The position numbers and the translations under genes are program-made. From Candidatus Kuenenia stuttgartensis (GTDB lineage Bacteria > Planctomycetota > Planctomycetia > Planctomycetales > Planctomycetaceae): a DNA stretch of 38,121 nucleotides. A model generated the notes under the pieces. It searched no databases, had not been told where the DNA came from, and saw nothing but the letters and a program-made list of their open reading frames with translations. The stretch covers positions 1 to 38,121 of the forward strand of contig CAMDPK010000065.1 of NCBI GenBank assembly GCA_945904015.1, in the 5' to 3' direction. Of the stretch, positions 1 through 38,121 are shown one piece after another (positions within the stretch are counted from its first letter, which is position 1; the number at the start of each line of letters is the position of its first letter).

Positions 1-1098
1 TCGCATCCGTGGAACATTCACTCGGCGTCGTACACGCTGACCGGCAACCCGGACACCGAACGGATCGAAGGCCGGCAGCGGAATCCCGATCAGTGGCCGT
101 ACATCGGCGGAGTCATCGACTACTGCGCATCTCGCGGCGAGTTCGGCCCACAACCTCGCGGCGTTCCGGTCAACGTGATGCTGCCGTGGCGACAGAGCTT
201 GTACGCTCGGCCGAACAAACGCTCCGGCACGTTCGGTGGTTTTCTGGGGACGGCATTTGATCCGCTCTGGACTGAGTTTCGCGGCGAGGCTCCGCAAGGC
301 GATCCGTTCCGCGAGATCACTCCCAATGGGCGACTCGAATTCGGTTCCGGCGACGGAGCCGCAATCACGCTCGATTCGCTCGACCGACGTCGCTCGTTGC
401 TGACTCAGTTTGAACAGCGAACGGCGGAACTCGATCGCTCGGCCAGCGCGGCGGGATACTCGAAGCAACGCGAGTTGGCCCTCGACTTCCTCGCGCGGCC
501 GCAAGTGGTCGATGCCCTCCGTTTGGAACGGGAGCCGATGTCGCTGCGAGACGACTACGGCATGACGCTGTTCGGCCAGTCCTGCTTGTCGGCGAGACGA
601 CTTCTCGAAGCGAACGTGAAGTTCGTCACCGTCTGCTGGGATGAGTTCGGCCAGACCGACGAGAGCTGGGACACACACTACGATCATCACTCACGGATGC
701 GCGAGTTCCTGCTGCCGGCGTTCGACCGAGCGTTCTCAGCATTGATGCTCGATCTGGACCGACGCGGTTTGCTCGACGACACACTGGTTCTGTGCCTCAG
801 CGAGCACGGTCGCACACCGACGTTTGACATCACAGCCGCAGGTGCTCCCGGCCGAGGCCACTGGTCGCGAGCCTACTGCCAACTCTTCGCGGGAGCGGGC
901 GTGCCACGCGGCCAAGTCGTTGGCTCGACGAATGCAACGGCTGGCGACGTGGTCGATCGGCCAATTGATCCGAAAGATATTCTTCGCACCGCGTATCACC
1001 TGCTCGGCGTCGATGCCAACCGTGAACTCATGGCCTCGCCGGGCAGGCCGGTTCCGATTGTTGCCGGTGGGCAGATCGTGCACGAGTTGCTCGGTTGA
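1..1098 (+). CDS. DUF1501 domain protein, C-terminal part (5' end outside window)
   Basis: The frame is open from base 1, so this is the C-terminal ~365 residues of a longer protein. DUF1501 proteins are secreted, often Tat-exported, alkaline-phosphatase/sulfatase-fold proteins very abundant in planctomycetes; their biochemical role is not established. Visible hallmarks are the segment around 'LSEHGRTPTF', the following 'GRGHWSRAYC', and the final 'DVVDRPIDPKDILRTAYHLL', which match the usual DUF1501 ending with its GRTP and GRDHW-like motifs. A second, complete family member lies at 9092-10429 on the other strand; the two differ enough not to be a recent duplication. No partner PSD1/PSCyt gene is visible on this side because the window starts inside the gene. 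The nested hairpin at 1128-1169 lies 29 nt after the stop. Confidence 0.9.
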   Translation, partial: SHPWNIHSASYTLTGNPDTERIEGRQRNPDQWPYIGGVIDYCASRGEFGPQPRGVPVNVMLPWRQSLYARPNKRSGTFGGFLGTAFDPLWTEFRGEAPQGDPFREITPNGRLEFGSGDGAAITLDSLDRRRSLLTQFEQRTAELDRSASAAGYSKQRELALDFLARPQVVDALRLEREPMSLRDDYGMTLFGQSCLSARRLLEANVKFVTVCWDEFGQTDESWDTHYDHHSRMREFLLPAFDRAFSALMLDLDRRGLLDDTLVLCLSEHGRTPTFDITAAGAPGRGHWSRAYCQLFAGAGVPRGQVVGSTNATAGDVVDRPIDPKDILRTAYHLLGVDANRELMASPGRPVPIVAGGQIVHELLG

Positions 1099-1127
1099 GT
1101 TTCGTCGCGGGGTGGATGAAAGTAGTT

Positions 1128-1169
1128 CGGACGCCTACGTCCGAACGGGCGACCGGACGTAGGCGTCCG
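1128..1169. repeat. Nested palindrome, family F
   Basis: Perfect 16-bp inverted repeat, arms 1128-1143 and 1154-1169 with a 10-nt loop. Each arm (CGGACGCCTACGTCCG) is itself a hairpin of 6 bp around CCTA. It lies between the DUF1501 stop and the isochorismatase-like gene, and may act as a 3' stabiliser or terminator (inference). Confidence 0.85.
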
Positions 1170-1206
1170 GTCTACGAGAACGGCGGGTGAGCCAGGAGAC
1201 AACGAC

Positions 1207-2631
1207 GTGACGCGATATTCGATGTGGTTGGTGGCTTTGATGGGAGTGTGCTTGATGAGCGACCTCAGTCTCGCCCAGGAAGACTCGTTGTTACTGCGAT
1301 GCCGGTTGAGACGGCCCATACAGGACGCTGTCTCGAACAGCGAACGCACTGTTGTTGAAGAGGTCCAGAAACGTTGGGCACTGAAAGAAACCGCCGTCAT
1401 CGTCTGCGATGTGTGGGACGCGCATCACTGCTTGAACGCCGTGCGGCGGCTGGAAGAGTTTGCTCCGAGGATGAACGACGTCTTGATCGAGGCGCGGAAA
1501 CGCGGGGTGACGATCATTCATTCGCCGAGTGACTGCATGGCGGCTTATGAAGATCATGCGGCGCGAAAGCGAGCGGTCTCGGCTCCGACAGCGAAGAATG
1601 AACCCAAAGACGTCGAACAATGGTGCTCGCGAATTCCGAGCGAGGAGAAGGCGGTCTATCCGATCGACCAATCGGACGGCGGCGAGGATGACGATCCGGC
1701 GGAGAACGCAGAATGGGCCGCGAAGCTCAAGGGGATGGGCCGCAATCCGGGGATGCCCTGGAAGACGCAGTCGAAGCTGATCGAGATCGACGCTGACCGC
1801 GACTTCATCTCCGACCGAGGTGACGAAGTTTGGAACGTGCTCGAATCACGCGGCATCAAGAACGTGATCCTAGTCGGCGTGCATCTCAACATGTGTGTGC
1901 TCGGCCGGCCGTTCGGGCTGCGACAGATGGTTCGCAACGGCAAGAACGTCGCGCTGATACGCGACATGACCGACTGCATGTACAACCCGAAGCGTTGGCC
2001 TCACGTCGATCACTTCACCGGCAACGATCTCGTGATCGCACACGTCGAGCGGTTTGTCTGCCCGACGATCACTAGCGATCAACTTCTCGGCGGAGAGCCG
2101 TTTCGGTCGAAGTACGACAAGCGGACGGCGGCGAATCTTTCGATCAAGCCCCAGAATCCCCGCACCAATTGGCGGCCTGTTTCCATTGCCGAACGCTGGC
2201 CGCAACTCAGTTTCAAAGAGGCCGAGGATTATCAAGGCCCGTTTTGGATTCGTTGTGTCGTTCGGCTCCCCAGCGATTGGCTGCAATGGAAACGATTGCA
2301 GCTCAAGTTGGAGGTGGACCAAGAAACGTCGGTGTGGTTGAACGGCTACGAAGCCAGTTCGCAGATCGATGCAGGAAGCGGCAACTGCGTCACTTATAAA
2401 TTCCCGGCCGCGGCGATCCTGCCCGACGATTTCCATTTGCTCGTGATACGGCTTGAGGGGCCTGGTGGACATCTCTTGTTGCCCGACGCTCCGACGTTGG
2501 TCAGCGGCTCTCGAAAAATGGAACTGAAGGGGCAATGGCAACTCCGACTCGGCGACGACAAGTCCTGGTCGAACATCCCGCTGCCGGCGAAGTTTGGCGG
2601 CTCGACCGATATGCTGTTCGAGCCGAAGTGA
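1207..2631 (+). CDS. Secreted isochorismatase-like cysteine hydrolase with C-terminal beta-sandwich
   Basis: 474 residues. Residues 1-23 form a signal peptide ending near 'LSLAQ', so the protein is exported. Residues ~60-290 form an isochorismatase/cysteine-hydrolase fold: 'VIVCDVWDAHHC' carries the family Asp (D68), and 'GVHLNMCVLG' holds the predicted nucleophile Cys230. The family hydrolyses amides, ureas or enol ethers; the substrate here cannot be read. Residues ~330-474 look like a galactose-binding or glycosyl-hydrolase-2-like jelly roll ('EVDQETSVWLNGYEAS'), which may bind carbohydrate (inference). The ATG at 1207 is preceded by GGAG about 10 nt upstream. The gene is followed by a hairpin and then an amidohydrolase on the same strand, so a joint role in breakdown of small organics is possible but unproven. 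Confidence 0.85.
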   Translation: MTRYSMWLVALMGVCLMSDLSLAQEDSLLLRCRLRRPIQDAVSNSERTVVEEVQKRWALKETAVIVCDVWDAHHCLNAVRRLEEFAPRMNDVLIEARKRGVTIIHSPSDCMAAYEDHAARKRAVSAPTAKNEPKDVEQWCSRIPSEEKAVYPIDQSDGGEDDDPAENAEWAAKLKGMGRNPGMPWKTQSKLIEIDADRDFISDRGDEVWNVLESRGIKNVILVGVHLNMCVLGRPFGLRQMVRNGKNVALIRDMTDCMYNPKRWPHVDHFTGNDLVIAHVERFVCPTITSDQLLGGEPFRSKYDKRTAANLSIKPQNPRTNWRPVSIAERWPQLSFKEAEDYQGPFWIRCVVRLPSDWLQWKRLQLKLEVDQETSVWLNGYEASSQIDAGSGNCVTYKFPAAAILPDDFHLLVIRLEGPGGHLLLPDAPTLVSGSRKMELKGQWQLRLGDDKSWSNIPLPAKFGGSTDMLFEPK

Positions 2632-2637
2632 AATGTC

Positions 2638-2704
2638 GGATGGCCGCCCTCGGCCGTCTGCGGTTGATCACCCAACGATGCAGGACGGCCGAGGGCGGCC
2701 ATCC
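2638..2704. repeat. Nested palindrome, family C
   Basis: Perfect 21-bp inverted repeat, arms 2638-2658 and 2684-2704, 25-nt spacer. Within each arm GGCCG and CGGCC flank CCCT, so each arm is also a small hairpin. It starts 6 nt after the preceding stop codon and ends 24 nt before the amidohydrolase start. Confidence 0.9.
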
Positions 2705-2728
2705 TCCAACCCGATTAGGGAGCCACTC

Positions 2729-3679
2729 ATGCCACCCGCTCGTTCTCTGACTCGGCGACAAGCCTTGGCGACTGGACTCACCGCTTTCGGAGCGATCATG
2801 ACTCAAGACGTTTTGGCCGCCGACAAAGACCTGCCGTGGATCGACGCGCATTCGCACATCTGGCCGCCGGACGTTGACAAGTTTCCGTTGGCTCCGGGGC
2901 AGACGAAAGCGGACCTCAAACCGCCGAGCTTCACCGACGACGAACTGATGGCGATTGCTCGGCCAGAGGGAGTTGGTCGGGTCGTGCTGATTCAGCATTC
3001 GGTCTATCACTTGTTCGACAACTCGTATTTGATCGACGCGGTGCGGCGGCATCCGAAGATGTTCCGCGTGCAGGGCATGGTCGATGACCTCCTGTCACAC
3101 GCGGGCGACACGATGAAGAAGTTGCTGCCGCAAGGGGTCACTGGATTCCGCATCACGCCGTTCGTTCGCAAGAAAGAGGATCAAGCCAAGTGGCTCGAAT
3201 CGCCCGGCATGATCGAGATGTGGAAGACCGGAGCGGAAACTCGGCAGGCGATGTGCCTGTTGATCAACGCCTCGGACCTGGCCGCGACCGACGCGATGTG
3301 CGAGCGACATCCCGACACACCAGTCGTGATCGACCACTTCGCTCGGATCGGTGTTGATGGTGAGTTTCGAGACGAGGACATCAAGGCTTTGTGTCGGCTG
3401 GCTCGGCACAAGCACACGAGCGTCAAGATCTCGGCCTACTACGCGCTCGGCCAGAAGAAGCCGCCGCACGACGAGCTGATTCCGATGATTAAGCGACTGC
3501 TCGACTGCTTCGGTTCGCAGCGGCTGATGTGGGCCAGTGACTCGCCGTATCAGATTCAGGGAGTCAACAACTACAAGGCCTCGATCAGCCTCGTTCGCGA
3601 TCGAATGGATTTTCTTTCCAAACAAGACCGCGAGTGGCTGCTGGCGAAGACGGCCGAAAAGGTCTTCTTCTATGCCTGA
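2729..3679 (+). CDS. Tat-exported amidohydrolase (amidohydrolase-2 family)
   Basis: 316 residues from the ATG at 2729, which has a GGGAG ribosome site about 7 nt upstream. An in-frame start further upstream would read through the hairpin repeat and is rejected. The N-terminus has a twin-arginine-like signal ('LTRRQALATG'), predicting folded export. The mature part is a TIM-barrel metal-dependent hydrolase: 'DAHSHIW' supplies the H-x-H metal ligands (H41, H43), 'VIDHFARIG' carries the central His, and 'WASDSPYQ' near the end carries the catalytic Asp. Relatives act on lactones, carboxylates or decarboxylate aromatic acids; the substrate is not predictable. Its stop overlaps the TauE/SafE gene by 8 nt, so the two are probably translated together. 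Confidence 0.9.
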   Translation: MPPARSLTRRQALATGLTAFGAIMTQDVLAADKDLPWIDAHSHIWPPDVDKFPLAPGQTKADLKPPSFTDDELMAIARPEGVGRVVLIQHSVYHLFDNSYLIDAVRRHPKMFRVQGMVDDLLSHAGDTMKKLLPQGVTGFRITPFVRKKEDQAKWLESPGMIEMWKTGAETRQAMCLLINASDLAATDAMCERHPDTPVVIDHFARIGVDGEFRDEDIKALCRLARHKHTSVKISAYYALGQKKPPHDELIPMIKRLLDCFGSQRLMWASDSPYQIQGVNNYKASISLVRDRMDFLSKQDREWLLAKTAEKVFFYA

Positions 3680-4433
3680 ACTTGGGTTGCCCGAATTGAC
3701 TTCGTCCAAATGGCTGCTGGTGTTGCTGTCCTCGTTTGGTTTGGGAGTGGCGAAGAGCGGTTTCGCTGGTGTCGGCCTGTTTCACGTCGTGGTCTTCGCT
3801 TTTTTGTTTGGAGCAAAGCCGTCGACGGGAATTGTGTTGCCGATGTTGATCTTCGGGGACGTTTGCGCCGTGTTGGCGTTTCGGCAACATGCTCGGTGGG
3901 AGTACGTCCGGAGCATGTCGTTGCCGACGGCTCTGGGAGTCGTCATCGGCTGGGCGTTGATGAATTCGCTCAGCGAGTCCGCGTACAAGCCGGTCATCGG
4001 CAGCATCATCCTGGGGCTGGCGGCGATGCAGACGGCTCGGATGTGGCGGCCGAATTGGTTTGAGCATGTTCCTCACGCGGCGTGGTTCGCGTGGAGTCTG
4101 TGCCTGATTGCCGGGTTCAGTACGATGCTCGCCAACGCGGCGGGCGGGATCATCGCGCTGTATCTCGTGACGGTTGCAATGCCGAAGCTGGAATTGGTGG
4201 GGACGACCGCGTGGTTCTTCCTGCTGTTGAACTTGTTCAAAGTTCCGTTCAGTGCCCAGTTGGGACTCATCGGCCTGGACACGCTGCTGCTCAACGCGGT
4301 GCTGACTCCGATGATCGTGCTCGGATTGTTGGCCGGTCGCTGGCTGATCCACCGCATCCCGCAACGACAGTTCGACAGCTTGGTACTGCTGTTGTCGTCG
4401 GTCGCCGCGTTGCGGTTGATCGGCGTGTTTTGA
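3672..4433 (+). CDS. TauE/SafE family permease (putative sulfite/organic anion exporter)
   Basis: 253 residues starting at the ATG at 3672 inside the end of the amidohydrolase gene (8-nt overlap), which suggests translational coupling. The protein is hydrophobic throughout with about seven or eight membrane segments and the family's early loop 'GVAKSGFAGVGLFHV', matching the conserved GFxGxG-type repeat of TauE/SafE (formerly DUF81). Later segments include 'AGFSTMLANAAGGIIALYL', the second half of the internal duplication. Family members export sulfite, sulfoacetate or related anions. Since the partner is an exported hydrolase, the permease may move a substrate or product of that enzyme across the inner membrane (inference). 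Confidence 0.88.
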   Translation: MPELGLPELTSSKWLLVLLSSFGLGVAKSGFAGVGLFHVVVFAFLFGAKPSTGIVLPMLIFGDVCAVLAFRQHARWEYVRSMSLPTALGVVIGWALMNSLSESAYKPVIGSIILGLAAMQTARMWRPNWFEHVPHAAWFAWSLCLIAGFSTMLANAAGGIIALYLVTVAMPKLELVGTTAWFFLLLNLFKVPFSAQLGLIGLDTLLLNAVLTPMIVLGLLAGRWLIHRIPQRQFDSLVLLLSSVAALRLIGVF

Positions 4434-4457
4434 AGATTCGACGACCGCATAATCCGT

Positions 4458-4533
4458 GGGAGGGCGAGGCTCCCGCCGAGCCGTTCATGGATCGTTCTCC
4501 GCTGCTGCGGCTCGGCAGGAGCCTCGCCCTCCC
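4458..4533. repeat. Nested palindrome, family D
   Basis: 25-bp inverted repeat, arms 4458-4482 and 4509-4533, with one G-to-A mismatch. Each arm contains GGGAG...CTCCC around 7 nt. It sits between the convergent TauE/SafE and PQQ-propeller genes and could end transcription from both sides. Confidence 0.9.
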
Positions 4534-4562
4534 GATTTGAAACAATCTTGTGCGCGGTGATG

Positions 4563-5870
4563 TCATTTCCCGAAGCAGTACAGCCACTCTTGCCGCTTGC
4601 CGCCGGAGCGAGTCGCGGTGCGGATGAAGAGTTGGTTGCCGGCGACGGCGGGGCTGGGAAAGGCTTCGTCGCCGAGTTGGTTCTCGGCGACGAGTTCAAA
4701 CTTTTCGGGATTCGGTTTGAAGACGTACCAAGTGCCGGCTTCATTGGCTTGGTAGATGTGCCCTCCCGCGAGCACCGGTGACGAGCTGACTGGGCCAGCG
4801 AGTCGTTGCTTCCACATCTCGTTGCCGTCGGTGGCTCGCCAACAAAACAGAACGCCGCCATCGTTGAGAGCATAGATGAATCCGCCAATCGCCAGCATCG
4901 ACTGCTCGTAGCATTTCTGATGGTTCTTCCACAGCACTTTCGCGCTGCCGTCCGCTTTGACGGCGATCGTCTCGGACTTCGGATATCCGCCACTGGCGAC
5001 GACGATGTCACCGTCCCAAACCATTGTGCCGCAGGTCGCGTGAGTCGTGCCGGCGACGTCCCACAGCAACTTGCCGTTCGCCGGATCAAAGCTGGCGACT
5101 TTCTCTGCTCCGCTGATCAGCAGTTGATCCTTGCCGGCGACATGAGCAACCACCGGTGTCGAAAACGTGATGCTGTTCCGTCGCGGCGTCTTCCAGAGTG
5201 GCTTGCCATTCGCGCAATCGAGAGCAGTGATTGCACTCGTACCATCAAACTCGGTGGCGATGATGACCGAGTTACGGTACAGGGTCGGCGACGGCGCGTA
5301 CCCGTATTCGAAACTTTGCGGATTGAACGGGCCGACGACCTGCTGCCAGACCTGTTTGCCGTTGAAGTCGAGTGCCGTGCAGACCACCGTCTTGGCGTGG
5401 AAGAAGGTGACGAACAGCCGTTCGCCATCGCAGGCAACGGTCGGCGTGGCTTCGGTGTTCTTCGGATGATTCTTGGCCGGAAAGCCTCCTTTGCTCAGAT
5501 CGGTTTTCCAAAGCTGTTTGCCGGTCGAGCGGTCAAACGCGACGACCGAATGTTGCTTTGCTTGTTCGTCGGAGGTTTCGAGCACGACCAGGTTGCCAAC
5601 GACGATTGGCGACGAATGACCGCGTCCGGGCACGGGCGTTTTCCAAGTGACGTTTTTGTCGTTCCCGAACTCGGTTGGCACGGAAAGGCCGCCGGCCGCG
5701 ATGCCGTTTCGCGAAGGACCACGCCAGTACGGCCAATCCTTCTCGGCCGAGAGTTTCGGAAAATCGGCGATGCCCCGATCAGCGGCGTGCCCCGCTTCAT
5801 TCACGATGAGTACAGCGGACGAAATCAGTCCGAGAGTCACAAGCCAAACGTGAAAGCTCGAAGCACGCAT
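4563..5870 (-). CDS. Secreted PQQ-binding-like beta-propeller protein
   Basis: 435 residues from the ATG at 5870, preceded by an AAGGA ribosome site 8 nt upstream; a longer in-frame start at 5975 has no site and lacks a signal peptide at its end. Residues 1-29 form a signal peptide ('SSAVLIVNEAGHAADRG'). The mature part opens with 'WPYWRGPSRNG', the planctomycete marker of this group, then shows repeated blades of the form 'VAFDRSTGKQLWKTD', 'TALDCANGKPLWKTP' and 'ASFDPANGKLLWDVA', i.e. PQQ-like repeats related to BamB and quinoprotein dehydrogenases. No dehydrogenase active-site residues are evident, so a scaffold or binding role is more likely than catalysis. It is divergent from the cupin gene. 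Confidence 0.9.
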   Translation of the reverse strand: MRASSFHVWLVTLGLISSAVLIVNEAGHAADRGIADFPKLSAEKDWPYWRGPSRNGIAAGGLSVPTEFGNDKNVTWKTPVPGRGHSSPIVVGNLVVLETSDEQAKQHSVVAFDRSTGKQLWKTDLSKGGFPAKNHPKNTEATPTVACDGERLFVTFFHAKTVVCTALDFNGKQVWQQVVGPFNPQSFEYGYAPSPTLYRNSVIIATEFDGTSAITALDCANGKPLWKTPRRNSITFSTPVVAHVAGKDQLLISGAEKVASFDPANGKLLWDVAGTTHATCGTMVWDGDIVVASGGYPKSETIAVKADGSAKVLWKNHQKCYEQSMLAIGGFIYALNDGGVLFCWRATDGNEMWKQRLAGPVSSSPVLAGGHIYQANEAGTWYVFKPNPEKFELVAENQLGDEAFPSPAVAGNQLFIRTATRSGGKRQEWLYCFGK

Positions 5871-6025
5871 GTCGTTGGTTCCTTCAAAAAGTTCGGTGGG
5901 GGACGAGGCGGATTGTCGGTGTCGCATCCCGCGACCCAGAGCGGGTGCGGGAGTATATTCCGTTGCCGCCGACACGTCTCGTGTTGACCGAAAGGCACGT
6001 TCAGTTCAGAGGGGCATTCCAAGGC

Positions 6026-6394
6026 ATGTTCGATTTAGCTCAGCAATCGACGGACATCTCCACTCTTCCCACAGAGACGTTCGAGTGGGGCGCACTGACT
6101 TGGCTTTGCAACGCCAAGCTTTCGCCGGGTGCGAAGCAGACTGTCGGCCTGTGTCACATTCATCCCGGCCGAGGAAATCCGGTGCATTACCACCCGAACT
6201 GCGAGGAGGTGCTGCATATGCTCAGCGGAACTGGCCAGCACAGCTTCGACGGCGAGTCGATTGAACTTCGAGCCGGCATGACGATCCGCATTCCCAGCGG
6301 CGTGAAGCACAACATGACGAATACCGGCGATGAACCGATCACCTGCTTGATCGCGTTCAATTCGGGAGAGCGCGAGACGGTGTTTCTGACGTGA
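6026..6394 (+). CDS. Small cupin-domain protein
   Basis: 122 residues from the ATG at 6026. A GTG at 5945 would add 27 residues without similarity to cupins, so the ATG is preferred, though the earlier start cannot be excluded. One cupin-2 beta-barrel is visible: motif 1 is 'VHYHPNCEEVLHMLSGTG' (two His, one Glu and a later His as metal ligands), motif 2 is 'IPSGVKHNMTN' with the final His. Such single-domain cupins bind metal and act as small isomerases, dioxygenases or sensors; the substrate is unknown. It is cytoplasmic. The gene is divergent from the PQQ propeller across 155 nt and convergent with the lipoprotein pair. Confidence 0.85.
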   Translation: MFDLAQQSTDISTLPTETFEWGALTWLCNAKLSPGAKQTVGLCHIHPGRGNPVHYHPNCEEVLHMLSGTGQHSFDGESIELRAGMTIRIPSGVKHNMTNTGDEPITCLIAFNSGERETVFLT

Positions 6395-6400
6395 GCGAGT

Positions 6401-6514
6401 CGTGGGGCAGGTTTTCAACCTGCCCGTCAATGTCTCGGCTCCGTCTTCCTTTGAGCAGTCCTCAAATCTGATTTTGGACCTCAGTGGACGGGCAGGTTGG
6501 AAACCTGCCCCACG
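6401..6514. repeat. Nested palindrome, family A copy 1
   Basis: 28-bp inverted repeat, arms 6401-6428 and 6487-6514, one mismatch, 58-nt spacer. Each arm holds GGGCAGGTT and AACCTGCCC around TTC (9-bp hairpin). It fills the gap between the convergent cupin and lipoprotein genes, 6 and 8 nt from their stops. Confidence 0.92.
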
Positions 6515-6522
6515 AGCCTGGG

Positions 6523-7254
6523 CTACGTTGCGTCGGGAATGTCGTCGCCGCTGTAGTGCTCGTAGAACAGCCGGCCGATTTCTTCGCTCAGTCTCGCGAG
6601 ATACTGCTGCTTGAAGGTTGCGAAAGGAACTTCGGTGGCGGCTCGCGGAGCGACGGTTGGGAATCGCGACGTGATCTCTTTCGTGTAGATCTTTTCTCCT
6701 TCGCCGTCCGCGTCGATCTCGAAGACGCTGACGACTCCCTCGGCATGGCCGCGCAACAGGTCGTGGCTGTGCTCTTCCCACAGATTGAAACTTTCCAGGT
6801 CGATGTAGACGACGTACTTCACGCCGAGAGCCTTGCCGATTTCGGACGGCTCGTCCCAGTTTTCGGAGTTCTCATCCAACCAGGCTCGCACTTGATCCGG
6901 GTTGGTGACTCTCATTTTATGCTGGACGAGGCGGTAGGTGAGGAACTTCGCGAGTTCATGATCGATGGCGGAAAAGTCGTACTTCACGTCCAGAGGTGCG
7001 TAGCAGACGACCGCGACGGTGGCCTCTTTGGCGGTCATCGACTTTTTGGTCATGACGTCGAAGTCCGGTTCAATCGACGGCGGACCGCCCAACAGGTAGC
7101 CCCAGAAGATCAGCGGCTTCAAGCAGCCAGTCAGCGCGAGTGGCAATAGCAGCAGAGTCGCATAGACTCGGAGGCGAACGGACGCGTGAGCTTCGGGCTT
7201 CGTCATTCGAAATTCTTTCGTCATTCGAGTTTCGTCATTCGTCAGTTCAGCCAT
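6523..7254 (-). CDS. Predicted lipoprotein, paralogue of the gene at 7254-7919
   Basis: 243 residues from the ATG at 7254, whose A is the last base of the upstream stop codon (TGATG), which favours translational coupling. A lipobox 'LALTGC' places the lipidated Cys about residue 43; the long N-terminus before it is mostly encoded by a TTCGTCATTCGA tandem repeat, so internal starts at 7224 or 7206 are alternatives (7206 gives a normal 28-residue signal). The body has an alpha/beta core ('TVAVVCYAPLDV', 'VRAWLDENSENWDEPSEIG', 'VKYVVYIDLESFNLW') that aligns along its length with the neighbouring lipoprotein. I do not recognise a named family; the fold recalls small periplasmic lipoproteins of the outer-membrane assembly type, but no function is claimed. 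Confidence 0.8.
   Translation of the reverse strand: MAELTNDETRMTKEFRMTKPEAHASVRLRVYATLLLLPLALTGCLKPLIFWGYLLGGPPSIEPDFDVMTKKSMTAKEATVAVVCYAPLDVKYDFSAIDHELAKFLTYRLVQHKMRVTNPDQVRAWLDENSENWDEPSEIGKALGVKYVVYIDLESFNLWEEHSHDLLRGHAEGVVSVFEIDADGEGEKIYTKEITSRFPTVAPRAATEVPFATFKQQYLARLSEEIGRLFYEHYSGDDIPDAT
7199..7241. repeat. Three-copy TTCGTCATTCGA tandem repeat at a start codon
   Basis: Copies at 7199-7210, 7217-7228 and 7231-7241 (last base diverged). On the minus strand they are read in frame as part of the lipoprotein N-terminus, each supplying a new ATG. The repeat therefore offers several alternative starts. Confidence 0.8.
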
Positions 7255-7919
7255 CACATCTCGTCTCCCATGCGGTAGTCGTAGAAGCGGCTACCCAGCC
7301 TGTCGCTGAGATGGTCCACGAAGCGCATTTCGAACATCTTGCGGGAGAGCGAATCGACCGGCACGGGGCCGTGCGGCGGATACTGGTTGCGGAAATTTCC
7401 GGAAAAGACTTGCTGAGCGTCTTTCGAACCGGCGATCTCTTGCACTCGAAAGACCTGCATCTGTCCGGACGCGGAGCCGTGATACAGATTGGGGCTGCCC
7501 GCGTCGTGCAGGCTGAACGTGTCCACGTCGATGACGGCGATGAATTCGGTGTCGAATTCACGAGCCAATTCGCTGGGGTGATCGAATCGCCCACCGTTCT
7601 TGTCGATCCATTTGGCGACCTCGTCCGGGTTCACAACCTGCACGCCATGCAGCTTGAGCCTGCGTGAGACGGCGTCGATCAGATCAACTTCCAACGAGGG
7701 GAGATCTCCTTCGATCGATTGCGGTGTTCGCACCACAACCAGCAGTTTCTTTTCGTCTTTGGTCAAGTCGATGCCGGTGCGAGTCGAAAACTCCGAGGGA
7801 ATTTTCGGATCGCCGAAGATCGCTCGGCCAGCCATGACTCCCAACGAACAACCACCGACACTGCCGAGCAACGTCAGCGCGGCCAACAGAGCCGAACAAA
7901 CGCGCCAACGAACCGACAT
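7254..7919 (-). CDS. Predicted lipoprotein, upstream member of the tandem pair
   Basis: 221 residues from the ATG at 7919, which gives a standard 24-residue lipoprotein signal ending in 'SVGGC'; an in-frame ATG at 7946 would add 9 residues. The mature protein contains 'VVNPDEVAKWIDKNGGRFDH' and 'FIAVIDVDTFSLHDAGSPN', which correspond to 'VTNPDQVRAWLDENSENWDE' and 'YVVYIDLESFNLWEEHSHD' in the next gene, showing they are old tandem duplicates. Its TGA stop overlaps the next gene's ATG by one base. Both are predicted to be anchored in a membrane facing the periplasm and may act together. Family and function are not recognised. Confidence 0.82.
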   Translation of the reverse strand: MSVRWRVCSALLAALTLLGSVGGCSLGVMAGRAIFGDPKIPSEFSTRTGIDLTKDEKKLLVVVRTPQSIEGDLPSLEVDLIDAVSRRLKLHGVQVVNPDEVAKWIDKNGGRFDHPSELAREFDTEFIAVIDVDTFSLHDAGSPNLYHGSASGQMQVFRVQEIAGSKDAQQVFSGNFRNQYPPHGPVPVDSLSRKMFEMRFVDHLSDRLGSRFYDYRMGDEM

Positions 7920-8093
7920 CCGTTTCGGATCGACGGAACAATTCATGGTCGATGCAGTGCGATGAATTTGAGGGGAAGTGACAGCTCACCCAAGAATCGG
8001 GCGAACCACAAGAGGCGGGCCGAGAGGCAGAATCGAGAAGAGGGCGGGTTGATAGCTGCAATCGGAAAGTGCAGCAAGAGGAAGTCGGAGGAT

Positions 8094-8132
8094 GGGCACT
8101 CTTGCCCGTCATTCGGTCGGGCAAGAGTGCCC
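8094..8132. repeat. Nested palindrome, family B copy 1
   Basis: Perfect 15-bp core inverted repeat, arms 8094-8108 and 8118-8132, 9-nt loop; the outer GGAGGAT of other copies is retained on the left only. Each arm is GGGCA-CTCT-TGCCC. It ends 3 nt from the dapF stop. Confidence 0.88.
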
Positions 8133-8135
8133 AAC

Positions 8136-8972
8136 CTACCTCGGCTCGTACACGCCAGAGCAAACTTCGACGGCTGGGCCGGTCATGTAGACCTCACCGC
8201 TTTCGGCCCATTCGAGGTGCAAGTCGCCGCCTCGCAAATGTGCTGTGACTTTGCGATCGGTCAGGCCCGCGAGGACTCCGGCGACAGCCGACGCACAGGC
8301 TCCGGTCCCGCAGGCCCAGGTCTCTCCAGAACCGCGTTCCCAGACACGCATGTTGAATTCAGTCGGCGAGAGAACCTGGATAAATTCAGCGTTCACGCGG
8401 CGCGGGAAGGCCGGATGTTTCTCAACGAGCGGGCCGATGCGCAGCACCCAGTCGTCGTTGATTTCGTCCACGAACGTCACACAGTGGGGGTTGCCCACCG
8501 AAACGCAAGTGACTTCAAACGTCTTGTCGCCGGCGGTCAGTTTCTGTCGGATCGGCGGATCGCCCGGCAACGTCGTCGGGATGTCAGCGCTCTTCAAGAT
8601 TGGCTGGCCCATGTTGACCCGCACTTGCCGAACGCGGCCTCCCTCGACATCGCATTGCAATGTCAGCACGCCGCGGCCGGTCTCGATACGCAGGGTTTCT
8701 TTGCGCGAGATGCAGTGGTCGAACACATATTTCGCGACGCACCGAATTCCGTTGCCGCACATTTCCGCTTCGCTGCCGTCGGCGTTGAACATCCGCATGC
8801 GAGCGTCCGCGATCTCCGACGGGCAAATCAAGATCACCCCGTCGCCACCAACGCCTGTGCGCCGATCGCTGATCTCAATCGCCAGTTTCGCGACGTCCGC
8901 CGGGATCTTCTCCTCGAAGCAGTTGACGTAGACGTAGTCGTTGCCGGCTCCGTGCATCTTGGTAAATCGCAT
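8136..8972 (-). CDS. dapF: Diaminopimelate epimerase
   Basis: 278 residues, the usual DapF length. It interconverts LL- and meso-diaminopimelate, the last step before lysine and a precursor of peptidoglycan, in the cytoplasm. The protein opens with '[11 protein letters not shown]' (substrate-binding Asn). The two catalytic cysteines are present in the standard contexts: Cys72 in 'MCGNGIRC' and Cys221 in 'ACGTGACAS'. 'TGVGGDG', 'GNPHCVTFV' and 'VWERGSGET' are further family signatures. The presence of an intact DapF fits current evidence that planctomycetes make peptidoglycan. The gene stands between the lipoprotein pair and DUF1501, each junction carrying a palindromic repeat, so it may be transcribed alone. 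Confidence 0.97.
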
Positions 8973-8991
8973 AATCGTCTGGTCCTTGCAG

Positions 8992-9086
8992 TTGGCGAGC
9001 GGAGGGTGTCAACCCTCCGAGTTTGTTCCGAGTTCTCGTTCTGTTCTCGTTCATTTCTCGGAGGGTTGACACCCTCCGCTCGCCAA
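8992..9086. repeat. Nested palindrome, family E
   Basis: Perfect 29-bp inverted repeat, arms 8992-9020 and 9058-9086, 37-nt spacer. Each arm carries GGAGGGT and ACCCTCC around GTCA. It starts 5 nt after the DUF1501 stop (minus strand) and lies just upstream of dapF. Confidence 0.93.
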
Positions 9087-9091
9087 GAGTT

Positions 9092-10429
9092 TCAAATCAA
9101 TTCGCTGACGACTCGCGCAGTCGTCGGCAGCACGCGGATGCGAGCGCCGGCGATCGTGGTCACGGTCGGATCTTCTCCGAAGCCGAGGTTGTGATACAGC
9201 GTGGCGAGCACGTCTTGGTAGTGGATCGGGCGGTCGATGGCTGAGTCTCCGAACTTGTCGGTCGCGCCGAGCACTCGGCCGACTCGCAACCCGCCGCCAG
9301 CCAGGATCGCGCTGTTGACTCGTGGCCAGTGATCGCGGCCGGCGTCTTTGTTGATCTTCGGAGTCCGACCGAACTCGCCGATGACGCAGACGGTCACGTC
9401 GCGGTCCAGGCCGCGAGCGTAAATGTCCTCGATCAACGCCGAGATGCCGGTGTCGAACAACGGCAGATGCTGCTTGAGGTACTTGAAGTTTTGGCCGTGA
9501 GTGTCCCAAAAGCCGTAGGCCACTGTGACAACTCGCACGCCGGCTTCGACGAGTCGCCGAGCCTGCAAAAGCTGATCGTTCCACATCGGAGCGCCGTCGC
9601 CGAGATGCTTCGCTGAGCCTTTGCCGTAGCGCTCGCGGACCTTCGGGGCTTCCTTCTCGACGTCGAGTGCATCGACCAGCCGGCTCGACGTGAGCACGTC
9701 GAACGCCTTTTGATAGCTCGTGTCCATGCCAGCCAGCGACAGGCTTTCGACGTCCCGCTTGATGCCGTCGATCGAAGCCAGCAACTCGCGTCGAGTCCCG
9801 AACCGCGAGGCATCGACGAATCGCAACTTCATGCTGTCGATGTCTTCGCCGTCGGCACTCACGCCGCGAAACGACGGGCCGAGCATCCCCGGCGAGGGGC
9901 TGTTGTACGGCCGATGCTGCATCGTCGGGAACAAGTCCACGAACGCCGGAGTGATCGCGTCCTTCGACCCCATCATGTTCGAGACCGCCGATCCGAAGTT
10001 CGGCCAGCCCTCGCGCTGCGCCGTGCTCATCGTGCGGCCGGTCAGACTTTGAAAGCTGCTGTGCTCATCGACCTGTCCAACGACGCTACGAATGATCGCC
10101 ATTCGATCGGTGCAGCCCGCGAGTTTCGGCAGCAACTCGCCGAGCTGGATCCCCGGCACCTTCGAGTCGATCGGCTTGAACTCGCCACGGATTTCGTCGG
10201 GAGCGTCCGGCTTTAGATCAACCGTGTCCTGATGCGCGATCCCGCCCGACAGATACACGACGATGACCGACTTGTTCGATGTTTTCGCCGCGCCGGTTTG
10301 CTCCGCTCGCAACAGATCAGGCAACGTCAGCCCGCCGAAGGCCAGCGAGCCAATCTGCAAAAAGCTGCGCCGCGAAAACCCGTCACAAAAGCGGGATCGC
10401 GAAGCCGAAGAGGTCAGAACATTGAGCAT
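9092..10429 (-). CDS. DUF1501 domain protein, complete
   Basis: 445 residues from the ATG at 10429. The frame stays open to 11335, but that part is antisense to the aminotransferase and passes through a palindrome, so it is not coding. The N-terminus has a twin-arginine signal ('SRRSFLQIGSLAFGG'), predicting Tat export. The sulfatase/phosphatase-like fold shows 'VIVVYLSGGIAHQDTVDLKP' near the start of the mature protein, 'FWDTHGQNF' centrally, and 'IGEFGRTPKIN', 'GRDHWPRV' and 'DRPIHYQDVLATLYHNLG' at the end. The family is hugely expanded in planctomycetes and often paired with PSD1/PSCyt1 genes; here no such partner is adjacent. Function unknown. Confidence 0.93.
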   Translation of the reverse strand: MLNVLTSSASRSRFCDGFSRRSFLQIGSLAFGGLTLPDLLRAEQTGAAKTSNKSVIVVYLSGGIAHQDTVDLKPDAPDEIRGEFKPIDSKVPGIQLGELLPKLAGCTDRMAIIRSVVGQVDEHSSFQSLTGRTMSTAQREGWPNFGSAVSNMMGSKDAITPAFVDLFPTMQHRPYNSPSPGMLGPSFRGVSADGEDIDSMKLRFVDASRFGTRRELLASIDGIKRDVESLSLAGMDTSYQKAFDVLTSSRLVDALDVEKEAPKVRERYGKGSAKHLGDGAPMWNDQLLQARRLVEAGVRVVTVAYGFWDTHGQNFKYLKQHLPLFDTGISALIEDIYARGLDRDVTVCVIGEFGRTPKINKDAGRDHWPRVNSAILAGGGLRVGRVLGATDKFGDSAIDRPIHYQDVLATLYHNLGFGEDPTVTTIAGARIRVLPTTARVVSELI

Positions 10430-10443
10430 GGCAAACGCCTCAG

Positions 10444-10509
10444 GGAGGATGGGCACTCTTGCCCGTCCCGGTCTCCAATTAGGCGGACGGGCAAGAGTGC
10501 CCATCCTCC
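10444..10509. repeat. Nested palindrome, family B copy 2
   Basis: Perfect 24-bp inverted repeat, arms 10444-10467 and 10486-10509, 18-nt spacer; arm core GGGCA-CTCT-TGCCC. Unlike most copies it lies between two divergent genes, only 14 nt upstream of the DUF1501 start, so it may influence that gene's leader. Confidence 0.92.
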
Positions 10510-10627
10510 AATCTCTCGTAACATCGGCAAAATAACGCTTGGAACCGTACCGGCGGAAGCCTGCATCGACTTCGGCACCGGTCTCGCGGAGTGGTGGCCG
10601 ATCGGCCGCGACGATTACAACGCCACG

Positions 10628-11992
10628 ATGAGCCAAACTCTCACGAAATTCAGCCAGCGCCGCCGTTGGGCGGCCGATCAAGCCATCAGCTTTTTGATGC
10701 AGCAAGGGGTCGAGCATCCGCACGTCGTGTCGCTCGCGGCCGGATTGGTCGACCCCGGCTCGCTGCCCGTTGCGGAAGCGATCGAAGCCGCTCGCGACGT
10801 CTTGTCCGATGACCTGCGTGCGCGATCGGCTTTGCAGTACGGCACGACGCAAGGCGATCTGCGGCTGAGGCGACAATTGGTCGACTACCACAACCGCCTC
10901 GAACAAACTTCGACGCTGGCCGCGAGTCGCACGGTCACGGCGGATGAGATCGTCTGCACGACCGGCTCGCAGCAACTGCTCGCGCTGTTGGCCGACGCGC
11001 TGCTCGATCCGGGTGACATCTGCCTCGTCGCCGCACCGACTTATTTCGTGTTTCTCGGAGTGCTCGAAGGTGTCGGCGCTCGCGCGATCGCACTGCCAGC
11101 CGACGAGCACGGCCTGCGAATGGATGCCCTGACCGCTGAACTGCAACGGCTTGAATCGGTCGGCGAGTTGTCGCGAGTCAAACTGATCTACGTCGTCAGC
11201 GAGTTCGAAAACCCGACCGGCATCAGCCTCTCGCTCGAACGCCGCGCCGAGTTGGTCGAGATCGCGAAGCACTGGTCGCAGCGGCGTGGCGAGACAATCT
11301 ATGTGCTGGAAGACGCGGCGTATCGCGAACTGCACTACGGCCCGCCGTCGTGGGGCAGGTTTTCAACCTGCCCGCCAACAGGGGTCACGAACTCAAATGA
11401 CGGGCACGTTGAAAACCTGCCCCACGATCCGAGCGTCTGGTCATTCGACGTCGCTGGCGACACGGTCATTCACGCCGGCACGTTCTCGAAAAGTTTTGCG
11501 CCCGGGCTACGAGTCGGCTTCGCCCTGATGCCGCGCGAGCTACGCGACGCGGTCAACGACCTGAAAGGGAACCAGGATTTCGGCTCGGCCAATTTCAACC
11601 AGCACCTGCTGGCCGAACTTCTCGCTTCCGGCCGCTTCGCGACGCACGCCGAGGAGGTCCGTGCCGCATATCGAATCAAACGCGATGCGATGCTGTCAGC
11701 CGCCGATGAGTTCTTTTCCGATCTGCCTGGCGTTTCGTGGGTCCATCCGCACGGTGGCTTGTACGTTTGGATGTCGCTGCCGCCGCAAGTCGCGACCGGC
11801 TTTGATTCAACGCTGTTCTGCCGAGCCGTCGATGTCGAGCAAGTCATGTACGTCCCCGGCGAACTGTGTTTCGGCGGTCCACGCGAGCAACGCGAACGCA
11901 ATCACATGCGACTCAGCTTCGGCGTGCAATCGCCTGACGGCATCCGCGAAGGAATGCGGCGGCTTAGCCGAGCGGTGCGGGCGGTACTTTGA
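10628..11992 (+). CDS. PLP-dependent class I/II aminotransferase with repeat-encoded insertion
   Basis: 454 residues from the ATG at 10628 (no clear ribosome site; further upstream the frame crosses a palindrome). It belongs to the MocR/2-aminoadipate (LysN/Kat-II) type of fold-I aminotransferase. Visible motifs are 'YGTTQGDLRLRRQL', 'TTGSQQLLALLADALLDPGD', the Asn-containing 'EFENPTGISLS', 'VLEDAAYRELHYG' with the Asp that binds the PLP nitrogen and Tyr, and 'TFSKSFAPGLRVG' with the Schiff-base Lys288. The C-terminal arginine is probably in 'HMRLSFGV'. Between 'RELHYG' and the lysine motif, residues ~242-267 are encoded by a 78-nt family A palindrome inserted in frame. All catalytic motifs flank it intact, so the enzyme could still fold with an extra surface loop. 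Amino-acid specificity is not predictable. Confidence 0.9.
   Translation: MSQTLTKFSQRRRWAADQAISFLMQQGVEHPHVVSLAAGLVDPGSLPVAEAIEAARDVLSDDLRARSALQYGTTQGDLRLRRQLVDYHNRLEQTSTLAASRTVTADEIVCTTGSQQLLALLADALLDPGDICLVAAPTYFVFLGVLEGVGARAIALPADEHGLRMDALTAELQRLESVGELSRVKLIYVVSEFENPTGISLSLERRAELVEIAKHWSQRRGETIYVLEDAAYRELHYGPPSWGRFSTCPPTGVTNSNDGHVENLPHDPSVWSFDVAGDTVIHAGTFSKSFAPGLRVGFALMPRELRDAVNDLKGNQDFGSANFNQHLLAELLASGRFATHAEEVRAAYRIKRDAMLSAADEFFSDLPGVSWVHPHGGLYVWMSLPPQVATGFDSTLFCRAVDVEQVMYVPGELCFGGPREQRERNHMRLSFGVQSPDGIREGMRRLSRAVRAVL
11349..11426. repeat. Nested palindrome, family A copy 2, inside a coding region
   Basis: 26-bp inverted repeat, arms 11349-11374 and 11401-11426, one mismatch, 26-nt spacer, total 78 nt (26 codons). 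It is translated as part of the aminotransferase; the peptide includes 'WGRFSTCPP' and 'VENLPHDP'. No stop occurs in the used frame. Confidence 0.93.
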
Positions 11993-11998
11993 AACGAC

Positions 11999-12505
11999 CT
12001 ACTGGCTGAAGTGACATCGCTCGCCCATTTTCTCTTTCACCAAGGCACGAAATGCGGCCATGTCGTCCGCCGAGGCAAACGCACGCTTCGGAATCCACAC
12101 TGCACCGCGACCACATTCGAGCGTGAAGTGATTTTCGATTTCTCGCGCCGTCCCGGTCATTGCCATTGATGACCACGGAATCGTTCGCAAGTGCTTCGCT
12201 TGCTCAATTGAGATTGCCTGTTCGTCGATCGCCAATCGAGATAACCACCCATGCTTGGTTGAGAATTGCATGAGCGGAACGAAAAGGGAGATGAAGATCC
12301 AATCGCTGAAGAAGAAATAAACGGCAAAGGCGAAATGCGAGACGACGAGCCAATCCAATCCCCACGCAAACCAACGCTGTGCGCCGAGAAGTGCCATGAC
12401 AACGGCCGAAACGGAGCGTGCGAGCGAAAACCAACTCCAACGAGGCCTCGCCGTCAGTTCACGCAAGTCAGCCGATGTCATTGTGAATTCCAGACAGAGA
12501 TTCAT
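11999..12505 (-). CDS. YcxB-like membrane protein
   Basis: 168 residues. Two hydrophobic segments lie at about residues 32-48 and 52-80 ('FAFAVYFFFSDWIFISLFV'). They are followed by a small cytoplasmic domain with the pattern 'LSRLAIDEQAISIEQ', 'TIPWSSMAM' and 'WIPKRAFAS', ending 'FRALVKEKM', which is the layout of the YcxB-like C-terminal domain. That family has no established function. The gene starts 13 nt after the stop of the ceramidase-like gene on the same strand, so they are likely co-transcribed. It converges with the aminotransferase, the two stops being 6 nt apart with no repeat between. Confidence 0.8.
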   Translation of the reverse strand: MNLCLEFTMTSADLRELTARPRWSWFSLARSVSAVVMALLGAQRWFAWGLDWLVVSHFAFAVYFFFSDWIFISLFVPLMQFSTKHGWLSRLAIDEQAISIEQAKHLRTIPWSSMAMTGTAREIENHFTLECGRGAVWIPKRAFASADDMAAFRALVKEKMGERCHFSQ

Positions 12506-12518
12506 GTTCCGAACCCCT

Positions 12519-13961
12519 TTATTTCGTCGTCCCCTCCGCCACGACTTCCTTCGCCATTTCGATCAACTGATCGAGCAGCTTGTCGGACGCATTGATCTCC
12601 AGACGGTTCGTGCCGAGCCAGGTTTCGTAGCCGCCGAGTTGATGTTGTCTTGGCGTGGGTAGGTAGCCGAAGTAGCCGTGAGCCAGCTCGACCATGAACG
12701 AGTTCGGCAGCGGCGAGCGGCGTTTGAAGTCGAGGCCGATTTCGACGAAGACCTCGCAGGGCATCGTGCCGATGCAGACGTCGCCGATCCGCAGAATGTG
12801 CAGCGGGATCGTCGTCGTTTCAGGGTATGCGGCGAGACGTGAGATGCGTTCGGCGTAGATGAACGACAAATCCTGTTTGCTCTTCGGGCCGGCCGCGAGC
12901 GTCTCCTCCATCCACTTCTTTTGTTCGGGAGTCGGACGCCGCCAGGCGATGACCGGCTCGCGGTAACGTGCGGCCAGCGAGAGGTTGTCGCGGTACTCCA
13001 GCTTGGCTATCGCGGTGTGAACTTTCGCAGCGACGTCTTCGGCGACAAAACGGATCTGCTCGTACTGCTTCTTGCCCGGACGCGGAGTCCGGAAGTTGAT
13101 GTTGTTGATATCGCCGCTGGTCCCGTTGGCCATCATTGCCACGAACGGCGGGTCATTCGGTTTGTCTGCTTCGATCAGCCGCTTGAGGTGCTCGCTGAAG
13201 ACGCCGTAATAATCGGCTGAGATGTCCGCTGCCCCCACGCCTCCGACGTAGTGCAGCGAGTACGCCGCAAAGACGGAAATCATCGCGCCGTTCGGTTCGC
13301 GCACGGCGATGAACGAGACGGTCGGATCGGTCGGCCCGGCGGGTTCGGTCAGGTTCGGGCTGCCGGCGGGAGGATTCATTTTCACGAGATCGCTGCTGCC
13401 GAAGGGATTGACCGGCACAGTCCCCGGCCGCATGTGCCAGCGGCGGTTGAAGACATGCTCCGGAACGTCTGCCGTTCCAAACGCGATCTGCGCCGGCCGG
13501 CGGTTGTTGACCGCTCGCACCACGCCATCGGCAATGCGTCGAGCCACGAACCGCTGGTAGTCGTCCAATGTCTGTTCCGGTTTGAGCCGATCCTTTCCCA
13601 ACGCACTGGTGGCTGAGTGCGTGTGCGTCGCGCTGATCATCACGCACTCCGGAGGAATGCCGACCATCTCCTGAATCAACCGCCGAGCCTCCGTGCTGAC
13701 AACTCGCTGGATGCCGAGCAAGTCGCAAACGACCAACGCCAGCTTCGTCTTACCGTCGTCGAGCACCAGGCACCGAGCGTGCAGCTCGTCGTGAATGTGC
13801 TTCGACGGATACGGCACGAACCCGCCAATGATTTCGCCGCCAATCTCCGGCGTGAAGTTGCTCGTCGCCGCGCCGGCTTGCAGTCCATCGGCTTTTGCGA
13901 TCGCGACGGAGCACACAGAAACCAACAACACTCCAACCAACAGACATTGAGCAAGTCGCAT
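12519..13961 (-). CDS. Secreted neutral/alkaline ceramidase-like protein
   Basis: 480 residues from the ATG at 13961, chosen because GAGGAG lies 8 nt upstream and the signal peptide ('CLLVGVLLVSVCSVAIAKA') follows directly; a start at 13982 adds 7 residues. The mature protein opens with 'GAATSNFTPEIGGEIIGGF' and contains 'ALVVCDLLGI', 'SATHTHSATSALG' and 'ANGTSGDINNINFR', the order seen in the N-terminal catalytic domain of neutral ceramidases (His-x-His zinc ligands and the NGxxGD loop). The C-terminal immunoglobulin-like domain of full ceramidases is missing. Such shortened homologues are common in planctomycetes; hydrolysis of an amide-linked lipid is likely but the substrate is not shown. 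Confidence 0.88.
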   Translation of the reverse strand: MRLAQCLLVGVLLVSVCSVAIAKADGLQAGAATSNFTPEIGGEIIGGFVPYPSKHIHDELHARCLVLDDGKTKLALVVCDLLGIQRVVSTEARRLIQEMVGIPPECVMISATHTHSATSALGKDRLKPEQTLDDYQRFVARRIADGVVRAVNNRRPAQIAFGTADVPEHVFNRRWHMRPGTVPVNPFGSSDLVKMNPPAGSPNLTEPAGPTDPTVSFIAVREPNGAMISVFAAYSLHYVGGVGAADISADYYGVFSEHLKRLIEADKPNDPPFVAMMANGTSGDINNINFRTPRPGKKQYEQIRFVAEDVAAKVHTAIAKLEYRDNLSLAARYREPVIAWRRPTPEQKKWMEETLAAGPKSKQDLSFIYAERISRLAAYPETTTIPLHILRIGDVCIGTMPCEVFVEIGLDFKRRSPLPNSFMVELAHGYFGYLPTPRQHQLGGYETWLGTNRLEINASDKLLDQLIEMAKEVVAEGTTK

Positions 13962-14059
13962 TGCAGCACTCCTCGAAGCCAATTGAACGCTGAACTCGTG
14001 AGCGTTCAGAGGATTGGAAGACTAGTCCGCTTTTGCAATCGAGCCAGCTTGGATGCTCG

Positions 14060-15154
14060 TTACCGGGACTGCAAGAGTTCATCGAGGATGAGCGAAAGTG
14101 ACTCTCCAAGCAACAACTGTCGCAACAAGACGGCCGTGATTGGCGAGAGCATCAAGCCGGCTCGGAAATGGCCGGCGGCGACGAAGAGGTTGTCGGTGTT
14201 GGGAACTCGACCGAGGTACGGCAGGCCGCTCGGTGAGCCGGGACGCAGGCCGGACCAGCAGCGCTCGAAGCGAGCGGTCTTGAGCGACGGAATCAGCTCG
14301 CCGCCGAAGTGGATCAGTTCGGCGACCGCTTCGGCGGTGTTGCGCTTCTCGAAGCCGACGTGCTCTTCGGTGGAGCCGATGAGCAGCCGGCCGTCCGCTC
14401 GCGGGACGATGTAGCGGGGACCGACTTCGAGGATGCGCCGAGTCGGCAGCGGCAGTGCTTCGAGCAACACGATTTGGCCGCGCACCGGTGCGACGCGAAT
14501 CGAGCAACCGGCTTGGGCGAGAACCGATTGGCTCCAGGCTCCGCTACACACGACAAACTGTCCGGCCGAGATCGTTTCGGTGGGCGTGCGGGCCGATGTC
14601 ACGCGCTGACCGCCGCGATCAAAGCCGATGACCGGCGAACCGGGAGAAAGTTCAACGCCGCGAGCGGCACACGCGGCGAGCAAGGCTTTCAGCAAACGCG
14701 GATTGCGGACTTGGCAGTAATCCGGCAGATGGACCGCGTCACCGAGTTCGGGACTCAGATGCGGTTCAAGTTCTCGCAACTCGTGCGAGCCGATCAACTC
14801 GGCACGCACGCCTTCCGATTGAAATGTCGCCGCGGCGGCAGCGATGTCGGATACGGAGCGTTCGGGTGAAAGTTCGATGCCGCCGCAACGAGCGAAGCCG
14901 GTCTCGATGCCGGATTCCTCGCGAAGACGCGCGGCCCAATCGGGCCACAACACGAAGCTCTCAGCACGCAGGCGATTCTCTGGTGACTTCGCGCCGAGGG
15001 GGTTTCCGGGCGTGATCATCCCCGCTCCGGCCCACGACGATTCTTGGCCGAGTGGGCCTTGATCGAGGACTCGCACGGAAGCCCCGCGAGTCGCCAATTC
15101 GTAGGCGATCGACAGACCGATGACGCCGCCGCCAATGAGAACGATGTCGGGCAT
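14060..15154 (-). CDS. thiO: ThiO-like glycine oxidase (FAD-dependent, DAO family)
   Basis: 364 residues from the ATG at 15154; the frame upstream runs into a repeat. The N-terminal FAD-binding Rossmann motif is 'IVLIGGGVIGLSIAYELATR', followed by 'LGQESSWAGAGMITPG', typical of D-amino-acid oxidase family members of the ThiO type. Further marks are 'VPRADGRLLIGSTEEHVGFE' and 'GLRPGSPSGLPYLGRVP' plus the final 'NLFVAAGHFRAGLMLSPIT'. ThiO oxidises glycine to dehydroglycine for the thiazole half of thiamin. No other thiamin gene (thiG, thiS) is nearby, so the symbol rests on overall resemblance; another small D-amino-acid or sarcosine oxidase is possible. Confidence 0.82.
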   Translation of the reverse strand: MPDIVLIGGGVIGLSIAYELATRGASVRVLDQGPLGQESSWAGAGMITPGNPLGAKSPENRLRAESFVLWPDWAARLREESGIETGFARCGGIELSPERSVSDIAAAAATFQSEGVRAELIGSHELRELEPHLSPELGDAVHLPDYCQVRNPRLLKALLAACAARGVELSPGSPVIGFDRGGQRVTSARTPTETISAGQFVVCSGAWSQSVLAQAGCSIRVAPVRGQIVLLEALPLPTRRILEVGPRYIVPRADGRLLIGSTEEHVGFEKRNTAEAVAELIHFGGELIPSLKTARFERCWSGLRPGSPSGLPYLGRVPNTDNLFVAAGHFRAGLMLSPITAVLLRQLLLGESLSLILDELLQSR

Positions 15155-15165
15155 GGAGGAGGGAC

Positions 15166-15226
15166 GAGTGGCGAAGGACGAGTGGCGAGTGGCGGAATTT
15201 AACTCGCCACTCACCACTCGCCACTC
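15166..15226. repeat. Imperfect inverted repeat built from GAGTGGCGA units, family I
   Basis: Arms 15166-15190 and 15202-15226 (25 bp, four mismatches) around an AT-rich 11-nt loop. Both arms are made of short GAGTGGCGA-like direct repeats. It starts 4 nt after the stop of the cytochrome gene and 11 nt before the ThiO-like start. Confidence 0.8.
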
Positions 15227-15230
15227 ATCA

Positions 15231-17150
15231 CTATTTCTTGCCTTTCTTCTTCACCGCCGGGCCGGTCGATTGGCCGATCGACGCGAGGTATGCGGTGGCG
15301 AGCGACTGCGGAGTTGCTGGCTTGTAAACGCTGCCAACCGCGTCTCGCAGGTTGCTGCCCGATTGAAGGGCGGCGACAAACTTCATGAAGTTCGGTTGCC
15401 CTTGTTCTTTGACCATGAAGCCGACCAGCGTGTAGCCGATGGGAGCCATGTCGGTCGGTGCAAATTTTCCCTCGCCGAAAAGTTCGGCCGGAGATTCGAG
15501 GCTGCGTAACGCATCGGCCGCTGCTCCGCGCATGCTCTTCAAGTATTCGTTGTCGCCGCCGACGGCTTTGGTGGCCATCGCCAAGCCGGTGCCACGGATC
15601 AACCATTCCGGGAGCTTCTTGCCGTCACGCTTCAGGTACGCTCCGGTCATCTGGTCGATCAGATTGAGTCGTGTGTCTGGGAGAGTTGAGTTCGCTGTGT
15701 CACCCAAATCCTGGATGACGATGTACGCCTCCTCCTGACCGACAGTGACTTCGGAGTGACCGACGACCGCCGGATCAGCTTCGCGATTTTCGATGGTCTG
15801 GCTGAATTCGGAGTAACCGAAGCGGTCTTTGAAGACGAAGACCGTCAGCTTGCCTCTCCAGATCGGCGAGTCAGGCAGCTTGAAGCCGCCGCGCAGAGCC
15901 TTCGCGTGTTCGTCAGCCCAGCCAGAGATTTGCTTCAGCCGTCCCTCCTCAACGTTGCCGTAGAAGTAGAAGTCCGAAGTCTCCAGCGCACGCGGCTCTT
16001 CTTTGCCGAGAACCTTCTTCCATTGTTCGCTAGTCTGCTCTTTGCGCATCGCGACGAATTCGTCCGCAGTCATGCGCCCGAGTTTCGCGAGCTTCAATTC
16101 GTCCTCGGTGGGGACGAGCCGTTGCAGCGGCACTTTGGGATCGTCGCCGTCGTACTTGCAGCCCTCTTCGATCCAGATTTTGAGGTTGTTGTACCACCCG
16201 CGATAAATACGGGCTTGGCCTGGTGGCATCTTCGGCGGGCCGCCGTTGATCAGTTCCCACAAGCGGCTGCGTTCCAAATCACCGGCCACGAGCACCGCGC
16301 CGCTGTCACCGCCACGCATGAGATCTTCAAAAGTGACGACTCGGAAGCCGCCGCGCGGATTGTTGCCACTGTGACAGCGCTGGCAGATCGTGACGAAGTC
16401 GGGCGCGAGATCTTTGATAAACTTCACTTTCTCATTGCCCGTCGCCTTCGAGATTTTGATGGGCGTGTTGGGTCTCGCTTTGGTGGCGGGCTTGCCGAAG
16501 TCGGCCAGCTTGATCGTTTCGTCCTCGCCGTCGAACTTCGCCCCTTGCTTGATCCAATTGGCCAGCAGGGCGGTTTCTTCGTTGTTCAGTGCCGACGCAT
16601 CTTTCGGCATGCGTTGGGCGGGATTCGCGGCAGTCACGCGAGCCATGATGAGGCTGCGCTGAGGATTTCCAATCTGCAACAACTGGCCGCTCTTGCCACC
16701 TTTTTTCATTTCGGCGAACGAGTCCAGCCGGAGTCGTCCGGCGGCATTGTCGTCATGGCAGCTTGCGCACTTGGAGTTGAGCAGCGGCGCGACCTGCTTG
16801 ATGAAGCTGACATCGGCCGCGTCCTCTTTGCCCTTGGTGGTGCCCGCCAGCTTTTGCAGCGTCTGCTTTTTCTTGTCGATGAGCAATTGCACCGGAGCAA
16901 TCATCTTGTCGCCCGGCTTGAGCTCCGCATCCTTGACGATCTTCTCGATCTTGGCGGTCGCCTCGTCGAGCGCTTTGCCAGCCTCGTCGTATTTCTTGTC
17001 TTTGATCAGCTTGTCGACATCGCCGAGGCCGTCACGGACCTGGTTGAGTTCTTTGCGTTGTTCCGCCGTGATCACCGCTGGGATTGCGGTGCCGACGAGG
17101 ATCAGGCTTGAAATCAACACGCTTCCGAAGATGGCCAAGAGACGTTGCAT
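15231..17150 (-). CDS. Secreted di-haem planctomycete-type cytochrome c protein
   Basis: 639 residues. Residues 1-25 are a signal peptide. Residues ~30-110 are Lys/Glu-rich helix, probably coiled coil. Two c-type haem sites follow, 'CASCH' and 'CQRCH', each inside a module of the PSCyt1 type with downstream 'RMPKDASALNNEE' and 'PPKMPPGQARIYRGW' (candidate axial Met). The C-terminal ~230 residues have the outline of a gluzincin/DUF1570-like peptidase domain ('LTVFVFKDRFGYSEF', 'LPEWLIRGTGLAMA'), but no HExxH motif is present where one would be expected, so a non-catalytic version is likely (inference). The protein probably works in the periplasm in electron transfer or attached to a surface complex. 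It is divergent from larE across 133 nt that must hold both promoters. Confidence 0.88.
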   Translation of the reverse strand: MQRLLAIFGSVLISSLILVGTAIPAVITAEQRKELNQVRDGLGDVDKLIKDKKYDEAGKALDEATAKIEKIVKDAELKPGDKMIAPVQLLIDKKKQTLQKLAGTTKGKEDAADVSFIKQVAPLLNSKCASCHDDNAAGRLRLDSFAEMKKGGKSGQLLQIGNPQRSLIMARVTAANPAQRMPKDASALNNEETALLANWIKQGAKFDGEDETIKLADFGKPATKARPNTPIKISKATGNEKVKFIKDLAPDFVTICQRCHSGNNPRGGFRVVTFEDLMRGGDSGAVLVAGDLERSRLWELINGGPPKMPPGQARIYRGWYNNLKIWIEEGCKYDGDDPKVPLQRLVPTEDELKLAKLGRMTADEFVAMRKEQTSEQWKKVLGKEEPRALETSDFYFYGNVEEGRLKQISGWADEHAKALRGGFKLPDSPIWRGKLTVFVFKDRFGYSEFSQTIENREADPAVVGHSEVTVGQEEAYIVIQDLGDTANSTLPDTRLNLIDQMTGAYLKRDGKKLPEWLIRGTGLAMATKAVGGDNEYLKSMRGAAADALRSLESPAELFGEGKFAPTDMAPIGYTLVGFMVKEQGQPNFMKFVAALQSGSNLRDAVGSVYKPATPQSLATAYLASIGQSTGPAVKKKGKK

Positions 17151-17283
17151 AGTTCTGTTCCTTGCCGAATGCCAAAATCATGGCCGGTAGGCCCTGGTGG
17201 CGAGTATAAATGGACCGTGCAGAGCATGAAACGGTGCGTCAGCCGTTCTTCACCAAGGTCCAGCTTGCGGGAATCCGACATCA

Positions 17284-18117
17284 ATGTCCGAACTTTTGGC
17301 CAAACGCGATGTGTTGCTGGCTCGGCTGGCCGGTTACGGCCGAGTCGCCGTCGCGTTTTCTGGCGGCGTGGACAGCGCGGTGGTGGCTCGCGCGGCGCAA
17401 GAGGCTTGCGGAGACAGAGCGGTCGCGGTCACGGCCGTCAGTCTGAGCCTGGCGTCCGGTGAATTGGAGCAGGCTCAGGCCGTAGCGGCCCTGATCGGGA
17501 TTCGGCATGTCGTGCTCAGGACGGAGGAATTCGCGAACGAGAGTTACCTCGCGAACCCGGCGAACCGCTGCTACTTCTGCAAGACCGAGCTGTACTCGCG
17601 GCTCGAATCACGGCTGAGCGAATTCGAGGCGGACGTGATCTGCAACGGCGCGAACCTGGATGATGTCGGCGACTACCGCCCTGGTATGACCGCCGCGAAA
17701 GAGCACTCGGTCCGCAGTCCCCTCATCGAAGCCGGCCTGACGAAGTCCGATGTCCGCGAACTTGCCAAGCTGTGGTTGTTGCCCTGTTGGGACAAACCTG
17801 CGATGCCATGTCTTTCGAGCCGCATCGCCTACGGAGTCGCCGTCACTCCCGAACGAGTCCGCCGCATCGACGCGGCTGAGGGTTTCCTGCGACGCGAATT
17901 CGGCCTCCGCGAATTCCGAGTCCGCTGTGAAGCCAACGACCTCGCACGAATCGAAGTCGCGCTCGGTGAAGTCACACCGCTGTTGAACGCGACTACCTTT
18001 GAACACATCTCCCGCGAGTTGCGTTCGCTCGGCTTCCGCTGCGTGACGCTCGACCTCGAAGGTTTTCGGTCGGGCAACCTCAACGCACTGGTGCCGCTGG
18101 AGACTCTGCAAGCCTAA
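17284..18117 (+). CDS. larE: LarE-type ATP-dependent sacrificial sulfur transferase
   Basis: 277 residues. The PP-loop ATP pyrophosphatase signature is 'FSGGVDSA' (residues 25-32). 'NRCYFCKTELY' supplies Cys96 and Cys99, and 'PAMPCLSSRIAYG' supplies Cys176, which carries the same number as the sacrificial sulfur donor of Lactobacillus plantarum LarE as I recall it. LarE activates and sulfurates the pyridinium precursor of the nickel-pincer nucleotide cofactor of lactate racemase. A CxxC plus third Cys arrangement is found in LarE homologues thought to bind a 4Fe-4S cluster, so that variant is plausible here. No larB, larC or larA lies in the window. The start is the ATG at 17284; the upstream 133 nt are shared with the divergent cytochrome gene. 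Confidence 0.85.
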   Translation: MSELLAKRDVLLARLAGYGRVAVAFSGGVDSAVVARAAQEACGDRAVAVTAVSLSLASGELEQAQAVAALIGIRHVVLRTEEFANESYLANPANRCYFCKTELYSRLESRLSEFEADVICNGANLDDVGDYRPGMTAAKEHSVRSPLIEAGLTKSDVRELAKLWLLPCWDKPAMPCLSSRIAYGVAVTPERVRRIDAAEGFLRREFGLREFRVRCEANDLARIEVALGEVTPLLNATTFEHISRELRSLGFRCVTLDLEGFRSGNLNALVPLETLQA

Positions 18118-18248
18118 CGGCACAGCACACCTTCCCGGCGGGCGTGGGAGCATTGAACGTCCAGAACTCAGGCACGCGGGGCGGATGACGTGAACCGAGA
18201 AGCGGAACTGAGTGCGCCATCCCGCGTTGCCTGCAGTGATTTGTTCGA

Positions 18249-18671
18249 TCATAGGTCATCAGGAGTCACTTTGATCGATGTCACCGTCTCACCTAGCTTG
18301 TCTTTAAAAATGTAATGCGCGGTAACACCGTTATCTCTGAACAGTTTCATGTCGGGATTCGTCCTGTAATAAAGTAAAAGCTTGGGCTTTATTTTTGCGG
18401 TGACCTCACCCGGATCAATCTCACTTTTGGATACATTTATCAGCGTGTAGCAATAGGTCAGGCATCTTCCAGGGCCTGGCATGGTGGTATCCCACCGCGT
18501 ATCACTGTCCACGTTTAGAGGCAAGCGCGCATTCAAATTCATGGAAGTCTGCACGAGCTTTTCCTCTACGGAGTTGCCGGAGTTGCTGCGCTGCAAATGA
18601 ATAAAGGTTGAAACCCCCACGGAAATGCCAATGACAACTGCCACGATGACTTGAATTCGCTTATGATTCAT
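18249..18671 (-). CDS. Small membrane-anchored protein of unknown function, AT-richer than neighbours
   Basis: 140 residues. An N-terminal hydrophobic helix (residues ~7-25, 'VIVAVVIGISVGVSTFI') anchors an extracytoplasmic domain with 'LPLNVDSDTRWDTTMPGPGR', 'YCYTLINVS' and 'YYRTNPDMKLFRDNGVTAHY'. This pattern recalls a family of unnamed small exported proteins scattered in proteobacteria and other phyla (from memory, not searched). Codons are richer in A/T than in the flanking genes (many aaa, tta, ata, aca), which hints at acquisition by transfer. The surrounding few hundred bases are gene-poor. No ribosome site is obvious. Confidence 0.65.
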   Translation of the reverse strand: MNHKRIQVIVAVVIGISVGVSTFIHLQRSNSGNSVEEKLVQTSMNLNARLPLNVDSDTRWDTTMPGPGRCLTYCYTLINVSKSEIDPGEVTAKIKPKLLLYYRTNPDMKLFRDNGVTAHYIFKDKLGETVTSIKVTPDDL

Positions 18672-19177
18672 GACATTAAATCCATCCCGATCGAACAGTT
18701 AAGTGAGCTGCACGCGGCCTTTCACGACTGGGACGCTCGATGCGGCCATGGAATGCGGGGCCAAAGTATCGTTGGGAAAATGAGTTGCCAAGTCACTGTT
18801 GAAGCTGCGGTCGTTCCCCCCCCGGCCGAGATAGGCCGCACGCCGTCGATCACGAATTATGCTCGCACGCGGGGACTATCGAAATAGACCGCGCTCGGTC
18901 CTCTTTTCACACACATGCGACGATATTCGTCGCTGAAGTCGCAAGATTTCAGGTCGGAACTACAGGAGCGTGAACTCGATTGACGCGAAAGCCTTCCGCT
19001 CGACGAGATGAACAAGTCGGCTTTGAAAACGCTTAGTGGGTTGCTCGCCACCGATGCCGACCGCGCGCTGCTTGACCAGATCACCGGTCCGAACAAGCAA
19101 TTCGGTGGCGGCTTGCCAACCCCGTCAGCACCAAATCCGTAGAACGCATTCGAGAAATCCCTCGCTTGCGCTTCGGG
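18672..19177. other. Gene-poor interval with one decayed stretch
   Basis: 506 bases without a convincing gene. It holds a run of eight C residues at about 18816-18823 and the broken frame described at 18915-19142. I see no inverted repeat of the kind found elsewhere and no intact transposase. Confidence 0.6.
18915..19142 (+). pseudogene. Possible remnant of a small gene with an internal stop
   Basis: One frame runs from ATG 18915 to TAG 19140-19142 and is broken only by a TGA at 18981-18983. The second half reads 'MNKSALKTLSGLLATDADRA' and then 'LLDQITGPNKQ', which looks protein-like and helical. I do not recognise the family. It may be the tail of a decayed gene; chance is a real alternative. 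Confidence 0.2.
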
Positions 19178-20323
19178 CTAGTTGACGGCAACCTTCTCAC
19201 GTTTGACCGGTTTGTCTTTCCACCGGAAGTCCATCTCCAGGGCCTTATTGGAGAGCATCAGCAGCAGCTCTTCGTTCATGGTGGGGCAGGGGAGATGTGG
19301 ACAAGCGGTTTGCAGGTTGGTCGTGTCGAACTCTGGGTCGTCGCGCCAGTAAGAGTTGTAGACGCGGATCTGTTCGTAGAAGAGGCGTTCGATGTCGTCC
19401 GGATTTTCGATCGGCTTGCCGTAGCCGCTGAACTCCGCCCCGTTGAAACCGTAGGACTTTTCGAGCACGTCGCGAATCATCACGGAAGTGATCCGTTCGC
19501 GCGGCGTCAGGTGGTACGTCTGCCCGTGATGCTGCGGGTGCGTGACGATGAACGAGATGATTTTCGAGACCCAATCGACCGGGATGAAATTCTTGGTTTC
19601 GGTGCCGTCGAGCGAGATCCGCATTTTCTTCTGGCCCTCTGTCTGAGAGCCGATCATGCCCATTGAGTTGACGAGCGTGTGAGCCAATTCCAGGCAGGCG
19701 TAGAAGCCGTGGAACGTGGAAGTGAAGCCGGTCTTCGAATCGCCGACGATGATGGAGGGACGGTAAATGGTTGGTGGACTGAGGAACTCGGCGGAACGCA
19801 CGAGTTTCTCGGCGGCCATTTTGCTTTCTTCGTAGGGGTTGCTCATTTGCTGGCCGAGGTCGAGATCGCTCTCCATGATCCGCCCAGTGCGCAGGCCGGC
19901 GACGTAGGCGGTCGAGACGTGATGGAAGTCGCGGATGCCGGTTTCTTGGCAGAGTTCGAGGGCGTTCTGCACCCCCTTGATGTTGGAGCGATACGGCTCA
20001 CTGTCTTCGCTGGTGGCGACGAAGCTGAGGCTCGCGGCGTTGTGCAGGATGCTGTCGCAATTCTCATCGACCCAATGTCGAGCAGTGGCATCCAAACCGA
20101 AGAACGGCTCGGTGATGTCTCCTTCGAGCACATACGGGCGTGGCATCTTGCGTTGCAGCAAGTCTTCCCACGTTCCCATCAGGGACTCGATGCGGTCTTC
20201 AGCCGTTTGACGGCGGCTGCCGCGAACGACCGCCGCGACGGGCACGTCGGCCAGCATCAGATCTCGCAGTAGATAGCGTCCCAGCAGGCCGGTCGCTCCG
20301 GTCAACAGAATATGATAATTCAT
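19178..20323 (-). CDS. Thioester-reductase-like extended SDR (NAD-binding 4 family)
   Basis: 381 residues. The NAD(P) motif 'TGATGLLG' is at residues 8-15. 'HVSTAYVAG' (135-143) carries the catalytic Ser/Thr and 'YEESK' places Tyr164 and Lys168, the extended-SDR catalytic pair. 'HNAASLSF' and 'NIKGVQNALELC' are typical of the male-sterility/thioester reductase group, which reduces acyl thioesters or acts on fatty-acid derived substrates. Downstream 'YRPSIIVGDSKTG' binds substrate in relatives. There is no carrier-protein or adenylation domain, so it is a stand-alone reductase. It is followed upstream by the RND transporter on the same strand, but 346 nt and a palindrome separate them, so separate transcription is likely. 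Start at ATG 20323 has no clear ribosome site. Confidence 0.85.
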   Translation of the reverse strand: MNYHILLTGATGLLGRYLLRDLMLADVPVAAVVRGSRRQTAEDRIESLMGTWEDLLQRKMPRPYVLEGDITEPFFGLDATARHWVDENCDSILHNAASLSFVATSEDSEPYRSNIKGVQNALELCQETGIRDFHHVSTAYVAGLRTGRIMESDLDLGQQMSNPYEESKMAAEKLVRSAEFLSPPTIYRPSIIVGDSKTGFTSTFHGFYACLELAHTLVNSMGMIGSQTEGQKKMRISLDGTETKNFIPVDWVSKIISFIVTHPQHHGQTYHLTPRERITSVMIRDVLEKSYGFNGAEFSGYGKPIENPDDIERLFYEQIRVYNSYWRDDPEFDTTNLQTACPHLPCPTMNEELLLMLSNKALEMDFRWKDKPVKREKVAVN

Positions 20324-20669
20324 CGTTTGAAATTCGGGTGCGGGAGGAAATTTGGTGGGTGAAGCGGTGGGATGTTGTCACCCCGAGACGATGGTTTGAC
20401 GTGATTTCACCGTCGGCAACTCGCGGGGGAGTTTAGTCGGTCCAGGTGGATTCACAACCGAATTCTCACCAGCAAACGCCAGGAATAGCTGCTTCATCCC
20501 CGCATCATCCGGCCGACAGACAGAACCGTCAGAGTCGCAGCAGCCGGGGAGTCACCGCCGTTCGCACACGCAGTGGTCCAGGCGGAATCCCAGACTGTGT
20601 CCCTCAGGCCCTTGTGGCCTGAATGATTCGAGAACGAGCCAGGAATCGAGTGAGCCACAAGGGCTCTGA
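20324..20669. other. Intergenic region containing palindrome G
   Basis: 346 bases. The only structure I see is the inverted repeat at 20608-20664, which directly follows the transporter gene. The part next to the SDR start presumably holds its promoter, but no box is clear. Confidence 0.5.
20608..20664. repeat. Nested palindrome, family G
   Basis: 11-bp arms GCCCTTGTGGC at 20608-20618 and its complement at 20654-20664, extended imperfectly outward and inward (GATTCGAGAACGAG versus GAATCGAGTGAG region). The left arm is itself AGGCC-CTTGT-GGCCT. It lies 5 nt after the transporter stop. Confidence 0.75.
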
Positions 20670-22898
20670 CTACACCAGCGGGTTCTCGTCGGTCGTGCGG
20701 AAGATTTGCAGGTTGAGCCGATTTCGCAGACGCTGCAAGAAGTGTGGACCTTGCAGCGGAGTGCTCGGATGAAGATGAGCCTCCGCGAGTTCGGCGAGAC
20801 GCTTCGTGTGAAAGAACCCCAACATGCACGGCAAGAGCACCGAGTCGCCGATCAAAGACATTGTCAGCGTCGCGCCCATCAGCCACCCAAACAGAGCGGT
20901 CGGACCGAAGCTGCTGAACGTCAAAGCCAACATGCCGATCGACATGATCACCGTGGATTGCAGGATGGGTGGACCGGTTTGTTGCAAGGCGACGCGGGTG
21001 GCTTGAGCCTTGTCGCCGGTGGCCAGCAACTCTTCTTGATACCGCACCAGCATGTGGAACGAGCCGTCCACCGCGATGCCCAAGGCGATGCTGCCCGCCA
21101 TCATCATGCTGATGTCCACGGGGTGACCGACCCACCCCAAGAATCCAAAGACGTAGACGATCGGCGCGAGATTGGGGAGCATCCCAATGAATCCGGCGTT
21201 GAACCACTTCAGCGAGACGATCATCACCACCATGATTGACCAAAAGGCATACACGAAGGACGACCAGAAGCCGGTGTAGATGTCCTTTTGGGCCTGTTCG
21301 ATCAGCGGCGAGATACCGGTCAGTAGAACCGGCGCGTTGCCCAGCGAAGCTCGCAGTTCCTCCAGAGTCTTTTGTCCGACTCCTCGGCCCTCCGCATTGA
21401 GGTTGGCGGAGATTCGCCAGTATTGCTCGCCGCCCGCGAGGAAGTCGTTCTCTTTTTGTCGCTTTGTGGCTCGTTCCAACAATTGGGCCAATGCCAAGCC
21501 GCTGGGCATGTCAGTGGGAAACATCGATGCCAGCGACGTTGTGTGCGCGATGACGGGATGTGCCGAAATTAGGCTTTCCAACTCGCGGACGTATGTCAGC
21601 TTCGCGACGAATGGCAGCGATGCCAGTTGAGGATTGCGTCCGAAATCCACTGTGATTTCGATGGTGTCGGTGTTCGCCAGATCGGCTTGAATGCGGCGGA
21701 CATCTCGAAGCACGACGCTATTCTTGGGAAAGAACTCCAGTGGATCAATGTGCGAACGGAGGTGCATCATCCCGACGCCGCACAACAGCGAGGCCACGAC
21801 GCCGACGGCCACCACCGACTTGCTGCGGACGAGAAACCAATCCGAAATTCGCACAAACCAGCTATTTTCCGCTGCCTCAGCGCCGCGACGTTGAGGACGA
21901 CAAACACCGATGACTGCTGGAGTCAGCACCAATCCAACCGACAAGGCCACCAGACTTCCCAGCGTGCCAGCCCAACCGAATTGACGCACGGGAATGAACT
22001 CGCTGACGCACAGCGAGACCGAACCGATCGCGGCCGTAAACGTGGCCAGACAGCACGGTTTCACGGCATGATGAAACATGACTTGAAACCGGTCGACGTG
22101 ACCTTCGGCATTGGTGTAGTAGCTCAACAGATGCACGCAAACTTCGAGCGTGAAGACCATGACCATCACCGGCAGCGCGTCGATGACGAAGTTCATCTCG
22201 CCACCGCACCACTTCAGAATGGCGACTGTCAATTGCGTGGCGAAGACGGTCAGTGCCAGGATCATCCCGGTCATGCGCCAGTCGCGAAGCTGCACGTACA
22301 ACAAGCAGAGGCAAATCCCCAACGAAACGAAGAAGAATTTCTTGTTGGGCTCGCGGCCGCCCAGGCGATTGAGTTCGTCGATGACAACCGGCGCGCCCGC
22401 GATGTTGACGTCGTGTCCTTCGAGTTGACAGTACTTCAAGACTTCGCGGATGGACGTCACGGCTCCGGAGCGATCTTTGATACCGTGATCCGAGAGTGTC
22501 ACGACGATGCCCACTCGCTCGCCAGAGGGCGAGATGAACAACCCGCGCAGACGCTGCTCAATGTCCGCATCGGTGACAGTCAACTCGTGCATGACGTCGC
22601 GCATGCGTTGCGGAGTCCAGCAGTGGCGGACTCCCGGCGAACGTTCAATTCGACCGGCGATGCTCTCGATTAGATCATCGCCGAGACTGCGATCCAGCCC
22701 GACAAGAATCACTTCCTCAGCACCGAACCGCAGTTTGAATTCGTCGTATTCGCGGCGGACTTCCGACTTCTCCGGCAGCCACGCCTCGATGTTGTTGTTC
22801 GAGGGAATTGTCTCAGCGTGGTAATGCAGAAGCGGAAAGACCGCCAACGCCAGCAGCAACAAGCGCGAACTGTATTTCTTGTAAAACGAAGAAAGCAT
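20670..22898 (-). CDS. RND superfamily (MMPL-type) transporter
   Basis: 742 residues. The layout is that of a 12-segment RND exporter made of two similar halves. TM1 is at residues ~10-26, then a large periplasmic loop with 'IEAWLPEKSEVRREYDEF', then a cluster of about five TMs (~190-345), TM7 near 365-385, a second periplasmic loop (~390-580) and a last cluster (~585-715). The conserved 'GIAVDGSFHMLVRYQEE' in the second half corresponds to the 'D-x-x-x-H/Y' region of MMPL/SSD proteins, and 'FTLEVCVHLLSYYTNAEG' is its counterpart in the first half. Relatives move lipids, hopanoids or hydrophobic compounds out of the inner membrane, driven by protons. No membrane-fusion or outer-membrane partner is adjacent. 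Substrate unknown. Confidence 0.9.
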   Translation of the reverse strand: MLSSFYKKYSSRLLLLALAVFPLLHYHAETIPSNNNIEAWLPEKSEVRREYDEFKLRFGAEEVILVGLDRSLGDDLIESIAGRIERSPGVRHCWTPQRMRDVMHELTVTDADIEQRLRGLFISPSGERVGIVVTLSDHGIKDRSGAVTSIREVLKYCQLEGHDVNIAGAPVVIDELNRLGGREPNKKFFFVSLGICLCLLYVQLRDWRMTGMILALTVFATQLTVAILKWCGGEMNFVIDALPVMVMVFTLEVCVHLLSYYTNAEGHVDRFQVMFHHAVKPCCLATFTAAIGSVSLCVSEFIPVRQFGWAGTLGSLVALSVGLVLTPAVIGVCRPQRRGAEAAENSWFVRISDWFLVRSKSVVAVGVVASLLCGVGMMHLRSHIDPLEFFPKNSVVLRDVRRIQADLANTDTIEITVDFGRNPQLASLPFVAKLTYVRELESLISAHPVIAHTTSLASMFPTDMPSGLALAQLLERATKRQKENDFLAGGEQYWRISANLNAEGRGVGQKTLEELRASLGNAPVLLTGISPLIEQAQKDIYTGFWSSFVYAFWSIMVVMIVSLKWFNAGFIGMLPNLAPIVYVFGFLGWVGHPVDISMMMAGSIALGIAVDGSFHMLVRYQEELLATGDKAQATRVALQQTGPPILQSTVIMSIGMLALTFSSFGPTALFGWLMGATLTMSLIGDSVLLPCMLGFFHTKRLAELAEAHLHPSTPLQGPHFLQRLRNRLNLQIFRTTDENPLV

Positions 22899-23241
22899 GT
22901 TGCGATCGAATCGATGCGAGAGGGCGTCGAGGAGGGCGCTCGCCCGTCCGCGAGCACGACCGGCAAGATTGACTGCTCGGAGCAGTCAGACTCGACCAGC
23001 AAGGTTCGCCTGAGACGCAAGACGGGCTTGTTGCTGATTGTCTATCGAGCCGTTTCTGCCGTGTCCCCAAGGCGATTCCCCGCCGTTTGCCCCAGCCCTG
23101 CGAGAAACAGACTCGCCCTAAGCAACTTCGGAAAAGTCTCGCTTGCTTTCGGAATCGGCTGCCCGGAAACCCCGTCAGGAATCACCTGAGAATGCAAACG
23201 TTCTCACGACGGGTTCACATCGAAGTTGCGGCGAGACGGGA
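22899..23241. other. Intergenic region with a short palindrome
   Basis: 343 bases between the transporter and the PilZ-like gene. It holds the 9-bp palindrome at 22970-22988; otherwise I see no gene or repeat. Confidence 0.5.
22970..22988. promoter_or_regulatory. Short palindrome upstream of the RND transporter
   Basis: TGACTGCTC and GAGCAGTCA flank one base, 72-90 nt upstream of the transporter ATG. It could be an operator for a dimeric regulator; a chance hairpin cannot be excluded. Confidence 0.3.
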
Positions 23242-23598
23242 TCACTCGTCGTCTTCGACCTTGCCGAGAAACCGGCCGCCGCTCATGAACATGCCATTGT
23301 CGGCGGGACGACACCATTCGATGGCGACTCGATAGCGATACTCACGAGTGTCGCTGGCCATCTTGACGGTGGCATCTCCCGGAGAAACAGAACCGCGATG
23401 CAACAGCCCGATGCCGAAGCGGCTAATCTCGCGAGTCATCGCCGGTACGACTGAGCCGCGCGCGGTGACGATTTCCGCCGGAACGGACAACTCCAGACGC
23501 TCGGCCGAGCGTTGAATGGAGGGATCGAGTTTCTCGATGCTCTCCAAAACGGCGTGCAAGTCTTGCAGTGTGGGGCGGCTCCAGGGATCGGCAGACAT
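23242..23598 (-). CDS. PilZ-like domain protein with degenerate c-di-GMP motif
   Basis: 118 residues from the ATG at 23598, preceded by GGAG about 8 nt upstream; a longer start at 23637 adds 13 residues without a ribosome site. The domain has the PilZ beta-barrel outline: 'RSAERLELSVPAEIV', then 'TREISRFGIGLLH', then 'YRYRVAIEWCRPAD' and 'SGGRFLG'. In c-di-GMP-binding PilZ domains the first segment has RxxxR and the second D/NxSxxG. Here the Ser and Gly of the second motif remain ('EISRFG') but Asp/Asn is replaced by Glu, and the first motif is not clean, so nucleotide binding is doubtful. A short Asp/Leu/Glu-rich helix precedes the domain. No enzymatic domain is attached. Confidence 0.72.
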   Translation of the reverse strand: MSADPWSRPTLQDLHAVLESIEKLDPSIQRSAERLELSVPAEIVTARGSVVPAMTREISRFGIGLLHRGSVSPGDATVKMASDTREYRYRVAIEWCRPADNGMFMSGGRFLGKVEDDE

Positions 23599-23874
23599 CT
23601 CGTCACTCCGGCAATCGAAGGGGTTTCGCAAGGCCATGCCGAGCGGCCTGACCGCTTCAGCTTCGAAACTATAGGTCAGCTTTGCGGAACACGATGCAGA
23701 GGTTTGCGAGATTTTCTTGAGCGTCAGTCAGCTATCGCGGCGCGAAACTTGGTTTCGCGATGACGATTATGCCGGACGCATCAATTGGGAAGAGTCGCAG
23801 TGAAATCATCCACGTATCAAGAAAATGATTTCGCGGTGACGGAAGGGGCCGTCTGCGGTTCAGAATCACGAGCG

Positions 23875-25695
23875 TCAACCGCGCGGCCACGAAGCGGGAT
23901 CTTGCGGATCTTTCCTCGGCTGCTTCGGAAATCGAATTGGTTCTGGGATCAGTTCCATTCGGCGTCGCAGTCCGAAGCCGATCACCACTGCGGAGGCCAT
24001 CGCTGCCAAGACCAGCAACGGCCGCTTCCAGGCGCGAGACCGAGAGGATGAATCGCCAAGTCCAATTCCAGCATTGCTGTCCGTAAGCTCTTCGGGAGGT
24101 GGCGGAGCAATACGGTCCTCGTCGTCCAGCGCGGAAAGCGAGGGACCGGTTTCCAAGTCCGCGTCTAATTTCAAGGAGGGGAGCTTGCCTAACTCGTTCG
24201 GTTCGGTCGTTTGCTCGTAGCCGGCGGTGGTCAGTCCGGTCGCTGCGTCAAACTCGGCCGCCGATTGCAACGAGATCTGGCCGGCGGGGCGCGTTCGGTT
24301 TTGTGTTGTTCCCGGAACGATGTCGATATTCGCGCCAGAGTTCGAATTCATTCGCCCAGAGGTACCGCTGGGCATGCTCGGCTCGGTCGGACGTGTCGTA
24401 GACCGTTGAAACCGTGAAGGCAAAGTATTCGTGTCGATAATCAACTCGCCGTTGAGCATTGCTCCTTGAGACTTCGCCGGCGGAGCGAATTCTTCAATGT
24501 CTGCCTGGCTGAGGTGTCCTTTTGCCGTGGGCGAGCTACTGGTGCGAAGCGAGGTTGGCGGAGCGGAGACGTCGACTTTGTCCTCCGAGCTCACCGACGA
24601 TTCGTCGCCGTCCATTTCTCGTCGCCAGTCATCGAGTGTTTGCTGCACCTGCTGGCGTCGGTCGATCACTTTTTGCCCGGCTACAGTTCTGGGTGCGTCA
24701 ACTGTGCGTTTCACCGATTGCACTTCCGCGGGAACGATCACTTCGTCGTTCAAATCTTCTGTCACTTCATCACGTAACAGGCTCCGAAATGATCCAGCAG
24801 CCGGTTCATCAATTTCGTCGAGAAATTTTCGTTGGCTCGGTGACGCCGATGGGGACGTTTGGCGATTGGGTGAAACAGCCGCCACGGCCGACTTGGCAAC
24901 ATTTTTCTTCGCCGCCGGAACACGCTGATTTTCGAGTTCATCGGCCTCTTCAGAGATTTCGTCGTTGCCTTCTTCGTCATCGAAAAAGTTGACGGTTGCG
25001 ACTTGCTTCTCCGACCGTTTCGTGGTCGTCGGACCGATGACCGAGTTCTTGAAGGGGTCTTCGTCCAAAGATCTTGTTTTACCGGCCGTCGATTTCGCGG
25101 ATGAGTTGGAGGCGGCTGTTCCCTTCGCGGTCGGGCGAGATTCCGGCAGTTCGTCCTCAAAAAGCGAATCGTCATTCAGCAGGTCGGTCACCGGGCGTTT
25201 GATCGTGTCGCGTCGAGCAATTTCCGCACGATCAGCGGGCTTCGACGTCTTGGACTGACTGCCCGTTGTCTTTGCTGATCGAGTCGATGTGTCCTTCGCA
25301 TCGTCGGGCTGTTGGCGAGCTGCCACGGCTCGCTCGGTTGCACTGGCCGTGGGCTTTCGAGCCGGGTCCGTCGGTTTCGCCTTGGCCTTGCCATCTTTTT
25401 TTGCGACTTGCTCGTCGGTGTCTTCGACGTAGTCAGATTCGGGGCGAACCTTCTTGCGGTTGATGAACTTCCCCTTGTCCTTCTCGGCAAGTTCTTTCTT
25501 GTCCGCACGGTGGTCGCGGTCGTTCTTGGAGAAGAGTCGGGGGCCAGCATGGCAACCCAGGAACGAAGCCCCCATGAGCACGGCCAACCCAACGACGGCG
25601 GCCTGACGTCTCGACGCGCGTTTGAATCCGTTCACGGCGATTTTCCTGCGGCTCGATGATTGCGATGACTCCGGTTCCGTCCGGAGTTCAGTCAT
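23875..25695 (-). CDS. Long disordered lipoprotein with C-terminal membrane anchor
   Basis: 606 residues. A basic N-terminus is followed by a hydrophobic stretch and a lipobox ('ASFLGC', Cys48), so the protein is predicted to be lipidated. Residues ~55-550 are low-complexity, rich in Lys, Asp, Glu, Ser and Thr, with no recognisable domain, for example 'KKDGKAKAKPTDPARKPTA'. Near the end a single hydrophobic helix (~559-576, 'LLVLAAMASAVVIGFG') is flanked by basic residues and followed by a 30-residue basic/proline tail. Two anchors joined by about 500 flexible residues could tether two membranes or membrane faces (inference). I do not recognise a family. An alternative reading is that the first hydrophobic stretch is an ordinary TM helix. 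Confidence 0.72.
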   Translation of the reverse strand: MTELRTEPESSQSSSRRKIAVNGFKRASRRQAAVVGLAVLMGASFLGCHAGPRLFSKNDRDHRADKKELAEKDKGKFINRKKVRPESDYVEDTDEQVAKKDGKAKAKPTDPARKPTASATERAVAARQQPDDAKDTSTRSAKTTGSQSKTSKPADRAEIARRDTIKRPVTDLLNDDSLFEDELPESRPTAKGTAASNSSAKSTAGKTRSLDEDPFKNSVIGPTTTKRSEKQVATVNFFDDEEGNDEISEEADELENQRVPAAKKNVAKSAVAAVSPNRQTSPSASPSQRKFLDEIDEPAAGSFRSLLRDEVTEDLNDEVIVPAEVQSVKRTVDAPRTVAGQKVIDRRQQVQQTLDDWRREMDGDESSVSSEDKVDVSAPPTSLRTSSSPTAKGHLSQADIEEFAPPAKSQGAMLNGELIIDTNTLPSRFQRSTTRPTEPSMPSGTSGRMNSNSGANIDIVPGTTQNRTRPAGQISLQSAAEFDAATGLTTAGYEQTTEPNELGKLPSLKLDADLETGPSLSALDDEDRIAPPPPEELTDSNAGIGLGDSSSRSRAWKRPLLVLAAMASAVVIGFGLRRRMELIPEPIRFPKQPRKDPQDPASWPRG

Positions 25696-25799
25696 CTCGG
25701 TTCATCGACCCCACGGAAGACATCGCCTTAACCAGCTTGTCCAAGCTGTGAAGCCTTAACGGATTGATAGACGTGACGCAGGTTGCCGAGTTTGACAAG

Positions 25800-25852
25800 C
25801 AGAAGGCAGTCGGCAGAAAGCAGAATGCAGTGGCTTTCAAAACTGCCTTCTG
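25800..25852. repeat. Inverted repeat with GCAGAAGGCAGT units, family H
   Basis: 11-bp arms at 25800-25810 (CAGAAGGCAGT) and 25842-25852, with further GCAGAA-type direct units in between. It ends 4 nt from the stop of the SDR gene at 25857. Confidence 0.7.
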
Positions 25853-25856
25853 GTTC

Positions 25857-26639
25857 TCACATCTCGCCGCTTCCTCGATTCGACCACCACGGCAGGCTCA
25901 CGCCGCCGTCGATGGTCAGCGTGCTGCCGGTCATGTAGTCGGCCTCGTCCGAGAGCACATAGCTGACCGCCTTCGCGATCTCTTCGGGTTGCCCCATGCG
26001 TCCCCAAGGCAGCTTTTGACCGCCGACCTCAATTTGATCTTCGGAGAAAAACTTTCGCTCACCCGGCGTGTCGATCCAGCCGGGGTGGACGATGTTGACT
26101 CGAATCTTTTTCGAGGCGAGTTCAATCGCCGCCGTCCGAGCCATGTGGTCAATCGCCGCCTTGGCCATGTTGTAGGCCATTGCCGTCGGAATCGGGATCA
26201 CGGCATGAGGCGAACTGACCACCACGATCGAGCCGCGCGTCCCTTGCTTCAACATCTGCTGAGCCGACGCGCGCACTCCATAAAACGCGCCCCACATCGA
26301 GACGTCAATTGTCCGCTTGAAGCCAGCCATGTCCGCCTCGACCATCAACTGCCGGTCGCTGTAGGCGGCGTTCGAGACGAACAAATCCAGACTTCCGAAC
26401 GTGCTGGCCGTCTTCGCGACCATCTCTTCGACGGCCGCTTGATCCGACACGTCCGCCTGCAAGAGCAGCGCCTTCTGGCCAGTCTTCTCAATCTCGCGAG
26501 CGACCTCTTCCGCCTGGTCGCGATGCGAGCGGTAATTGATGGCGACGTTCGCTCCCTGTTTCGCCAACTCAATCGCGATCGCGCGGCCGATGCCCAACGA
26601 GGCTCCGGTGATCAAAGCGTTTCTTCCAGCGAATTTCAT
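25857..26639 (-). CDS. Classical short-chain dehydrogenase/reductase
   Basis: 260 residues, the normal length of a classical SDR. The cofactor motif is 'TGASLGIG' (11-18), 'NAA' is at 90-92, Ser142/143 precedes the catalytic 'YNMAK' (Tyr156, Lys160), and the end has 'LTIDGGVSLPWW'. Basic residues after the second strand ('NYRSHRDQ') suggest NADP(H) preference. Closest in outline to the glucose-1-dehydrogenase/3-oxoacyl-ACP-reductase-like group; substrate cannot be read. It follows the IscA-type gene on the same strand after 93 nt containing a stem-loop. Confidence 0.93.
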   Translation of the reverse strand: MKFAGRNALITGASLGIGRAIAIELAKQGANVAINYRSHRDQAEEVAREIEKTGQKALLLQADVSDQAAVEEMVAKTASTFGSLDLFVSNAAYSDRQLMVEADMAGFKRTIDVSMWGAFYGVRASAQQMLKQGTRGSIVVVSSPHAVIPIPTAMAYNMAKAAIDHMARTAAIELASKKIRVNIVHPGWIDTPGERKFFSEDQIEVGGQKLPWGRMGQPEEIAKAVSYVLSDEADYMTGSTLTIDGGVSLPWWSNRGSGEM

Positions 26640-26655
26640 GATGCCCTCAACGCAA

Positions 26656-26686
26656 AGCAGCCCGGCTGCGAAACAGACGGGCTGCT
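26656..26686. terminator. Stem-loop between the IscA-type gene and the SDR gene
   Basis: 9-bp perfect stem AGCAGCCCG / CGGGCTGCT (26656-26664 and 26678-26686) with a 13-nt loop. It lies 47 nt after the IscA-type stop and 17 nt before the SDR start. There is no good U-run on the minus strand, so it may be a weak terminator or a leader structure. Confidence 0.45.
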
Positions 26687-26732
26687 GGATTTTGGAGTGT
26701 GGTGACGTATCACCACTTTGTCAGTCTCAAAT

Positions 26733-27110
26733 TTACACCGAGAAGCTGCTGCCGCAGCCGCAGGACTTCTTCGCGTTCGGGTTTTCAAACGTGAAGCCGC
26801 GGCGTTCGATGCCGTCGTAGAAGTCGATCACCGTGCCTTCGAGGAACATCGCGCTCTTGCGATCGACAGCGACTCGCAGGCCGTGTTGGTTGGTGACGAC
26901 GTCGTTCATCTCATCGCACTTGTCGTCGAAACCCAGGCTGTACGAGAACCCGCTGCATCCGCCGCCAGCGACACCGATTCGCAAGACGGTGGATTCAGGC
27001 AGCTTTTTCTCGGTCAGCACGCGGTTCATCTCGCCGACGGCCTTTTCGGTGATGATGACGATGGAGGCGACGGACGACGTAGTGGGCGGAGACATCGTGG
27101 CGGTGGACAT
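26733..27110 (-). CDS. HesB/IscA/ErpA family iron-sulfur assembly protein
   Basis: 125 residues from the ATG at 27110, which has AAGGA about 12 nt upstream; the frame continues further up without a site. The A-type carrier core starts near residue 15. The three conserved cysteines are present: Cys52 in 'GGGCSGFSY' and Cys117/Cys119 in 'KSCGCGSSF' at the end. Such proteins receive Fe-S clusters from the scaffold and pass them to apo-enzymes in the cytoplasm. The window codes for possible clients (the IlvD/Edd dehydratase and perhaps LarE), but they are not adjacent. It is divergent from the YhaM-like gene. IscA, ErpA and SufA cannot be told apart from sequence alone, so no symbol is given. Confidence 0.95.
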
Positions 27111-27315
27111 GGCGTCAAATTTCCTTGTGGAAAAGGGTTGTTGGTGATTCCTTCGAGCCGAGCATCCATGCGGCTCAGGTGGTCGCGGATTATAGCGGGC
27201 GATTTTCCGGCGAAAACTGATTTTTCGCAAGTTCATCTGTGAAAACTCCATCTCGCCCGCTTCGGTGTCGGTTCGCCGGTTGGTAAAGTGGCCCAACTTC
27301 CTACGAGACACACCC

Positions 27316-28383
27316 ATGCAACCGCAACTTCCGTTTGATTCCCGCGACCCTCAGATTGCCCGGCTGAGCGACCTGCAACCCAAGCAGTCAGCCGATTGTT
27401 TCGTGCTACTGGCGAACAAAGAGAAGTCGAAGACCCGCGACGGAAAGCCGTATTATCGGGTCACGCTCCGTGACGCGAAACGAGCCACAATCAGCATGAT
27501 CTGGAGCGACTCGGCATTCTTTCCGGAGTGCGATACGACTTGGCAGCCAGGGCAGTTTTACAAAGTCCGCGGCCGATTTCAGGAAACCGACTTCGGCCCG
27601 CAATTCGATCTCGAAAAGATCCGTCCCGTCGAAGCCGGCGATGAAGCTCAAGGCTTTCGCACCGGCGATCTCGTGCCGGCCACGCGGTTCAATGTCGAGG
27701 AAATGTTTACCGAATTGATCTCGATTGCGTCCCAGCAAATCACCGAAGTCCCGCTCCGAAAACTGGTCATCGAACTGTTGATGGAGCATCAGCACGACAT
27801 CCGCCAGATCGCCGCCGCCTCAAAGAATCATCACGCCTTCACCGGCGGATTCTTGGAGCACGTTTTGTCGGTGACTCGACTCGCGATGCAGTTCGCCGAC
27901 AAGTACGCCGACTACTACCCCGACATGCAGCCGCCGCTGAGCAAGTCGCTGGTCGCTGCCGGAGCCATCCTGCATGACATCGGCAAAATCCACGAGCTGA
28001 AGTACGCCCCAACCGGTTCGACCTACACCGCCGCCGGCCGGCTGGTCGGTCACATTTTCATCGGCCGAGACATGATCCGCGACAAGGCTCGTTTAATCCC
28101 CGACTTCAATCCCGAAACACTACTGCGGCTGGAACACATCATCATCTCGCACCAGTCGCTGCCGGAGTGGGGATCGCCGATTGCACCGAGTACTCCTGAA
28201 GCGTTGCTGGTCGCTGAAGCCGATAACCTCGATGCGAAGTTTCACGAACTGGCCGCAGCGCTGATGACTCCACCAACTCCCGGCGAAGAATTCACGACCC
28301 GCGACAACCCACTCCGCCGCGCGATCTTTCGAGGTCTCGCCGAAAATTCCACTCAGTCTGCCACCACAGAATCCGCGAAATGA
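27316..28383 (+). CDS. YhaM-like 3'-5' exoribonuclease (OB fold plus HD domain)
   Basis: 355 residues from the ATG at 27316. Residues ~15-105 form an OB-fold nucleic-acid-binding domain ('[20 protein letters not shown]', '[10 protein letters not shown]'). Residues ~165-320 form an HD metal-dependent phosphohydrolase domain: His182 in 'FLEHVLSV', His220-Asp221 in '[14 protein letters not shown]', later 'VGHIFIG', 'LEHIIISH' and 'EADNLDAK' supply the remaining ligands. This order is that of YhaM/CBF1, a 3'-5' exonuclease that trims RNA (and can act on DNA) in firmicutes. It overlaps hisD by 4 nt (ATGA), so the two are translated together. Confidence 0.9.
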
Positions 28384-29729
28384 AGACCATCGACTGCACC
28401 AAAGACAGCGCCGAAAAGCTGTTTGATTCCCTGCGCCAGAAGCTCTCGCCGCGCGGAGACGTCGTCTCTGAGGCCGGCCGCAAACGAACCATCGAACTCT
28501 TCGGCGAGCCGCTGACTCCGCAGCAAGTCGTCGAACGCATTTGCGACGACGTGCGTCAGGGCGGTCTGCCGGTCGTGTTGGACTACACAAAGAAGCTTGA
28601 TCGCAAAGAACTGACTCGCGAGACGCTACGAGTCTCCCCCGCCGAGTTCGATGCGGCCTTCGCATCGGCCGATCCGGAGTTTCTCAAAACACTCGGCCGC
28701 ATCCGCGACAACATCTTCGAGTTTCAAACCAAGCTGCTGAACCAAACTGTCTCGCTGAAGAAGCAAAACGGCGACGCGCAGATTGAACTACGGCAGCGAT
28801 ACCTGCCGCTCAAGCGAATCGGTATCTGCATTCCCGGCGGAGCGGCGGCGTATCCCTCGACGCTGCTGATGACCGCTGTGCCGGCTCAAGTCGCCGGCGT
28901 GAAAGAGATCGCCGTCGTCGCGCCGCCGACCGCGTTCGGCAGCTACAACCGCGACCTGCTCGCCGCCTGCAAGTTGCTGGGCATCACCGAGGTCTATCGG
29001 ATCGGTGGAGCACAAGCCGTCGCCGCATTGGCATTCGGCGTCGAGGGACTGCCGCGAGTCGACAAGATCGTCGGTCCCGGAAACCTGTTCGTCGCGCTTG
29101 CCAAGAAGTTCGTCTACGGCGAAGTGGACATCGACAGCATCGCCGGCCCCAGCGAAGTCGTTGTGATCGCCGATTCAACTGCGCGAGCCGACTTCATCGC
29201 CAGTGATTTGATCTCGCAAGCCGAACACAGTCCCGGATCAGGCGTGCTCATCACCTGGCACGCGCCGCTGATCGCTGCCGTTCAAGACGAGTTGACGAAG
29301 CAACTCGCTTGCTTGCCGCGCGGCGACCTCGCGCGACAATGCCTCGAAGACTACGGAGCGTTGATCCTCGCGAAGGACGCCGACGATGCTTGCCGGCTGT
29401 CGGATTTGCTCGCGACCGAGCACTTGCACATCTCGACCGCCGATCCCGAAGCGATCCTCGCAAAGGTCCAAAATGCCGGTGCGATCTTCCTCGGACATCA
29501 CACGCCGGTCGCGGTCGGAGATTACGTCGCTGGCCCGTCGCACGTCTTGCCGACCGGTGGCACCGCCCGCTTCGCGAACGGCCTCTGCGCGAACGATTTT
29601 CTGAAGCGATCCTCAGTCATCTCATACAACGCCGCCGCTCTATCGAATGCCGCAGACGACATTCGACGCATGGCGGCAGTCGAAGGGCTGACCGCTCACA
29701 GCGCGAGTGTCGATATTCGTCTGAAGTAG
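28380..29729 (+). CDS. hisD: Histidinol dehydrogenase
   Basis: 449 residues, slightly longer than the usual ~430. It oxidises L-histidinol to L-histidine in two NAD+-dependent steps, with zinc, in the cytoplasm. Signatures: 'RIGICIPGGAAAYPSTLLMT', 'RIGGAQAVAALAFG', 'VDKIVGPGNLFVALAKK', 'DSIAGPSEVVVIAD', and 'SQAEHSPGS' whose Gln280 and His283 are zinc ligands. 'ATEHLHIST' carries the catalytic Glu-His pair, and 'NGLCANDFLKRSSVI' closes the active site. The start overlaps the YhaM-like stop (ATGA). No other his gene is nearby, so histidine genes are dispersed as is usual in planctomycetes. The stop codon is the first part of a palindromic repeat. Confidence 0.97.
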   Translation: MKTIDCTKDSAEKLFDSLRQKLSPRGDVVSEAGRKRTIELFGEPLTPQQVVERICDDVRQGGLPVVLDYTKKLDRKELTRETLRVSPAEFDAAFASADPEFLKTLGRIRDNIFEFQTKLLNQTVSLKKQNGDAQIELRQRYLPLKRIGICIPGGAAAYPSTLLMTAVPAQVAGVKEIAVVAPPTAFGSYNRDLLAACKLLGITEVYRIGGAQAVAALAFGVEGLPRVDKIVGPGNLFVALAKKFVYGEVDIDSIAGPSEVVVIADSTARADFIASDLISQAEHSPGSGVLITWHAPLIAAVQDELTKQLACLPRGDLARQCLEDYGALILAKDADDACRLSDLLATEHLHISTADPEAILAKVQNAGAIFLGHHTPVAVGDYVAGPSHVLPTGGTARFANGLCANDFLKRSSVISYNAAALSNAADDIRRMAAVEGLTAHSASVDIRLK

Positions 29730-29793
29730 GATGGGCACTCCTGCCCGTCCCTCCTCGCCACGAGGAACGCGGACGGGCAAGTGTCCCCATCCT
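29728..29793. repeat. Nested palindrome, family B copy 3 (decayed), overlapping the hisD stop
   Basis: 22-bp arms at 29728-29749 and 29772-29793 with three mismatches and a 22-nt spacer. The left arm begins with the last two bases of the hisD TAG. Its mismatches, against perfect copies elsewhere, suggest an older insertion. Confidence 0.85.
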
Positions 29794-29920
29794 CCAAACC
29801 GACCGAAATCCCGCTCATCGGTGTTCAATTTCACCGGAGCCGCTCGTCAGGCTGAGATAGCCGCAGGGCGGGCGGCCGATACAATCCGAGCCGCTCATTT
29901 GCCCCCAGTCGGAGTCGATC

Positions 29921-32900
29921 ATGTCTCAAGACGCTGCGTGGCTCCCGTCCGAAATCGCAGATCAATTGACCGAGTTGAGATCGTGGGTCCGCTGGCAATG
30001 GTTGCTGCGTGGGGCCGGCCGAGTCGGCATGATCGCGTCGCTTGGTTTGGCCGGAGCGTTCTTCGCGGACTATCGGTACGACTTGGCTCCGACGACGCGC
30101 ATCGCGGTGTTGGCGAGCGTCGCAGCCGTGACGCTGCTGACCTTCCTGGCCTGGGTCGTCGTGCCACTGTGCCGACGCATCGGTTGGGCGGAACTCGCAG
30201 CGATGGCGGACAAGGCGAATCCACGTTGGGAAGGCGCGCTGACGTCGGCGGTGGAATTATTTGATCCGACTCAGCCGGACGGATTCAAAGGCTCGCCGGT
30301 GATGCGCGAGATGTTGCTCAAGCAAACGCGGCAACGCATTGACGAGCTTGATCTCGAAGAAGTTGTCTCGTCGCGCAAGGCGTGGTCGTCGGTGCGGTGG
30401 GGACTCGCGTCGTGTGTGCTGCTGGCGATTCCGGTGTTCGTCGCGCCGAGCATGTATCGCCAACTCTGGCAGCGGTTCCTGCTGCCGTGGGGCAATTGGG
30501 GCACGGCCGGAGCGTGGACCGTCGCCGTCGAAAACGGCGATCGCATCGTCGCTCGCGGAACTGATGTCGAATTGCTGGCGACAGCCGAGAAGGACGGACA
30601 GGTCGAACCGCCGAAATCGCTGACGCTCGAATGGCGTGACTCGGCCGGCACGACGGATCGCCGAGCGATGCCGTTCGATGAAGCTCGCAAGTCGTTTGTC
30701 GCACTGGTGCCGCATGTCATGCGTGATTTTGATTTCCGCATCGCGGTCGACCGTCAGAAATCGCGTGACTACAAGATTCAGGTCGTCGAGCCGCCCGTCG
30801 TCACAAAAATCCGACTCGATGTCGAGCCTCCCGCTTACGCCGGTTGGCCCGCGCAATCGCTGGACGGTGCGATTGGTGCGATCAAGGTTTTCGAAAAGAG
30901 CCGGCTGAAGTTCACGCTTGAATTCAACAAGCCGGTCGAGACCGCTCAACTTGTCTGGCGGCAGCACGGCGATGTGAACCAGAAACTCGAACTCGCCGCA
31001 TCAAAGCAGGCCGCGACGCTCGAAGTAACCGCTGATCCCGCCGTTGCCGGATCGTTCTTGTTCGTGTTGGAAGACATCCACAAGTTGCCGAACAACGACA
31101 CTGTGCCGCGCGAGTTGGTCGTCGTCACCGATGAAGCTCCGAAGCTGACGGTCAAAGGGGATCACAGCACCGAAGCCCGGCCGGACGATGTCGTCCCGAT
31201 TGACGTGACTGCCTCCGACGACGTCGGTCTTGGCACGCTGGAACTGCACTTGATCGTCGAAGAGAAATCGCGTGAGCCGATCGCGGTTGAGGCCGTTCGC
31301 GGCCAGAAAGATTTCGAGCATCGTTTCACGCTCGACCTCAGCCAACTCAACGTCGAGCACGGCCAGTGGTTGAACTACCGCGTCCGCATCACCGACGAGC
31401 GTCCCGGCCCCGGCCCGCACGAAGTCTGGTCCGAACCGCGAGTCCTCCGCATCAGCAAGAAAGCCGCGCCGCCAGGAGCCAACGAACTCGCCAAGTCGCA
31501 CGAGCAACTGCGAGACGAACTCAACGACCTCCGCCGAGACATCGCCACCAAGGCGACCGAGATTCAAGACCTTCGCAAAGAGGCCGCTCAAGCCAACCGC
31601 AAAAAAGACGACCCGCCCGATGCCGAACACGTCGCGCAGCTTCAGAAGCAACTGCATCAACTCACCGAGCGAGCCGAACAACTCGCCCAGCAGTTGTCGC
31701 AAGACCCGCTGTTCCACGAACTCGGCGAGAAGGCCGAGCAGATCGCTCAAAATGAACTGGCGAAGGCCGAGGCCGAAGTCCAACAGTCACGAGGAGAAGC
31801 CGATCAGCCACTCAACAAGGAACAACTCGACCATCTGAATCAAGCGGAGAAACAACTCGATAGCGCCGCCAAGCAACTGTCCCAACTCGAAAAGCCCTTC
31901 GAGCAACTCGCCGACTTGCAGAAGGACTTGCTGGAATTCCGCCGCCTCGCCCGTCAGGCCGAACAACTCGCCAACCGTGCTGACGAACTCGCCAAGAACG
32001 AAGCCGCGAAGCCGGCAGACCAGCCCGACGTGCCAGCGAGGGATGAAAAGCAACCCGAAGCGTCAGCGAGGGACGAGAAACAAGCCGCCGCCGATGCCGC
32101 GAAAACCGAACAAGAAAAACAACAACTCGCGGACCAACAAAAGCAACTCGCCGATGCGCTCAACGACCTCTTGAAGCGTCGCCCCGAATTGCTCGCAGCC
32201 GCTCGTCGCGATCAACTCGAACAACTCGGCGAACTCGCCGAAGAGGCTCGCCAACTCGCCGAGCAACAAAAAGAACTCGCCGCCGCGCTCCGCGAGCAGC
32301 AAGCCGCCGCCGCCGAACGCAACGCTGAACTCGCCGAGAAGCAACAAGACCTCCAGAAGCGAGCAGTAGCCGCCACTGAAAAAGCGGCTGCCGCGAAGCC
32401 CGCAGGCGACGAACCGAAGACCGACAAGCCCGCCACTCCCGAAGCTCTGCAAGACGCCGTTGCCGCGCTCAAGCAAGGCGACCTCGCTGAAGCTCAGAAG
32501 CAACAGCAACAAGCCGCCAACGAGCTCGATCGTCTTGCTGCTGAATTACAGAAGGCGAAAGCTGACATCGCGCAGGCTGCTGAACTGCCGCGTGACTCCG
32601 CTGAGAAGCAACTCGCACAACTTGCGGAGGAACAGCGTCAACTCGCGAAAGAGGTCGCACAGGTACTTAAAGAACAGGGTGGAGACCAACCAAAACCGGA
32701 AGCCGCTCAACCTCTCGCAGCGAATGAGCAAGCGAACGCGAACAATGACAAAGAACAGCCGAAGCCCGCGAAGGATGAGCAGGCCGATAACAATGCGGAA
32801 GATCCAGAAGAAAAGAAAATCGTATTGACCGTCCGGCTGTTCAATCAGGACGCCAAGTCATTGGATGTTCGCGATTACTCGAAACGAAACGACCTCGAAG

Positions 32901-34051
32901 AGCCGTTGTTTCGCGAAGCGCTATTGGCTCGCTACGACTATCTAGCGACCGATTTCGTCATCAAGAATCCGGTCAATTCAACAGTGGCTTGGCACTCGCC
33001 GGTTTCGCTACCGCTCGTTGCCGCGAATTTAGAGCGTAAGAATTTTGAAGTGTTTCAAGGCCGCGCGACAGCGGGAGCGTTTCTTGAAGTCACTCGGTTT
33101 GAACCAGAGTTAGACAATTTCATGCTGTACTCGGTCAAACCCAACTTCCCGCTCGCGACCCTGAGCAACGATCTGAACCCCAGCGACCTGGCATTGCCAG
33201 CGGGGCTGGACCGATTGACGAATTGGGCGAGAGAACTTGCGAAAGATTCTGATGGCACGCCAGAAGGCATCGCTCGACGGTTGCGAGATGAACTCCGAAC
33301 GCGAGGCGGATTCCGATACATGAAGAGAAACGCGGTCCTGGCTAACCAAGATAAGCCACAAGATGTCGAAGATTTTCTATTCAACGACAAACAGAAAAGA
33401 GGACATTGCGAATACTTCGCCGATGCCCTGACCTTGATGCTGCGTGCAGTCAACATCCCCGCGCGAAGTGTTGGCGGTTTCAAAGGTGGTGAATATCAAG
33501 CAGGGGACGTCGACAATCCTGGCGGATATTTGGTGCTGCAAAAGAAACACGGCCACGCTTGGGTGGAAGCACTTTTGAATGGCCGTTGGCTGGTACTTGA
33601 TGGCACTCCTGGCGGAGGTTCGGGACAATCTCCCGTCGCAAACGAGCAGGCCAATGCGCAACAACCCGCCGGCGAGAATGCGAAACCCAATCAGCCACAG
33701 CAGGCCGGAGAGCAACCGAAAGCCGGAGAGCAACCGAAAACCGGAGAGCAACCGAAAACCGGAGAGCAACCGAAAGCCGGAGAGCAACCGAAAGCCGGAG
33801 AGCAACCGAAAGCTGGTGAGCAACCGAAAGCTGGCGAGCAACCGAAAGCTGGCGAGCAACCCAAGGCCGGTGAGCAACCGAAAGCTGGTGAGCAACCGCA
33901 GGTGGCACAGCAAGTTCGTGAAGCACAGCAAGCTCAGAAGGAACTTGCACAACAAGCTCAGGAACTTCAGAAGCAGGTCGAGCAGGAGTTGGGCAAGGAT
34001 TCCGCCGAGGCAAAGCAGTCGCAGCAGACCGCTCGACTGTGCGAGTCCTGA
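29921..34051 (+). CDS. DUF4175-like membrane coiled-coil protein with embedded transglutaminase domain (ends at an in-frame TGA)
   Basis: 1376 residues to the TGA at 34049. Three membrane segments lie near residues 35-50, 60-84 and 160-178. Residues ~180-530 look like an extracytoplasmic beta-domain region ('RLDVEPPAYAGWP', 'VTASDDVGLGTLELH'), as in DUF4175 proteins. Residues ~530-940 are Gln/Glu/Ala-rich coiled coil. Residues ~967-1235 form a transglutaminase-like domain of the TgpA kind: Cys1163 in 'GHCEYFADALTLMLRA', His1212 in 'HGHAWVEAL', Asp1227 in 'WLVLDGTPG'. Residues 1263-1328 are eleven GEQPKA-type hexapeptides, then coiled coil resumes. The frame continues beyond the stop to 35152, so the original product was probably ~1743 residues. 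Codons from ~32540 to ~33640 are AT-richer than on either side. The domain may cross-link or cleave proteins at the cell envelope (inference). Confidence 0.82.
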   Translation: MSQDAAWLPSEIADQLTELRSWVRWQWLLRGAGRVGMIASLGLAGAFFADYRYDLAPTTRIAVLASVAAVTLLTFLAWVVVPLCRRIGWAELAAMADKANPRWEGALTSAVELFDPTQPDGFKGSPVMREMLLKQTRQRIDELDLEEVVSSRKAWSSVRWGLASCVLLAIPVFVAPSMYRQLWQRFLLPWGNWGTAGAWTVAVENGDRIVARGTDVELLATAEKDGQVEPPKSLTLEWRDSAGTTDRRAMPFDEARKSFVALVPHVMRDFDFRIAVDRQKSRDYKIQVVEPPVVTKIRLDVEPPAYAGWPAQSLDGAIGAIKVFEKSRLKFTLEFNKPVETAQLVWRQHGDVNQKLELAASKQAATLEVTADPAVAGSFLFVLEDIHKLPNNDTVPRELVVVTDEAPKLTVKGDHSTEARPDDVVPIDVTASDDVGLGTLELHLIVEEKSREPIAVEAVRGQKDFEHRFTLDLSQLNVEHGQWLNYRVRITDERPGPGPHEVWSEPRVLRISKKAAPPGANELAKSHEQLRDELNDLRRDIATKATEIQDLRKEAAQANRKKDDPPDAEHVAQLQKQLHQLTERAEQLAQQLSQDPLFHELGEKAEQIAQNELAKAEAEVQQSRGEADQPLNKEQLDHLNQAEKQLDSAAKQLSQLEKPFEQLADLQKDLLEFRRLARQAEQLANRADELAKNEAAKPADQPDVPARDEKQPEASARDEKQAAADAAKTEQEKQQLADQQKQLADALNDLLKRRPELLAAARRDQLEQLGELAEEARQLAEQQKELAAALREQQAAAAERNAELAEKQQDLQKRAVAATEKAAAAKPAGDEPKTDKPATPEALQDAVAALKQGDLAEAQKQQQQAANELDRLAAELQKAKADIAQAAELPRDSAEKQLAQLAEEQRQLAKEVAQVLKEQGGDQPKPEAAQPLAANEQANANNDKEQPKPAKDEQADNNAEDPEEKKIVLTVRLFNQDAKSLDVRDYSKRNDLEEPLFREALLARYDYLATDFVIKNPVNSTVAWHSPVSLPLVAANLERKNFEVFQGRATAGAFLEVTRFEPELDNFMLYSVKPNFPLATLSNDLNPSDLALPAGLDRLTNWARELAKDSDGTPEGIARRLRDELRTRGGFRYMKRNAVLANQDKPQDVEDFLFNDKQKRGHCEYFADALTLMLRAVNIPARSVGGFKGGEYQAGDVDNPGGYLVLQKKHGHAWVEALLNGRWLVLDGTPGGGSGQSPVANEQANAQQPAGENAKPNQPQQAGEQPKAGEQPKTGEQPKTGEQPKAGEQPKAGEQPKAGEQPKAGEQPKAGEQPKAGEQPKAGEQPQVAQQVREAQQAQKELAQQAQELQKQVEQELGKDSAEAKQSQQTARLCES
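33707..33904 (+). repeat. Eleven-copy 18-bp tandem repeat coding for GEQPKA
   Basis: Eleven 18-nt units exactly fill 33707-33904, read in frame as GEQPKA (two units GEQPKT, the last GEQPQV). Third positions vary among ggagag, ggtgag and ggcgag blocks, showing stepwise expansion. It forms a flexible Pro/Lys linker after the transglutaminase domain. Confidence 0.95.
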
Positions 34052-35152
34052 AGGGGAAAAGGTTCCTCTGGCCAGTTTGGCCAGGCTTCACAATCCGGAC
34101 AGCAAGCCTCGCAAGCCGCTCAGCAATTGGCCGATCAATTGCAAAACAACTCGCGTGCGAATCCTGAACTCGCGCAGCAAGCCAAAGACCTTGCGCAGAA
34201 ACAACAGCAAGTCGCACAGCAGATGGAACAACTCGGTCAACAACCGGGAGCCGCCAATGCCGCGCAGCAACAACGTCAGCAAGAATTGAACAACGCTGCC
34301 GGACAACTCGGCCAGCAGTTGGCCGAGTCTCAGAACAAGCTCGGCCAACAACCTCTCAACCTGCCGCAACCCGCCGAAGGCGCGAAGCAAGCGGGGCAAC
34401 AAGCGGCGAACAGTCAGCAGAAAATGGCGGCCGCTAAGCAAGCGTCTCAGCAAGGCAATGCGAATCAAGCCGCTCAAGCGGCCGAGCAAGCGGCGGAGAA
34501 TTTGCAGAAGGCGGCTGAGCAAGCCCAAGCCGCCGCTGACAAGAATCGGCCTCCGCAGTCACCGGTCCCGCGCGGCGTCGGCGAAGAAGTGGCCGACGCG
34601 GCCGAGCGTCTGCGTCAGGCCGCTCAAGCGCAGTCCGAACCAAGTCAACCGTCGCCACAGACCGCGCAAAGCAAAGACGGTCAGCCGATGCCCAACGCTC
34701 AACCTGACCAGCCCAACGAACCTGGGCAACCAGGATCGAAAGACGGCCAGGCTCAAGGTTCGCCGTTCGCGCAGATAGCTCAGCGTCTGCGCGAAGCGGC
34801 TCGCGCGTTGTCGGACGCGGCGAATCAATCGGCTCCGCTCCCTTCGAAAGCGGGACAGCCACAACCCGGCCAGCCGTCGAACGAGCCGAATGACAATCCA
34901 CAGTTGGCTCAAGGTGGCGGCGGCAATGGTCAGGGCAATCTCGAACAAGATCGCGGCGAGAACCTCGGCGACTTGCAAACGCAAGTCAAGAAAATGACCG
35001 GCCGCAACTGGGGCCAGTTGTCGAGCAAGCTCAAGACCGAGATGTCGCAGCAAGCCAAGCATCAAGCTCACGGCGACTACAGCAAGCTCATCAAGCTGTA
35101 CTTTCAAGAGATCGCGAAGACGCAACCCGAAGCGGCGGAGGGGAAGCGATGA
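34052..35152 (+). pseudogene. C-terminal part of the DUF4175-like protein beyond the in-frame TGA
   Basis: The reading frame after the TGA at 34049-34051 is the same as before it and stays open for 366 codons. It continues the Gln-rich coiled coil ('GQFGQASQSGQQAS', 'QQLADQLQNN') and ends with 'NWGQLSSKLKTEMSQQAKH' and 'YSKLIKLYFQEIAKTQPEA', which matches the usual end of planctomycete DUF4175-like proteins. The first possible internal starts are a TTG at 34127 and an ATG at 34223, neither with a clear ribosome site. I therefore read it as the severed end of one gene (or a sequencing error) rather than a separate gene. Its TGA stop overlaps the next start (ATGA). Confidence 0.7.
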
Positions 35153-36321
35153 GCACTGAGTGGCTCTCCCTTCCGGCCGACAGCCGATGGCCGATGGCCG
35201 ATCGCCGTGATACCGTTTTTCTAAGAAGCAGGCTCCAAAAACGGTATCGCGGCGGTCGGCGATCGGCGATCGGCGTTCGGCCGGGCAAGTTGTGGCGGAC
35301 ACTGCTGACGGTCGTTGTTCTGATCAGTGCGGGATTCGCTCGCGCGGACGAACGCACCGAGCGGGACAAGCAGATCGACGCGGCAATCTCGAAGGCGCTG
35401 GATCATCTCGCCAAGAAACAACTTCCCAGCGGGGCTTGGGCGATCGATCAACCTCAGTTTGGCGAATCGACTTCCTCGACATCGCTGGCTGTGATGGCGT
35501 TTCTCGCGGCGGGACATGTGCCGGGCGAGGGGCCGTACGATCAACACATTCAACGCGGAGTGCGTTGGGTGCTCGATCAACAGCAACCCAACGGGATGCT
35601 CGTCCGCGAACGTGGCCACGGACCGATGTACTCGCATGGCATCAGCACGCTGATGCTGGCCGAGGTTGCCGGCATGACCGACGACGCGCTCGCCGAACGT
35701 TGCCGCGACGCGCTGAAGAAGGCCGTGCGTCTGATTCTGTCGGCTCAATCGGTTCGCAAAGATCGCAACAGCCAGGGAGGTTGGCGGTATCACCCCAGCA
35801 GCAACGACAGCGACTTGAGCGTCACCGGTTGGCAATTGCTCGCGCTGCGAGCGGCCAAGAATCTCGGCTGCGATGTTCCCGCAGAACACATCGACGCGGC
35901 GGTCGAGTATGTGAAACGCTGCTCAACCCGGAATCGTGGATTCGGCTATCAGCCGAACAGCGGCTCGTCACCAACACGAGCCGGGACCGGTATTCTGTGC
36001 CTCGAAATCTGCGGAGTGCATCACTCGCCCGAAACGCTCGGAGCCGCTGACGCCTTGCTACAAGACCCGTTGCGGGCCGATCAGGAATGGTTTTTCTACG
36101 GCGTTTATTACTGCACGATCGGCATGTTCCAAGTCGGCGGCAAGCACTGGGAGCAAGGCAAAGGCCACCTGATCCCGCTGCTGCTCAACCTGCAAGCCGA
36201 AGACGGCAGTTGGTCCGGCCGCCAAGGTCAGGAACGCAACTTCGGTACGGTCTACGCTACGAGTCTCTCGGTGTTGGCTCTGTCGGTCGAGTACCAGTAC
36301 CTGCCGATCTACCAGCGATAG
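35149..36321 (+). CDS. Alpha/alpha-toroid (prenyltransferase/squalene-cyclase-like repeat) exported protein
   Basis: 390 residues from the ATG at 35149, overlapping the preceding stop by 4 nt. Residues ~10-45 are encoded by a 108-nt palindromic element; the true signal peptide ('LLTVVVLISAGFARA') follows at about 49-64. The mature part has five or six helical-hairpin repeats with the marks 'ISKALDHLAKKQLPSGAWA', 'GVRWVLDQQQPNGML', 'SQGGWRYHPSSNDSDLSVTG', 'NRGFGYQPNSG' and 'LLNLQAEDGSWSG', i.e. the QW-like repeats of terpene cyclases and thioester domains. The Asp-rich acid motif of squalene-hopene cyclase is absent, so it is probably a binding protein. In planctomycetes such proteins accompany DUF4175/MoxR-type envelope clusters, consistent with its coupling here. 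Confidence 0.86.
   Translation: MSTEWLSLPADSRWPMADRRDTVFLRSRLQKRYRGGRRSAIGVRPGKLWRTLLTVVVLISAGFARADERTERDKQIDAAISKALDHLAKKQLPSGAWAIDQPQFGESTSSTSLAVMAFLAAGHVPGEGPYDQHIQRGVRWVLDQQQPNGMLVRERGHGPMYSHGISTLMLAEVAGMTDDALAERCRDALKKAVRLILSAQSVRKDRNSQGGWRYHPSSNDSDLSVTGWQLLALRAAKNLGCDVPAEHIDAAVEYVKRCSTRNRGFGYQPNSGSSPTRAGTGILCLEICGVHHSPETLGAADALLQDPLRADQEWFFYGVYYCTIGMFQVGGKHWEQGKGHLIPLLLNLQAEDGSWSGRQGQERNFGTVYATSLSVLALSVEYQYLPIYQR
35175..35282. repeat. Palindromic element K inside a coding region
   Basis: 46-bp arms at 35175-35220 and 35237-35282 with six mismatches, 16-nt loop, total 108 nt (36 codons). Arms contain tandem GCCGAT units and end in GATACCGTTTTT. It is read in frame in the toroid gene, ahead of the signal peptide. 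Confidence 0.88.
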
Positions 36322-36340
36322 TTGGAGTGCATTCACAACG

Positions 36341-38059
36341 ATGAGAAGCCAACAGTGGTTCGCCGCTCGCGAGGAGCAGACCTTTCAGAATCGTTCCGCG
36401 CTGAGGTCAATGGGACTCAACCCGGATGACTTCGTCGGCAAGCCGGTGATCGGCATTGCGAACAGTTGGAGCGACCTCAACAACTGCAATGCGAACCTGC
36501 GCGAGTTGGCCGAGGCGGTGAAGCGCGGCGTGCTGCTCGAAGGGGGACTGCCGCTGGAGTTCCCGACGATCTCGCTGGGCGAGGAGTTCATGAAGCCGTC
36601 GGCGATGCTGTATCGCAACTTGATGGCGATGGATGTTGAAGAAACTCTGCGAGCCAACCCGATCGACGGCGTCGTGCTGCTGTGCAACTGCGACAAGACG
36701 ACGCCGGCACAGCTCATGGCGGCGGCCAGCGCGGACTTGCCGGCGATTCAACTCAACGGCGGCCCGCGAGCGATCAGCCATTTTCACGGTGAGCCGATTG
36801 GTTCGGGGACTGACCTGTGGCGGTACTCGGACGAACGCAGGGCAGGGCGGTTGTCGGATGCGGACTGGCGAGAACTCGAAGCGTGCTACGGCTGCGGAGT
36901 CGGGGCGTGCAACACGATGGGGACGGCTTCGACGATGACGTCGTTGTCGGAAGCGCTCGGCATGATGTTGCCGGGGACGGCCAGCATTCCGGCGACGGAC
37001 GCTCGGCGCATGCAAGCGGCAACCGCGACCGGCCGGCGCATCGTGCAGATGGTTCACGAAGATTTGCGGCCGTCGCGAATTCTCACACACGCCGCGTTCG
37101 ACAACGCAATTCGAGCATTGCTGGCGCTGGGCGGTTCGACGAACGCGGTCGTGCATCTGATCGCGATGGCTGGGCGACGCAACATTCGATTGCCGCTGTC
37201 GCGGTTTGATGAGCTGGCACGGACGACGCCGTTCCTCGTCAACTTGATGCCATCGGGACAGCACTTGATGGATCGGTTCCACGCGGCGGGTGGCTTGTCG
37301 GCCGTGCTGGCGGAGATTTGCGATCTGCTGAATCTCGACAGCCTGACCGTCACCGGCCGGACGCTGGGCGAAAACATCGCTCGCGCTCGCAGCTTTGATC
37401 GTGAAGTGATCCGCTCGCGCGAGCAGCCGTTGGCGGAAGGTGGCTCATTGGCGGTATTGACCGGCAATCTCGCGCCTCGCGGGGCAGTCATCAAAGTGTC
37501 GGCTGCGTCGCCGAAGCTGATGAAACATCGTGGCCGAGCGGTGGTGTTCCACGATTACGAAGACCTTCTCGCTCGAATCAACGATCCGGCATTGCCGGTC
37601 GATGCCGACAGTGTGCTCGTGTTGCAGAATGCCGGGCCGAAGGGCGTCCCCGGATTTCCGGAATGGGGCAGCATCCCGATTCCGACGAAGCTCTTGCAGG
37701 CGGGTGTGACCGATGTCGTGCGGATCAGCGATTCGCGCATGAGCGGCACGGCGTTCGGGACGGTCGTGCTGCACGTCGCTCCCGAAGCGGCGGACGGTGG
37801 GCTGATTGGACTCGTGCAAGACGGCGACGTGATCGAGTTGGATGTTGAATCACGCCGACTGCAACTGCTGGTGGACGATGCCGAGCTGTCTCGTCGCCGA
37901 GCGGTTTGGCAGCCGCGACCGATCAAGCACCTGCGCGGGTATCCTCGGCTGTACATCGACCATGTGCTGCAAGCGGACGAAGGCTGCGACTTCGATTTCC
38001 TGCGGCCGTCGAGCGACGCCGAGTTGGAATTCGTGCAACCGGTGGTCGGGCGGTCCTAG
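36341..38059 (+). CDS. IlvD/Edd family dehydratase, sugar-acid (arabonate/xylonate-type) subgroup
   Basis: 572 residues. Three cysteines for the 2Fe-2S cluster are in place: Cys49 ('DLNNCNANL'), Cys117 ('LLCNCDKTTP') and Cys190 ('GVGACNTMGTAST'). Their spacing of 68 and 73 residues equals that of L-arabinonate dehydratase as I remember it. 'SGTDLWRYSDERRAG', 'LALGGSTNAVVHLIAMAGR', 'NLMPSGQHLMDRF' and the final 'ISDSRMSGTAFGTVVLHVAPEA' also resemble sugar-acid dehydratases more than biosynthetic IlvD. The reaction would remove water from an aldonic acid to give a 2-keto-3-deoxy acid. Automatic pipelines would probably call it ilvD (dihydroxy-acid dehydratase), which remains possible. It starts 19 nt after the toroid gene but is not obviously related in function. 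A family A palindrome begins 3 nt after the stop. Confidence 0.85.
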   Translation: MRSQQWFAAREEQTFQNRSALRSMGLNPDDFVGKPVIGIANSWSDLNNCNANLRELAEAVKRGVLLEGGLPLEFPTISLGEEFMKPSAMLYRNLMAMDVEETLRANPIDGVVLLCNCDKTTPAQLMAAASADLPAIQLNGGPRAISHFHGEPIGSGTDLWRYSDERRAGRLSDADWRELEACYGCGVGACNTMGTASTMTSLSEALGMMLPGTASIPATDARRMQAATATGRRIVQMVHEDLRPSRILTHAAFDNAIRALLALGGSTNAVVHLIAMAGRRNIRLPLSRFDELARTTPFLVNLMPSGQHLMDRFHAAGGLSAVLAEICDLLNLDSLTVTGRTLGENIARARSFDREVIRSREQPLAEGGSLAVLTGNLAPRGAVIKVSAASPKLMKHRGRAVVFHDYEDLLARINDPALPVDADSVLVLQNAGPKGVPGFPEWGSIPIPTKLLQAGVTDVVRISDSRMSGTAFGTVVLHVAPEAADGGLIGLVQDGDVIELDVESRRLQLLVDDAELSRRRAVWQPRPIKHLRGYPRLYIDHVLQADEGCDFDFLRPSSDAELEFVQPVVGRS

Positions 38060-38062
38060 CGT

Positions 38063-38121
38063 CGTGGGGCAGGTTTTCAACCTGCCCGTGAGTGGCGGGC
38101 AGGTTGAAAACCTGCCCCACG
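38063..38121. repeat. Nested palindrome, family A copy 3
   Basis: Perfect 26-bp inverted repeat, arms 38063-38088 and 38096-38121, 7-nt loop; same arm as the copies at 6401 and 11349. It begins 3 nt after the dehydratase stop and reaches the end of the window. Confidence 0.93.

What the first reader, a model, noticed from the sequence alone, without database searches (positions are those of the whole stretch)
1128..38121. A group of unrelated repeat families sharing one nested-palindrome design
Directly visible: seven repeat families with different sequences have the same plan. Each arm (11-29 nt) is itself a hairpin, and the second arm is the reverse complement of the first, so two small hairpins can rearrange into one long stem. 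Inner hairpins: A GGGCAGGTT/AACCTGCCC (6401, 11349, 38063); B GGGCA/TGCCC (8094, 10444, 29728); C GGCCG/CGGCC (2638); D GGGAG/CTCCC (4458); E GGAGGGT/ACCCTCC (8992); F CGGACG/CGTCCG (1128); G AGGCC/GGCCT (20608). Spacer length varies from 7 to 58 nt even within family A, while arms stay nearly identical. Shared architecture without shared sequence suggests one mobilising or structure-maintaining activity acting on many sequences. REP/BIME elements of enterobacteria are the nearest known parallel (established knowledge).
Basis: partly seen in the sequence, partly recalled or inferred. Interest (0 to 1): 0.82.

Follow-up and report, generated by a model that had tools for sequence, protein, structure and literature searches.

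The report
Many REPIN families, most with transposases
The repeated double hairpins in this planctomycete DNA are REPINs, tiny mobile elements made of two inverted palindromes; this genome holds at least seventeen such families, most of which can be tied to a transposase gene of their own here or in related genomes, and one copy sits in frame inside an enzyme gene.

Summary
The families are REPINs: inverted pairs of repetitive extragenic palindromes, each arm a hairpin preceded in most families by a GTAG/GTGG/GGAG tag, tags outward. In 22% of the genome I counted 526 arms in 18 families: 216 tag-out pairs, 0 tag-in, 1 head-to-tail. Family A has 318 inner hairpins genome-wide.

The predicted partner exists, but it is not one activity. 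Family A's transposase is in the same genome, bordered by three family-A REPINs; it matches NCBI's REP-associated transposase model and a solved TnpArep. Eleven other families, including B, C and F, border transposases in this genome or relatives; three of these border class-3-like HUH genes.

Relatives have empty sites, or another family, where REPINs sit here. One family-A REPIN adds 25 codons in frame to an aminotransferase gene.

REPIN/RAYT systems are known, also in planctomycetes: a rich new member of a known kind. D, G, P13 and M have no assigned transposase, E and I only probable ones; G is low-copy.

The parts
1122..1175 (.). REPIN, family F: GTAG-tagged arms 1122-1143 (+) and 1154-1175 (-), spacer 10
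   Evidence: 46 arms in 22% of genome; F doublet on the one visible side of a RAYT gene cut by a contig end in relative G008 (L152)
2635..2707 (.). REPIN, family C: arms 2635-2658 and 2684-2707
   Evidence: 8 arms in sample; C-type arms on both sides of RAYT L327 in relative G063
4458..4533 (.). REPIN, family D: arms 4458-4482 and 4509-4533
   Evidence: 9 arms, 4 tag-out pairs in sample; no cognate transposase found in the loci scanned
6400..6515 (.). REPIN, family A copy 1: GTGG-tagged arms, spacer 58
   Evidence: no A doublet at the orthologous site in the 4 relatives whose two flanks were found
8087..8139 (.). REPIN, family B copy 1 (GGAG/GTAG tags)
   Evidence: at the same site relative G006 holds a family-E REPIN and G002 another GTAG doublet
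8992..9086 (.). REPIN, family E: arms 8994-9021 and 9057-9084
   Evidence: shared by G005, empty in G003, G009 and G001 (0-6 nt), X10 doublet in G006 and G011
10444..10509 (.). REPIN, family B copy 2 (GGAG tags both ends)
   Evidence: family-B doublet also in G005 and G002 at this site
11348..11427 (.). REPIN, family A copy 2, inserted in frame inside an aminotransferase gene
   Evidence: of 8 relatives with both flanks, 5 have an empty site and 3 a different 89-nt palindrome at the same position
10232..11992 (+). Open frame containing an aminotransferase class I/II domain that holds the in-frame family-A REPIN (true start codon not determined)
   Evidence: Pfam PF00155 E=1.4e-29; alignment with 8 relatives
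20603..20673 (.). Family G doublet, degenerate; GTAG tag at the right end only
   Evidence: a second doublet of this type at L186 about 5080-5151
29726..29795 (.). REPIN, family B copy 3
32053..32072 (+). Single arm of the X3 family (CCGA foot) inside a 1376-aa open frame
   Evidence: X3 arms border class-3-like gene L006 in the own genome
38063..38121 (.). REPIN, family A copy 3, spacer 7, at the window's end

Best explanation
The families are populations of REPINs. Each REP arm is a hairpin preceded, in most families, by a 4-nt tag (GTGG in A; GTAG or GGAG in B and C; GTAG in F); two arms face each other with tags outward around a short spacer. In single-stranded DNA each tagged hairpin is the recognition site of a cognate HUH single-strand transposase (TnpAREP/RAYT; a class-3-like protein for X3, X3b, X10 and probably E) that cuts and rejoins single strands and so moves the doublet into new sites. 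SHOWN here: sequence and orientation, copy number, predicted fold, families bordering particular transposases, co-variation of the two, and absence or replacement of the element at orthologous sites in relatives. INFERRED: that these proteins cut these hairpins, that the doublet is the moving unit, and that the tag guides cleavage (reported for other TnpAREP/REP pairs). No cell function of the arms is needed to explain what I saw; the families look like separate semi-selfish populations, each served by its own transposase.
For: Tag: families found from repeated 13-mers, blind to structure, have GTGG or GTAG at one end in 6 of 15 (A, B, F, P6, P7, P13); 90 of 92 A arms carry GTGG, 44 of 46 F arms GTAG, 28 of 28 P6 arms GTAG. 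Fold: single A and B arms leave exactly the four tag bases unpaired, F six bases. Arrangement: 216 tag-out, 0 tag-in, 1 head-to-tail pairs. Copies: A 318 in own genome, 0 for the reversed pattern; 308 tagged. Transposase: L148, own genome, six A arms = 3 doublets, all within about 220 nt of the frame's ends, the left one overlapping its 3' end; NF047646 80.6 bits vs cut-off 80; only PDB match 4er8, TnpArep, E=1.4e-6. Relatives and own genome: B, C, F, H, J, K, P6, P7 arms border RAYTs; X3, X3b, X10 border class-3-like genes. In 80 homologues from several phyla, GT[AG]G hairpins are 2.32 per kb within 500 bp and 0.22 per kb beyond 1.2 kb; 66 of 80 have at least one near. Co-variation: Mantel r=0.50 over 73. 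Mobility: empty and re-occupied sites. Unit: loops of the two arms of A doublets agree in 25 of 38, shuffled mean 17.7, p=0.006; some families keep a narrow spacer length, e.g. H 32-34.
Against: No cleavage or movement was observed; all is sequence comparison. D, G, P13 and M have no transposase among the loci examined. E rests on similar, not identical, arms around one class-3-like gene in G007 (L108/L216), I on similar arms around L162. B, C and F partners were found only in relatives (the assembly is 91.7% complete), and F's on one side only. Of the 10 RAYT-type proteins scanned only L148 (barely) and L132 reach the NF047646 cut-off; the other 8 score 46.6-78.7 against 80. Most PF01797 hits in relatives had none of the window's arms beside them. 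Mock tags are also denser near the 80 homologues than far away (0.25, 0.85, 0.89 against 0.09 per kb), probably in part because they read the same hairpins in other registers. Family A spacers vary widely in length and sequence. Feet differ from GT[AG]G in D, E, X3, X10, X3b and M, and 22 of 55 B arms carry GGAG. At the A2 site the element stands in place of about 5 nt rather than being a pure addition. The Mantel test does not separate protein-hairpin co-evolution from shared host ancestry.
Confidence: 0.92

Rival explanations
1. One common activity (a single transposase or a structure-maintaining factor) acts on all families.
For: All doublet-forming families share the tag-out plan, with 216 of 217 close pairs in that orientation.
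Against: Different transposases are bordered by different families, the same pairing recurs across genera (B: L155, L326, L328, L334; P6: L007, L346; J: L156, L339, L349), and protein and hairpin distances co-vary.
Confidence: 0.04
2. The hairpins are host-made RNA structures (bidirectional terminators or mRNA 3'-end stabilisers) kept by selection, and their spread is only ordinary duplication.
For: In the window they lie mostly between genes and fold strongly; such side roles are discussed for REPs (PMC3733652, parts read).
Against: 318 copies of one hairpin type, restricted mainly to one genus (10 of 11 same-genus genomes; 2 of 25 other-genus same-family; 0 of 22 more distant), insertion inside a gene, different families at the same orthologous sites, transposases bordered by the same arms. 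A terminator needs no conserved tag or loop sequence.
Confidence: 0.03
3. They are MITEs: deletion remnants of classical DDE insertion sequences with terminal inverted repeats.
For: Inverted repeats around a short non-coding spacer.
Against: Each arm is itself a hairpin with an unpaired tag; the genes they border are HUH/Y1 proteins; no target duplication is evident at the A2 site, though this was not tested systematically.
Confidence: 0.02

Closest known systems
REPINs with RAYT/TnpAREP (Bertels & Rainey 2011, PMC3116915; Nunvar 2013, PMC3686654; passages seen, abstracts in part)
   Same: GT[AG]G-tagged hairpins in inverted doublets with a spacer; several classes per genome; a cognate transposase gene flanked by its own REPs; hairpin and transposase vary together.
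   Different: Here 17 doublet-forming families (GT[AG]G-type and other feet together) were counted in part of one genome, and tag-in pairs were not seen (0 of 217 close pairs). Nunvar's 22 and 13 classes are for whole species groups, not per genome.
GTAG palindromic repeats, head-to-head dimers (Di Nocera 2013, PMC3733652; parts of the text read)
   Same: Tag-out dimers predominant; Planctomycetes and R. baltica named; repeat-specific REPtrons; REPs inside genes reported.
   Different: Its Table 1 calls tag-in dimers frequent; none in my sample. I did not see the individual planctomycete sequences (figures are not held).
Class 3 TnpAY1 proteins (PMC6006769; class 3 section read, other passages seen)
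   Same: Own genes L006 and L008 carry a Y....Q motif; planctomycete host; bordering hairpins with a CnGA foot (CCGA, CGGA) in X3 and the L008 type; high copy of X3.
   Different: Here such hairpins are counted as tag-out doublets (X3 27, X10 26, X3b 11 in the sample), and four arm types lie on both sides of class-3-like genes (X3, X3b, X10, L008 type). X10 and X3b feet are not CnGA, and YVLEAQ/YTLEAQ do not fit the paper's exact Y-motif consensus.
E. coli REP/BIME
   Same: Tagged palindromes in inverted pairs (literature); the L148 protein matches the solved TnpArep 4er8 (that 4er8 is from E. coli is recalled).
   Different: Different hairpin sequences; tag-in pairs not seen here; larger clusters were not surveyed.

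Membership tests
REP (GTAG superfamily) | 20-40 nt hairpin with an unpaired GTAG/GTGG tag at its foot | tested here: met
   A, B, C, F and the extra families P6, P7, P13, H, J, with GGAG in 22 of 55 B arms. Not met by D, E, X3, X10, X3b, M, whose feet differ.
REPIN | Two inverted REPs around a spacer, able to form one long hairpin | tested here: met
   216 tag-out pairs in 17 families; G none at the cut-off used; folds
REPIN | High copy number, mostly between genes | tested here: met
   Copy numbers (C, D, I, J, K, M have only 6-10 arms in the sample, G 2). Placement judged only for the window's REPINs from ORFs and Pfam; A2 is an intragenic exception.
REPIN | Cognate RAYT flanked by the same REPs | tested here: met
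   A in own genome (L148); B, C in relatives on both sides, F on one side. Not found for D and G; E only probable.
REPIN | Mobility of the doublet | tested here: met
   Comparative only: empty or re-occupied orthologous sites among 6 window loci. No direct transposition assay.
RAYT / TnpAREP (L148) | Y1 HUH transposase core with H-x-H and catalytic Tyr motifs, scoring with the family model | tested here: met
   NF047646 80.6 bits, cut-off 80; invariant H115, H117, Y185 among 12 aligned proteins; PDB 4er8. It was not among the PF01797 matches.
RAYT / TnpAREP (L148) | Single copy, with no transposition of the gene itself | tested here: inconclusive
   One family-A-bordered gene found in own genome, draft assembly; immobility not tested
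RAYT / TnpAREP (L148) | Cleaves cognate single-stranded REP | not testable with these tools
   Needs purified protein
Class 3 TnpAY1 (L006, L008) | HUH, Y....Q motif, flanking hairpins with CnGA foot | tested here: inconclusive
   NHVH/YVLEAQ and NHCH/YTLEAQ, feet CCGA and CGGA fit the general description; the exact printed Y-motif consensus is not matched and the published class-3 profile was not run.
Class 3 system (family E) | E arms on both sides of a class-3 gene | tested here: inconclusive
   Only similar arms around L108/L216 in G007; the E pattern gave 0 hits in the loci scanned

The most novel reading that the evidence does not exclude
This genus runs two parallel REPIN systems, one served by TnpAREP and one by class-3-like HUH proteins. 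Together they hold more than a dozen co-resident, separately specified populations that fill the same few permissive spots, including a loop inside an enzyme gene where two different palindromes inserted independently and in frame. REPINs would then act as a standing source of short in-frame peptide insertions, and class 3 would be a REPIN-mobilising lineage of its own rather than a curiosity between IS and REP transposases.
Probability: 0.42. Interest if true: 0.65.

Novelty: new member of a known kind. Interest (0 to 1): 0.47.

Why it matters
It replaces a puzzling 'same design, different sequence' observation with a concrete, testable system: about a dozen hairpin/enzyme pairs with a named candidate enzyme each. 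That is a good natural set for asking how TnpAREP recognises its hairpin, a question studied with three pairs in PMC8266576 (abstract seen). It also gives clean comparative insertion events in a phylum where I found little on REPINs (listings), suggests that class-3-like HUH proteins move REPINs too, and shows that these elements can insert in frame within genes. For genome readers it means such double hairpins should be considered as REPINs before terminators or riboswitches.

Tried and rejected
A single common partner: rejected because families border different transposases. PF01797 alone as a RAYT detector: it found 8 genes in the own genome but not L148, the family-A partner, which came only from a protein search with a relative's RAYT. 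Scanning the first 8 own Y1 genes and 69 relatives' loci for A, B and F arms gave no gene bordered by them (one search covered 37 of these loci for tagged hairpins); later searches did. Family G as a high-copy family: not supported (2 arms at up to 3 mismatches; 5 loop-anchored hits against 0-11 for 20 shuffled cores, not above chance; the pairing count in that script was out of register and is not used). D's transposase: not found in the loci scanned. The 'A2(acg)' consensus overlaps family A at 3 mismatches and was left out of all totals; 4 cross-family overlaps among the 526 arms were left in. The counted sample is not random: 8 of its 80 fetched stretches were chosen because they hold Y1 genes, the others are parts of the largest contigs, so P6 and X3 in particular may be over-counted. 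Draft assemblies and MAGs were used throughout. One search read three genes on the wrong strand; one search replaced it. I make no claim that such a census of planctomycete REPINs is not in print; I saw only the listings and six papers opened in part.
Full report
WHERE IT IS. The window is contig 65 of a 7.43 Mb, 286-contig assembly, 91.7% complete. A planctomycete cytochrome domain (PSCyt1) in the window and same-genus contigs whose lengths equal those of MAG contigs labelled Planctomyces sp. (G010 contig 27, 60,645 bases = CAMDEA010000027; G007 contig 185, 17,636 bases = SXKJ01000222) place it in Planctomycetota; the identification by length is inference.

OBSERVATION. The inverted pairs are present as described. 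Nested pairs (inverted repeat whose arm is itself a hairpin) number 7 in the window at my cut-off, against 0 in each of 30 Markov simulations, and 83 in 824,652 bases against 0 in one simulation. Folded as single-stranded DNA, ten pairs each form a long stem (z -5.5 to -14.4), while three arms folded alone form short hairpins; in A and B exactly the four tag bases stay unpaired, in F six bases do.

Families found purely from repeated 13-mers, without asking for structure or tag, have GTGG or GTAG at one end of the hairpin in 6 of 15 cases (A, B, F, P6, P7, P13); the other nine are X3, X3b, X10 and six repeats of other kinds. Tag counts in 22% of the genome: A GTGG 90 of 92; F GTAG 44 of 46; P6 28 of 28; P7 26 of 27; P13 21 of 23; H 20 of 21; B GTAG 28 and GGAG 22 of 55; C GTAG 4 and GGAG 2 of 8. 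D, E, X3, X10, X3b and M have other feet. Genome-wide, A has 318 inner hairpins, none with the pattern reversed, and 308 with a GTGG tag.

ARRANGEMENT. With 18 family consensuses (A2 excluded because it overlaps A), up to 3 mismatches, 81 stretches and 1,624,652 bases, I count 526 arms. Of close neighbours (150 nt or less) 216 are tag-out pairs, 0 tag-in, 1 head-to-tail. In one order-2 simulation of the same stretches the same scans give 1 arm for A and 0 for every other counted family. 17 of the 18 families form at least one tag-out pair; G forms none at this cut-off. The sample is not random (8 stretches were chosen for Y1 genes). Spacer lengths differ between families: H 32-34, P13 15-16 in 7 of 9, P6 65-79, F 6-10 in 13 of 22, A 7 to 66 with 11 commonest. 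Spacer sequences are mostly diverged. In A doublets the loops of the two arms agree in 25 of 38 cases, shuffled mean 17.7, p=0.006, so the doublet tends to behave as a unit.

PARTNERS. PF01797 finds 8 Y1 transposases in the own genome, none bordered by A, B, C or F arms. A protein search with a relative's RAYT found a further gene, L148 (G000 contig 229), with one A doublet on one side, overlapping the 3' end of the frame, and two on the other, six arms in all; in the sample A arms occur about once per 18 kb (92 in 1.62 Mb), so six at one gene is not chance. L148 passes NCBIfam NF047646 barely (80.6 bits against 80); of the other nine RAYT-type proteins scanned only L132 passes, eight score 46.6-78.7. 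Its H-x-H and Tyr positions are invariant among 12 aligned proteins, and its only PDB match is 4er8, TnpArep. Other pairings: B with L155 (G001), L326, L328 and L334; C with L327, a protein 67% identical to the B partner; F with L152 (one side, gene cut by a contig end); P6 with own L007 and with L346; P7 with L165; H with L146 (both sides) and L147 (one side); J with L156, L339 and L349; K with L163. Arms of the 'A2' and I types border L150 and L162. X3 arms border own L006, X3b own L221 and G011's L213, X10 G010's L211; a further arm type borders own L008. These proteins resemble the published class 3 (Y....Q motif, planctomycetes, CnGA foot; PMC6006769, class 3 section read), though the exact Y-motif consensus is not matched. 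E-like arms border one such gene, L108/L216. D, G, P13 and M remain unassigned.

BEYOND THE GENUS. One scan of the species-genome collection with the L148 protein gave 114 relatives, 80 kept, from Planctomycetota, Acidobacteria, Chloroflexi, Bacteroidetes/Ignavibacteria and others. GT[AG]G-tagged hairpins lie within 500 bp of 66 of the 80, 2.32 per kb, against 0.22 per kb more than 1.2 kb away. Three mock tags give 0.25, 0.85 and 0.89 per kb near and 0.09 far, with 15, 30 and 36 of 80 loci; they too are enriched near, probably in part because they read the same hairpins in another register. The two nearest relatives, 58% and 54% identical, are bordered by GTGGGGCAGGTC and GTGGGGCAGGTT hairpins, close to or the same as family A. 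Over 73 of 90 transposases (those with a near hairpin and at least 90 residues) protein distance and hairpin distance correlate, r=0.50, 0 of 2000 permutations as high, largest 0.15. Shared host ancestry is not removed by this test.

MOBILITY. Family A is local: exactly tagged A hairpins occur in 10 of 11 same-genus genomes (1 to 163 copies), 2 of 25 other genera of the family (6 and 1 copies) and 0 of 22 more distant genomes. Six window sites were compared with 11 fetched orthologous stretches from 10 genomes. A2: both flanks found in 8; 5 have 5 nt between them, 3 a different 89-nt palindrome, none family A. E: both flanks in 10; G005 shares E, G003 and G009 have nothing, G001 6 nt, G006 and G011 an X10 doublet, G007 arms of an E-related type, and G002, G010 and G004 680-751 nt not examined. 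B1: both flanks in 8; G011 and G003 carry altered versions, G006 a family-E doublet, G002 another GTAG doublet, G005 and G007 17 and 8 nt, G009 and G001 other sequence. B2: both flanks in 10; G005 and G002 carry B, the rest 3-126 nt of other sequence. D: both flanks in 5, none with D; G009 and G011 have X10-type arms. A1: both flanks in 4, none with an A doublet; G005 has a 33-nt remainder that includes part of an arm. So some permissive spots are filled by different families in different species.

INSIDE A GENE. A2 lies in the middle of an aminotransferase domain (PF00155, E=1.4e-29). It is read through without a stop. Five of the 8 relatives compared lack it, and three carry the other palindrome at the same codon position, also in frame; the own protein is 25 residues longer there than that of G005. 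REPs inside genes were described by Di Nocera et al. (PMC3733652, sections and passages seen), so the phenomenon is known; the use of one position by two different palindromes is the notable part.

HOW IT WORKS. By analogy with studied TnpAREP/REP pairs (PMC8266576, abstract and outline only; PMC3116915, passages only), the protein binds the folded single-stranded hairpin with its tag, cuts and rejoins. Nothing here tests that step. The consistent tag-out geometry suggests that the enzyme acts on both ends of a doublet. No target duplication is evident at A2; this was not tested systematically.

NOVELTY. REPINs and RAYTs are known, in planctomycetes too (PMC3733652 names R. baltica). What looks unusual is the number of families in one genome, two enzyme types serving the same architecture, the absence of tag-in pairs, and site sharing. 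I file it as a new member of a known kind. On re-checking I lowered two odds slightly (best explanation 0.93 to 0.92, novel case 0.45 to 0.42) because F's partner is one-sided and class-3 membership is not settled.

Noticed in passing
window 32053-32072: A perfect X3-family arm (CCGA foot) lies in frame inside a 1376-residue open frame with a C-terminal transglutaminase domain.
   Followed up: partly
L006 1853-1977: The class-3-like transposase's own C-terminal tail is encoded by three copies of its REP arm (repeated TRSVSEGERSP), so the gene runs into its bordering repeats.
   Followed up: no
L007 1447-1980: The P6-family transposase frame looks interrupted upstream, and GTGGCACAG-tagged hairpins of another type lie there; whether these inserted into the gene was not tested.
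   Followed up: no
window 33614-33949: Array of 18-nt repeats (13 registers) inside the same long open frame.
   Followed up: no
window 35173-35284 and 15150-15242: Two further inverted repeats of a different style (GCCGATGG- and GAGTGGCGA-type units) that are not among the 18 families counted.
   Followed up: no
orthologues of window 8992-9086 in G002, G010, G004: 680-751 nt of extra sequence at the family-E site in three relatives, not examined.
   Followed up: no
L148 versus PF01797: The family-A transposase is not among the eight own-genome matches of the Pfam Y1_Tnp search, so such counts can underestimate RAYTs.
   Followed up: yes
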